Origin: Branchiostoma floridae
Lineage: Eukaryota > Chordata > Leptocardii > Amphioxiformes > Branchiostomatidae
Assembly: GCF_000003815.2 (NCBI RefSeq)
Contig: NC_049980.1
Span: 2,601,460-2,665,459, forward strand
Direction of reading: 5' to 3'
DNA length: 64,000 nt
The position numbers and the translations under genes were made by a program. Shown here in pieces: positions 1 through 64,000 of the stretch (positions are counted from its first letter, which is position 1; each line of letters opens with the position of its first letter). Below the pieces are notes generated by a model. It was given only the letters and a program-made list of their open reading frames with translations, was not told the DNA's origin and searched no databases.

Positions 1-147
1 GTTCTGTTGGTGCAGGAATGAAGACTACACGGCCGATCTGCTAGTTATAGTTCTGTTGGTGCAGGAATGAAGACTACACGACTGATCTGCTAGTTATAGT
101 TCCTTTGGTGCAGGAATGAAGACTACACGGCTGATCTGCTAGTTATT
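1..147. repeat. 49-bp tandem repeat, three copies
   Basis: Three head-to-tail copies of a 49-bp unit beginning GTTCTGTTGGTGCAGGAATG start at 1, 50 and 99 and differ by a few bases. The array probably continues to the left of the window. No coding potential is seen. Confidence 0.9.
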
Positions 148-750
148 CTATTGCTACAGGAACCAGTACCGTATAGATCACCGTTTGCGTTCCCGTCCAA
201 CTTAGTATCTCAAATTCACACCATGTGATTATAGATTTATAGACCTGTGATCATATTAGTTATTCAAATGTTCAAAGGTAAAATGACAAGTTCATTATGT
301 TCTTGTATCTTATAAATCGTCAGTGTGCACCTGTAAAACAGGCGAGACGTTGACGTTCCTAGGAACAACTGAGACAGCTTTATGGTCATTACCTTCAAGT
401 GTGAGACGATATGAGTAAAGCTTTGTAAACTACATCAATATGTACAACTTAATCTTTAGTTCTAAACAGATGCCTGCTACTTAGAAAGCTAATTTCTTAC
501 ATCTTCATCAAGCTGATGTTGTTGATTTTGAACCTATTCGGGCCTGAGTTGAACAGAAACAGTTCTAACTGATCAATTCTTCATTTGTCCATTCTACCGG
601 CACGGATAGCCAAGAAGGTTATATTCAGTTACTAGTATGTTACTAGTATGTACGACCATACATATTTGCATTTTAGATACTTATTTTTGCATCGTTTGTT
701 TCGCTTTTCCCATACTGTAGAGTGATTTCTGGTGTACTCATGCGAGGTCA
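148..750. other. No gene or element recognised
   Basis: AT-rich single-copy-looking DNA. Only short open frames without recognisable protein similarity are present. Confidence 0.5.
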
Positions 751-824
751 TAGCCTGAGTACCATCCTCCGTAGTGACCGCTGTAGTGAGCCAGCGGTCA
801 TTACGGAGGATGGTACTCAGGCTA
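751..824. mobile_element. 74-bp foldback MITE (TAG...CTA family)
   Basis: A nearly perfect inverted repeat: the left arm TAGCCTGAGTACCATCCTCC is matched by its reverse complement at the right end, with a loop of about 10 bases. It is flanked by GCGAGGTCA (742-750) and GTGAGGTCA (825-833), a 9-bp target-site duplication with one mismatch. Size, hairpin form and duplication fit a non-autonomous DNA transposon. The superfamily is uncertain (hAT or Mutator by duplication length). Confidence 0.75.
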
Positions 825-837
825 GTGAGGTCATCGG

Positions 838-887
838 TGACGTCACAAACATGTGCGGAGGAAACTGCGTGACGGGATGTGACGTCA
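838..887. promoter_or_regulatory. Two CRE palindromes (TGACGTCA)
   Basis: The full CREB/ATF palindrome TGACGTCA occurs at 838-845 and 880-887, and again at 1289-1296. Three 8-mers within 460 bp is more than expected by chance. No adjacent transcription unit is recognised, so a regulatory role is only possible. Confidence 0.3.
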
Positions 888-1054
888 CACGACATGTTTT
901 TCAGGTATGGTTATGAGAATCCTGGTATGATTTCAATAATTTAGATGGATTTAAGTAATTTCTGAAACGGCGGAATTGATAATAAAACATTGTACCCAAA
1001 ATAATTGTATTTGGCGACATGACGGGCGAGGGTAGCGAGTGTAAGGAGCCCCGG

Positions 1055-1080
1055 TAGAATACCGATGGTACCCAGGCTAG
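1055..1080 (-). mobile_element. Solo end of the 751-824 MITE family
   Basis: The reverse complement of 1061-1080 reads CTAGCCTGGGTACCATCGGT, close to the end of the element at 751-824. No partner end is seen nearby, so this is a fragment. The rest of 825-1880 shows no gene. Confidence 0.5.
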
Positions 1081-1884
1081 GGGGAGGGATCGATAGAAAA
1101 CAATCTTCCACAGGAGAATTGGACAGCCTGTCAAGTAAAAGCACCATAAACCCCTAAAAGAACATAGTTACTTAAGTCTTAACTACGTGTCTGTTAGTCA
1201 TGCCCGATGGAGTGGCCATGTACGGACACAAATCATGGTAAACCTGAATTCTATTGGTAAGCGTATGCGGAAGTGTAAGGACAAGAGATGACGTCACACA
1301 TCTTGCATCGTGATTAAAGCAACATTGGCAGTGGCCAGGCGTGAAGCGGTTAATTTAGTATGTGATGTATGAAGATGTATGTAAGGTAAGAAAATGATAT
1401 AATTTGTCTGTTATGGTAACGTGTTGGTAGATAGGTTTCGATCATTGGTCATTTATCAGCGTAGTATACTATATAATTCAATTACAACACCAATATCAAA
1501 TGATACCTAAGATACAAGTTTATGCTCATGCACGGGATGTGAAGAGTCATCATCGTAGACATGGACAGAAGCTGAGAGACAGATGCAAAGGTTTAATGTT
1601 TGGAAGCAGCCCTTAAGATGGATAAATGTGTGGTTATAAACACCACTTGAAGAGGACCACTTTATATCTACAAGCGCCATGGTTTGATGACCAGAACAGC
1701 TTTGCGTAGAAGTTGTAACAGCGTCCCCTTACGCAGGAACTCAATGTTGCAAGAGCCCAGGCTTAGGCTCCTGCACTGAGTAGATCAAAGATGCCATCTA
1801 CCGATTTGGACACGAAATACTTTTATGAAGGTTAGACATCCAGATAAACAATACACAAGTGTGGCGTCGGGCGTGGCTTGTGTG

Positions 1885-2000
1885 GCGTCGGGCGTGGCGT
1901 AACTGGTAGAGCTTTCGGCTCGGAATCTATGGGTCCTGAGTTCGATTCCCACCGTGCCCCCGACGTTGTGTCCTTGGGAAAGGCACTTTACACGACTTTC
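1885..2000 (+). mobile_element. tRNA-derived SINE fragment
   Basis: The sequence has an A-box-like stretch (TGGCGTAACTGGTAGAGC), a B-box-like GAGTTCGATTCCC and then the non-tRNA body CCTTGGGAAAGGCACTTTAC. That body recurs in a second copy at 28660-28940. The acceptor arms pair, but the T-arm does not, so it is not a functional tRNA. A 19-bp direct duplication (GTGGCGTCGGGCGTGGC-type) lies at the 5' edge. Confidence 0.65.
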
Positions 2001-2403
2001 CTTCTGTCTGTACCGTGTATGTGGCATTGTTAATATAAGTTACAAAAACTTGAGTGCAGTGCCACATCGTCCTCGTCTGTCCAAAAGCAAATAGAAAAAA
2101 AAACAATACACGCCGAAGAAGAGTGTTAGGTCATTTAAAAAGTCAATCGCCCATTTTATCCAGTTGTAGAGATTGAATTGCATTTGAATATTGATTACCT
2201 GGATGTCTAACCTTAGGAGTACACAACATCTACATGGAATCAGTATTATGTCATATGCATACAATATGGTTACAAAACAAGGAATTTAACTCATATAAAA
2301 CCAGAGGCTCTGCTGTGTTACCAAGGTCACACACCAGGAGGCCCAAAATCTATCTTTCCACATGACAGATGTGATTAGAATCCATCTGAAGGTCCTTACG
2401 TTA
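2001..2403. other. No gene recognised
   Basis: Low-complexity AT-rich DNA with no supported feature. Confidence 0.4.
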
Positions 2404-2411
2404 TGCTGACC

Positions 2412-2499
2412 CACCCTCAAACTCAGGGTTGACAATCGCGGCAAAGCCTAACGATATCGCTAGACTTTGCCGCGGTTGTCAACCCTGAGTGTGAGGGTG
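2412..2499. mobile_element. 88-bp hairpin MITE with 8-bp target duplication
   Basis: The ends are CACCCTCAAACTCAGGGTTG and its near-perfect reverse complement, and the whole element folds into one hairpin. It is flanked by a perfect 8-bp direct repeat, TGCTGACC, at 2404-2411 and 2500-2507. The 8-bp duplication fits hAT-type transposition. A non-autonomous element this clean with an intact duplication suggests fairly recent insertion. Confidence 0.85.
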
Positions 2500-2769
2500 T
2501 GCTGACCACAAAGATACGAAAACACAGAGGTACCGACACAGACACAGACCAAGCACACATACACACCATGACCAAGCACAATATTTTGAAGACAAAATCA
2601 AGCACATCCCACTCAATATGTAGACAATTCACGTGCAAATTGTGGATACTACTTTTGTTACTTCTTGTCCAATGTCGTTCAATTTACTGGCTCAAGTAAA
2701 GTGGATGGTCCACACCAGATACAAGCATATTTACTAAAAACTTCAGCTTCGAACGAGAACCCCCGGATC

Positions 2770-3600
2770 CATTGTTTTGAGCAGGTTGCCATCCAGCCAC
2801 AGAGTTGTCATGATTTGGTGAAAGACTAGAACCAGTTCTCCCATCCCGCTCAGACCGTTAAACGTCCCCCGTTAGTGAGATTGCGGTTTATCCAACTCGA
2901 GGAGACGTCCATATACTGCATTTTACCGAATCTGTAGAAAGCTTTATTGTCTATGGTGGTGAGAGACGGCTGCTGCCAGAAGGCTAGATCCTGCAGTTCC
3001 GTCAGCTGCAGAAAAGCTTTAGACGGAAGCTCTCGAACGTAATTCCTTACCTGATCCAAGGCCAAGGGATTCCGTCGTCTTTAAGAATTCGCAGTTAACA
3101 ACTTTTAGTTCCTTTTTGTTTTGGAAAGCTCCCGGCGCCGTGGTCTCGACTTTGTCATCAGAGAACTCCAGATGTACGATTTCTGTCATGCAGGTTTGTA
3201 AACGCGTCCGCTTTGACCTGGACTGCTCTGTTGGAAATGGGATATCATAAGTCAGCTTTGAGGGCAGGTAGGCTGGGAAAGGATTTTGTTAAGGACAGGT
3301 CGAGCGTTTTTGCAAAGGTCAACTGACTGTTCAGTTTGTTATCGCTCAGTTCTATCGAGTCTACAGATTTGAGATATCTAAAGTTGATTTTGGAGACAAT
3401 GGGGATGTCTGCTGTGTTGAAGGATGAGATGTACGCCAGTCGGGATGCCTAGCGCCTGAGGGGACTGATGTGAGACCAAGCCGGCTGCACTTCATGATCT
3501 TCGTTCCTTCCAGACACTTGCAGCCCTTGGGACAGACCGCCTGAGGACAGCCCTAGAAACAGGTCGCATTGGGGCGGGATAGGCCAGCTTGGCACAGCCC
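2770..3600 (-). pseudogene. Decayed duplicate of the neighbouring LRR gene
   Basis: Reading 3600 to 2770 on the minus strand gives pieces of the intact gene at 4105-5649 in the same order. First comes a cysteine-rich LRR N-cap (CPKGCKCLEG, then CSRLGLTSVP), then LKSVDSIELSDNKLNSQL with an internal deletion, then ELPSKAFLQLTELQDL and WQQPSLTTIDNKAFY, and finally a segment matching the parent's 4650-4700. The pieces lie in different frames with stops between them, and no last (C-cap) exon is seen. This is a frameshifted tandem copy rather than a working gene. Confidence 0.8.
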
Positions 3601-4104
3601 CCAGCACCAGATGGGACACCGACCTAACGCCTGACATTTTCTGTAGCCAGGACTTTGTACCTAACGTCAAAGTACAACATGTACGGTTCATATAAATCAG
3701 CTGCCTTATGAAAAAACAACAACCTGAAGCAACATCAAAATATAAGTTTTTGCACACATGAGATGTACACAGAAAGTGTTCAAGGAATGGAATCGTTTAA
3801 TACATGAATCCGCATTAAAGTGACAATGTGTTTAATCCAACAAGCAAGTTTCTCACAGCCGTCGACAATCGCTTTACATGTAGGATCCCTATCCGAGAAC
3901 ACCATTGGCACAGTTTCTCATACGACAGTGTCTCAGTTACATTACATAGGTTACATGAGCACGGTTTTATCTGGTCGTAAGGAACCACTACTTAATCGTG
4001 GCACGTGACTGCTTTACGCAACAAATCAGGGGTCTTTACTTTACACATGATCTAAGAAAAACGGCTCTCAAATAGACTGGATTAAAACTTGATATTAGTC
4101 CCCG

Positions 4105-4309
4105 TCAACTGCACACAAAATCATTTGGAGAAAGCGTATCAAAAGCCCGTCCCTTGAGTTTGGGCGGCGCATTACACACATTGAGGTGAGGATCTTGAAT
4201 GGTCGGAGCGGTGTTGTTGTTGTCGATGTGTTCCTTGAGCCAGCGGAGGTGGCAGTCACATGTCCACGGGTTTCCCCACAGGTACACTTCCGACAAGCGG
4301 GGTAGAACG
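4105..4309 (-). CDS. LRR gene exon 2 (LRR C-cap, stop)
   Basis: The exon starts after TTCCTCTTTAG and reads SVLPRLSEVYLWGNPW, completing the last repeat, then the C-cap cysteines and a TGA at 4107-4105. Confidence 0.85.
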
Positions 4310-5649
4310 CTAAAGAGGAAGGGACGTGTGCGTTATACAGTGTATTTGTTACTGGCCTTTTCTGACATAGCAGCAACGGTAGTGAACAGTTATCTTTCTC
4401 TAGCAGGTGGGGCCGTTGGAATAAGCATTCCGGACCATTTGAATAAACATTCTGGACCGCTCGAATAAGCATTCTGATCCAAACATTTCTAAAAAATGAA
4501 AATGGAGGATAAATTTAACTTTCAAGTCAAGATACACCTGATACACTTCATGTTTGATACCACTGAACATAACTTCAGAAACACTTGTAAAAAGGGAAAC
4601 GACCGATGACGTAGTACACACCTCGTATCAAGAACCTCGGGAGAGAGCGTGGTGATGAGGTTCGCATCCAGCCACAGGGACGACAGGTTCTTCATGTCGT
4701 GGAAAGCTCCTGCTGGGATCGCTGGGATCTTGTTCAGCGACAGGTACACCTGCCAGGTCCCCGTCAGACCGTCCATCGTGCGGCCCGTCACCCTGTTCAA
4801 CCCCGTGGAGGTGGCGTCCAGGATCTGCAGCTTCCCCAGACCAGCAAATGCGTCATCATCGATGGTGGTGAGGGAGGGCTGTTGCCAGATCTCCAACGTC
4901 TGGAGCTCAGTCAGGTTGGAGAAGACTCTGGACGGGAGCTCCACGATCTTGTTCCCGACCAGATCCAAGTGTTCCAGACCTGGAGGAAGGTCTACAGGAA
5001 CGCGCGTCAGCTGGTTAAACCTCAGGCCCAGGATAGAGAGTTTGCTGGCCGGCTGGAAGACGCTTGTAGGGATGCCGTTGTCGTTAAGTTTGTTGAAGTC
5101 ACAGTAAAATACGGCCAGGTTTGATAGGTTGTGAAATGCACCGGGTGCGATAGACTCCACTCCGTTGTAGGAAATATCCAAGTGGATCAAATCAGACAGG
5201 TTTGCGAATGCTTCTTTTTTGACGTGCTTGAGGCTATTTTGTATGAAGTACAGAGTCATCAGCTGTGAAGGTAGGTACGTTGGGAAGTCTTCAAACTTCC
5301 TGTTGTCCGACAGATCCAGTGTCTGGAGGGAGGGAACATCATCAAACGCGTCTGCCGGGATCCCCTCACTGTTTAACTGGTTAGAGCTCAGGTCTAAGAA
5401 CTGGAGAGACTTGAGCCCTCTGAAGTTGTCCCGTGAGACCTTGGCGATGTTGTTGTTCTCCAGGATGAGCTGTTGTACGTTAGCGGGGATGGCGGTCGGG
5501 ACGCGCGTCAGGCCCAGGCGGCTGCAGTTCACGATGAGGGTCCCGTGCTCACACTCGCAGTGCTCCGGGCAGCCTGGAGCAGCCACCGTGACCCAGGCCA
5601 ACAGGACGGCTGGCGTCAGGAGGAGAATAGCAGTTCTAAAGGAGGCCAT
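4105..5649 (-). CDS. Secreted leucine-rich-repeat protein, two exons
   Basis: Exons 5649-4622 and 4309-4105 splice in frame: donor GAG|GTGTGT at 4621, acceptor TTTAG at 4310, with the split codon AG+C giving Ser. The product is 410 residues. Residues 1-24 are a hydrophobic signal peptide (AILLLTPAVLLAWVTVAA). A cysteine LRR N-cap follows (CPEHCECEHG...NCSRLGL), then about 11 LRRs of alternating length, for example LQFLDLSSNQLNSEGIP. A cysteine LRR C-cap closes it (GNPWTCDCHLRWLKEHI ... DFVCS, stop). There is no membrane segment or GPI-like tail, so it is predicted to be extracellular and soluble. The repeat spacing resembles small leucine-rich proteoglycans, while the C-cap resembles Slit/VLR-type proteins. 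The ligand is unknown. Several NxS/T sites lie in the repeats. ATTAAA polyadenylation-like signals occur near 3830 and 3800. Confidence 0.85.
4622..5649 (-). CDS. LRR gene exon 1 (signal peptide, N-cap, LRRs)
   Basis: The ATG at 5649-5647 opens the only long minus-strand frame here and is followed at once by a signal peptide. The exon ends at 4622, before GTGTGTAC; reading on would leave the LRR pattern (CVLRHRSFPF) and end without a C-cap. Confidence 0.85.
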
Positions 5650-6450
5650 TTTCTACTGACGTTCCTTACTGCAAAGCTTGAGTTAACCCTCGTGATATAA
5701 TCAACCTTTGGCTTCGGTGCACGTCTCTCTAGGAAGCACGATCACAAATATTTGAACAATCGACGAACAAACATTCCCCTGTGCTGATTGTAAAACTTCA
5801 AAGAATGTGATTCAGTGTCTAATATTCAGTGTATGATCGGAAGTAATTGACACGTAAAAGGCAAGGTTCAATAGATGCGATGTCACAAATAAATTGTTTG
5901 GTTCTTAGGTTTTGTCCCGAAGACGCACTGTCGATGTAAGAACAGCGTCAAAATATCAATGGTCGGGGACCAAAGGCTATAGGTCAAAGAGTTCACGTGG
6001 AATATGGACCGTCCCTCCCCTGCACCTGACTGTGTACGCTTATAGTTAAAATGGTAAATAAACTCTTGGTCCCGCTCGTTCAGACTTCAATTTGGGAAGC
6101 AGAATGGGGAGTACAACGACGTCGTGCCGCGCGGTGGAGGGGGTCAGTCATGGGTCGGAGGTCATCGTCCGGACCCGGGACGGTCTCGTTTTTATATCCA
6201 CATGGGTACCTCCTTTAAGAACCCTAAAGAATGAGTGAGAGGAGTCAAGAGTTAGCCAGAAGAAAAGTCTGGAGCCACGGGCTGAGTCTGTAGGAGAATC
6301 AGGAGGGCGGACAGATCAGACTGTTTAACGTCAACCATCACAAGGTTTGTTTTCCCCGTGAAAACGGAGGTATTGTAATCAGTTATTGTTTCGTTTGTTG
6401 TCTTGATGAGTCCTACATGCGCTTCCGCAGTTAGGTAAATATGTGAATCG
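5650..6450. other. 5' flank of the LRR gene
   Basis: This holds the presumed promoter and 5' UTR of the minus-strand LRR gene. No TATA box in a convincing place and no other gene were seen. Confidence 0.35.
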
Positions 6451-6454
6451 ACAG

Positions 6455-6612
6455 GAGCGCATTCAGGATACCCAGAACGCGCTCCTCGCTTGCGACGTAT
6501 TCTGGATTTCCCAGAAGCGCTTTTGGGATAAAAGACAATCTGGGATGCAGACCTATCCCAGATGTGCTTCTATCCTAGAAGCACTTGTGGGTAGAAGACA
6601 ATCTGGGATATA
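6455..6612. repeat. Imperfect direct and inverted repeats
   Basis: The blocks around GGGATAAAAGACAATCTGGGAT (6526-6547) and GGGTAGAAGACAATCTGGGAT (6589-6610) repeat, each preceded by AGAAGC. GTGCTTCTA TCC TAGAAGCAC forms a small hairpin. Probably a remnant of a small foldback element. Confidence 0.5.
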
Positions 6613-7332
6613 ACAGCAACATGTTAGGCGAACTGTGTAATAGGATACTTGGAGAATTGGATGCATAGTTAGACTCAGGTCTAATGGTATTGTTCTTGAG
6701 AGCAATGATAACTGATGGCCACACAGTAATATCAGGTTATTGGGGGTACCCGAATAGAACCCGTCTGATGTTTGATTAATTATATCAGTGTCTTGCATTT
6801 TTCATTCAATGATCAAAGATCGTCCACCGGCTCGCAGCATCCTTGGGAAATATCAATCGATAATTAATTGTTGCTACTTTTATGTAATTATATAATTATC
6901 TTTCTGTCTTTCTTGTCAATAACCTGCCATTTCCATTTTCTTTAATTAATAGCGGCGCCAATGTAATTTGCCTGTGTATGTTTCTTTATTAAAAAAATAT
7001 ATCGACCGATGGAAAATATGACAACTTTTGACGTGGTGTGTGCCTATAAACTTCCTGCATCATTTCCAAGTGTTAATTTTCAAAAGTAACAAGTGACCGT
7101 AGGTAACATAGTCTGTGACGTCGGTTTGGTATTTTTTTGGTTGTTATGTTCTTTTTGCTTGTTGTTTGCTTATATTCTTTATGTATTTAATCATGGTGTT
7201 AAACAGATGGTATATGTAAGTTTGCTTGTGATGTCTGCGTAATATGAAGCAGGTTGACTGAAACCTATGTTGTTTGGCGATCCTCTTTACTGAGGTTGAC
7301 CATGATGCACGTAGCTTTCTTTTGGGGCAGGT
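6613..7332. other. No gene recognised
   Basis: AT-rich DNA with only short unsupported frames. Confidence 0.35.
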
Positions 7333-7380
7333 GATATATATATATATATATATATATAACGTTAAATATATATATATATA
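7333..7380. repeat. (TA)n microsatellite
   Basis: Two TA runs separated by ACGTTAA. Confidence 0.95.
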
Positions 7381-8018
7381 GATGTATATACATAGGTTTA
7401 CTGATATCCAGTTGTGATTCTTCATTAAACATCCAGTGTCAGGTGCACACAATGAGCAATGCTGACACCACATTTCCTGTCTCCTCCAATCTCATTGATG
7501 AATCTATGAAACCGCACATCCACGTCCCCATTATAACGAAGAGAGCAAACACTACCTATTGAGCAACGCGAATTGTAAGATGTTGCGGCAACTTTCCAAC
7601 GACTTTGCACGTTCTAACCATAAAGGCATATGACTACCAACCACGCAAATTATTTTTTACTATAGTATGTGATCCCAGCCTCAATAATAAAGGCACAATG
7701 CCGGAGCAAGGGGAAAACAGCATAGTGCAAGAAAAATCAGTTACGTACCATCAACTGCAGTGCCAGGCAGAAAGTAATATTGAACAACACGCGGAAGTCA
7801 GCATCACACAAAAGACCACAAAGTCAACTCACAGCCACACTGTCTAGATCGGACAAGAGACTGATGTACAAGCCTTGAAGACAGCATTATCATAATTAAG
7901 GTACCAACCATGTTAATTTAAAAAGTAAATGGCGATTGGCCCGCAGCTACTTAGAATTACCGTAAATAGGTGATACTGTCATATTCAAAGTAGATCGATG
8001 TTATAAAAAATATCATGA
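7381..8018. other. No gene recognised
   Basis: Short open frames near 7425-7610 (minus) and 7605-7847 (plus) have no recognisable domain or splice partner. Confidence 0.35.
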
Positions 8019-8090
8019 CCAGCTGGTCGCGGCTGTTGACAACATGTACAGCTCGTCACAGCTGGCCACAGCTGGTCACAGCTGGTCATA
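8019..8090. repeat. CAGCTGGTCA short tandem repeat
   Basis: Diverged tandem copies of a ~10-bp unit containing the E-box CAGCTG (CACAGCTGGTCACAGCTGGT). Confidence 0.75.
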
Positions 8091-8139
8091 GATTTTGACG
8101 AATTTTGAGAAACTTGTGTGAATGGTAAAATAAATATCC

Positions 8140-10270
8140 AACATATTTCGAGAAAGGTGAACAACTGTCAAAGCGGCCCAGAACCGAAATACACCGCCAA
8201 AACAAACCCACGTGCATCATCGACAACCTCAGTGTACATAGCGGACCTGCCAAACCACATACGATTCAGACAGAGAACATACAGATACAAATACGACCAC
8301 GCGTAAACGTGATAAAACGACAACGGAAATATGCAAATACAGATGAAAACGCGCGTGAAATTGACTGTACATATCACGCTTGAACAAGCAGACTTGGACC
8401 AATACATCGTGAAACGTACAAATACAAGGGGTGATATCTGACATTATTACATCCATACTGAAAGCAACTAGCGCGACAAAAAAAACACCGTGCGTCATCG
8501 TCTAACACTGTGCAGAGAACCTGCCAAACCACAAACGTATGCGACAACGGAAACTACAGATACAGGTACGAATGCGCGTTTGACGACAAGAAAACATTAC
8601 GCCTTGCAATATTTCATTATGGCAAGACTCACACAAAGCGGCTCTGGACCAAAACACCACAAGACGAAGAAATTGTAGGGGTGATATTTACCACAAGACG
8701 AAGAAATTGTAGGGGTAATATTTTTATATACATCCATAATAAAACGAGCTGCCGCGAAAAAAAAACGTGCATCATCGTCAACCTCAGTGCAGAGGACTTG
8801 CCAAACAACGTACGTATGCGACAACGGGAACATGCAGTTACAGGTGCGAATGCGAATTAACTTTGACGATCAGATAAAACCACGTATCTGCTTGACAATA
8901 TCAATTAACGCATGACCCATAGGCCATGTTGATTTGATTATATGGATGACATCCTCCGGGAACTCCAAAACTGATGCGAGCGAGCGAATAAAAAAAAAGT
9001 TTGGCCAAAAAAAAAGTTGCCTTCAGTATGAAATCAAAGTGGCCAGGAAGGTTGAACATAGGACTAAACACACATAGTATGGTATACCAACAGTTAGGTG
9101 TAGGGACCAGTACATCATACGGGTGCAAAACATTTTTTTCTTCTTGGACCAATCCGAAAAAAAACAGACCTGAAAAAAGCAACAGAGGAACAGGTTTCGC
9201 CAATTACAAAATGGACACACTATGTCGGCAGCCATTTGGGGTCTAACCGGGGGGCCAAGATGACAACAAGAGCGAAGTCAAGTAGAGTTTATAGTCAATT
9301 GCACCAAGTTTCTACAGTCAAAGGTACAGAGACAGTTAGCCTTTGTTACATGGGATTTCAAAATGCAGTGGGAGTCCAATAATCCACCAAACAGATTCGT
9401 TTGTAGCAAAATTGACCAATTACCATTGTTTTGAGTATTGCCAGTTCTCAAGTTTCCACAGACAATCAGGTCCAGGTTCAGGTCCGGACCTGGAAATGAT
9501 CCTCTGGACCTGAATTTTCTGTACTGGTACCTCCCCCAACCAACAATAGATTTTTTTTTTCTTTCTGTCCTTTCACATCTTATTCTTTGACTTTAGATTT
9601 ATTTTGGCATTCTATGGCATTAGTTATCTGTTTTCTGATACTTTTTTTTTCAATCTATGGAATATTTGTGCTCATTTTACAGCTGCTTTGCACAATTTAT
9701 TGTGTGGTCGAAAACTTTTTTTGGGGGGGAAATGGCCGAAAATTGGTGCGAGCGCGGATGTCATCCATATAATCAAATCAACGTGGCCATATACAGGGGA
9801 TCTGGACCAATACACCGGAAGATGAACATTTTGTAGGGGTGTTATTTTTATAACATCCGTAATAAAACCGGCAGCCGCGAAAAAAACAAAACAACGTGCA
9901 TCATCGTCAACCTCAGTGTAGAGGACTTGCCAAACAACGTACGTATGCGACAACGGGAACATGCAATTATAGGTGCGAACGCGACTTAACTTTGACGATC
10001 AGATAAAACCACGTATCTGCTTGACAATATCAATTACCGCATGACCCACATACAGGGAATCTGGACCAATACACCGGAAGATGAACATTTTGTAGGGGTG
10101 TTATTTTTATAACATCCATAATAAAACCACCTGCCGCCAAAAAAAATCCACGTGCATCATCGTCAACCTCAGTACAGAGGACCTGCCAAACCACATAGAA
10201 TTCAGACAATGGGAACATATAGATACAGCTGCGAACGCGCGAAAACCAGACAAAACTAAAAGTCTGTCGA
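8140..10270 (+). repeat. ~255-bp tandem array, about five units, split by a MITE
   Basis: A diverged unit recurs with landmarks TGGACCAATACA..., AGGGGTGATATTT, GTGCATCATCGTCAACCTCA and GACCTGCCAAACCAC. The TGGACC landmark lies near 8394, 8645, 9802 and 10061. The large 8645-9802 spacing is explained by the 867-bp MITE at 8922-9788. One unit also carries a 34-bp internal duplication near 8670-8725. Several short plus and minus open frames here are by-products of the repeat. Confidence 0.75.
8922..9788. mobile_element. Harbinger-like non-autonomous DNA transposon, copy A
   Basis: The 33-bp terminal inverted repeats start GGCCATGTTGATTTGATTAT and end with the complement at 9756-9788 (one mismatch). 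A 3-bp duplication, ATA, lies at 8919-8921 and 9789-9791. The interior matches the second copy at 24453-25140. No transposase frame is seen. The 3-bp duplication and GGC-type ends suggest PIF/Harbinger. It is inserted in a unit of the ~255-bp array, and the neighbouring unit at about 10040-10060 keeps the uninterrupted sequence. Confidence 0.85.
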
Positions 10271-10309
10271 CCAGAGGTTCTGGTCACAGACTAATAACAC
10301 TATATAAAG

Positions 10310-10443
10310 AATACAACACGGTGTATTCCGTTTCACCCGAGGTACCAGCCCGACCGTGGGTAGGATCGCCCGACGGCCGGAGGGTGATCCGACCCGCGGG
10401 AGGGCTGGGACCGAGGGTGATGCGGAATACACCGTGTTGTATT
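10310..10443. mobile_element. 134-bp GC-rich foldback element
   Basis: AATACAACACGGTGTATTCC at the left is mirrored at the right end (to 10443). The interior also pairs imperfectly, so nearly the whole segment is one hairpin. The flanks are AT-rich, and no unambiguous target duplication is seen. Confidence 0.7.
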
Positions 10444-11046
10444 TTATTTATGTCATACCCACCTGAGAAAACACATGTTTCTCACTATGCGAAATGCGCC
10501 AGAAGTTCAGAAAATTTAATTAGTGCCCATGAACAAAGTTTGTTACAATAGCGATTCCAGTGTCATATTCCAAGATACGGACACATATTTGACAGTTTGT
10601 GACAGATTTTTGTTCCCTATACATATGATATTGGTCACTAATCGCTTTTTTGGCCTTCCAGTTTCCTATCTCCGCGCTAGCTGAACGTGGTTTGCTACAG
10701 CCGCTCCCATGCCTTCGTCACAGCAAAGGGTATCAACGCGAAAAAGGACATCAACGCGCCTCCTAGCGGAAGCGACACCGCGCGACAGGCGCCCAGTATC
10801 ATCACAGGTGGGAGGTGCGGAAAGAAATTGGGAAAATATTGGGGGGTGGCCATGATAGAAAGGGAGGGATAGGAAAAAAAATTCTAGTGCTGCTCGTCCC
10901 ATTTGGCTCCGTTGTCACGTGACAGGATAATTCTGGCTGGTGCATTTCATTGATACTTGGTACAATATAGGCAACAGGTCACAAAACATACGTATAACCT
11001 TGAAACTGACATTCGCGTCTTGTTGTCGGCATGGCAAAGAAATGAC
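10444..11046. other. No gene recognised
   Basis: Single-copy-looking DNA between a foldback element and a minisatellite. Open frames at 10666-10902 show no known domain. Confidence 0.35.
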
Positions 11047-11390
11047 GGGTGCACTGCGGAGGCACTGTGAAAGAACTGCGCAGGCAGAGGCACGGTGGAG
11101 GGACTGTGGAGGCACGGTGGAGGGACTGTGAAGAAACTGCGGAGGCACTGTGGAGGAACTGCACAGGCACGGTGGGGGCACTGTCGAGGCACGGTGGAGG
11201 CACTGTGGAGAAACTGCGGAGGCACTGTGGAGGAACTGCGGAGGCACGGTGGAGGAACTGTGGAGGCACGGTGGAGGAACTGCGCAGGCACGGTGGGGGC
11301 ACTGTCGAGGCACGGTGGAGGCACAGTGGAGGAACTGTGGAGGTACGGTGGAGGAACTGCGGAGGCACGATGGAGGAACTGCGCCTTAGA
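11047..11390. repeat. 11-bp minisatellite
   Basis: About 30 copies of an 11-bp unit alternate between GGAGGCACGGT-like and GGAGGAACTGC-like versions. Because 11 is not a multiple of 3, all frames stay open on both strands, giving several overlapping repetitive frames. These are not genes. Confidence 0.9.
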
Positions 11391-11516
11391 AATTCAGTGT
11401 TATAAATCATTTTCAAACGTTTATGTGTTTTTAACTAGTTCTATTCTGAATAGAGTAACCTTTTTATATAGCGCCTTCAGGATGATTTCTTAAAATTTAA
11501 AAAATGCATAACATTA

Positions 11517-12550
11517 ACTAGAGTTCGGCGACCTCATACCTCCATGAATATTAAGAGCTTTTGTAAATTTCATGCAATTAACTGATACATTAACATAATT
11601 TATGCATGGTATTGTTCACCATTGACTAACGTACACGTGTCACAATAATAAAATTTCCATCATCAATTATAAAGCGGTTTAGCAATTTTTACATAAATTA
11701 TGCAAATAAGTTCCTCATTACCATATTTGGTATCTGCTTATAATCCACCCATCATAATTAACATGTGTTGCATTTATTGAAGTCCAGTTATTGAAAGCAA
11801 TCGAATTATACAATTTCCTCAGTAATAATGCAAATTAATTCCTCATTTGCATAACATGCATATCATTATGAACATCTTTGCCCAAGGTACCTGCATGCCT
11901 AATATGATGCCAATCCCTCAATCCTTTCTGCAGTTATCCTCTTTGGAATGTCTTGACAAAAACGCCCCTGCAGTTCCCAAATTACATGTTAGGGGGCTGA
12001 AACTTGCTTCACTCTGTCATGACACAAAAAGCTATCTACCGCTTAAATGTCAAGACCATAGCATGTCTAGAACAAGAGATACATTGAAAAAACTGCTATG
12101 ATAGAATATTCTCATTTATTATGCAAATGTGTTCCTATTTTGCATAATTAGTATCTTATCTTGTACAACATTGTTTAAGGTACCTACATACCAAAAATCA
12201 TGAAAATCTGCTGTTCCATTCTTGAGTTATCCTCTTCAGAAGTTTTTGACAAAAATGCCCCTGCTATCCCAAAACTAGACGCTAGGGGGCCCAGACTTAT
12301 GTGACTTCTTCCTGAGCACAAGAGCTATCTAACACTCGAATATTGTGACCATAGTATGTTCAGAACACCCAGATAGCAAAACCGGAAGTTGCGCTGCAGT
12401 ACCAAGCAGAGTCACTAGGGGGCTTAAAATCCAATCATTTCCAGCTTTCATCACACACTACCAACACACCAAGTATGAAACCAATCCACCCAACCGTTCT
12501 TGAGTTATTTTGTTTACACACACACAGACAGACACACAAACGCAGGGTAA
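11517..12550 (+). repeat. ~1.03-kb interspersed repeat, tandem copy 1
   Basis: Begins ACTAGAGTTCGGCGACCTCA and ends in a CA/CAGA-rich tract (12519-12543). It matches the next copy along its length. Landmarks are CATAATTTATGCATGG, TTATGCAAATAAGTTCCTCA, CTAGGGGGCTGAAACTTG and CTTGAGTTAT. The period is 1034 bp. No protein is encoded. Confidence 0.9.
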
Positions 12551-13612
12551 ACTAGAGTTCGGCGACCTCATATCTCCATGAAAATTTAGAGCTTTCGTAA
12601 ATTTCATGCAATTGACTAACACATTAACATAATTTATGCATGGTGTTGTTCATCATTGACTAACGTACACATGTCAGTTATAAAATTCCCATTATTAATC
12701 ATAAAGTGATTTTGCAATTTTTACATAAATTATGCAAATAAGTTCCTCATTACCATATTTGGTATCTGCTTATATTCCACCTATTATAATTAACATGTGT
12801 TACATGTATTGAACCAGTTATTGAAAACAATGGAACTGTACAATGTCCTGATTAATTATGCAAATTAAGTCCTCATCTGCATAACATGTATATCATTATG
12901 AACTTCTTTGCCTAAGCTACCCGCATGCCTAAAATGCAGGCAATCTGTCGTTCCTGTCTGTAGTTATCCTCTTTGGAGTGTCTTGACAAAAACACCCCTG
13001 CAGTTCCACAATTAAATGCTAGGGGGCTGAAACTTGCCCCACTTTGTCATGACACCGAAAGATATCTACCACCAAAATGTCAAGGCCATAGCATGTCTCG
13101 AACTAGAGATACATTGAAAAACTGCTATGATAGAATATTCTCATTAATTATGCAAATGTACTTTTGTTTTCCATAATTAGTATCTTATCTTGTAAAACAT
13201 TGTCTAAGGTACCTACATACCAAAAATGATGAAAATCCGTTGTTCCCTTCTTCAGTTATCGTCTTCAGAAGTTTTTGACGAAAATGCCTCTGCTTTCCCA
13301 AAACTAGACGCTAGGGGGCCCAAACTTTTGTCACTTATTCCTGAGCACAAGAGCTATCTAACACCCTAAAATCGTGACCATAGCTTGCTCAGAACACGAG
13401 ATAGCAAACCCGGAAGTTGCGGTGCAGTACCAAGGTAAGCCGCTAGGGGGCCCAAAATCTAATCATTTCCAGCTTTCATCACACCCTACCAACACACCAA
13501 GTATGAAACCAATCCACCAAGCCGTTCTTGAGTTATCTTGTTTACACACACACACACACACAGACAGACAGACACACAGACAAACACGGGGTAAAATATA
13601 ACCTCCATGACA
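12551..13612 (+). repeat. ~1.03-kb interspersed repeat, tandem copy 2
   Basis: Same element as 11517-12550 with scattered differences, ending in a longer (CA)n/(CAGA)n tract. The copies begin with CTCCATGAA and the second is followed by TTCATGGAGGT, so ACCTCCATGA may be a short terminal inverted repeat of a non-autonomous transposon. Confidence 0.9.
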
Positions 13613-13656
13613 TTTCATGGAGGTAAATATAACCTCCATGACATTTCATGGAGGTA
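13602..13656. repeat. Duplicated 28-bp palindrome
   Basis: ATAACCTCCATGACATTTCATGGAGGTAA occurs twice in tandem. Each copy is itself palindromic (ACCTCCATGA / TCATGGAGGT), consistent with a transposon end junction. Confidence 0.8.
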
Positions 13657-14255
13657 ACAACCTGCTCAATCTCCCAGAACGTTTTCTTATTACAGAGAAT
13701 TTTTAACGTTTCGGTTTCTTCTCATAGTCCTGTCAGTGTCACATGCACATTAAAACGTCCACAACATCCGTCGCTACAACAGCCCTAAAAGTGACAGTAA
13801 TCTTCTACTTACCCAGTAACCTGTTAAAGGTCAGAGGTTAAACGCCCCAGCTGGTGTTTACATTTGTCGCAAACAATCAAACATCAAGCATCCTAAACAC
13901 ACGTAGAGTCAGTAAATACTAGACATATCATAAGATGGCCAGTGCCTGTGGAGTATAATTTAACCTCTGGTCTGTGTCACAAAAAAGGCGTCCATCCACA
14001 ATTAAAGGTTAGGACAGGTGTCGAACAGGTTAGCGCTCTGGTACTAGTATTTACAAAACAAACAGGACGACTTGGTGGGTTATTTGTTTGGTACTGACGT
14101 GCAATCATGTAAAACAGTGACAGTTTTTTGTTTGCTTGAGAAAAGACGTAAGAGAGGTCATTTTAACACATTACAAAACGATAGATTTAGGCAGAAAGGT
14201 AACAAAACTGCGTTTTAACAAAGCAATTTTATGCCAAAGCCCAATTTACAAAAGA
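13657..14255. other. No gene recognised
   Basis: Flank of the tRNA gene. Nothing else is supported. Confidence 0.35.
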
Positions 14256-14327
14256 AGGGGGCACCCGGATTTGAACCGGGGACCTCTCGATCTGCAGTCG
14301 AATGCTCTACCACTGAGCTATACCCCC
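14256..14327 (-). tRNA. tRNA-Cys (GCA)
   Basis: The minus strand folds as a complete 72-nt cloverleaf. The acceptor GGGGGTA pairs with TGCCCCC, and the discriminator base is T, as usual for tRNA-Cys. The D-arm is AGCTCAGTGGTAGAGC, the anticodon loop CTGCAGA has anticodon GCA (plus-strand 14293-14295), and the T-arm is GGTTCAAATCC. Both internal pol III boxes are intact, and a TTTT terminator follows at 14252-14249 on the minus strand. No intron and no encoded CCA. The gene stands alone in this window. Confidence 0.95.
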
Positions 14328-14329
14328 TC

Positions 14330-16285
14330 TGATACAGTAGTAACCAATTCTAACCACAAAGCAGCGATTTGATAAAAGATAAATACATATACAATATACA
14401 GTGTATTGGAGTCTGCACAATTCACATGTTTTACTCGAACATCATGCTCACTTACTTACTTACTTAGTTCGAGCTCCCGCTCGAACCAATCCAGAGATCT
14501 CCAATGCACTTGGTCCTCCAAGGCCCTTTGTAGGGTTTATTTGCAGGCCTAGGCACAATGTGTCCTTAGACACGGTAGCATTTAAGTAGAAAACTGAAAG
14601 ACTACATTGTAAATTCGATATTGATAGACTACACCTGTATGGTCAAGTCCAAAACTGCTGTCTTATAATAACCAGCCAAAGCAAATGTTTGTTATCAATT
14701 GGTACAAATATTTCACTCATGGTTCTTCGATTCTTTCATGCACTTCGACGTTCTATTTGTTGATGTTTTTGTACAAGCTTTTCATTCTACTAATTATAAT
14801 TTGAACCCTCCGACGACCATGTTGGCGGGTAATTGAATTGAGTAGTAGCATCTTCGTGTGGTTTACAAACGTACACTGCAATCCAACATGGCGCAGATGA
14901 CGTCGATTGAAAAGCCTTATTACGCATTTGACAGCTGTCTGACATATGAACGCATTAAGAGATACGAGTTCACTGATTAAGTAATTCCATGTTCTTCATT
15001 CTCCCAAATCTTTGTAAGTTTTTATACACCTCGATGTTCTGTTTTGTATGTGTTCTGATGGCATAGAAAATGGGACGATTGTTGTCACCTGATAACGCGG
15101 TGTTGTGAACACCTGTCCGACAGGTAGACAGGTAAGTACGTAATGAGAGCAATTTAATGGCAGAGGAAATAAATTATCCCCTAAGGACAGACGCTTTCTG
15201 AGAGCCAATCAGAGATCAGATAGCGGACAGTTATTAAACTCTTTCCCCGAGGGGAGAACTGAGTACGTGTTGTCTGTGTGAGGCCGGCAGGGAATGAGGG
15301 AACGAAAGAACGACAGAAGGGAGAACGCACAAAGCGCGTCTGTCACTATCAGTGAAGCACAGCAATGAAGAAAGAAAAAAATCTTGAAAGAAATGGACCA
15401 TGCCACAACTAAAACGGGTTTTGGTAGAGGACGAGCTATCCATTGTGTTTTCTGTGCATGAGTCTTGAGGCTCTAGATTTTAGACAAGGCCAGCAGGACA
15501 CAATCCTCTTATTTTCTACCTTGCAAGTGACGATGTGCTATGTGTACTATCACAGGCTGTGGATTGTCCTATAAAATTTTTCCCATAGCATGTATATTCC
15601 GCATTGCATTACCAGCTCATTGGAAAAGCATCATGCACCATGTCGTTTCTGAATGAAAAGAGACTGGAATATCATCCGTATCGGCAAAAAAAGAATCTGT
15701 GAATATTTTCGCTGGGTTATTCTTGTTTTGTTGTTGTTGTTGTTTTTCTTTTCGAACATGGTAGTGATAAAAGATGTGGAATGACCAGGCTATTACCTCG
15801 GCGTGTCAGAGTCTTCGTACAGACCATGTGACCTGTCCTCACATAGTGTTTGCACTACAGCTGACCTCTGCATTGTTATCCCACTTAAAGATACGCGTCA
15901 CAGTAAACATCATTTGTTGTCATTTTCGTTCATTCCTAAACGTCCCAACACCCAAAATGGCGTGTAAACACCTCGCTACACGGCTGTCTCCCCCGCGTGA
16001 AGGTGAGAACAAAGACATCTCGCCGCCAGGTGAGCGTGTCTAATGAAGCAGACACGCCCACCCGAGGTTGGCACGCTAGCTGCGGTGTTATTCAGTCCGT
16101 GACCTTTACACGGCACAGAGCTGGCGCGGGGAGGGCGAGCCGCCACGCAGCCCTGACTGTGAGTTTCCCGCGCGACAGTGACTGTCACTACAGCTGGGAG
16201 GGTCCCAGAGTTCGTACCGAGGGCAGATAGAACCCTGCTGACGGCGGAGAACTCTGCTGATCCGTGTATGTGATAGTCAACACTG
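14330..16285. other. Upstream region of the IF-KASH gene
   Basis: No protein gene is recognised. A short CTTA repeat lies near 14450-14465, and a CTGTC-rich hairpin near 15110-15130. The last ~300 bp are GC-rich and probably hold the promoter and 5' UTR of the gene at 16301. No TATA box was identified. Confidence 0.35.
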
Positions 16286-16300
16286 TGAACAGCCGTCGCC

Positions 16301-16827
16301 ATGAGTGCTACCGATAAGGCAGGCGGTGTGGATAAGGCAGACGTTGCTTCCGCCTCTGTTGTCACCGCGGCGTCGTTTACGTCGAGTGACGGCGACGACG
16401 AGGGTCTTGGGACGACGACGTATAGCGTCAGCACGTCGTCAGACGTGGAAAGCACGGCGAGCAGCTCCACCGTGACCGAGGTGCGACATAAGCGGTACGT
16501 GGTGACCAGCTCCTCGGGACGACTGTCGAGCGTCCCCGCCGACCCAGGTCCCGAACCCCCCACCTTCCCCACCACCGACATCGTGTCGCTGAACGCCCGC
16601 TTCATGTACTACGTGGACCGCGTGCGTTTCCTGGAGCAGGAGAACCGTACCCTGCGCCACAGCGTGACGGAGCTGGAGGTCAGGTCTGTGTCCCCGGAGA
16701 TGTACCGAACCTTCCAGCAGGAGATAGACAGGGGGCGGCAGAAGGTGGCGGACCTGGGCGCAGAGAGGGCGCATCTACAGGTGGAGGTACAGAGGCTGGA
16801 GAGGGAGATGCGCGAATTCAACCACAA
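16301..16827 (+). CDS. IF-KASH exon 1: head, coil 1A, start of coil 1B
   Basis: The ATG at 16301 follows an in-frame TGA at 16286 and has a good context (GCCGTCGCCATG), which fixes the start. A Ser/Thr/Asp-rich head is followed at residue 97 by the IF coil 1A signature (LNARFMYYVDRVRFLEQEN). Heptads follow (EMYRTFQQEIDRGRQ, EVQRLEREMREF). The exon ends AACCACAA|GTGAGA with two bases of a codon left over. The lamin exon 1/2 junction falls at the homologous place and in the same phase, which points to lamin-like gene ancestry. Confidence 0.85.
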
Positions 16828-19800
16828 GTGAGAATTTTGTTTCCTTCTTACGTTGTTATTGATAATTTTAAAAAATCTTACCAATTTTTTTTTTTTGGCT
16901 TTTTACGTTTCGTAACTAGTACCCATAAAAAACTTTGTGTTGCTGTCATAATGTGGTAAGTGCAATTATAACAATAGAACACTAATACCAATCTATTTCT
17001 TTGTTGTCGTATTCAAAAATTACTAGAAGATGAACATGAAAACTATGTCTATGTCATGGCACACAAAATCGCAGATAGTGAATATATTTAGAGCCCTCCC
17101 ATCCCTCTTTTTTGTTGTTGACATTTTGCTGAATTTGTGCAATGGGATTTTTGTTAGAATTAGGAAAATAGTAATAGTGATTTATAAAAATCAGTAATCA
17201 GTACTAGACAGGTAACATTTGCAAGCAAATACAGAATGTTACCTTCACATGGTCTAGCCTAGCATTTCTACCAGGAAGGGTAAACTGAAATAGTTGCAGA
17301 TGTTGACACAGGATAAGACAAGAAGGTACAAATAAATGTTGATAATTTTTTATCTGTAACGTTATGCATCTTGAATAATGAACACAACGTCTAATATTGT
17401 TCCACACAGGGTTTCTCATCATCATCTCATCTCAGTCCCATAGCTACAAGCCACAGGGCAGTCTGTCTGTCCATAAAGGTTCTCCATATTTCTGACGGTC
17501 GTCAACAGGGTTTACTCGACGACATTTAGCGTGGGGAAGACGGCCGTCTGCGGGAGGGTCAGGGCCTAGGAATTTTTTTTCAGCCTCACGTGAGACAAGA
17601 AGCACACACAGTCACAATTTTATTGTCAAAAGGAAGCCAAAATATTATAGAATTGAATTCTCGTTTCTGTCTTCTTGAATTAGACTAACTTTGAATAGAG
17701 CAAAATTAAAACAAGCCTACCAAGTTACGGCACACTGTCTAGCGTAGCACAAAAATCGGAAGGTACATTCACAAAAACGTCTCACAGAGTTTGCCGCTTG
17801 TACTACGCAGCGCGAAGGGTTCTCCTCAGCATGCTCTGTCACACTTTTACGTTTTCTATAATATACCCAGTGTGAAATCGAAGGCTACACAATCCTATTT
17901 ATGTCGCAGTAATAGCGCGGCGCGATCGCCGTCTAGTGGTTACCAACTACTGTAAATCGCACAAATTCATAGAAACAGCTGGTTAGCGTAATCGCTAAAA
18001 TTGCCACAAATCTATTATATTCGTTCACGTCACGCAGTTGACAGATACTCTCAGTGCTGAAATTGATATGGCTACCCCTGCACACTCCATGTAATCTTCA
18101 CAGTACGCAGCTCTTCTCCGCTATATGCTTCCTCCGCTATATGATTCCTGTCAATCTGTGTAAATTCATTCATATTTGAACGGCTCGATCATTTTTTTCA
18201 GAGTCCGCAATTCACATTTCATAAATTTCTTTTAATTTTTAGCAAACAATTTTGATTTACGTTTGATGTACGTAGTTTGTTTATGCCCTCATTATCAACA
18301 CGTGCCGCCCGGCACACTTCGAACCCGTCCGCCTGTCAATCATGCAAACTTTAAGGGGTTAGGTTTCTGCTACACTAAACTTTCGCGTTGACTTTGTGCC
18401 TGGGGTTTTGTGCTGTGCCGGCCACTCCCACCGTGTATAAAGCTGCACGTAGCTTAATTGTAATGTACCCAGCTGACTTCGTTTCCGTGCTCCACTTACT
18501 TGCTGGGGACCAACGCAGCGCTGTGGTAACTTACATGATGAACAACAAGGTGAAAGGAATGACCGTGACCTAAGATGGGGCGGGCGTTCCACGCTGCAGT
18601 TAATCATGTTTGTTCAAGGTCAGTTTAATAGCGAAATAAACTCATCAAGTCCATCGTTTTTGTTTCACATACCTTTATGTCTCAGGCGTAAAACTTTGAG
18701 TTTTTTTATGTAACCGCCGGCGACACGCAGTGACCTTGCGTCTAACGTAGTCATGTGTTTCTTTTTGCTCAAATGTTTTTTTTTTCTACTCAAAAATCGG
18801 TTAACTAGAACCGTGACACCATTCCGTGTTTCATTTGGACGACAGCTCTATGCATGGACTTGAGTAAACGTTCCTATTCAGTACTGTGGATAAAAACGAA
18901 CAGGTCTCGCTACATTTTTATGATTATATGTCAGTTACTTATAATGTCAGGAAACATCCAAAGAAATCCCCACGTTACCACATACACGTAGCGTTACCAC
19001 AGTTATTGGCCTGTCTGAGAAAATTGCACTAGTGCTAACGTTATTAGTTATTCTCTCTGAGTGCGTTTGTTCACCAATATTATCGCGCGGAGCACGCAAC
19101 TCAACCTCGGCTTTTACAGAATCGTGAAAACACCAGTGGAATCAAAAGACGAGTGCTGGCGCACTACACACCGTGTGTGTTCTCGATTCTACGTAACTCA
19201 AACACAACATAGAATTCTCGCCAGACCTTTTCAGCATAGCGGGCCGATACGCTGTCGGCTGGAAAAATGACGCTGTAAAAAGCCCGCTACGCTGCTTTTT
19301 CATCCAGCGTAGCGGCAAAACATGGGGAAAAAATAACAAAATATCGTAGTAAAAACACAAAAGCACGCGCCAAGCACGCGCCTCCGCTGTTTCAAGAAGT
19401 TATCAGCTCGAAGGGAGGTGTTTCAGAGCACCCGCCGTGCCGTTGTCTCGCAGCCCCTCCCACCCAGGATCGCCCTTGCGTTCGCGCGAAATGATTGTAA
19501 ACAGAGGACTTGCCGCCACGAGTGACCAGCGGGGTGGGATCCCTCCCCGGAACAGCCAAAATGTATAAGATTTCCCGCGAAAGTCCTTATTTGGGGAGCG
19601 GGGTTGATCAACACAAAGGCGCTTGCAACTAGTTGCGTCATTTCTTTTTCACCGCGGAAAATAGAATCAATTCTTTCTGACACATTTCTAGAGCAAGAGC
19701 GGGTCGCGTCCCCAAATTTCCTGTTCTAAATTTTGCGTGTGCCGGCCTTGCGTTCGTGCAAAAATGTAAACAGGGTAGCGAGTAGGCCTTGCCGCATGTG

Positions 19801-22800
19801 ACCAGCGGGGTGGGATCCCTCCCCGGAACAGCCAGATTTCCCGCGAATGTCCTTATTTGTTGATCAACACAAAGGCTCTTACAACTGGTTGCGTCATTTC
19901 TTTTTCAGCGCGGAAAACAGAATCAATTCTTTCTGACATATTTCTAGAGCAAGACCGTCCGCGTTTCCAAATTTCCTGTTCTAAATTTGAAGCTCTTTGA
20001 TTCGGCAATGTAAAATTCAAACCATCGTAAGTTTGTATGTAAAACCCGGGCATTTCCTTTCGGGGCCGGGGCTTTCGGGGGAGAAGCCTCGCCATGTGGC
20101 CCCGCCCACACCGTCGGCTTCCTTGTTACCAAGGCAGTGCACTTTTTCGCCCACTTCATCAAAGGCCGCCGCTGTTGGTTAGAGTTTCAAACAGCCGCGT
20201 GCCAGTTGACAGCGAACTTCATATGCTACGTGATTATTGCATTCCTTGGACTTCCCCACAGCGGTGCTTCTACAAAATATTTATTAGACTGTAACATTTA
20301 TTCCCACGTAACGTTACGTGTTTTATAGAATAGAATCTGACGCGGAACAGCGGTTTCGCCGGATATTTTCCTTGAAACAGGTCCGTTGGAATATCGTCTG
20401 ACAGCGAGGCGGCGACGTAGGGATATAAGACCGTCAACAACAATCGCACGTCACGGCAGCGCAGCGAAGGTACTAGCGCTATAAAGAAGCGCTTCAGCTT
20501 CGGATGGCAAACTGGACGATAGTTATAAGTACTGTTGAGCTGAGTAAAGTTTGTTGTTTATGAGTTTTTAGTTGTCTTTGACTCTTTGACCCGAAATACT
20601 GCTATGTTAAACTGCTGAAAAGAAGTTAAGTGACTGCTACGATTATCGTAGATATGGCCCTAAAAACTGATAGAATAAGCCTTCTGATTAGCCTAAAATG
20701 CAAGAGCTTAAGGGGGGCTTCGTCTAAAGCAAGATGAAGTCATCATTTGACGGGCGGACACTTCCGTGTTGCGTAGCAGCGGTCGTTGACCTCGTTCGAA
20801 CACCATGTTCCATATCTCCCGGGCGGGTTCCATAGCTACCGGTCGTTGACCTCGGGTCCTTGGAACGTAGTTCCAAAGTTCTATTGGGGCTCGAAAGTTC
20901 GATTTTGTGTTAAAATTGCTAGTTTTTTCACCCTTTTTTGCCCCATAAAATCATTTTTTGGTATCTTTAGGGGACCAAATGACCAAGGTGCAGTGTCTTA
21001 TGTGCAGACCTACCAGCTTGCTGAATTACGAGATATTCCAAGGTCTAGTTTCGGAGATATTCATGTTTTTTATTTGTGCGGAAAAGAAGAAGAAACAGAG
21101 CAAAAACAGTATGTACCTTCTGTGAAGGTAACATAAATAGGTCTTGGCTACACAGTAAACGGACTCTACTCCACCCACCACCCCTCCATCCCTTAACAAC
21201 ATGGGTGGGTATCATTCTTTATCAATGAGTAGGCGTTAGCCGGTACAACGCGCCCAACAAATGTCACTGACACATGACCGGGGACAATTTTATCGTCTCC
21301 GGTTTCCGAGGCAATGCTTCACACGCATTTAACCGTCACTGTCTGTCTGCCATGGAATGGTTCAGCACTGTCAATATCAGGGGGAATGATGAAAGTTTTG
21401 TTTGAGCTCAGCTGGTTTGTTGTATGTATGTATAAGTGTGTTTGGGTCAGTTTGTTTGGGCTGTTTCAATACAGACTGTGTGTGTTAAGTCAATTGTTAA
21501 GGTACCCACGCATATTTGTGTGTACAACTTAAGTAACGCAGTAAATTTATGGCATTCTCCGGGCGGTCATTAAAGTGTCGTACAAAATTCGGCTGTCTTC
21601 CAACAGATAAGATCTATGTCGTCAACATTGACTTCTGCTTTTAGCCTCGCAGAAGAATGAGAAAATAAAGTGGCCGTGACGACGCCTGACCATACCACAG
21701 TGACGCCATATCCGAGTGACGACATTTTTTCCGGTTTGTCTGTCGGCGAAAAATGAATGTTTGCCAGTCCCCCTTCCATGTTATGGTTATGAGGCTGCGT
21801 ATACTCGTACAATGACAGTAAGCCAAGGTCACATTGTTGGCGCCATATTTGTTGCCGTTCTTTAGGGACGTACCATGTTATTGTGGGGGCGGAGTTAAGG
21901 CCTTTAGGCATTATAAGTAGACTAGCCCTTTTACCATGTTTACTTGCCACTTGTTCAACCACCACATTCAAACTTCTCACAAGAAACGTAAAAACTACAA
22001 TAATTTCCCCTAATTCCAATCCCCACTAACCCCATTCCTATCATTCCTACATCAAAGAAAACATCAACTCCTTTTCGAGACCCCCATTTGGCCGAGTAAA
22101 ATGTAGTAAATGTATTACGAAAGGCAATTAACTAGATAGCAATTTGCTAACTTGCTGTTTAGCACAGTAACAATAAAGAATCGTTCTGTTTCCCTGCTAT
22201 ACAAACAGAAATAAAACTGTGATCAGCATATCTCACGAAATATCGTGTCAGCTGGATGGGAAAAAAAGAAGAATTGACCAAATAGGGACAAATAAGTTGC
22301 CATGGGATTTCAGTCTTTTTTTTTTTTTAGTTTATCCAGCTATGCACCGGCCGGTAAGTTTGACTAGGCCAATTGACTCCTACTACTACTTTTATTCCTA
22401 ACTTGGCCAAAGTAACCTATTACCATTAGGTCAGGCCGGAGTCTGGTAAAGACTGCCCATCTGTACAATGTACGTGATCAATGGATTCTACCGTTCTGAT
22501 TGACATGCACAGCACGTAGTTCAGACGTTGCGTGAGTATATGCCACCCCAAAGTGACTCCAATAATGTATCAATCAGTCATATCTGAACATCCTATATAC
22601 TCTTACAGCCTGGGACCGCCGCCAAACAAAACTGAACCACCTCAGGAACGCTTCCAAATGACACAAAAACTGATCNNNNNNNNNNNNNNNNNNNNNNNNN
22701 NNNNNNNNNNNNNNNNNNNNNNNNNNNNNNNNNNNNNNNNNNNNNNNNNNNNNNNNNNNNNNNNNNNNNNNNNNNCTATTTGGTTGATATCACTGTTTTT

Positions 22801-25800
22801 CCGTTCACATATGGAGACTCGTAGAGACGAGTCTACTATTATACTGAGAGTGAGGTGATGACTATTGTGCGACCAAGTTTAAAAATGAATATTATTGATA
22901 AAGAAGTGTATTTTGTTAGTTTTGCGTGTTGTAAATCTGCTACTCTTCAAATTTTACTTTTGATATCATACATCATAACTCATAAAGTCATAGGTCATAC
23001 AGATCCTGTTTTGTCGCTTAACGATCTCAATTCAGCGGGACATTAACAACCCAATGAACAATCTCAGTGGCCTTCGCCACAGAATCTTCTAGATATATCG
23101 ATCTGTGAGTCCGCCGGACACTCTAGTGTACATCTCAGAGCTGATGTAAAGTATGCGTTAATATAACTGCACTGTTTTAAAGCTATCAGCACAATCATAT
23201 AACAATTAGGAAACAAAAGAACTCGACAGTGATGCTTGCTACAGTATGAAAAATAACTCGTTCGGCACAATAATGCAGGTGGACTTGAGGATAGTATCAG
23301 CTAGCCCAACATGCATAATTGAACGCAATCAATAATTTATTGTTGAACCTGATCAATGATTCAGCGGTCCAGTCGGTCACGACCATCCCTGGTGCGGAGG
23401 CGTCAGGTTTTTCTGTGATTCCCGTACAATCGACAATCTGTTGTTTTTTTTTGGGGGGGGGGGCATAATTACATTACAGTTGATGCAATGTACCACAATG
23501 GCATCATAACTCAAGAATGTTTCAAAACATCTATATCTTTTAGTGTGAGTGAGTAACATCTGTATCCGCATAGCCGATATAACCACCCTTCGGCGTAACA
23601 CGTCAGTTTCAAAGGCTAAATCGCTAATCGTGGACGAGCAAAGTCCTGGTATGCCCTGAGATGCGACTATAAGTCATTTGATAGATCCGACAAGTATGGA
23701 AATAACTTGTTTGAGAAAGTCGCTTTTGTCTGTTTATGGAGGCTGTACTCAAAGGTCTATATTTTGAGCAGTGCTTTTTAACCTCCTTGGTTTGAGGTAG
23801 TCTCTACCAGACTCCGGGGAGCTGGAAAACCACCACAAAGGTGACATCATTTTCAGTGGAAATCCAGAAGAGTGTAGCCAGCCAGCTGCAAATGCTTTAA
23901 TGGCAGTTGTTAACCACAGTACTTGCAGACAAGCAATTACCTGGACAAGTACAGACCTTGATGGTGTACTTTTTCAAGGAGATGCACTATACACCTACAT
24001 AAAACCATCACTAAGATCTGGTGTGGAGTTCCTCTCCGTTGATGATATTCCAGACTATTTGCAACTTTACAACAATACTGTACGTGTATCAATAAAAGAG
24101 TCTTACACTGGAGACATATTTGCCACAAAAGCAGTCTATCCTTATTACACCTTAAAGAAAGCCCTAGAAGCAGCATTTGCTGANNNNNNNNNNNNNNNNN
24201 NNNNNNNNNNNNNNNNNNNNNNNNNNNNNNNNNNNNNNNNNNNNNNNNNNNNNNNNNNNNNNNNNNNNNNNNNNNNNNNNNNNCTCTTTTGTTCATTTCT
24301 CGGTTTTCCAGCGACCCGGAGTCTGGTAGAGACTAAGTTTGAGGTCATATACTGGCGCTTTCTCTGATGAAGTATGTAGGGATGATGTTCAGCACCGGAA
24401 CCGATCCTGTCGTATAGGGTGTCTAACTGGCTCATATGTTAGAGTCATGTTAGGCCATATTGATTTGATTATATGGATGACATCCTCTGGGAACTCCAAA
24501 ACTGATGCGAGCGAGCGAATAAAAAAAAAAGTTTGGCAAAAAAAAAATTGCCTTCAGTATGAAATCAAAGTGGCCAGGAAGGTTGAACATAGGACTAAAC
24601 ACACATAGTATGGTATACCAACAGTTAGGTGTAGAGACAAGTACATCATACGGGTGCAAAACATTTTTTTTGTCTTCTTGGACCAATTCGAAAAAAAAAT
24701 AGACCTGAAAAACAGGTTTCGCTAATTACAAAATGGACAAAATGTCAGCAGGCATTTGAGGTCTTACCGGGGCCCAAGAAGACAACAAGAGCGAAGTCAA
24801 GTAGAGTTTATAATCAATTGTACCAGGTCCAGGTTCAGGTCCGGACCTGTAAAAGATCCTCTGGACCTGAATTTTCTGTACTGGTACCTCCCCCTACCAA
24901 CAATAGATATTTTTCCTTCTGTCCTTTCACATCTTATTCTTTGACTTTAGATTTATTTTGGCATTCTATGGCCTTAGTTATCTGTTTTCTGATACCTTTT
25001 TTTCAATCTATGGAATATTTGTGCTCATTTTACAGCTGCTTTGCACAATTTATTGTGTGGTCAAAAACTTTTTTTTTTTGGAAATGGCCAAAAATTGGTG
25101 CGAGCGCGGATGTCATCCATATAATCAAATCAACATGGCCTTATGTACAGTAACAAGAGAGTCCATTCGGGAATAAAAATGGGTCATCTGTACGCGTTAC
25201 GTTACGTTACGTTTATACACATTTCATGACATATAACGTAACGTAACGTAATGTAAAGCGTACAGATGACCCACCATTCTTCCCGCATGGACTCTCTTGT
25301 GTCTGACCTTTTACGGGTTAGGTAAAAAGTCTAACAATGAACAAATATTTGTTCAGTGAGTCGGCTATAAAATGTAGGATAACTGGAAAACACATTAAAT
25401 CTGCTAGCAAACTATACTTATTTTCCCCGAGTGTCTTTCGTGGGAAGCTAAGTTGCTCAAAAATCGATAAAAACTGTTCTACTATAGTAAAACATGGGTG
25501 CGGTAAAAGTGCACTATGTTAACAACGACCAATTTTTGTTGAGAGGACAACTTGTGGTAATACCAGGATGATCCCTGTACTCCCAGCCGTCCGACCGGTG
25601 GCTGCCTGACCCGGGAGGAGCTGACCCGGAACTAATCCTACATTTACCCAGCAGACCTCAGGGTCATATCTATTAGAATGTACCCCTTCAGAGAAACCAG
25701 CGGACCAAACAACAACAAAGGCAGCCCGGCCAGTCTGTTTGGCGATTCTTGAATATTTCTCAATCTGTGTCAATGAGATGCAAACACACAGTCTAACATG

Positions 25801-28800
25801 TAGTCCGAGGGACATGTTGCTGATGCGGAACTTTCTCCTCAGTGTGGCGTAGTTGCCATGGCGCAGAACTGTACATGTCCTCTAGCTGTGCAGTCTTTTG
25901 GAAGCACGTTGTAGATTTGCCTGTTTAGAAACGTTATCATATATACTGGGTTAAAACACCGTGAAACCAAACATGACATGCTTGGATGTGTGAATAGAGT
26001 TTTCTCTGTGTCTGTTTGATATGTTTGATAAACAAAATTATCATATAGCCAGGGGACGTGGGCCAATCAGAAGGCCCCATTTCATGCTGGTTATGACGCC
26101 GTAACAGCCGTGCATTGAATTTTTGATTATCACATGTGTGATAAAACTTTTGAAAGTTTAAACCAATCAGGAGTACAGACAAACATGACGCTGGCCAATC
26201 AGAATGAGATATCCAGGAATCGTCCATCTGCCAAGATAGGGGAATAAGTACAGGCATGGCAGGGGGGATGGCTCCCTCTATTAACATCGGTAGTGCGTGT
26301 TTCTTTGTTCAAAGAAAACATTTGCTGTCTTAAAACAACATTGAATTACCTATAACATTTAAGACAATAAAATCTATTTCAAGTCATGTCCAATTTAAAC
26401 TGCAAATGGAAAATAAAATTATTTGCACCCCCGCCCATTCAAGTTCAGACGACAATAACACCACGGTCCGCCATTGAGTAGCGGTCATGGCGCTGGAGGA
26501 CCAAAATACTACCTTTCTTCGGAGAAGTCGTGTCTGGGTTCGTAGTGAATGAGATTCTCAAGAGCTGTGAAGCACAGGGATCCCGGAATACCTCAGGAAA
26601 GCCGGCAGAGATTTAGCGCCTGATACGAACGAACTCGACAAACTGGAGAATGGGCGAGTGGAGAAATACGGAGCGTGCAACAGTTTGTAACATAATGAAT
26701 CGACTTTGTTCTTATTTTAAGTCTTGGAACAGAAATACATTTCACGTTCAAGTTTTATGTTGTTCAAATTCACTGTTCAAATGTATGTACTGAATAAAAG
26801 ATGTATGTTTTAGAAAAGAATTTGTCGCTCCCACTCAACTGGAAACTCTACTCTACTCTAATCTACTCTTAAATGGGTCAGTGTGGGTAGGCTATATGAA
26901 AAGAGGGTTAATGACTCACCCGCTCCTCGNNNNNNNNNNNNNNNNNNNNNNNNNNNNNNNNNNNNNNNNNNNNNNNNNNNNNNNNNNNNNNNNNNNNNNN
27001 NNNNNNNNNNNNNNNNNNNNNNNNNNNNNNNNNNNNNNNNNNNNNNNNNNNNNNNNNNNNNNNNNNNNNNNNNNNNNNNNNNNNNNNNNNNNNNNNNNNN
27101 NNNNNNNNNNNNNNNNNNNNNNNNNNNNNNNNNNNNNNNNNNNNNNNNNNNNNNNNNNNNNNNNNNNNNNNNNNNNNNNNNNNNNNNNNNNNNNNNNNNN
27201 NNNNNNNNNNNNNNNNNNNNNNNNNNNNNNNNNNNNNNNNNNNNNNNNNNNNNNNNNNNNNNNNNNNNNNNNNNNNNNNNNNNNNNNNNNNNNNNNNNNN
27301 NNNNNNNNNNNNNNNNNNNNNNNNNNNNNNNNNNNNNNNNNNNNNNNNNNNNNNNNNNNNNNNNNNNNNNNNNNNNNNNNNNNNNNNNNNNNNNNNNNNN
27401 NNNNNNNNNNNNNNNNNNNNNNNNNNNNNNNNNNNNNNNNNNNNNNNNNNNNNNNNNNNNNNNNNNNNNNNNNNNNNNNNNNNNNNNNNNNNNNNNNNNN
27501 NNNNNNNNNNNNNNNNNNNNNNNNNNNNNNNNNNNNNNNNNNNNNNNNNNNNNNNNNNNNNNNNNNNNNNNNNNNNNNNNNNNNNNNNNNNNNNNNNNNN
27601 NNNNNNNNNNNNNNNNNNNNNNNNNNNNNNNNNNNNNNNNNNNNNNNNNNNNNNNNNNNNNNNNNNNNNNNNNNNNNNNNNNNNNNNNNNNNNNNNNNNN
27701 NNNNNNNNNNNNNNTAATTGACGAAGGTCATACGAAGGTATGTCAGGTAAAGAACGAAACTTTAAGTGCATTCTTTGTAATCCCTCGGTGCAGAACGCGC
27801 TAGGGTCCCTGCCATGACTCTTCTTCCGTATTAAATATCCATCGATTGTTCACATTTGGGATGGAATAGCGACCAAAGGTCCTGTTTGCATTTTTATGTG
27901 CATTATCTTTGTAGAAACGTCTAACGCCGCGCTAAACTGCGCGATCCTGTCGTGACTAACTCCCTCCCCTGGTTCACAGGAGCTGTACGACACCAAGAAG
28001 GCCTACAAGGACGCCCAGGAGAACCTGCGACTTCGGGCGCAAGAACAGGACTTCAAGACACGCACACACGAACAGGTAAGAAAATGACTCAGTATGAAGA
28101 CAGTTAGGATCGTTTTAACAAAACAAAACACCACGCGTAACGCCTTTGTCACATCGTCACATTGGCAACGACTTTCAACCGAAATTCTTGACCGCCAGAA
28201 ATCCACCGAATTTCAAATAGCGCCTTTTCCCAGAAAATCCACCTTGTTACATTATACCGAGCCCAGTGAACTGTTATCTCTAAATGTTATCTGATTCCTA
28301 GAATTACACAGTGATCGGAAGGATGTGATTTACCAACTTGGTGGCTGTGAAACGTACAGTCCTACAGGCGATGCCATGTTGCTAGAAGACTGCTACTTTT
28401 GACAGGATTTCGGAAGTTAATCCCGGACGGATCTCTCTTTGTCCAGATAAGACTTATCCCACTCAGCAGCTGTAGATGGTACACGGAGAAAAACACATCA
28501 ATTGTCAAGCTTAATCGTTTGATTGTTCCCTGTCTTGTCTTGTCGTCCAGGAGGTGAAGGAGGTTCGGAAAGAGATCCTGAACATATCCGTGGAGCTGGA
28601 GAAACTGAGGAACGAGGTGAGTCGTCTTCGCTATCATTTTGTTTGTCGCAATCGGTAAGATGTTTGACCCAGGCTCCAGACGTAACAGGTTCAAAACCGC
28701 TGATGTGTCACCGATGCTGTGCCCTTAGGAAAGGCACTTGACAGGACTTTCCTCACTTCACTCAGGTGAAAATGATTACCTAGCTTTGGTTAGGGCCGAC

Positions 28801-31800
28801 CCTCGGATAAAACGTTAAATGGGGGTCCCGTGTTTGAGGAGAGCCACACCTCGAGCACGTTAAATATCCCACCACACTTATCGAAACGAGTAGGGGTCCT
28901 TCACAGTGTTAGTGGTTTAAAACCTACAGTCCCATGGCCGCATCTGGGACAATTACTGTCGTATTAAGGTCACCTGAGTGGCGCCGAATGGCAGCTCGCT
29001 CCAGACCCTTGCGATGTAGCCGCGCCTATTGTAAGCTCCTCGCAATTCAGCCCCTGGTTGCCAAGAGAGAGTAGTCGGGCCATCCAAGAACAAAATTAAC
29101 GTCATCTCTACCCAAAGCTTAAGGAACCTGCAGTGCAAGATTCATCATGACTTCAAAATCATCTTATAACGTCTTGCTGAAATGGAGACATGAAAGACTT
29201 TTTAAAAAATCACGAGCTGGCTCGTTGTATACTTCAGTTTGGGTTGTCGCCGCACCTTAAATGTCACGAGAATATACATGGGCAGTTTCTTGTTCTGTTA
29301 TCGGAATCTTTCTTAGTGAATGGGCCGTGAGAGTTATAAATGAGCCGTAGAGCAGACTATCCCATTCTCTACTGTCTGCCGCTGTACGCCGTTCTGTCGA
29401 AAGGTAAAACGACCATCCCCGCATTGACGTGTCACTGGACATACTTAATACAAAAAACAAAGTTAGTCAAACAACTGGATAATGTTTGCAAACTGTCAGA
29501 CGTTTCAGACAACATCCGAAGTCTTTCGGCAGTAACACTGCTGCAACAAGCCGCTGACGGAAGATAGTGGATGCTGTCTGAAATGTCATACCGTTTTTAA
29601 AAATCATCCAATAACTTTTGTATTACCCCATTGCCCGGATATCTAACCTTCATCAACGATAAAACGGCATGTTTTAGAGATTGATCTGACTGCAACTCGA
29701 TTTCAGAACACAAAGGTTGCGATCGGCGTCCTGGGAGCACAGGGGGAGCTGCAGCAATACGTCACCGGGAACGAAGGGGTAGGAGCTGGTCGCCCCCCTC
29801 CCCATCATGGCGGCACTGTGGTGTCTCAGGGGAACCATATCAGAATTTTCACCTCCTTAAGCATTACTAACCACATCCCTAGTCCCACTTTGGAAGAAAT
29901 CACTTGCAAATGTTCACAGGGTGAGAGGTCCACAAGGTCAACACTAGTTGTTATGATTTATTCAGAGCATGATGACATAATTATTTCTGGGTCAACTATA
30001 ATGAACTTGCATCTTTAACCAAGGAGTTGGTGTAAATATAAGCATGTTTTTCCTGCCAGAATGCACAGCTGCAGTCAGAAGTTCATCAAGTTTCCCACAA
30101 TGCCAGCACGGAAGTGACGCAGTACGTGTCGATGCTAGAAAAGAGGGAGGTCGAATTAGAGGTGAGGAAAACAATAAGGAATCGTGGTGCTACATAATCG
30201 TGGTACTTCCATAAACTACATGCAACTAGTCTCCAAGCAGACCCTACGGCGCCTTAGAGATAATGGTGCCGCTATACTAAGTCCCTTGTCAGCTTTGATA
30301 CTATTTCTAAGGTACCGTAGGGTCTGATTGGAGACTACATGCAACAGCTAACTGCTCCAATACTTATTAACACCTATTCCCAGACCTTTCCCATGTCCTT
30401 ACGATTTGACATCTGTTCACATGTCTTAACCTACTGACACCTGTTCCCATGTCCTAACCTACTGACACCTTTTCCCATGTCATTATTCACTGACACATAT
30501 TCCTATAGCTATGTCCTTACCCACTGACACCTGTTCTCATGTCCTAACCCACTGACACCTGTTCTCATGTCCTAACCCACTGACACCTCTTCTCATGTCC
30601 TAACCCACTGACACCTCTTCTCATGTCCTAACCCACTGACACCTCTTCTCATGTCCTAACCCACTGACACCTGTTCCCATGTCCTAACCCACTGACAGCT
30701 GTTCCCATGTCCTAACCCACTGACACCTGTTCCCATGTCCTAACCCACTGACACCTTTTCTCATGTCCTAACCCACTGACACCTGTTCTCATGTCCTTAC
30801 CCCATGACATCTGTTCTCATGTCCTTACCCACTGACACCTTTTCTCATGTCCTTACCACTAACACCTGTTTCCGTGTCCGTATCCTTGAATAATGACACC
30901 TGCTCCTATGTCCTAACTGACACCTGTTCTTGTGTCCTCACCCATTGACACCTTATCCCGTGTCCTTACCCACTGACGTCTGTTCCAATATCCTTGAATA
31001 CTGACAACTGATCCTATACCTGGTTCCTATTTCTATAACCTTACCTGACACTTTCTCTCTTCTTGCCTTCTTGTCCTAATCAACAGAAACTTGTTGTCAT
31101 GTCTCACCTACTGACAACAAGTTTCCGTATCCTAACCCACTGACACCCGTTACCATGTCGTCCTTGCCTACAGGCACCTGATCCTATATCCTTGTCTACA
31201 GGCAACTGTCTCCATGTCCTTTACTATTGACGCCTGTCCCAATGTCCTTGCCTATTGACACCACCTGTCCCCATGTCCTAGCCTATTGACACCTGTCCCC
31301 ATGTCCTTGCCTATTGACACCTGTCCCCATGTCCTTGCCTATTGACACCTGTCCCCATGTCCTTGCCTATTGACACCTGTCCCCATGTCCTTGCCTATTG
31401 ACACCTGTCCCCACGTCCTTGCCTATTGACACCTGTCCCCATGTCCTTGCCTATTGACACCTGTCCCCATGTCCTTGCCTATTGACACCTGTTCCCATGT
31501 CCTTGCCAATTGACACCTGTCCCTATGTCCTCGCCTATTGACACCTGTCCCCATGTCCTTGCCTATTGACACCTGTCCCCATGTCCTTGCCTATTGACAC
31601 CTGTCCCCATGTCCTTGCCTATTGACACCTGTCCCCACGTCCTTGCCTATTGACACCTGTCCCCATGTCCTTGCCTATTGACACCTGTCCCTATGTCCTT
31701 GCTCAGACCCTGCACCGCAGCCTGGAGCAACAGAGGGAGGAGTACGAGAAGCTCATGCACATGAAGCTAGACCTGGAGCTGGCACTGAAGCATCATGGAC

Positions 31801-34800
31801 TGGAGTACACCACCATACAATATGAGTGAGTTTTGCCCATCGCCTTTCTACCTTTCGTCTTTTAGGGAACAAAAAGCATCAGCCCCTTGTGGAAAGGTCT
31901 GAAACAGATGAACAGCATACTGCATACATTTCGCATTAAACATATCTTTGTTGGTAGGTATAGGTATAGGTTATAAATTCGAAATGAACACAAGAAATAG
32001 CAGCCTATCAATGAGTGGGGTATATCGGCTGAAAGACCGTAGGCATGTCAGCAAATTATGTCAGCAGATAAGTTTGATAAAACTTCATTAATTCATCAAA
32101 GTGTTTTTGCCTTCCAGTGTGCACGACTGGTCTCCGTCCCACCGCAAATCATCTACTCCAAAGGGCACACCAATCCGTCGTCGCCCCCTCCATGAAATTA
32201 ACCATTCCAACAAAAAGAGGAAAGCTGAGCACCCATCACCTGCAGATGGTTCATTCCTGACGGATGAGGCTGCTTATGTCTCTGCAGAAGGCTTCGCTAC
32301 TGGTGAGGGGCGCGCTATGCAAACAAGCCACTCTGTCGCTAACGCCGCGGGGTTATCACAGGGTTTCGGAAATCAAGGGTTTCTACCACAGGGTTTTGAA
32401 TTCCAGGCTAGTCCTACTGGTGCGGGTGTGAGCGTTAATGGTGTGGGCCATGCTGCTGTTGCTACTGCTTTTTCCCAGGGAATCGCGGCGCACGCTAGTC
32501 CGGCTGATACCGATGTGTGTGTGCTCCATGCTACAAACACCCATGCGGGTTCTGCTACCGCTGCAGGTATATCCCAAGGTTTAAGAACCCAGGGTACTCT
32601 TGCTGGCTTGGGTGTGAGCGATAGTGGTTCAGAGACCTATGTGAGTTTTGCAAGCGCAGCTCCATCCCGAGCAGCTGGTGCCGGTCATGCTACGCAAACA
32701 TATGCGGGTCATCCTGCCGCTAGTCCCGCACACCTACCACAGCTCCCTGATCCCCATACGGGTGCAAGTACGGGTCATGCTAGTTTCTCTGTGGCTGACA
32801 GCGTCAGCCTTCTTCCCTCCGCTCAGCCTGCTGGTTGCGCTGTCTCTCCGGCGTCTGTCATCCCTCCGGTTGCTGCAGTCGTGGCACCTGCTCTGGGTGG
32901 TCCAAAGCGTGTTCTGCTGTCCTCTGGGGAATATTCGGCTGTAGACTCGAGTACTTTTGGTACGAGCCCCGCTTATGACAGTATCAGTAGTACCCCTACT
33001 GTCACTAGTACACCTACTGTCACTAGTACTCCTGCTGTCACTAGTTCCACTGTAGTTACTAGTACCATTGCTGCCACTCGTTCCACTGTAGTCACTAGTT
33101 CCATTGCTGTCACAGGCTCCACTGTAATCACTAATATCCTTCCTGTCACTCGTTCCACTGTAGTCACTAGTACCCTTGCTGTCACTAGTCCCATCAAGGC
33201 CACTGTTTCTTCGCTTGCTGTTGGTAAAGTTGGTACTTTTGATCCATCCTTTTGTCTTACTCCAACGACTAGAAGTGGTGAAAGTACGTCTCTCTCTAGT
33301 GGCTGCAGGACTGTACCCGATACTGAAAGGCTAGAGGGATCTGAACTTGTTAGTCCGCAACGAGTGCTCCTGTCCTCTGACGAATTTGTGGTGGTGGACT
33401 CTACTACTGAAACTAACACAGTCACTTTTCTCACCGGCAGTGCTGCTGGTACTCGTACTATCAGTGGAGTGACTCCTGGTGTTGCTGATACCGTTACCAT
33501 TGGTGAAGGGACTGTATCTGTTGGTACCAGTACCACATGTGGAGTGGCTTCTGGTGCTAGTGGCACCAGTGCCAACGGTGGAATGACTCCTGTTGCTAGT
33601 GGCATCAGTACCACTGGTGGAGTTACTCCTGATACTAGTAGTACCAGCACCTCCGGTGGAGTTACAACTATTGCCGTTAGTGCTGTTACTAATGGTGAAG
33701 GGTCTCCTGGCACTGGTACCACTACTGCAGTTACTCCTATACATGTAGATACCAGAACTGGTACTGTCTGTGGTGTTATTCCAGTTAGTGCCAGTGCCGG
33801 CCACACCATCGATTCCGTAACTCTCGTGGGAAAAGTGCGGGGTGTACCTTCGTCTGGCCTGTGTGGTCCGGAGCGCATAATTACCCCATCTGGAGAATAT
33901 GTCTTGTCTTCTCCAGGTGGAAATATTGACGCTATCGACGGTGCCAGTACCACTATAGATTCCGCGAGGGGTATGGCCGATGCAACACGTGCGGCTGTGC
34001 CTGATACTAACATGGGAACTGTCATTGCTAGCGGGGCTGCCTACAGATCCCGTGATGTGCTGCCCTCCCCCCACACCCATGATCATCCGCTTTCTGCTTC
34101 GGCTCTAAACGTCGCGCAGTCCACCAAAACCCCGCAAGGTGGCACTGTTGTATTTGGCTCTGCTACACCTGGGGGCAACACAGTTTATATTGGTGAGGGC
34201 TATGGTGCTGCGAACTTTCCAACTTTGTCTGGTGAGAACGTGGTGCCTGCGGAAGATACGGATGACAAAGGGGCTTCAACAACCAGCAGCCAAGTGCGAT
34301 CGCTAGGGGGCGCAGTGGTAGAAGGGGGAGCTGCCGAGGATGAGTCCAGAATTGCAGCTGCTGCAACAGTGGACGGTGTAGGAATGCCGCAGGGCTTCAG
34401 TGGTGGTAAGCAGGGTACTTATGGTAAGATAGTAACAGGCTTGCTTGAATCACCGCAGGTTAGCGACGTGTCGCCTGGCGAAGCCCCAGAAGCTGCTGTT
34501 GAATGCATGCTGACCAGATCATACGCGTCTAAAGTCACTGAGAAGAAACGTGAAATTACTGTACCCGATGACGCCCGAGCCTCTAGTGGTGGCCAAGCGG
34601 GTGTTACAGACACGGAGCTTGCCGTTGAGTCATTCAGCAGTACATCTGCTGATGCGGTTAGCTATGTAGATGTAGACGGCAACGTAAGCGCAGCTTTTGT
34701 AAGCACTACGGATGAGGCAGGTGAAAGTTGGAACCCTTTGGTGTCATTAGAAAGTGCTTATTATCAGGGCGTTACCTTGACAAGTGCTGCCCAAGCGGCC

Positions 34801-37800
34801 ACTGCGTGTGTCCATCTCGCCGCTGTGGCTAAAGCTGGAGTAAGTAGCTTCATTGTCAGGTCCGATGACGACAACTCGGACGACAGTATGCCTGGTGGCT
34901 ACGTACCCACAAAGATGAACGGTGATACAAAGAACAGACACATGAAGGAAACTACCCCAGCAGCACCATTCCCTACGTCGTCGTTGGGCGTAACAGCGAC
35001 TTTACCAGAGATTTTCCCCGGGGTACCACACAGTCCACACTTCGAAGCTACGTCAACCGACGTCAATGAGACCGCATTTGTCATACCGAGCACATCCCGA
35101 ACTGTTGGCGGTAAATTGTGCGGTTTTGCCGCCGGTGTCCTTGATGACGATGCAGATGAAAACAATGAGCGAGCAGAGAACAGATTTCCTGATTCAAGCA
35201 TTCGGTGCGTCATTTTCCCTGAATCATCATCGCCTGAAAGTGAAGCCATATCCATCGGTAACTCTGACAGTCAGATAATCTGGCAAATGCATTTGTTGCA
35301 CGGTGGCATATCAGCTTTTAGGCTTCGGGAAACAATAGCTTACATCGACCAGTTTCCGCAAAATTCTCCTGTAATTCGCATTCAACTCTTTGTCATGGTA
35401 AGCAAGGCTTTAGTTTGATAAATGCAAATTAAAGGTGCCAGTACGAATGGAGTAAGAAGTTCTGTGGGGAGGTACTGCAAGAGAACACATGATAAACTCT
35501 GCGTATCTTAATTGTTCATATGGTGAAAAAGTAGATTGCAAGCTACCTTTTATTTGCTGTGCCGCTGAGTGTGCGAGTGTCAGCTACATTTTGGTTACAT
35601 TTTAGTAAGCTAAGCCATATCTAGGCTCGCTGACTCCAGCCTTGTCAAGGAATGATCAATCCACCGCTTGTGATATAATGTTGCCAACACAGATACAATC
35701 AATTATATATTACGATATATTTCACATATAGATAGAAGATGAATCTATAGGAACTGTTGCAAAAATTTGTCTTTTCTACATTCTCGCAGAATCTGGAAGC
35801 CAGTCAGGGTACATCATCACCGAGAGTTACACCATCGATGGAAGCGCGTCACAACAGCGGACACAGCGCGATGAAACGAATGGAACAGCAGGAGGTGTTG
35901 GCGATGGTCAGCTGGTGATAGGTGAAGCTCGAGCCGTTGATGCTCCTGGGCTTTCCGGCCCGAGACGAGTCATGACAGCTTCCGGGGAGTATGTGGTGGC
36001 GTCCGCAACATCCACGGTCCGTTGTAGCGGAGAGGAAGGCGACACGGCCATGGGGCTGACATCAGAAGGCCAGATGGCGACTACGAGGGCCACAGCTGAC
36101 GATCGCCCCGGTCTCTCAGGCCCGAAACGCATCCTTACCGCCTCAGGAGAGTATGTCATCGCAACATCCTCGGAAGAGCAGACAACAACTACGACGGCCA
36201 CAGCTGAGGACCGGCCCGGGCTCTCAGGTCCGAAACGCATCCTTACCGCCTCAGGAGACTATGTCATCGCAACATCCTCGGAAGAGCAGACAACAACTAC
36301 GACCGCCACAGCTGAGGATCGACCCGGGCTCTCTGGTCCGAAACGCATCCTTACCGCCTCAGGAGAGTATGTCATCGCAACATCCTCGGAAGATCAGACA
36401 ACAACTACGACGGTCCAGTCTGAAGATCGACCCTGTCCTTCAGGTCCGAAACGTATCCTTACTGCTTCAGGAGAGAATGTCGTAGTGACATCTTCGGAAG
36501 ATCAGACGAAGACTACAACAGTCAAAGCCGAGGACCGCTCTAGTCTTTCCGGTCCGAGACACGCCTTGACGTCCACAAGGGAGTATGTTGTAATGACTTC
36601 GTCTTCGGATGAGCAAACAACAACTACAACGGCCACACCTGAGGATCGACCCGGTCTCTCAGGCCCTAAACGCATCCTTACCGCCTCAGGAGAGTATGTC
36701 ATCGCAACATCCTCGGAAGAGCAAACAACTACGACGGCCAGAACCGAGGACCGACCCGGTCTCTCAGGTCCGAAACGCGTCCTTACACCTTCAGGAGAGT
36801 ATGTTGTAACATATTCGGAAGACCAGACGACGACGACCGTCCAGGTTGAAGATCACCCCGGTCTCTCCGGCCCGAAACGCGTCCTGACGGCTTCTGGGGA
36901 GTACGTCGTAGTAACTTCGTCTGAACACCGTACAGCATCTACAACCAAAGACGGCGTGAGCACTGAACAAGTGAAACGAGGGTCTAATGCTCGTGATGGT
37001 GGGATAGGAAGCTATCTTGGGACTGATGTTGTCGACGCCACCAAATCGACGTCGGGCGGCTACGTCGTTGAGTCGTCAACAAAAGAAGGGGTGTACGAGG
37101 GTCATGGGAAGGCGCAGAAGTATTCAGCTGACGTTATGGAGACGACAACAACAAAACGCCGATCGAAAGGAGGCATCGGCCACTCAGAAGGCCCACCGAT
37201 ATCCTACAGTTTACACCAGGAAACCCAAACGGTAAGTCAAACTGTTACTTTCTTATGGTGTACTGTGCTTTAGTAACGTGCTGTGTTCTGGATTGTCCCG
37301 ATCGGTATGCTTGAGATTGTCACCGGGTGCATGTGATGGTAAAGGGAACCCTCTGACGTAGCCGTGGCATGTCCATTTTGGTTTGTTTTGGTTTTGTTTG
37401 GTTTGGTTTAGAAAGAGGACCGTTCCTGCAAAGCGGCGACAGCAGTGATGCCTGTGCAATGGTGCAACGTAGTAGCGGTAATACCCCTGTCTCATTTGTC
37501 GAAATCGATTGGGCGACGATTCTGCAGCAATCGCCCGAGCCTCGCTTATGTAACTATAACTTTATTGCACAAAAATTGTACAAGGTACAAAGTATGGCTT
37601 ATATGTAACAAAGACCGTTTTCAGTTGAAAAGTACGCGCAACCCTCTGTCGATCTTAGATATGGTCGATCTTTCATCCATACGCACGGAGATCGTGGATA
37701 ATGTGACAGGGGTATAACCGTCATTCTTACTCTCCCGTCGCAGAGGAAAACTCTGGAGAAAGCTGATTTTGAGGAGGGAAGTGTGCCTTCCCGAGAAATC

Positions 37801-40800
37801 GTACAGGACAGAACAGCGGATTCACTGTCGTTTTCTGGGGACACGCACATGATGAGTGTACGAATGTGGGGAAAATTTCCCACCAAGCGAAGACAGATGG
37901 TAACATTGTCCTTTTTACAGTTCAGCTGGTGAGCTGGTGGAATGGGTTCTCGACGTGAGATGATATTTTTGATGGTGGCACATGGACATGGGGCCGGTGG
38001 TTGTCTGCATCTCATATCGTTAGTGAAGTCATCGCACAATTTAATGTAGTAGTGTTTTGCGATATAGAGACCTATATACACTGTGGTTACACTATTTTTC
38101 CTTATGCTGTTTCACAGTACGATGGTGATAGCAAGTTTGACCGGGTGATAGGGAGAAAGGGGGTGAACAAACCTGCGTATAGATATCTACAAAATGCGAC
38201 CTGTGCTGTATTTAACAGACCGCGGAAAAATTACTAAAAATTAAAAGTGAACATTTTATTTGTATTACAAGAACACCAGTGATAAGATTGTATCAGCGAC
38301 TTCGTCAATGGAGTCGAGCGAAACACAGACTTCAAGCACCATCACCAGAATACCGGAATCCAGTGTCAGTGTTTCCACATCCGACTCTACCTCTTCCGGT
38401 CCCACCACGAGCCCTTCCGGACCCGGTCTCAGCCCTTCCGGATCCAATGCTTCACTACAAACCCTGACAGAGTCCGACAATACTTTGCTGAATTCCCAGA
38501 TGGCGGTGCATTTCTGGGGGCGACGTGCTAACAGAAAAAGTTTACCATCGGTAAATGGATTGTGCAATGGTTGGCATGGCATTTTGCGGTGTATGTACAG
38601 GTCGGAAGCTTAAGGAAAATCGGTTCCTCTTGTCCAATAGCCGCTATGATACGAACGATGCCTAAGTTGTTTTACTTGCTGGATTCCAGGTTTTGTGCTC
38701 GGAGTTGCAGGGGCGAATGTCTTCCACCGATCCTAGGAAGAGTATGGTACGAATGCATGAATGCGAGCAGGGTAACACGTCATGCAACCACCGCATTCAG
38801 AGTTGGACAGAGCGAGGCCTACCAGTACCATAGATATAATTCTATCGACATCGTGTGACAAACTGCACGAAAGTAAAGTGCACTGGTTCCAGTGTCCAAA
38901 CACGAAACCTGCAACATTTGATTTTGTTCCTTTAATAATCATTTCAATTCACCTTCAGGGAACACCGACCTTGTCGGAGTTGAAGGCAGACCGATTTGGA
39001 GGGCCGTTTGCTGGAGACAGATTCACAAGTGACCCCATCACAACCATTACTTCAACCTCTACCTCAACAGAACGCACACGTACCAGCGACGGTGGTGCAA
39101 CACATCCTGTCACTGCCACCAGTACCTTCTCAACAACCAATAGAGCAGAGGTGCTACACAAATACTGACTAAACACTTTCTAATGCTACTGTCACTTCAA
39201 CTTCAGTAGTCATCCTTCTATTAGTCCCCACCAGGAGAAACGTAGAGGTGCCACATTGCTTGGGACTTGACAGCGCATTTTTGCGGCTTATGTGCCTCTC
39301 ATTACATTGGTGCGTCTTCTGGTATAAATTCGTGGTTCCGTGGAAAGATAGTGGTTGCAAATAGCTGTTTCTGGGGATTTTCTATCCTTTTCCTCTCCAA
39401 TGCTTGACCAATGCCTTTTTCGACGGAATTGTTGTTTTCAGGTTCAAGATATGTCGGAAGCGTCTGCAGAAAAATCCGGTTGGGGGCGCTTTTTCGGGCG
39501 GCAGTCAAGAGTTATCCGATCTATCCAGCACCGCACGCCGTCACACCACGCGTCCGGGTTTCGGCAACTGGAATCTAACTTCTGGGGCAAATCCGTCAGA
39601 CGGGAGAATACGCGGACGGTGAACCTGTTTTGTTTTCCCTTCGGGTTCATTGGTGCCGCCATGTTGGTTTTAGACGTCACGGGTCGGCAATCTTGTTTGA
39701 ACTTCTCATACACATACTTTCCGCGTATCCCACTATTTCGCTAGTACACGTACGGTCTAGGGCTACACATTTGTGAAACCTGGCCTTGCTTTGCTGTGTT
39801 GGGATGTAGATTTTAGTCTGCAATTTCCACACCGTTTCTTAAGGTGGTGATGGTTTCAACATTGCCTTGATAAATCTCCTTGGGAGTTCCTGGTGAGGCG
39901 AATATGGTACACAATTGGGCAGCACTGGCTGTGTGTCCCGCGCAAACCAATAGATAAATAAATCCGTAGGAATAAATAAATGAATCCGTACTAACATTCT
40001 TCAGTGTCATCTAACACAAAACATTACCTTCAGCAGAACCCGGCCAGTGCTACTGATCTCATAGGCAGGAGCTGGTGGAGTCGTCTGCTGGGTGTGCCCA
40101 GCGTTGCCGCCGTCTCCTCTGTTGACTCAATACAAGGCGTGGTAGGCATCGAATTCGGTTTACCCAGTTGCATAATACTGGTCGATTCTTGTTCGTTAAC
40201 CGCTGCTTTGTGGTGCTAGATAGCTTTTCGGTGAATAGAGATGCGAAAGGCAGCAGAACAGCAGCAAGACGAAGGGGAATATGATCTTCTGTGAGTTTGT
40301 TAATCGTGAAACTACGTCATGCCAGTTACGCGGAGGAAGTCCAACTTTCTTACGTACCGTAAGTGTCAATCGCGGTTTCCCGGGTGTAGAGGTCTGTAGA
40401 TGCCATCTCAGATGTGCTGGGAGTAGCTGTCTGTGTTTTGCCTTGATTTCTGCAGTAGCTAAGCCCCGTGCTTGGGTATTTGAAAGTTCTGTAACACATG
40501 TGATCACAGATTGTATGCATTTCATACATCGTATATAAGTATTTTCAACATGGTCAAATGTAACGTTACATGCTGCTATTTTTCATTCGTTCGTTATTTT
40601 TATGCCTTCTTTTATGTCATATCGTCTTGCAGTATCAACGATTGTACTATTGATGTACACTTATCAGACTAATTTGATTCACAGAATGATCATTTCAAGT
40701 TGGTGAAGCGATGGTGACGTCAACTTGACGATACAGCGTTGTCTTGACTAAAAGTGCATTATTTTGAGATGTTTGAGACGAAATTGTTGTTTTCAGGATC

Positions 40801-41926
40801 AGGATGACATGGATGCCTCTTCTGCAAAATCTGGCTGGTGGCGCTTTTTAACACGACAATCGACAACGTCAACTACAAGACATTCCTCCCAGGCCATACA
40901 ACGTGAGCTGACGTCAACTGGCTCGTCAGGAATGACGCAACTAGGGTCCAACTCTTGGGGCAAATCCACCAGGCGAGAAAACACGGGGATGGTAATTTGT
41001 TTGGGAAGCTCTGATTTGACCGCTTTTCTCCTATCGCTTTTTTGAACCTACAGACCTACAGAGCCATGGCATGAATTCCTCTAAGCAATGCGCTATACAT
41101 GCGTTTTTTGTCGCTTGTGCTGCTTGTAGGTTGCTTTAATGATCACAGCACCTTATACTCCTGTGCGTTTAGTGAAAGCGCAGAGAAGTGTTTTTTCCGC
41201 TTAATGACTGTCGCATGTTCCACTACTCGCAGGACTTCTCTTGGCAGGTTGGCAAGCATGCTGCAACATAGTGTGCTGTGGCACCGCCATGGAATTTCCA
41301 CGTTATTTTCTCTCTTCACCATTTGTCTACTAGCGCTTTTAAGGCAAATTATCAATGTAAAATTTAATTGCTTGTGGCTTTTCTGACAGCGTGGGGTTGA
41401 CGAGACCGACACAACAGCCGTTTCTGCTACACATACGACTGTTACTACTACTGGAAGGTAAGTCTTCTCACGTTGTACAACGAATATAAGTAAGTAAATA
41501 AGTGCACAAATTGATTTAACGAAACGGAAATTGATTACCATTCACAGAGAACTCTTGTACATGATTCAAATGTTTTCTGTTTTTGTAATTTAAAAGAACT
41601 GTTTATGAACGACCATTCTTTCGTTATTCATCTTCAGTGACGGTGCTAGTGGCAGTAAAAAAACCAGGAGGACTGGTGCCCGGCAACTCGTCGATGGAAG
41701 CGATAAGACCTCTCGGACCTGCCTCTCGCGGATTGGCCGCTTGTGTGTCTGGCTACTCCCGCTGCTTTTCCTCCTCCTCCTACTTTTCTTCCTCCTGTCC
41801 TCCCTGTTCCCGGGTGGGATGCTGGGGATGCTCCTGGGCTGGGAGAGAGGCAGCTGCCACTTGCAGAACAGCTTCCGCCAGTCCTGGCGGTTCATGCTTA
41901 GGCACAGGAGCCCCCCTCCCATCTGA
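16301..41926 (+). CDS. Intermediate-filament-type rod protein with C-terminal KASH membrane anchor
   Basis: Predicted exons: 16301-16827, [missing, ending 27737], 27980-28075, 28551-28616, 29707-29778, 30060-30161, 31707-31825, 32118-35257, 35790-37231, [37412-37477], 37744-37899, [38118-38144], 38272-38550, 38690-38746, 38959-39150, 39442-39618, 40034-40141, 40797-40991, 41390-41457, 41638-41926. Bracketed exons are uncertain. The remainder gives about 2,360 residues plus the missing rod part. Order: Ser/Thr head (1-96), IF coil 1A (from residue 97, LNARFMYYVDRVRFLEQEN), coiled-coil exons, IF rod end (EYEKLMHMKLDLELAL), a ~2,000-residue Ser/Thr/Val/Gly-rich tail with repeats, one membrane helix, and a 23-residue KASH-like end (CHLQNSFRQS...SPPPI). 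KASH ends bind SUN proteins in the perinuclear space. The expected role is therefore an IF protein anchored in the outer nuclear membrane. All junctions keep frame except exon 1 to 3. Confidence 0.75.
16960..19460. other. Intron 1, first part
   Basis: Intronic DNA. Nothing with protein similarity was recognised. The short open frames here have no domain support. Confidence 0.35.
19460..19990. repeat. ~280-bp tandem duplication
   Basis: The block with CCAGCGGGGTGGGATCCCTC, TTTCCCGCGAA, GTTGATCAACACAAAGGC and GAATCAATTCTTTCTGACA occurs at 19468-19731 and again at 19745-19990, the second copy with small deletions. It is GC-rich and intronic. Minus-strand frames shared by both copies show no known domain. 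Confidence 0.8.
19991..22435. other. Intron 1, middle part
   Basis: A local duplication of GGTCGTTGACCTCG occurs near 20780 and 20840. Otherwise nothing was recognised. Confidence 0.35.
22436..22454. mobile_element. Solo terminal repeat of the 23798 element
   Basis: CCGGAGTCTGGTAAAGACT matches the right inverted repeat of the element at 23798-24336 with one mismatch. No partner is seen on the left. Confidence 0.5.
22676..22775. other. Assembly gap (100 N)
   Basis: A run of exactly 100 N is the usual marker of an unknown-length gap. Confidence 0.99.
23801..24183 (+). pseudogene. Transposon-encoded OTU/C76-like cysteine protease fragment
   Basis: The frame is open from just after the TAG at 23798 into the N gap. 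It reads IIFSGNPEECSQPAANAL, then WTSTDLDGVLFQGDALY, then FLSVDDIPDYLQLY. The order 'Cys in a xQC-AxAL context, W..DLD.IL..GD.LY, DIP' recalls the N-terminal catalytic half of the OTU/herpesvirus-tegument-like cysteine proteases carried by large animal transposons such as Helitrons. The match is from memory of the family pattern. The C-terminal half, with the His, would be in or beyond the gap. Probably a captured fragment, not a host gene. Confidence 0.4.
24184..24283. other. Assembly gap (100 N)
   Basis: Unknown-length gap inside the transposon remnant. Confidence 0.99.
24453..25140. mobile_element. Harbinger-like non-autonomous transposon, copy B
   Basis: A 688-bp copy of the element at 8922-9788 in the same orientation, with the same inverted termini and a perfect 3-bp duplication TTA (24450-24452, 25141-25143). 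It is shorter because of internal deletions near 24710-24830. It lies in intron 1 of the IF-KASH gene. Confidence 0.85.
25153..25300. mobile_element. 148-bp foldback element with GTTAC repeats
   Basis: The left arm ACAAGAGAGTCCATTCGGGA and GGGTCATCTGTACGC is mirrored on the right. The inner arms carry GTTAC/GTAAC pentamers that pair with each other. It starts 12 bp after copy B of the Harbinger-like element. No clear target duplication is seen. Confidence 0.75.
25301..26929. other. Intron 1, last part
   Basis: No gene recognised. Minus-strand frames at 25519-25815 and 25937-26287 show no domain support. Confidence 0.35.
26930..27714. other. Assembly gap (785 N)
   Basis: It falls where at least one rod exon of the IF-KASH gene is missing. 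All open frames reported across the Ns are artefacts. Confidence 0.99.
27715..27737 (+). CDS. IF-KASH probable 3' end of the missing rod exon
   Basis: Right after the gap, an open frame reading IDEGHTK ends at GAAG|GTATGT in phase 0, as the next exon needs. Exon 1 leaves two bases over, so an exon with a 5' phase-2 and a 3' phase-0 end is required; the lamin exon 2 has these phases. Only 23 bases are visible. Confidence 0.4.
27980..28075 (+). CDS. IF-KASH rod exon (coil 1B)
   Basis: The exon is TTCACAG|GAG...ACAG|GTAAG, 96 bases, phase 0-0, encoding 32 residues of heptad-like sequence (ELYDTKKAYKDAQENLRLRA). It aligns in style and phase with lamin exon 3 (coil 1B). Confidence 0.8.
28551..28616 (+). 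CDS. IF-KASH rod exon
   Basis: The exon is CGTCCAG|GAG...CGAG|GTGAGT, 66 bases, phase 0-0, 22 residues (EVKEVRKEILNISVELEKLR), strongly coiled-coil. Confidence 0.8.
28660..28940 (+). mobile_element. tRNA-derived SINE
   Basis: A B-box-like GGTTCAAAACC is followed by the body shared with 1885-2000 (CCTTAGGAAAGGCACTTGAC, ACTTTCCTCACTTCACTCAG) and a tail region with GTTAAATGGGGGTCCCGTG. It lies in a rod intron. Confidence 0.7.
28941..29700. other. Rod intron
   Basis: Intron DNA with no recognised feature. A small extra rod exon could be hidden here, because the visible rod is shorter than usual. Confidence 0.3.
29707..29778 (+). CDS. IF-KASH rod exon
   Basis: The exon is TTTCAG|AAC...GAAGGG|GTAGGA, 72 bases, phase 0-0, 24 residues (NTKVAIGVLGAQGELQQYVT). 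Its weaker heptads would suit a linker region. Confidence 0.65.
30060..30161 (+). CDS. IF-KASH rod exon (coil 2)
   Basis: The exon is TGCCAG|AAT...TTAGAG|GTGAGG, 102 bases, phase 0-0, 34 residues containing SEVHQVSHNASTEVTQYVS and MLEKREVELE. Confidence 0.75.
30227..30337. mobile_element. 111-bp MITE with perfect 8-bp target duplication
   Basis: The ends TAGTCTCCAAGCAGACCCTA and the mirrored CTGATTGGAGACTA form a long hairpin. CATGCAAC is repeated at 30219-30226 and 30338-30345. The terminus resembles that of the element at 23798, so both may be mobilised by one hAT-like transposase. Confidence 0.85.
30370..31705 (+). repeat. 28-bp minisatellite in the last rod intron
   Basis: About 47 copies of a 28-bp unit around GACACCTGTCCCCATGTCCT. 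The 5' half has ...AACCCACT joints and the more homogeneous 3' half has ...TGCCTATT joints. The array runs straight into the next exon's splice acceptor (CCCTATGTCCTTGCTCAG), so the repeat itself supplies the pyrimidine tract. Confidence 0.95.
31707..31825 (+). CDS. IF-KASH rod-end exon (coil 2B terminus)
   Basis: The exon is GCTCAG|ACC...TATGA|GTGAGT, 119 bases. It encodes LEQQREEYEKLMHMKLDLEL and then ALKHHGLEYTT. This matches the helix-termination end of IF rods, where an EYQ.LL..K..LD.EI..YRKLLEGE pattern is usual. The canonical LLEGE is replaced by HGLEY. The two leftover bases (GA) join the T of the next exon to make Asp. Confidence 0.85.
32118..35257 (+). CDS. IF-KASH giant tail exon 1
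   Basis: The acceptor CTTCCAG|T and donor ATCG|GTAACT give 3,140 coding bases, about 1,047 residues. The donor was chosen because exon 9 needs phase 1; the frame itself runs on to 35418. It begins VHDWSPSHRKSSTPKG with a basic, NLS-like NKKRKAEH. A low-complexity Ser/Thr/Val/Gly/Ala tail follows, with STPTVTSTPAVTSS-type and TTGGVTP-type runs. Three copies of a motif expanded in the next exon are present: GGPKRVLLSSGEY (32899), SPQRVLLSSDEF (33352) and CGPERIITPSGEY (33862). It looks intrinsically disordered. Long minus-strand frames over it (32973-34025, 33331-34086) are shadows. Confidence 0.8.
35790..37231 (+). CDS. IF-KASH giant tail exon 2 with nine 36-residue repeats
   Basis: The acceptor TCTCGCAG and donor ACG|GTAAGT give 1,442 bases, phase 1 in and phase 0 out. 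After SGSQSGYIITESYTIDG come nine tandem repeats of about 36 residues between roughly 35943 and 36950. The consensus is LSGPKRILTASGEYVIATSS, then EEQTTTTTATAEDRPG. DNA identity between the central copies is high, so the repeat expanded recently or is being homogenised. The function is unknown. Confidence 0.8.
37412..37477 (+). CDS. IF-KASH possible extra tail exon
   Basis: GGTTTAG|AAA...AGCG|GTAATA encloses 66 bases, phase 0-0, open in frame. The peptide (KEDRSCKAATAVMPVQWCNV) is unlike the rest of the tail. It may be absent or alternative. Confidence 0.25.
37744..37899 (+). CDS. IF-KASH tail exon
   Basis: CGTCGCAG|AGG...CAGATG|GTAACA, 156 bases, phase 0-0, 52 residues. Ends with MSVRMWGKFPTKRRQM, the first of a set of aromatic-Gly-basic motifs. 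Confidence 0.75.
38118..38144 (+). CDS. IF-KASH possible mini-exon
   Basis: TTTCACAG|TACGAT...CGG|GTGATA gives nine residues (YDGDSKFDR), phase 0-0. Too short to be sure. Confidence 0.25.
38272..38550 (+). CDS. IF-KASH tail exon
   Basis: ATTACAAG|AAC...CCATCG|GTAAAT, 279 bases, phase 0-0, 93 Ser/Thr-rich residues, with a PSGPGLSPSG stretch and a C-terminal VHFWGRRANRKSLPS. Confidence 0.75.
38690..38746 (+). CDS. IF-KASH tail mini-exon
   Basis: GGATTCCAG|GTT...AGTATG|GTACGA, 57 bases, phase 0-0, 19 residues (VLCSELQGRMSSTDPRKSM). Confidence 0.5.
38959..39150 (+). CDS. IF-KASH tail exon
   Basis: CACCTTCAG|GGA...GCAGAG|GTGCTA, 192 bases, phase 0-0. Encodes LSELKADRFGGPFAGDRF followed by a Thr/Ser run. 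Confidence 0.7.
39442..39618 (+). CDS. IF-KASH tail exon, WGK module 1
   Basis: GTTTTCAG|GTT...CGGACG|GTGAAC, 177 bases, phase 0-0. It encodes MSEASAEKSGWGRFFGRQS and later LESNFWGKSVRRENT. This is a clear paralogue of the exon at 40797-40991, by exon duplication. Confidence 0.8.
40034..40141 (+). CDS. IF-KASH tail exon
   Basis: CCTTCAG|CAG...GGCGTG|GTAGGC, 108 bases, phase 0-0 (a NAGNAG acceptor could drop the first Gln). Contains LIGRSWWSRLLGVPS, related to the SGWWRFL motif of the flanking exons. Confidence 0.7.
40797..40991 (+). CDS. IF-KASH tail exon, WGK module 2
   Basis: GTTTTCAG|GAT...GGGATG|GTAATT, 195 bases, phase 0-0. Encodes MDASSAKSGWWRFLTRQS and LGSNSWGKSTRRENT, paralogous to the 39442 exon. 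Confidence 0.8.
41390..41457 (+). CDS. IF-KASH tail exon
   Basis: CTGACAG|CGT...GGAAG|GTAAGT, 68 bases. Encodes RGVDETDTTAVSATHTTVTT and leaves AG, which with T of the last exon makes Ser. Confidence 0.75.
41638..41926 (+). CDS. IF-KASH last exon: membrane helix and KASH peptide
   Basis: The acceptor ATCTTCAG|T is followed by 289 bases to the TGA at 41924-41926. A basic stretch (GSKKTRRTGARQLVDG) leads to a membrane helix (VWLLPLLFLLLLLFFLLSSL), a short spacer and the terminal CHLQNSFRQSWRFMLRH, then RSPPPI. Family knowledge: KASH proteins end in PPPX with nothing after it, have the helix about 30-40 residues before the end, and often have a Cys about 23 residues from the end that can cross-link to SUN. 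All three features are present (Cys is 23rd from the end). There is also an N..F.R.....ML R pattern as in nesprins. Confidence 0.85.
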
Positions 41927-42975
41927 TCACGTGATGATCACATGGTCCTCACGTGTCTATATCCTGATCACGTGGAGACCACATGGCCGCCACATGCTTA
42001 CATTTTGATATTAAATGTCAAAAGCAGTTGGTAATCATGAAAATGGTATAGGCCAGATATCTTGTAACAGCTACAAATTTAATGTTCTTGAGCTTAGCTT
42101 GTCCTGTATTTGTGTGCGTTCACACTGCGAATAAGATAAGAATGGGACATTTTAGCTAAGCGTATGTACCAATACATCTCAGGTCTAGATTGCGACCTGC
42201 ACTTCCATGTCTAGAGATTAAAAGACATGTTGTTCATGCATTGGATCGTACATGTTCTGTTGGTCGATGGGGCAATACCAGCAATCTTTGTGTTCCCTAT
42301 CATTATAATCATCTGTTTACAGTTGTCTCTTGATGATGAGAGTTCTCCGATATTATTTTTCAATTAAAGGTGGAGGTGAATGTATTTGAAAGGGAATGAG
42401 ATCATTCTATGCAATACTTTCGTAGGGTCTTCCAAAAATTGTGTAAAATGTAACTTTGCTTAATGCAAAATGCACAAACATTGGATATAGGTAAACTAGC
42501 TATAATTCTTAAATATATAGATTATGCTTATATATTTGCATATATTAACATGTGGCCTTTACAATTGACATTTGGACCAAATTGCTATGTGAGGTGCAGT
42601 GGTCATTGGTGGAATAACGTGTTTAAGGAGTGGTAGTATTTATTACATTTGTATGAGTAAGAAATGTATTTTCCTCGTCCTCGGCTCATTCTCTACTTGA
42701 CATGTTTGAGAAGCGCCTTGCGATTTTGTGTGTACGTACAAACGCACATGAAGCTTTTCGTTGTGTTTTGATGTATCATCGAAAGAAAATTGACCGTACT
42801 GGATCAGATCTTTGAACGGACGTATAGCTGTAGGGAGAGCATGGTTGTGATTATTGTTCATGTACGTAGCTTGATATTGGTGCCTCTTCTATTGGTGCAA
42901 TATTTACTTGTTTTCGGTCGAACAGACGATGCATTCTGGTGGCCTAAAAGTGGATTTTATTTTGGTGAATAAACC
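41927..42975 (+). other. Probable 3' UTR of the IF-KASH gene
   Basis: No further coding is seen. AATAAA at 42968-42973 is the best polyadenylation signal, and ATTAAA occurs earlier near 42012, 42217 and 42364. ACGTG/CACGTG-rich repeats lie just after the stop (41928-42000). Confidence 0.4.
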
Positions 42976-43013
42976 TACCATGGAGATGTGTTTCCGTCAT
43001 TTGTATCTGATAG

Positions 43014-43124
43014 AGAATGAATGAATGAATGAATGAATGAATGGATGGATGGATGGATGGATGGATGGATGAATGAATGAATGAATGAATGAACGAATGA
43101 ACGATCGAATGAATAAATGAATGA
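43014..43124. repeat. (GAAT)n/(GGAT)n microsatellite
   Basis: A GAAT run, then GGAT, then GAAT again with a few changes. It is followed by TTTTATTGCTCGACAATCGC, a motif also seen in part at 37560-37600, probably the 3' end of a dispersed retroelement. Confidence 0.9.
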
Positions 43125-44872
43125 ATTTTATTGCTCGACAATCGCACAAGGTACAAGCATGGCAACCAATAAAAACTAATAGCTAAATAGACAATATTAC
43201 TAAGAGGATACATACAAACAGCAATATAGAAGCATTCCGATCTGAGCGCGCCTCCGGCGTTGTATGTGTTGGGGAGGGGTGCTCAGTGCAGATAGGTACC
43301 AAGGGACAGTCTATATATAACGCCGGGTCTTTTAGAAGAGTTAAAAAGACTTTGTTTCCAACATTTCAACCCTCTTCATCAGGTAAGTACTGTTTTATTG
43401 AGTCCAACTTTGACACACGGATTTGTACACATTTGACACCCTTCGGAGTGGAATTAATATTTTGAACCTTTACTCCCAGATCCTAAACCAAATTTAGGTT
43501 TAGCCAAATTCTTTCCTGGTAAGTTCAGGGCAGGGAAACTCGACCCACACATGTGTGATCACAGTTCATCCCCAGTTTGCTACTTACCTACTGATTTTTA
43601 AAAATACGTTGTCTGGAAAGTAACGACGGCAATGATTTGAAATTTGGATAATATTGATAAAACTATTCATACTGAGAAGTTGTGCCTCGAAATTGAGTTG
43701 TGCTTATTATTTTTGGGTGAGGCCGAGAACTCTTGATCTCCCCTTCAATATGTCGCTTATGGCAGCTGACCAGATTAATTTGTCCAATCCAACTGACAGA
43801 AGAAAGCTTCTGCTTGAAAACTGTCTTCTGGCACGTTCAGGCACGAAGTCTGGGAAAATAAAGTTAGATGTTTGATAGAGTTTAGGGAGGCCTCCACTTG
43901 CAAGGGACACCTCCTCAACTCTGTCCTTGCAGTTAAGCTGCAAACTGATCTTGGCACACGTAATGATTGGTTACAAAATCTTAAGTAAACAGATTCAATT
44001 GGGCAGGCAGGGATTGGAGGTTTAAACGCGTCCCATATATATTTCGGAACCATACAGGATAATGTGTATGACACATGCGCCAAAGAGTTTGTTTATAACG
44101 CCGCTACATGTATATACAGTTCCTAAGCTAGCTGGAGCCAAAATCACCACTTCTATCTTACATTCATATACCGGTATACTAAGTAGACTTAAAAACACAA
44201 AATATCAAGACCACAGCTACCTCAGGACATGTGATACGAAAACTGATGGCACTACTGCAGTACCAAGTTCATTCTCCTGTAGTCCCAGACCAAACATCGA
44301 CCATCAGAACGTATACAGGTCAATATCTCAAAGGGGGGACGTGTTTGTACCTTTCAAACCATGTCGGGGTAGTAAACAGTGAAGTGAGAGGTTTGATTTA
44401 TCAAGTAAGCTCCAAAAAGAACTTCTCTTTTTTACCCTTTTCAACTACCAATTACAGTTAATTACCAGTTAACGGAGAATGAGTGCTACAATTTACATGC
44501 CCCTTTTCTTTTTATCTAAATATGTGTACACACATTCACGAATATCTTTTATATCGCGTCAGTAGTAGAAATTCTGTTGCTTATACAGGGTGGTATATGT
44601 GCAATAGTAGTCTACAACATCCTAAATCCATACATATCGCGTAATCCAAGCATTTAGTCTCACGTTTGTCAAAAGGCTGTGTTCACGTTGCTATCATATC
44701 TCTGACTAGACCAGTGTCACTGTCCTATGATGGATCACAGTGACTCCATCCATCTCAGTCTGCTTGTAAAGTTTTAATCTATCAACAAGGAAATACGACA
44801 TGCAAAATATCAAAACTAAGCTATCATTTGTCTTCATTTATCTTTCTACGGTCTAGTCTCTCTACATTCATC
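43125..44872. other. Intergenic region between convergent genes
   Basis: A TATA-like TATATATAA lies at 43312-43320. No gene recognised. Short open frames at 43654-43943 show no known domain. Confidence 0.35.

Positions 44873-44913
<41 letters not shown>
44873..44913. repeat. (GAT)n microsatellite
   Basis: An uninterrupted ATG/GAT trinucleotide run just downstream of the minus-strand gene's stop codon, in its presumed 3' UTR. The poly-His frame across it is not coding. Confidence 0.95.
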
Positions 44914-44914
<1 letters not shown>

Positions 44915-44936
44915 CATGCCTCTGCAAGCTAGCAAT

Positions 44937-45025
44937 CTAGAAGAAGGTGTCACAGTCCCTGTAGGTGTTGGGTTTTGGTGCTCCCCTCGGTGAATGTATG
45001 ACAGCAAAATTGTCATGCCCCGTAA
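44937..45025 (-). CDS. ZP/SEA gene last exon: cytoplasmic tail
   Basis: Acceptor TTTTTACAG, 89 bases to a TAG at 44939-44937. Encodes HDNFAVIHSPRGAPKPNTYR and then DCDTFF-stop. Single Tyr in a PNTY context, possibly a sorting or adaptor site. Confidence 0.8.
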
Positions 45026-48000
45026 CTGTAAAAATACAGATATGTGTTTTGAAAACGGAGTAATACAACTTTCTATGATCATATTTGAAAATATGATTTT
45101 TGATTTTTGAAAATAATGATTACACCGACTCCATTACTATTACACACTATCTATGATAAATGAAAGCTTTAAAACAATCATTACTAATAAGTCCATTGTA
45201 CTATTCATACTTTTACAACACCGACGAATGCCTACTAGTACTACTAGATCAGCTAAAGGAAGCCCTACCTTCCACATCTTTGGAATGATTGTTACGCTTT
45301 CGACGAAGGCACATGACGGTTGTTATGACGACAAGGACTAGAGCTGCTGCACCTGCAGCACCTGCAGCTGCAGGAACCCAATCATCCGAGACACCTGCAG
45401 CAAGGAACAAACCACAACATTTAGTAAGCTCCTCAGGATGAAAACATATTAGTAAGTTTTTAAAGTAATACGTGGCACTTCCACAGTAAACTTGAACGTG
45501 CAAACGAGCCAGGGCGTGTTGGGTCTGTATGTAGGTCAACAGCATATAACTCAAGAAGTTGTGGATGGATCTTGGTGATATTTGGCAGGTATGCAGCGGC
45601 TGTAGAAAGGCAGGTCACGTTTGAAAATTGTTTACCTGGTACTGCTGTGGGTTTCGCATTTTTGTGTGCTTGATTGTGGACAACATAACTCGAGGAGCTG
45701 TGACTTTATTTTCACAATATTTTGTAGGCGTGTAGCAGTTGTGAAAAGGAAGGTCGAGTTTTCAAATTGTTTGCCTGCCGTTTTCCTACGATACTGCAGC
45801 AGGCTTTGTATTTTTGTGTGTTTGTCTGTAAATAACGACTTGAGAACCTGTCATTCTCGACATATTCACGACATTTGGCAGGTAAGTAGTGGCTGTGAAA
45901 AGGAAAGGTCAAATTCGAAAATAGTTTACCTGCCACTTTCTTACGTGTCTGGAATGAGCTTTGTACTTAAATGTGTTTGTCTGTGGACAACATAAGTCCA
46001 GACATTGTGAATGGATCTCCATGCTATTTGGTGGATGGAAAGGGTTTGCAGAAAGGAAGGTCAAGTTCGATTATGAGCCTCCTAGCAACGAGTTATGGTA
46101 CTGCAGCTTAGGGTCGAATTTTGAGGACAAATTTTCTGGAAGTGCTAGGCTCATGATTTTTGAGTAGTGGATTGATCTTGGGACTGGGAATAAGAGGCGT
46201 AAGTTCCCCCCTCCCAGCAGCTTGTTGAGAACTGCAGTGCGTATTTATTTTGGATACTTATGCTGGAGACTAACTCAAGCCTAGGTTAATGGATTTTTAC
46301 TGTGTTTGGTAAGTAGATAGTTTGCTGATGGCTACATAACAAGATATATTTCATGCAAGGCAGGTCCTGACGAAAATATGTTGCAAATCTGTTACAAATA
46401 TCAAAAGCGAGATTTCAAAATTCAGAATACTTGTTCTTTTGACGCCTAAATTTTACAATGACGTTACATCCCTTAATTAATGTAACATTACCATACACTG
46501 AGCATGACTCATAAAACAAAAATAAAATTGTTTCCTCCTCTTCCACAATACTTGTCATTTAATTGATTCATTTATGATGTGATAATTATTGATGATAATT
46601 TATATGATGTAACCAATCATAATATAAAATGAAGCGATTGACACATTCATGTCTACCAACAGCATTCTTCATAATAACCCTTATTTGTTTGGCAAAGTTA
46701 TGTGTTTGTGGAATCAAGTTCTAGTTGTATTGTACAACAAGACACGACTTGATTACCTTGCCATTCGCAGACCCTCCCAGGGCGTGCTTCCTCATCCGGG
46801 GACTTGTCCCGGTATCCCAGGGTGCACCTGCATGAGAAGGAGCCCGCCGTGTTGAGGCAGGTGGCATGGACGGAGCAGTCGGTGCTCTCTGGGTCCGAAC
46901 ACTCGTCATAATCTAGATTTAGTTTGAGAGAAAGCAGTGTTTCAAAAATACTGCTATGGTAATTGAAGTAAACGGTTGAGAGTGTTGAATAACCATTATT
47001 GAATGCTACACTAAGCTAAATCATAATTTAATGCAACTTGATGTTGTAGGGATTTATAAATTTGTTTGAGTACTTACCCATTATCAAAATCTCATTCGCG
47101 TCTATTTGAAGAGCTGTTCCGTTAGCTTTCTCAACAAGGACCCTGAACTCTTCTGACACAAGAGAGACATCGGCAGAAACCCGGATGTAAATCACGTGAT
47201 CCACGAGGACACTGCCTTGTCGGAAGCCGAGGACGATGATCCCCAGAAGGTCTCCTGACAGGCTAGTTTGTCTGTACAGAGGGTCCAGCTAATGGGGTTA
47301 TGAGGAGACTGTGTGTGAGATATAAATGTGGACTATGGACAACACTTTGAACGCCCGCCCATTAAGAGGCAACGTTGGGAAGAGAATATCTACTTAATAG
47401 GTAGATATATGAATGTGATTTTATATTCAACATAATATGATGAACAGGAATAGATACCTACCGTTCCAACGACCTCACTAACAAGATCCACGTACTCTTG
47501 GCTTTGCGGATCTTCCAGTGACGAGGAGAAGCTTCTGGCCATTATACGGACGGCGGAACTGTACGCAAGCGCAGCTGTAGACATTGAAATAGGTTTGACG
47601 ATTTATATCTTTGTCAGATAATTAACCCATGGTCAAGATACATTGTAGTTGTATTTTCATATGTAAAATGCGCTCATAATCACAGTTACAGATAATATAT
47701 CAATGTTTGAGTGAGTGAGTGATCTTACTATTAACATCAATATCTGTTTACTAACGCTGGGCACTTGTGATCAACAGTTGCTGAATTTCGTTCGAACAGC
47801 GATTGTTAGAAATTTAAAAAAAAGCATTTATTTGGCAAAATGATAAATGGCTATTACCAAAATTGACTTGGAATTATCACTGGACTACAGAAAGTATACA
47901 TGAGAGATGACCGTGGACTGGTAAGGACTAGTATCCAAAACCGTGATAAACTATGTATCCTTGGCCTAGCACACTATAACCTGTGCGAACAGAATGAAGG

Positions 48001-51000
48001 CCTTACCTTCACAGACCCCGTCTACCTCCAGGAAGCCAGAAACGCACTCACACCTGTAGCTTCCCGGAGTGTTCACACAGCGCTGGTTGTCCCCACAAGA
48101 CAATATGGTGCACTCGTCGAAATCTGTAGCAGTTAATTTTTTAATTTAAGCTTTTTCCGTAAATGTATTTCTTATGAGTTCCATTAACTACAGTCGCTCA
48201 GAATGTCACACGCTATCATATTGGCTCAGAGTTTCTGGAATTATTCTATAATAGAGATTTCGGTCATGGGCCATAAGTGAGTGAGTGAGATATTTAAGTG
48301 ATACTATTGCTAGTTTCACAATAGATCACATGCTTTAAACAAAGGGATTTGATGTAGCTGTAACAATAAAAAGCATCACCATCAGTTGATTCAATGTAGC
48401 TATAACAATAAAAAAACATCATGTATAGCTGCGAATTACAAACAATGTTTACAATGACGTGTCAGAGAACAATAATGGTAGCAGGCCAGTAGTTACCCTG
48501 GCAGTGGGCACCGTCACCCACCCACCCCGGGTCGCACTGGCAGGCTTGTGTCACGGGGCTGCACGATGCGTGGTCATGGCACAGTTCAGCACATGCTGAA
48601 ACGGACAAAGTCAAGAGAACAAGTCTTTAACACTAATGTCTCCGTTAGCAATAAAGGCATGCAGTCCAATGTATAGGGTCATACCTAGACCATAAAATAA
48701 GATTTTTGTGAAATACATTTGACGAAGCAGAAAATTTGTATGAAGGGCAATATAGATCGGTCGACAGAAACAGATTTTTTTAGACCCAATTATTTATAGG
48801 AACACTGTACATTTACGGGACCTAGAAACTGCATACTCTCTCACCGGTTAAAGTCTCTTCAACAACCAACACGATGGGCCCCTGGACCAAGGCAACGCGC
48901 TTTTCTATGCTGCCGTCTGCGGCACGTCTGCGCCTGCGCGAGCTGATGCAGCCTTCGTCACATCGGGAGCCAGGATTGTCCTCCAAACAGACCATGACGT
49001 CACAGTGGAGGTACACGTACGGCTGGACAAGGAAAGGTTTTGTTGTATCATATAAAACAATTATCAACACATGAATAAGTTTATCAGGTTGGAGAATGTT
49101 TAGTCACTCATCATTTACTAATATCTATGCAAGTGTGAACATACTTTTATTGGGAACAGCATTGTAACACAGCAGAAGCGACACCTAGCTGTAGTGAAAA
49201 GTACAGCAGGTCATTACAAAGAAGAATATGACCGACTTTTGTAAATATATGTGTATGTGACTGTAGATAAAGAACTTGGCCATCTGTTTATCCATATATT
49301 AATATATGGACGCGCTGACCACAAAACGAACGACTGAAATTTGTGTAACGTTAATCTTGCTTCTCTAGCGAATCACCACTGAACTTCTATATTAATTTCA
49401 ATAAAGACCAACTACACAATCTATGGCATATAAATATAATTCTTCCCTCACTAAAGATTTCAAAACATCAAAATGTCATAGCATTTATTATTAAAAAGTT
49501 ATGAAGGTCTAAGATGATAACAAGAATGGATCATAAATGAAAGGTGACACAACAGTGAACATTTTAGAAAGTTACCTGCGATTCGTTAGCGAACTGGAAG
49601 GCAGATATCCCATAATTCACAGATGTCGGCGAGTCTGTTGAAAACACTTGAAGGGTGTTGTCTTTCTGACATCTGGAAGGCAGCACACAACATTTGGTAA
49701 TGTTAAAATAAATGAATGTTATGTTAACAGAATCATTCTGTGGCTTGCTTGATATATTTAAGAACTTGTGTTTTTATCAGTTAGGTCACTGCAAAGTTAC
49801 ACCATGTTTGTTAAAAGCATTGGACCGTTCTGTCTAACATCATAACAAACAAACAGAACGTCGGTCAAAAACAGCTCTAGTAGGACAGAAGTGGCTAAAG
49901 GAAAAGGCTATGCTTTGTTTGTTTGTTTGTTTGTTTGTTGAAAACTACACCTGACGAGTGAAATTGTTTTGGGTAAGGTGCTGCATGATATTACTTCTTT
50001 GGCGGGCAAGATTCACGTGTAAAGAACGGGATTCTGCACAGTACTAAATTTTGTAGTATTGCTGGCATGTGGTACATACTCCGTCTCAGCGAGTGCCCGA
50101 GCGGCTTTCTTCTTCCTTTCGTATTTGTCCTGTATGCAACAGACTTAATGGGAAACTAGTCACATATAAACATACTCTACTAGATATACAAGTGCATCCG
50201 CCGCATGTCAGCAACCATCCATTCCTCCCTACCTGCCCATAATGCTCCATTGTATTGAAACCTACCCGTCCTGTATGATGTAGTACTGTGTGGAGTCGTC
50301 AGGGTTGGACGAAGGGGTCGCTTTGCAGTTCTCAACAAACAAGACCAGTCCAGAAACGGCGGCCTCCACCGAGACGCCGAAGTATACGTTGTCACTGATC
50401 GTTACCTAGTTACAGACAACTTTAGTTTTATACAATGTCGAGTGAGTTTTCATACATTTCTATACATTACAAAGCGAATGCAGAGCAAAGCGTGTGTCAG
50501 AGAATTCTTCTATTGTACTTATTTTCACTGTGATAAAGAAAAAAATTCTATCAGTCTCCAGACTTAGTGGGAATGGATAAAAGCACGATACCGAATCAGC
50601 CCCTGGTAGCGAGAGCTAGCGTAAAACAGACTATAAGAACTTCTGTTGTTGCCATTTACAAACAATTAAAAGTTTAAACATTACTGAATCCTAAAATGTA
50701 ACGTAACGGTTCTTACCTCCACCGGGAAGTCCGCCTGTCCATACGGCTGAGTAAACCCATCAGACGGATACAGGCTCATGCTGAAAGTGAAGGCGCCGTC
50801 TCCGTACAGGATGACCACGCTATTGGGAGGGGGTGTTTGTTATTACAAATATCTCTCCATACCACAGGTTTGGATGAAATGCCGTGTTATATTTCACTCC
50901 ATACCGAGGTTTGAATGAAATATAATATTATATTTCATTCACCTCAGATGTGCGTAATATATTAAAGATTAAAAAATAAATAAACAACAAAATCAACATT

Positions 51001-54000
51001 TCCCTAAGCTTCTCATAACTTCTCGCAACCGACCAACAAACATTCTTCTTGCTAATACCCCCTTAAGCTTTCCACTAGGACGGCGCTCTCGCGGCGCTCT
51101 CTCTGCGACCTCAAATTGGGAAGAGCGCGGTGAGAGCGCGACGGGATCGCCAAGGTCGCCATGGGAGCGCGCAGAGAGCGCGGTGGGAGCGCCATGGTCG
51201 CCATGGTCGCCATCACCTCCGCGACTGTTTTGAACCTGCTCAAAACAGTCGCCGTGAGAGCGCCGTGGACGGCGATCCAATGATGAGCGCAGAGAGAGCG
51301 CCAAGAGAGCGCGCAGCGAGCGCCGTGAGCGCCAACAGAGCGCACAGCGAGCGCGGTGAGCGCAATAGGTCTCAACAGTGGTTTATGAAGCCAATTTAGC
51401 TATAGCTAGGACGGCGCTCTCACCGCGCTCTCTCTGCGCTCTCAACTGCGGTTTGAGAAGAAGTATATTTGACATATAGACAGAACCAGGAGAAATGTCC
51501 AAAATGTACCGGTGATGAACAATTAAACAAACTGAGATGGAATAAGCAAGGTTTAAAAACAAAGGTTTATCATTTCTCAACTAATTTTTGAATTTCAACA
51601 TGATGACATCAGGTTTTCTTGTTCTCCATCTGTACATTTAGATTGTTGAAGTCCCATTTTCAATTAAATTTTCAGTTAAAATGTGTTTCGGTGTTGTATG
51701 ATTTACACAAATAACGTGGCATGATAAAGATATTTATGGTGAACAAGCTACATGACAGATTTAAGAGAAAAACAGCAATAGAAACATGTATATTTCAGTC
51801 TGAGTGACTGTACAGTGACCAAAATTGGATTTGTTTACAGCCTTGATTTTATACTTTGAATGTTATGTAAGACGTAAAAGGATGACTTCAAAGATACCAA
51901 AATACACTATACGTCAAAAGATTCGTTCTTTATCTCTGAAATTCGTTGAGTATCTTTCGAATCTTTGCAAGCTCATAAAAAGATGCTGACATTTGAGTTT
52001 TTCGTCGCGGTGAGAGCGCGCTGGGGTCGCCGGAGAGATTCCACTAGAGCAGCTTTTTCCGGCGTCGCAGCGCTCTCACCGCGCTCTGGCCAATTTTCCA
52101 TCGCAGCGAGAGCGCCGTGAGAGCGCCGTTAAGTGGAAAGGGGGCCTAAAGTCGTCCATCCCCTTTACAAGAGTGATTCAGAAAGTAATATGCCATTAGT
52201 TTTATAACAGGCTCATTTTTTCATCGAATGAACTGAAATTTTACACAAAGGTAACGACACATATCCTTCTGAGATTGAAACATTTCAATTTATTGTTCAC
52301 GTTTTTATGAGTGACTGAGTTGAGTTCAAGATAACCACACCCTTGGTAGCCCGTCGGAAGAAAGGAGAGGCCTTAATTAACGAGTAATTGATAATGTCCT
52401 GACCCACTTGTAGCCATAACAACAAATAACGTATTTGGCTATTATTCAAACTGCCTGTAATATAGCAACTCACTCCATTCTAATAGCTGTAGAAGAGGAA
52501 CCATTGACAGTTCGGAAATGAAAATTGGCATGTAAACTATAGAGACACTCACTCACTATTATACGTGAAATTTCAGCTCCCTACATTGTTTATAAATGGG
52601 ACAGATCTAGAGAAACTGATCTTCTTACAAGCTTTCAAAGGGTGTGATCTTTTTTAAATCAACCCAGTTGATCATAAAAATCTAGAAAACAAATTGAGAT
52701 ATTTCAATATCAAAAGGATATATGCCTTGACGTTTGTACCAAATTGCAACTCATTCGATGAAAAAATGACCTTGTTATAAAACCAATAGAATTACTTTCT
52801 GAAGCACCCTCGTATCTATGAAAATGTTGGACAATTCCAAACCTAATACATACGGAAAAGAAGTTAAACCCAACGAATAGTTTAGGTAGACTGGGGTAGA
52901 TTTAGAATCATTTTCCTTCTTAGTTCAGTATACAATTATGTATACCACTGCTTTACTTTGTTTTCAATTAGCCTTTGGGCATCAACTTGCAATAAAGTTA
53001 TAGTTAAAGTTATATTCAAATAACTTCTATTTATAACTTATAACTTATAAAACCATTCTCAGCGTCCAAGATGTACTGATAGACATCGGAAATTTGGAGG
53101 TACGCTCTCTACCTTTAATAAATAGGCACTGTTCGAAGAAAATTTATAGTAACTTATAACTTATGTTTTTTTGCTGTGCTTTGTCGTCACCTTGTTTTTC
53201 TGTTATGTGGTGAAATGTGTCATTTTTTTCATTTTTGCAATATGAGCCTTAAGATGATCTAATTTGGATTTCCAATTTCATAGCAAAATATATATTTTGG
53301 GCTTTCATCATCACTATTATCATTTTGTTCCATATTACCTTAAAAGACTAAATGACCTAAAATTTGGTATAAAGGTGTGTACATACTGGGAGTTATTTAC
53401 ACCAATGGCATACATCATCACATGATTGAATTTGGGATTTGGGGCCGATTCTAAATCAAAGATATGTATTTTGGTCTCCTGCCCCTTTGGCATTTAAACG
53501 AAGTCTCATGAAATTTGGCACAGGGTCACTAGGACACATCCGCAAAGAATTCTTCTTACTTATTGTTGGGGGATTGGGGGCTATTATCAGACTAATAATG
53601 TTTTGGGGTTCTAAAACCTGGTATTGAAACCAAATGACCTGAAACTTGGTTTGCTGTGTACCTTCGTCACTTCACCTTTTATAACCGACAGTTTGCAAGT
53701 TACATAATCCATTTCAACGTACTGTCATAGAAGCGTATACTTATGGAAGTGAGTCATCACAATGGAAGAAGTTCAGTACAGGGAGCTACATGTACTAGTC
53801 GAGACTTTTGTTTTTAAATAATGGTAATTTCGTCTGTGTGATAGCAATAGACTTGTTTTAGGACAAAATTGATGGAACAGTGTTGACCAAATCTTAAATG
53901 GTTTGTAAGTTACTTAAAGTACTAGTGCATCGCATCATGATGTCTAAGATTCATGGTGCCTACCTTGGTGCTGGCACAGGAAACAAGGTGTCGGCTGCTA

Positions 54001-57000
54001 TGGTGTCACCGCGAACATATCTGCAGCTGATCGTCCAGCGGTCTTCCTCCGGCCTGGCGATGACGTTAGCGCCGTCCGTCGTACTTTGTTCCAGAGGTGC
54101 AACGATCTCATTACTGTAGATGATCTTGTTGGATGTGGCGTTTTCCTAGAAATGGATCTTATGAATCGCCAAGTGTGCATAAAGAACTGCAAACCTTAGG
54201 GCATTGACGTTAGGACTACCGTTCAAATTTTCATTCAAAATCTAGGCATTGAATAAAAAATCATTTTCCGGTGTTGTTCCTGGAATTTCTTGCAGTCCAC
54301 TAGATTGACCAGCCGTGCATTGTGTTACGTAATGTTGTGTTGTGTTGTGCTGTGTTGACGTACTATGTTGCACTATATGTTTTGTTCCCTCTGCCCGTTT
54401 GTATGTCAAAGCAATGTTTGTCACCAAGATAACTAGAGAATGGATTGTTTTGATATTTGGTATGTGAGTATGCCTTTATATGACAACACAAAGAAATGGT
54501 AGGAAATACGGTTCGGTAGGGCGCTCTAGCGGTGTGTTATGGTATACTGTAGCGGAAATTTCGGTTTTGATATTTTTGTTCTGCATTTGCTATGGGCATG
54601 ACTTTGTGGTAGGTAGCTGTTAGAAGGGATAATAAGGTGTGTACGTTTTGGCTCCCTAGCAGTTTCTCTTGGGCGATAGAGGCCAATTCTTACGGCTTTG
54701 CATGGCCAAGAGGATGTTTGTACTTGAAAAGTAGGATGAGTGTGGCTATTTCGTAATGTCTTGTCCACACAAAGTATAAGGTCAGAAATACTGTTTTATC
54801 TTGATAGTACATTATACGCAATTATGAAGTCTGTGGTGGCATCTCCTGTATACAAAAAATTGATATATATCATATATTATGATATTATATTCTATGTCAT
54901 ATATGTATATATAATATAGAAGACAATACAGGGTGTTCCGTATCGTGTCCCCCACGACGGCCTGCCTTAACACGTGTCATATTTTGTTGTTTTGTACTAA
55001 TCCTGTGCTGTGTTGTACTGAGCTGTCCTGTTTTGTGCTATATTGTGTTATGTCGTGTCGTGCCGTGTTGTGCTGTGCTGTGTTGTGCTGTGCTGAACTA
55101 GGCTATGCTGTGCTGTGCTGTGTCGTGTCGTGCTGTGTTTTGTTGTGCTATGCTATGCTGTGCTTTGTCGTGTCGTGCTGTGTTTGTTGTGTTTTGTTGT
55201 GCTATGCTGTGCTGTGTCGTGCCGTGCTGTGTTTTGTTGTGCTGTGCTGTGTCGTGTCGTGCTGTGTTTTGTTGTGCTGTGCTATACTGTGCTGTACTGT
55301 GCTGTGTCGTACCTTGCTGTGTTGTGTTTTGTCCGGAAAGAGATGAGATTGACACTAACTTCAAGTTGATTTAAAGCTAGTTCAACATGTAGAGTGAAAC
55401 TCACCAGCGCTGTTGTTCCACAGTCACCAAGAGCAGAGATGAAAGTCACGTGGGTTCCATTGACATCTGCAGTGCATGATGGGTCAAGCAGCCGCATGCC
55501 GGAAACGTCGTATCCGTCCAGCAGATCAAGGGGAAAGGTGACCCACATGGTGGTGGAATTACAGTACACGTCACCCTGCACTGTCTCCTCCGGTATTTCC
55601 GGTGAAGTGGTCATTGCCTCATCTGGGGTGATCGTCGTATCCTGTAGTTCAGTGGGTTGGTACGAGGCCGGTGACGTCTCCTGTACGATGCCTGTAGTGT
55701 AAATGTCAGCCGAGGTTGATTGCCCCTCACTCGTCGTGAATTGTTCAAGGGTTGGCACTGCTGTAGTCACATCCGATTCGGTATTTGATGATGTTGGAAG
55801 ATCTCCCGTGGAGGTTGACAGTTTTGTTGTCCCGGCTCGGGTTGATAACGGTGAGGTTGTTGTGTCGAGAGAGGATGTAATAGTTACAAGGGAGGTTGTT
55901 GTATCGACTGCCGTTGTTAGCGATGAACTTGTTGTATCGAGTGGCGTTATTACCGGCGATGTGGTAGCTGCAGCTGACGTTGTTTCTGGTGAACTTGTTG
56001 TGTCGACTGGAGTTGTTACTTGTGAATTTGCCGTGTCAATTGGCGTTGTTACCGGGGAGGTTGTAGTCGCTACTGTCGTGGTATCTGGTGAGCTTGTTGT
56101 GTCAAATGGTGTTGTTTCTGGGGAAGTTGTTGTTTCAACGGCCGTTGTTACCAAGGGGGCTGTTGTGTCGACTGGTGTTGTTACCGGTGAATCTGTTGTG
56201 TCAAATGGTAGACTTGTTGTGTCGAATGGTGTAGTAACCGGGGCAGTTGTTGTGACGAGTGGCGTTGTTACCAGGGTTGTTGTTGCTACTGAAGTTGTAG
56301 GTAATTCTGGAAGATGCCAAATGAGGATACATTTTATTCTATATCCGAATCCACAGTATATTGTCTAGATACTAGATCTCAATAGAACGCCGCTTATCAA
56401 TGACTTGAGGTGAGGATGACAGTTTGCAGTGGTGTCGTTCTCTGAGCTTCTCGAGAGTGCAACCATTATGACGTGTATATGACGTAATTATGACTCATCA
56501 ATTGATTTTATTAGCTAAAAGGTGGCACACAAAAAGTTAACAATAAAGGTTTTCTTATCAATATTAATATTATAAGTTCTCTAAGACTTTTTTCAAAGGT
56601 CACCACGACGCCGTCAAAATAAAATTTCAATCCGCCATCTTGGATCATCAACCTTAACTGTCTTTTAAATGACTTTGACCAACTACGCCATCACATTAGC
56701 ATAAAGTATCAATATCTAATTACAAATGTTACATTAGAATATGTTAGATATTGAATATATATGAAAACAACTATACAAAGTGTAGCAAGAAAATATCAAA
56801 ATCACATTGTTTAACCAAAATTAGTGAATGTTGTAAAATATGCCTTTCAGAAACCCAGTTTGGGGGTTCCGGGAGGATGTCATCCATATAATCAAATCAA
56901 CATGGCCCAAGAGCATAACAAAAATATAAATTAATTTTCGATATCATGATTCAACAGAAATTTCACCATCTAAAATCGAATTTCTTTTGATGATTTTCTA

Positions 57001-58495
57001 GTCAAAAATATCATTTATTTGGCAATATAGTGCATTTATTCACATTACCTATGGGATGATTGCCTGATGATTTAGACTTACTCTGCGTATCTTGCAAAAA
57101 TTGCGCTGCATATCTAATTTTAAATGATCGAAATCCGTCAATGAAATCCGGTCATATGAATGTGTCAATATTGTTGCTAAGGAAGTTGCTATGGCCGTTG
57201 CTAAGGAGGTTTCAGATTGCCGTCCACTAGTAAACTCAGAACCAACGTTTCTGTAGTATTTGCTTCAATGACCTTAGTAGAAGTGTATGCATAATATAAT
57301 TTACGAGATGACAAAATAATGTGACTCTCTACTATAGTTTGCTCAAAACATGACTGAATACCCCCTTAGCAATTGGTCATTATTCTGAGAGAAATGACAT
57401 AAAATATATTTCTGCATCTGTTAAACGTTTAACATTACAACACTTTTCCTTACACTTCTGAGGTCATCAGAATCGATGTGTGATTTTTGGCGCCCCCCCC
57501 CCCCTCCAATCCTTGTTTATGACAAAAAAAATTCTTGAAAATTAGATGGTGATAAGTTTAAAGGCTAATAGCCGGTATAAAGCTACTATACTAGAATGGC
57601 TATTACATCAAAATATATACCACAGGCCTTCTAATATTAGAAAAGGAGAATTTACCACCTCAGAGGTAGCGATATGTCTTTCGGCAAAAAGCCATGCTCT
57701 AGTACGACTTCTATTTTCTGTGTCATTTACTCACATCAGAAAGGATCTAAATCCTACAAGAATTTGGCTCCCAACGTAGCGTCATTCTAAAATGTAAAAG
57801 TAGATTTTATATTGGTTTCCTACCATCAACTCCGAGTAGCTCCATACGCAGTCTTAGTGCACCGACCCAAGTCTGTGGGTTGACGAGAACAAACTGGGCC
57901 AAGATGTACGGATCGAAGTCTTGCTGGACAACAGTCTCGTTGTCGTTGTTGCCTGTGAAGATCTGAACAAATGTGGCTTTGTGAGCAGTCTTAATGCTTA
58001 AGTTTAAGCAAGTGGCAAGCGCAATTTTAGGGCTGTGAGTCCATGACTACTTTGATGTAATGAATTGGCGCTATGTTTCCTTAACCACAAAAAACGCGTC
58101 ACTACATTTAAACATATGAATAGACTTTAAAGCTATTTCTAGAAACCTACATTATTTCGGTAAGGTGCTTACCTTGCCACTTCCACCGTCCTCTGAATAC
58201 AGAACGAATGATGAATTGCCGTCCTGTTGGAATATGATCCTGTATGTCTCCACGTAGCCATCTCCCTGTCCCTGGGTCTGGATACCGAAGATATAACGAG
58301 GATACTGCAGGTCAACCGCCAGGAACTCAGTACCTTGTCCTGACGGCTGCCATGCACCATCACCGTACAGGCGGCCCCTGTAGGCCTCAGATCCATTTAC
58401 TTGGGATGAAGCTGTCATCAGACCATCTGGGATGATTGAACTATTCTGAACTCCCAATGGGAGATACAGGCCTGGTGACGTAGCAGTCTGTGTGT
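44937..58495 (-). CDS. F5/8C-mucin-ZP-EGF-SEA type I membrane protein, 5' incomplete
   Basis: Fifteen exons on the minus strand (58495-58173, 57962-57824, 56306-55405, 54145-53964, 50819-50717, 50405-50266, 49672-49576, 49022-48845, 48595-48497, 48123-48007, 47574-47462, 47288-47078, 46912-46757, 45394-45269, 45025-44937) join in frame. They give 990 residues plus a stop (2,975 bases with two leading bases). Order: F5/8C (discoidin) domain, Thr/Ser/Pro mucin stretch, ZP-N and ZP-C, an Arg-rich cleavage site, two EGF, a SEA domain over two exons, one EGF, a membrane helix and a ~45-residue cytoplasmic tail. ZP modules polymerise, SEA domains self-cleave, and F5/8C domains bind lipid or carbohydrate. 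An adhesive or matrix-forming surface protein is likely. The first visible exon starts in phase 1, so an upstream exon with the signal peptide is missing or beyond the window. Confidence 0.85.
45269..45394 (-). CDS. ZP/SEA gene transmembrane exon
   Basis: Acceptor TTGCTGCAG, donor GAAG|GTAGGG, phase 1-1. Encodes VSDDWVPAAAGAAGAAALVL, then VVITTVMCLRRKRNN: one membrane helix with a positive stop-transfer sequence, giving type I topology. Confidence 0.85.
45540..46180. repeat. ~130-155-bp tandem repeat, about four diverged copies
   Basis: AAAAGGAAGGTC-like and GTTTACCTGCC-like landmarks recur near 45613, 45744, 45898 and 46048 with ATATTTGGCAGGTA-like blocks between. It lies in the intron between the EGF-3 and membrane exons. 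No coding is seen. Confidence 0.65.
46757..46912 (-). CDS. ZP/SEA gene EGF domain 3
   Basis: Acceptor ATCTAG, donor GCAAG|GTAATC, phase 1-1, 156 bases. A calcium-binding-type EGF: DYDECSDPESTDCSVHATCL, then NTAGSFSCRCTLGY, with a longer last loop (SPDEEARPGRVC). Confidence 0.9.
47078..47288 (-). CDS. ZP/SEA gene SEA domain, second half
   Basis: Acceptor CCCATTAG, donor ATGG|GTAAGT, 211 bases. Contains LGFRQGSVLVDHVIYIRVS. GSVLV at the turn matches the SEA self-cleavage site (G|SVVV in the mucin and adhesion-GPCR families), so the protein is probably split here and held together non-covalently. Confidence 0.85.
47462..47574 (-). CDS. ZP/SEA gene SEA domain, first half
   Basis: Acceptor GTCTACAG, donor AACG|GTAGGT, 113 bases. 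AVRIMARSFSSSLEDPQSQE and YVDLVSEVVGT give the first strand and helix of a SEA fold. Confidence 0.8.
48007..48123 (-). CDS. ZP/SEA gene EGF domain 2
   Basis: Acceptor GCTACAG, donor GAAG|GTAAGG, phase 1-1, 117 bases. Calcium-binding EGF: DFDECTILSCGDNQRCVNTP, then GSYRCECVSGF. Confidence 0.9.
48497..48595 (-). CDS. ZP/SEA gene EGF domain 1
   Basis: Acceptor GTTTCAG, donor CAGG|GTAACT, phase 1-1, 99 bases. ACAELCHDHASCSPVTQACQ, then CDPGWVGDGAHC: six cysteines, no calcium-binding N-terminus. Confidence 0.9.
48845..49022 (-). CDS. ZP/SEA gene ZP-C end and basic cleavage site
   Basis: Acceptor TTGTCCAG, donor ACCG|GTGAGA, 178 bases. PYVYLHCDVMVC is the signature last strand of ZP-C, followed by two more Cys and ISSRRRRRAADG, a furin-type consensus cleavage site. 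After it comes VALVQGPIVLVVEETLTG, a hydrophobic propeptide-like segment. Confidence 0.9.
49576..49672 (-). CDS. ZP/SEA gene ZP-C exon
   Basis: Acceptor CCTTCCAG, donor TCGCAG|GTAACT, 97 bases. CQKDNTLQVFSTDSPTSVNY and GISAFQFANESQ, a normal ZP-C segment. Confidence 0.85.
50266..50405 (-). CDS. ZP/SEA gene ZP-C exon
   Basis: Acceptor AACTAG, donor GACGG|GTAGGT, 140 bases. VYFGVSVEAAVSGLVLFVEN and CKATPSSNPDDSTQYYIIQD, the ZP-C strand with its conserved Cys. Confidence 0.9.
50717..50819 (-). CDS. ZP/SEA gene ZP linker exon
   Basis: Acceptor CCCAATAG, donor GTGGAG|GTAAGA, 103 bases. VVILYGDGAFTFSMSLYPSD, then FTQPYGQADFPVE, the usual start of ZP-C. Confidence 0.85.
51056..52148. mobile_element. 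~1.1-kb TIR element rich in GAGAGCGC
   Basis: The left end (CCCCCTTAAGCTTTCCACTA, GGACGGCGCTCTCGC) mirrors the right end (GAGAGCGCCGTTAAGTGG, AAAGGGGG). Dozens of GAGAGCGC/GCGCTCTC motifs fill both subterminal regions and can pair with each other. Subterminal repeats of this kind are typical transposase-binding arrays. It lies in the intron between ZP exons. The minus and plus frames inside are repeat by-products. Confidence 0.7.
52168..52812. mobile_element. 645-bp Tc1/mariner-like non-autonomous element
   Basis: Inverted repeats of about 70 bp: GATTCAGAAAGTAAT... CATTTTTTCATCGAATGA at the left and the mirror at 52745-52812. TA flanks both ends (52166-52167, 52813-52814), as expected for mariner insertion. 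No transposase frame. Intronic. Confidence 0.8.
52815..53960. other. ZP-gene intron
   Basis: AT-rich intron. The short plus-strand frame at 53439-53627 has no support. Confidence 0.35.
53964..54145 (-). CDS. ZP/SEA gene ZP-N exon 2
   Basis: Acceptor ATTTCTAG, donor CCAAG|GTAGGC, 182 bases. ENATSNKIIYSNEIVAPLEQ, then RWTISCRYVRGDT, with the conserved last ZP-N Cys. Confidence 0.85.
54310..55340. repeat. Degenerate TGTGY pentamer repeats
   Basis: TGTGC/TGTGT/CGTGT pentamers occur at 54320-54360 and more densely at 55020-55335. Both strands show overlapping Cys/Val- or His/Gln-rich open frames that are by-products of the repeat. Intronic, next to the ZP-N exon. Confidence 0.85.
55405..56306 (-). 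CDS. ZP/SEA gene mucin and ZP-N exon
   Basis: Acceptor TCTTCCAG, donor GCGCTG|GTGAGT, 902 bases, phase 1 in and 0 out. About 210 residues of TTSPVTTPVDTTSSPETT-type repeats, heavily O-glycosylatable, lead into the start of the ZP module: VYCNSTTMWVTFPLDLLDGY, then LLDPSCTADVNGTHVTF and LGDCGTTAL. Confidence 0.9.
56853..56907 (-). mobile_element. Solo end of the Harbinger-like element
   Basis: The reverse complement of this segment matches the first ~55 bases of the elements at 8922 and 24453 (GGCCATGTTGATTTGATTAT...CTCCCGGAAC). No second end is seen. Confidence 0.8.
57824..57962 (-). CDS. ZP/SEA gene F5/8C domain, second half
   Basis: Acceptor TTGTTCAG, donor GATG|GTAGGA, 139 bases, phase 0 in and 1 out. 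IFTGNNDNETVVQQDFDPYI, then NPQTWVGALRLRMELLG, the C-terminal discoidin signature. The terminal Cys (ELLGC in most relatives) is replaced by Val-Asp. Confidence 0.9.
58173..58495 (-). CDS. ZP/SEA gene F5/8C domain, first half
   Basis: Acceptor TTTCTACAG, donor GCAAG|GTAAGC, 323 bases, phase 1 in and 0 out. YLPLGVQNSSIIPDGLMTAS, LYGDGAWQPSGQGTEFLAVD, then FGIQTQGQGDGYVETYRI. The leading Cys of typical F5/8C domains is also missing, so the whole Cys-Cys bridge has been lost. An upstream exon ending in phase 1 must exist. Confidence 0.9.
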
Positions 58496-58499
58496 CTGT

Positions 58500-58890
58500 A
58501 GAAAGAGATTTTGGACATGGTAATTTGATATTCCTATGTCTAAAAGAATCATATGAACGATGTATCAGTATATTGATATTTAGAAATCGCTAAGAAGATG
58601 ATTCATTTTCATTTCAAGACGATCATTTCTTGGTAAACCCCCGTCGACCCCCACCCGTCGTGTCTTTCATACCACAAAAGAAAAATAACCGTGGCAATAA
58701 AAACTATTGCCATGGCAACGGTTTTATTGTTTATAAGTGTTAATGATTGTTGTTGTAGGTGTGTTGTATTTGTGTTCTATCCTTTCGCCTGGCTGTATGT
58801 ATGAAGGTTGTTTTACGCGATGGATGTTTGTAGGGTATTGCTGTTAACATTAGAGGTGATCTCTTATGAGGAGTGACATATCATAAATGT
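58500..58890. other. No gene recognised
   Basis: Upstream intron or flank of the ZP/SEA gene. No signal-peptide exon with a phase-1 donor was found here or in 59.7-60.7 kb. Confidence 0.35.
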
Positions 58891-59690
58891 TTATATATAA
58901 TGTTTGATTACACAAATGAGGTCCTCATTTGCATAAAAGATATCAGTTGATCTCCTATACCTGAATAACAATGTGTTCAAAATATGAAATTCGTAGCAAA
59001 GAAAGGATTTTGTCATGAATTATGTAAATGAGACCCTAATTTGCATTACATACGTCCGCATGTTCAAGTTAACGTACATGTTGCTACCAAATGTCGCAAG
59101 AATGGAATTTTTGCCATTTAACACTATGATAACAATTTCACATTGATTGTATAAATTAGGTAACAATTTGCATAATTGATGTCCATCGACATTTCTCTCT
59201 TTTCTGGTTACATATGTTATGTTAAAGTGCCTTAATGGTAATGAAATACTGTGGCTGAATAAACTGTGCTCATTAATGATGCAAATTAGCCCCTGGTTTG
59301 CGTTGATATTTGCCCATATTTACGCAAGGCATCTCCGAAGTTATCTACATACAAAAAAATCACGATGATCCGTCAGCCCCTTCCCGAGATATTCCCTTTT
59401 AAAGGGATGGTGCAATCACGCACGCGCAGACGAATTGTTGTTAAATTTCGGAAATTTTTGCCTATCGGATACATTCTTAACAGTTCGCCTAATATTTCTT
59501 TTTTTTAGTTACATATGGCATATTTTGTAGACTTCTAACATGAAATGCAGTGTATTTGTAAAATGTCCTCATCAATTATGCAAATTAGCACCTGATTTTG
59601 AAGCTATCTACATTTCAAAAATCATGAAGATCCGTCAGCCCATTCCCGAGTTATTTCCCACTAAACGGATTATGTAAGTACACATGCCTG
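58890..59690. repeat. Diverged copies of the ~1-kb repeat superfamily
   Basis: Landmarks shared with 11517-13612 recur here: TATGCAAATTAGC, CATTTCAAAAATCATGAAGATCCGT and CCCGAGTTATTTCCC. Internally the block TTATGCAAATTAG ... GATCCGTCAGCCC occurs twice. Old fragments. Confidence 0.6.
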
Positions 59691-60744
59691 TAGAAAAATT
59701 CCTGAAATGCCTGCGAGATTTTGGGAATTCTTGTCAAACGGTCACAAACTATACTATTAGGCTCGTCCCTGAGGCGTCGCTAAAAAGAGTTTCAACATTT
59801 TGCTTTCGTATTATTAAACGTGGTTACGGGTTTGTTGTCATATCATATGACAGATCTTTCTCCCGTCCACTCCCATAGGCTCAGCGGGAGTCCCCGACAA
59901 CGTCAAACTGCGTATAAAGAGAACGCGTCGGGCTCCCGACAGCGGGAGTCGGGGTCTAGGCGATTATTTCAGTGCGTAGCCATAACTTATCAAGTCATCA
60001 CTAAAAGAAAAGGATCTTCTATTAAACAGTTCGCTTTGAATGGGTTTTAAAGCCCTTTTTTATCAAAAATTTGTGGTCGACGTTACCGGAAGTGTCAGCG
60101 AAACAACAACGTAGTCAGAGACTATTTGAATTTTCAATCACTTGGAAGTGGTAAGCAATCAAAAAATCAATTTTTGTTCAATATGGCAGCGTGCAGCTAA
60201 AAAAAACTACGATCTTTACGGTTAGACTTTCCCGCGGGTGGGTTGGGCTGGTCAGATTGAATGAAAGTATGATACCACCCTGGGAACTAACTGTTGCTGT
60301 TGCATGGGGGCTACCACAATTCATGTTGTCTATGTACTGTAAAAGCACCATTGGTCAAATTGTGCAAATAACCTTCCAATGTCAAGTGATACGTCACTCC
60401 AGAAATAAATCTTTAATGAATGTCATCAAGAACACACACCAAGGAGATTACCACCTTGAAGTTAGCAGCCGTTTCGGCAGCCGATTCCAGCAGCCGATTC
60501 CAGCAGCCGATTCGAGCTATAGTAAAGCTAGCATCCGATTCGAATCCATCACTATTTATCATTATTTTATTATTTATCCCATTTATCAGATTTTCCCAGT
60601 AAAAGTGACCTATATGAATAGAACAACGCTTCTTTGAAAACGTAAGTGAAAAATTTTAAAGTCGGCATATTCTAGATTGGCAAAAAAGAACAAAAATTAA
60701 GAAAATAAAAAAAAGAGCGTCCTCTATTGACCTAAGTGTAAACT
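59691..60744. other. No gene recognised
   Basis: Holds a 15-bp triplicate (CAGCCGATTC, 60478-60522). The open frame at 60191-60637 has no domain support. Confidence 0.35.
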
Positions 60745-63700
60745 GCAGGTAATCTTAAGCTGCCGATCATCGTGGCTTACTGATAGCTAACGATCTACAT
60801 GTATTGCGTATGTATGAGAGCTAACATTGTACTACTTCTTACAAAAGTTTAAATTTTTACATGCCAGATTTAATTAACCTCACACAGGGACACTAATTGG
60901 GTACAAGACATTAGGATTTTAAACTTCTTGTCACTATTGATAATGTAGTGGAAGACGGGCTTTCTGTTACTAAACTAAATGAGGCAGGTAAACTTCAAAG
61001 GTCAACTATAAGAGCTAACATTGTAGTTTTTCTTGAATAAGTTTTAATTTTTACCTGCCGGATTTTACTAACCTCCCACAGGGACACTAATTGGGTACTA
61101 GAGAATAGGATTTCAAACTTCCCGCCACTATTGCTTATGTAGTAGACACGTACGGGCTTTCAGTTACTAAACTAAATAAGGCAGGTAAACTTAAAAGGTA
61201 AGATATGAAAGCTGACAGTCTAGCACTTCTTACAAAAGTTTCAAATTTTACCTGCCAGATTTAATTAACCTCCCACAGGAACACTAATTGGGTACAAGAT
61301 ACTAGCATTTCAAACTTCCCGCCACTATTGCTAATGTAGTAGAGACGGACTTTCTGTTACTAAACTAAATGAGGCAGGTAAACTTTGAAGGTCAGCTATG
61401 ATAGCTAACAGTCTATCACTTCTTACAAAAGTTTTAAATTTTACCTGCAAGATTTAATTAACCTTCCACAGGGACACTAATTGGGTACAAGATACTAGGA
61501 TTTCAAACTTCCCGCCGATATTGTTAATGTAGTAGAGACGGACTTTCTGTTACTAAATTAAATGAGGAAGGTACAATTTGCAGGTCAGCTATGATAGCTA
61601 ACAGTCTAGTACTTCTTACAAAATTTCAAATTTTACCTGCCGGATTTAATTAACCTTCCACAGGGACACAAATGTATTACAAGATACTAGGATTTAAACT
61701 TCCCGCCACTATTGCTTATGTAGTAGACACCGGCTTTCTGTTACTAAACGAAATGAGGCAGGTAAACTTCAAAGGTCAGTAATGATAGCTAACAGTCTAA
61801 TACTTCTTACGAAAGTTTCAAATTTTCCCTGCCGGATTTAATTAACCTCCCACAGGGACACTAATTGGGTACAAGATACTAGGATTTCAAACTTTCCGCC
61901 ACTATTGCTGATGTAGTAGAGACGGACTTTCTGTTACTAAACGAAATGAGGCAGGTAACTTCAAAGTAAGATATGAAAGCTAGCCGTCTAGCACTTCTTA
62001 CAAAAGTTTTAAATTTTACCTGCCAGATTTAATTAACCTTCCACAGGGACACTAATTGGGTACAAGATACTAGGATTTCAAACTTCCCGCCACTACTGCT
62101 AATGTAGTAGAAGACGGGGCTTTCTGTTACTAAACTAAATAAGGCAGGTAAACTTCGAAGGTAAGATATGAAAGCTGGCAGTCTAGCACTTCTTACGAAA
62201 GTTTCAAATTTTACATGCCGGATTTAATTAACCTTCCACAGGGACACTAGCTGCATTGGGTACAAGATACTAGGATTTCAAACTTCCCGCCACTATTGCT
62301 AATGTAGTGTACGTAGAGACGGACTTTCTGTTACTAAACTAAATGAGGCAGGTAAGCTGTGAAGGTCAGCTATGATAGGTGACAGTCTAGCACTTCTTAC
62401 AAAAGTTTCAAATTTTACGTGCCGGATTTAATTAACCTCCCACGGGGCTACTAATTGGGTACAAGATACTTGGGTTTCAAACTTCCCGCCACTACTGCTA
62501 TTGTAGTAGAAGACGGGCTTTCTGTTACTAAACTAAATGAGGCAGGTAAACTTTGAAGGTCAGCTATGATAGGTAACAGTCTATCACTTCTTACAAAAGT
62601 TTCAAATTTTACCTGCGGGATTTGATTAACCTTCCACAGGGACACTAATTGGGTACAAGATACTAGGATTTCAAACTTCCCGCACTATAGCTAATGTGGT
62701 AGAAGACGGGCTTTCTGTTACTAAACTAAATAAGGCAGGTAAACTTTGAAGGTAAGATATGAAAGCTGGCAGTCTAGCACTTCTTACAAACGTTTCAAAT
62801 TTTACCTGCCGGATTTAATTAACCTTCCACAGGGACACTAATTGGGTACAACATACTAGGATTCAAACTTCCCGCCACCATTGACAATGTAGTAGAGAAT
62901 TGCTTTCTGTTACTAAACGAAATGAGGCAGGTAAACTTCAAAGGTAAGATATGAAAGCTAGCCGTCTTGCACTTCTTGCAAAAGTTTCAAATTTTACCCG
63001 CCAGATTTAATTAACCTCCCACAGGGACACTAATTGGGTACAAGATACTAGGATTTCAAACTCCCCGCCACTATTGCTAATGTAGTAGACACGGGCTTTC
63101 CGTTACTAAACTAAATAAGGCAGGTAAACTTTTAAGGTCTTTTATGATAGCTTACAGTCTAGTACTTCTTACAAAAGTTTTAAATTTTACCTGCCAGATT
63201 TAATTAACCTCTCAAAGGGACACTAATTGGGTAGTAGAGACTAGGATTTCAAACTTCCCGCCACTATTGCTAATGTACTGGAAGACGGACTTTCTGTTAC
63301 TAAACTAAATGAGGCAGGTAAACTTTGAAGGTCAGCTATGATAGCTAACAGTCTAGCACTTCTTACAAAAGTTTCAAATTTTACCTGCCGGATTTAATTA
63401 ACCTCCCACAGGGACACTAATTGGGTACAAGATACTAGGATTTCAAACTTCCCGCCACTACTGCTAATGTAGTTGAAGACGGGCTTTCTGTTACTAAACT
63501 AAATGAGGAAGGTAAAATTTGAAGGTTAGCTATGATAGCTAACAGTCTAGCACTTCTTACAAAAGTTTCAAATTTTATCTGCCGGATTTAATTAACCTCC
63601 CACTGGGACACTAATTGGGCACAAGATACTAGGATTTCAAACTTCCCGCCACTACTGCTAATGTAGTAGAAGACGGACTTTCTGTTACTACACAAATTGA

Positions 63701-64000
63701 GGAAGGTAATTTTTAAGGGTCCTCTATGATATTTAACTGTCTAGAATTTCTTACAAAAGTTTCAAATCTTACCCGCCGGATTTATTAAACCTCCCACGGG
63801 GACACTAGTTGCGTCCAAGATACTAGGATTTCAAACTTCCCGCCACTTTTGCTATCGTCGCAGACACGGCATTTCTGTTACTAAACTAAATGAGGTAGGC
63901 AAACTCTGAAGGGCAGATATGATAGCTAACAGTCTAGCACTTCTTACAAAAGTTTCAAATTTTACCCGCTGAATTTAATACACCTCCCACGGGGACACTA
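60745..64000 (+). repeat. 193-bp satellite array, about 17 units
   Basis: A unit of about 193 bp (190-197) recurs to the window edge. Landmarks are CTAACAGTCTAGCACTTCTT, ACAAAAGTTTCAAATTTTAC, GGGACACTAATTGGGTACAA, CAAACTTCCCGCC and TTTCTGTTACTAAACTAAAT. GGGACACTA occurs about 17 times, the last at 63992. Units differ at about 5-10% of positions with a few small indels. No long frame survives, so it is non-coding satellite DNA. Confidence 0.95.

Follow-up and report, generated by a model that had tools for sequence, protein, structure and literature searches.

A predicted amphioxus KASH protein with an intermediate-filament-derived coiled coil

Can a single gene join an intermediate filament (IF)-type rod to a KASH anchor of the nuclear envelope? 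In the literature examined, the contact between KASH proteins and IFs uses an adaptor: two papers state that nesprin-3 links the nucleus to IFs through plectin (PMC7800377, PMC3296292) and that expression of nesprin-3 brings vimentin to the nucleus (PMC3296292). A protein carrying both an IF-type coiled coil and a KASH end would bypass this adaptor. The question is raised by a stretch of 64,000 nucleotides of Branchiostoma floridae DNA, in the following called the window, in which an earlier note had read an exon chain of this kind. We report here that the locus is predicted, with good support from sequence comparison, to encode a KASH protein with an IF-derived coiled coil, and that one gene almost certainly encodes both of its ends.

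Exon chain and gene models

A single plus-strand gene spans positions 16301-41926 of the window. Between 27980 and 41926 its chain comprises 13 exons, the 12 junctions of which keep the frame and yield 2090 residues without an internal stop; the splice junctions of the chain are of the GT-AG type. The split codons at 31825/32118, 35257/35790 and 41457/41638 resolve in the joined chain as the earlier note had read them, and its statement that every junction keeps frame holds for 27980-41926 but not for the step from exon 1 to 27980, which needs an exon outside the window sequence.

The B. floridae protein P0002 matches the plus strand exactly and exon by exon, with the exception of residues 177-196 and of residue 348, the codon of which is split by an intron. 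P0002 was most likely annotated on the same sequence and so is not independent of the window; independent of it are the proteins of B. lanceolatum and B. belcheri. It uses the exons 29707-29778 and 37744-37899 as well as an inner donor at 32302, through which most of the large exon 32118-35257 is bypassed to give short models, and it begins the exon at 40034 three bases later (40037). While the reading of one plus-strand gene was correct, the earlier chain had missed these two exons, the inner donor and exon 2.

Exon 2 (61 bp, 20 residues plus one base, P0002 residues 177-196) is not contained in the visible window sequence, a search of which returned no convincing candidate, and none of the 16 matches of a whole-assembly search with P0006 spans the 20 residues. 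The stretch from exon 1 to exon 3 contains three gaps, one of 785 bases (26930-27714), which is a gap of the assembly itself, and two of 100 bases at 22676 and 24184. Exon 2 is probably located inside the 785-base gap rather than the smaller ones. Since P0002 holds an exon that the assembly appears to lack, transcripts or homologous proteins were probably used in its annotation. The features of the locus are as follows.

16301-16827, plus strand: exon 1, with the ATG, a Ser/Thr-rich head, coil 1A (LNARFMYYVDRVRFLEQEN), linker L1 and the start of coil 1B; ends in phase 2; identical to P0002 residues 1-176
26930-27714, no strand: gap of 785 N, probable site of exon 2 (VFEESRSRKEALRELEKLKT, 1+60 bp, from P0002)
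27980-28075, plus strand: exon 3, 96 bp, coil 1B; P0002 residues 197-228
28551-28616, plus strand: exon 4, 66 bp (ESTEY...), aligns with vimentin coil 2; absent from P0005
29707-29778, plus strand: optional exon of 24 amino acids, NTKVAIGVLGAQGELQQYVTGNEG; part of P0002 but not of P0001 or P0006
30060-30161, plus strand: exon 5, 102 bp, coil 2; matched by P0002 and the Filament profile
31707-31825, plus strand: exon 6, 119 bp, end of coil 2 (EYEKLMHMKLDLELAL, then KHHGLEYTTIQY); ends in phase 2
32118-35257, plus strand: tail exon with SP/TP sites and KKRK, then a long repeat-bearing tail; inner donor at 32302
32212-32223, plus strand: KKRK, candidate lamin-like nuclear localisation signal (NLS), about 32 residues past the rod-end exon
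35790-37231, plus strand: tail exon with tandem GLSGPKRVLTASGEYVV-type units
37744-37899, plus strand: tail exon, RKTLEKADFEEG...KRRQM; P0002 residues 891-942
38272-38550, plus strand: tail exon; P0002 residues 943-1035
38959-39150, plus strand: tail exon; P0002 residues 1036-1099/1100
39442-39618, plus strand: Trp-motif exon, KSGWGRFFGRQS...NFWGKS; 50% identity to 40800-40985 over 62 residues
40034-40141, plus strand: Trp-motif exon, RSWWSRLLG; absent from P0003 and P0005
40797-40991, plus strand: Trp-motif exon, KSGWWRFLTRQS...NSWGKS; matched by P0002
41390-41457, plus strand: juxtamembrane exon, ends in phase 2; matched by P0002
41638-41926, plus strand: last exon, with a basic stretch, one transmembrane helix (about 41741-41809), the luminal KASH peptide, SPPPI and the stop

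Most of the intron preceding the rod-end exon is taken up by a 28-bp minisatellite of about 46 copies (30407-31702), which stops a few bases short of the 3' splice site of that exon.

The two ends of the predicted protein

Exon 1 (query 16301-16828), read earlier as an IF head and coil 1A, matches the Filament family PF00038 of Pfam with 57.4 bits against a cut-off of 40. The rod assembled with exon 2 reaches 101.1 bits with this profile, and the five homologues scanned all lie between 63.5 and 93.3 bits, again above the cut-off of 40. Exons 5 and 6 (query with some tail) match positions 240-298 of the 313 positions of the profile with 23.5 bits, a score that, taken alone, is below the whole-protein cut-off. 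Of the rod end described in the earlier note, the end of coil 2 in exon 6 could be retained; the rod itself is shortened, and the helix-termination motif TYRKLLEGEE is absent, the profile match ending at 298 of 313 with KHHGLEYTTIQY in place of the motif.

The shortening is visible when residues 92-311 of the A1 profile are aligned to vimentin residues 105-399, which leaves the rod about 75 residues shorter. By phmmer, the second half of the rod falls on vimentin coil 2 (283-399) with only a two-residue gap near its end, and a competing phmmer alignment places the first part of this half on vimentin coil 1B. An AlphaFold model of P0006, calculated from six sequences, contains a helix at residues 91-127 (block pLDDT 57-71), a four-residue break, a second helix at 132-313 (66-87) and the membrane helix at 1050-1082 (39-65), with low confidence elsewhere and a mean of 41.3. 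In this model coil 1A and L1 look normal and the linker L12 appears to be lost. A Foldseek search with the predicted P0006 structure gave 204 matches at E<=10 and none at E<=0.001.

Coil 1A of the rod still matches the coil 1A structures of both vimentin and lamin. With the rod as phmmer query, vimentin (55.8 bits) ranks above lamin (32.2 bits), and with the A1 profile the best solved structure is lamin A/C (34 bits), followed by vimentin with 31.4 bits. The rod is coded by six exons, exon 2 included, plus the optional exon, and the lengths of 61, 96 and 102+119 bp equal those of vimentin exons 2, 3 and 6, which we take to be 61, 96 and 221 bp. This agreement points to an ancestral gene of type III-like structure, from which approximately exon 4 and one half of exon 5 would have been lost. 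Since about 75 residues and the helix-termination motif are missing and the rod is predicted to have no L12, it is doubtful that it is able to assemble into filaments on its own. Two features that define IF proteins are not found in it, the full rod with L12 and the helix-termination motif, and the protein should for this reason be called IF-derived.

At the opposite end, the earlier reading of a membrane helix followed by a KASH-like end was confirmed. The last exon (query 41609-41923) matches the KASH family PF10541 with 31.5 bits (E 2.3e-7) against a cut-off of 23; a score above noise had been named beforehand as a check on this reading. All five full-length homologues scanned lie at 26.7-28.0 bits, over the same cut-off of 23. 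The KASH score is modest. Hydropathy of P0002 peaks at 3.06 for residues 1316-1334, compared with a best value of 1.27 elsewhere in the protein, and a single transmembrane helix is predicted, followed at the extreme C terminus by a short luminal peptide that ends SPPPI. Among solved structures, this peptide is closest to nesprin-3 (6wme, E 0.0033, ungapped), with the nesprin-1 structures at E 0.087 and 0.2. Its cysteine aligns with the cysteine of the nesprin-3 and nesprin-1 peptides and lies 23 residues from the end. According to PMC10719071, KASH1-4 have a cysteine at -23, and position -11 is a kink-forming proline in KASH1/2 and a leucine in KASH3-5. In the amphioxus peptide, position -11 is phenylalanine and the kink proline is missing, in which respect it resembles KASH3-5. 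The aligned cysteine together with the phenylalanine at -11 leads to the prediction that the luminal peptide follows a KASH3-like straight path.

Related proteins, constraint and the tail

The fusion read from the window recurs in other amphioxus, with both domains found in models from three Branchiostoma species. A search with the joined chain against about 5.8 billion proteins (7975 candidates scored, threshold E<=0.001) returned five proteins, all from Branchiostoma, and our own Pfam scan found Filament and KASH in each of them. A search with the A1 profile (7983 candidates scored, threshold E<=10) gave eight proteins, all Branchiostoma by name, six of which carry both domains in precomputed Pfam annotation; this restriction to Branchiostoma is limited in its meaning, as the search may be partly affected by the low-complexity flooding described below. 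The eight proteins, all of which are gene predictions, stem from B. floridae, B. belcheri, B. lanceolatum and two hybrids. P0007 of B. belcheri is a model without the membrane helix that retains the luminal end, and P0008 of B. lanceolatum is a model without KASH, which suggests that a soluble isoform may exist. A third search with rod plus KASH (residues 1-496 of 499; 7991 candidates) had no match at E<=0.001, probably because it was swamped by low-complexity words. As vimentin-like proteins would have been expected to pass (vimentin 55.8 bits) and none did, this search is uninformative beyond Branchiostoma. Within the genome, 12 of the 16 matches of P0006 lie at this locus, and the remaining four are weak (25-40 bits), two of them to the coil 1 region, two to the repeat tail and none to KASH.

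Databases already list the sequences, as serine-rich adhesin, mucin-19-like, GFAP, uncharacterized or hypothetical; the first three names are misleading and would be corrected by the present assignment.

Constraint was measured by comparing P0002 with P0003, P0004 and P0005, the rod count excluding exon 4 and the optional exon. Shared rod segments are kept at 90-96%, the exon-1 part including coil 1A at 75-76 of 82 residues, and the transmembrane helix with KASH at 95% (61 of 64 against each protein). The post-rod stretch (85-89%) and the head (78-81%) follow. Lower values were obtained for the last Trp module (69-74%) and the repeat tail (68-74%), for the juxtamembrane stretch (59-63%) and, lowest of all, for residues 891-1193, with 27-30% of the 212-252 residues alignable out of 303. 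Two conserved ends and a variable tether form the pattern that a linker would show. The differing models suggest that splicing may vary both the length of the tail and the coil-2 segment, the latter differing between gene models and carrying extra insertions in P0003 and P0008.

Directly after the rod, the SP/TP sites are invariant in the A1 proteins, and KKRK is invariant in all five of these and present in all eight related proteins. Exon 32118-35257 in its long form is matched by P0003 of B. lanceolatum, with 38% identity over 972 columns (E 7e-100). A coding 108-bp tandem repeat of about 7.7 copies (36080-36907) encodes the GLSGPKRVLTASGEYVV-like units, and GP(K/R)R-type units, 7 to 13 per protein across the eight proteins, are found in both large tail exons. 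From 37744 to 40991, related exons carry Trp motifs (KSGWWRFF.RQS, FWGK/SWGK), and motifs such as KSGWWRFF.RQS repeat toward the membrane end. Pfam matches in the repeat tail (Inhibitor_I66 with 23.4-32.8 bits, TruB_C with 21.1-38.2 bits and weaker ones) are taken as artefacts of repeat composition, even though two of these families exceed their own cut-off in some proteins.

Comparison with known systems and possible function

We compared the predicted protein with characterized families that share one of its ends. Vimentin-type cytoplasmic IFs have the same order of head, coil 1A, coil 1B and coil 2, whereas the amphioxus protein is about 75 residues short around L12, has no TYRKLLEGEE and possesses a transmembrane KASH end. 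Lamins carry SP/TP sites and an NLS after the rod and have a membrane-anchored C terminus, and the amphioxus protein resembles them in its IF-type rod, its post-rod SP/TP sites with the candidate NLS KKRK and a C terminus anchored, as predicted, to a membrane at the nucleus. In contrast to lamins, the anchor is a transmembrane helix with KASH; no lamin tail Ig fold was matched by Pfam at E<=0.01 in P0001-P0005, and the protein terminates in SPPPI instead of a CaaX end. The coiled coils of Jaw1/LRMP and KASH5, which likewise carry KASH and have no spectrin repeats, are of a kind other than IF rods. Type VI IFs (nestin, tanabin, synemin) resemble the amphioxus protein in the IF rod and in the repeat tail behind it, which is very long and evolves fast; their rods have three coding exons (PMC2075511), while the amphioxus rod has six and one optional exon, and a KASH end is found only in the latter. 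Nesprin-3 (SYNE3) with plectin is the counterpart whose KASH peptide is nearest among solved structures, but it has spectrin repeats and the plectin adaptor where the amphioxus chain itself includes an IF-type rod; neither spectrin repeats nor the CH domains known from nesprin-1/2 were matched by Pfam at E<=0.01 in P0001-P0005. Among the papers listed by searches of the open-access literature, titles and the beginnings of abstracts contained no description of an IF-KASH protein. Karabinos 2023, which as cited in PMC10590288 deals with the IF genes of Branchiostoma, may list the gene.

SUN-domain matches occur at two places in the genome, and two other KASH exons score 70.9 and 67.4 bits compared with 31.5 bits here, both with a proline at the place aligned with -11; among the three, the KASH exon of this gene clearly diverges most. 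One of the two others, at L002 1414-1671, ends NGPSPT and not GPPPX. Plakin repeats give 20 matches in the genome, all within C2:9.40-9.43 Mb. We had considered that amphioxus might lack plectin and that the fusion arose for this reason; the 20 matches led us to reject this idea, and the protein does not merely stand in for a missing plectin.

Our preferred reading, the case for and against which is evenly balanced, is that a single amphioxus gene would supply a SUN-bound KASH protein of the outer nuclear membrane whose rod adapts to cytoplasmic IFs. Counted against it are the shortened rod, the coil-2 segment that changes from model to model, the modest KASH score, KKRK with the SP/TP sites, the plakin repeats of the genome, and the models P0007 and P0008. 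Its parts differ in strength. The protein is very probably SUN-bound at the nuclear envelope and the rod side likely faces outside the nucleus, and we lean slightly towards a rod that would contact IFs directly. SUN proteins would hold the C terminus at the outer nuclear membrane, the rod would dimerise and lie in the cytoplasm as an adaptor, coil 1 would dock on or co-assemble with cytoplasmic IFs, and one chain would do the job of nesprin-3 plus plectin of vertebrates. We tentatively consider a bolder form, in which the protein would be an IF subunit and a LINC component at once, the rod co-assembling with cytoplasmic IFs, KASH locked to SUN, the disordered tether tuned by splicing and plectin unneeded; amphioxus nuclei would then grow an IF cage, or hold one, directly from the outer nuclear membrane. 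The idea of the earlier note that filaments are seeded on the outer nuclear membrane is similarly a hypothesis of below-even probability.

The contact with IFs is the point at which the strongest alternative departs, according to which the IF-derived rod of this KASH protein only dimerises or oligomerises and the cargo binds to the tail or to the Trp motifs. This would fit the short rod, which has no helix-termination motif and, in the model, no L12, the changes to the coil-2 segment by optional exons and by the further insertions of P0003, and the recurrence of KSGWWRFF.RQS-like motifs toward the membrane. Yet a mere dimeriser need not keep coil 1A, the match of which to vimentin and lamin is retained and which lies in the conserved exon-1 part of the rod (75-76 of 82 residues in P0003-P0005), and we regard this alternative as rather unlikely.

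More improbable still is a protein of the inner membrane and the lamina, short isoforms of which would cross the pore by means of KKRK, with the rod meeting the lamina and the transmembrane helix replacing the CaaX lipid. Short nesprins do occur at the inner nuclear membrane, the invariant SP/TP sites and the KKRK of all eight proteins follow soon after the rod and could send part of the protein inward, and lamin A/C is the best solved match of the A1 profile. Against this, KASH proteins usually reach SUN from the side of the outer membrane, each of the six models that carry both domains has more than 1000 extraluminal residues, and phmmer with the rod prefers vimentin over lamin. Finally, that gene predictors merged an IF gene with an adjacent small KASH gene would fit the three gaps between exon 1 and exon 3, the end of P0008 before KASH and the fact that all models are predicted, perhaps by similar pipelines, but is very improbable given both domains in six of eight proteins and three species, twelve successive junctions in frame, GP(K/R)R-type units shared by both large tail exons, joint conservation of both ends and the inclusion of exon 2 in P0002.

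Should the reading of an outer-membrane adaptor hold, a chordate relative of vertebrates would possess a one-molecule link from nucleus to IFs. The fusion would also show LINC proteins gaining new cytoplasmic ends, and whether direct coupling of IFs to the nucleus is sufficient would become testable.

Elsewhere in the window, the minus strand carries a tRNA-Cys gene (14254-14328), an exon of a leucine-rich-repeat protein (4522-5652, LRR_8 165.8 bits) and, at 46698-58589, frames matching EGF_CA, ZP-N (just under its cut-off) and F5/8 type C, which possibly belong to one or more surface-protein genes.
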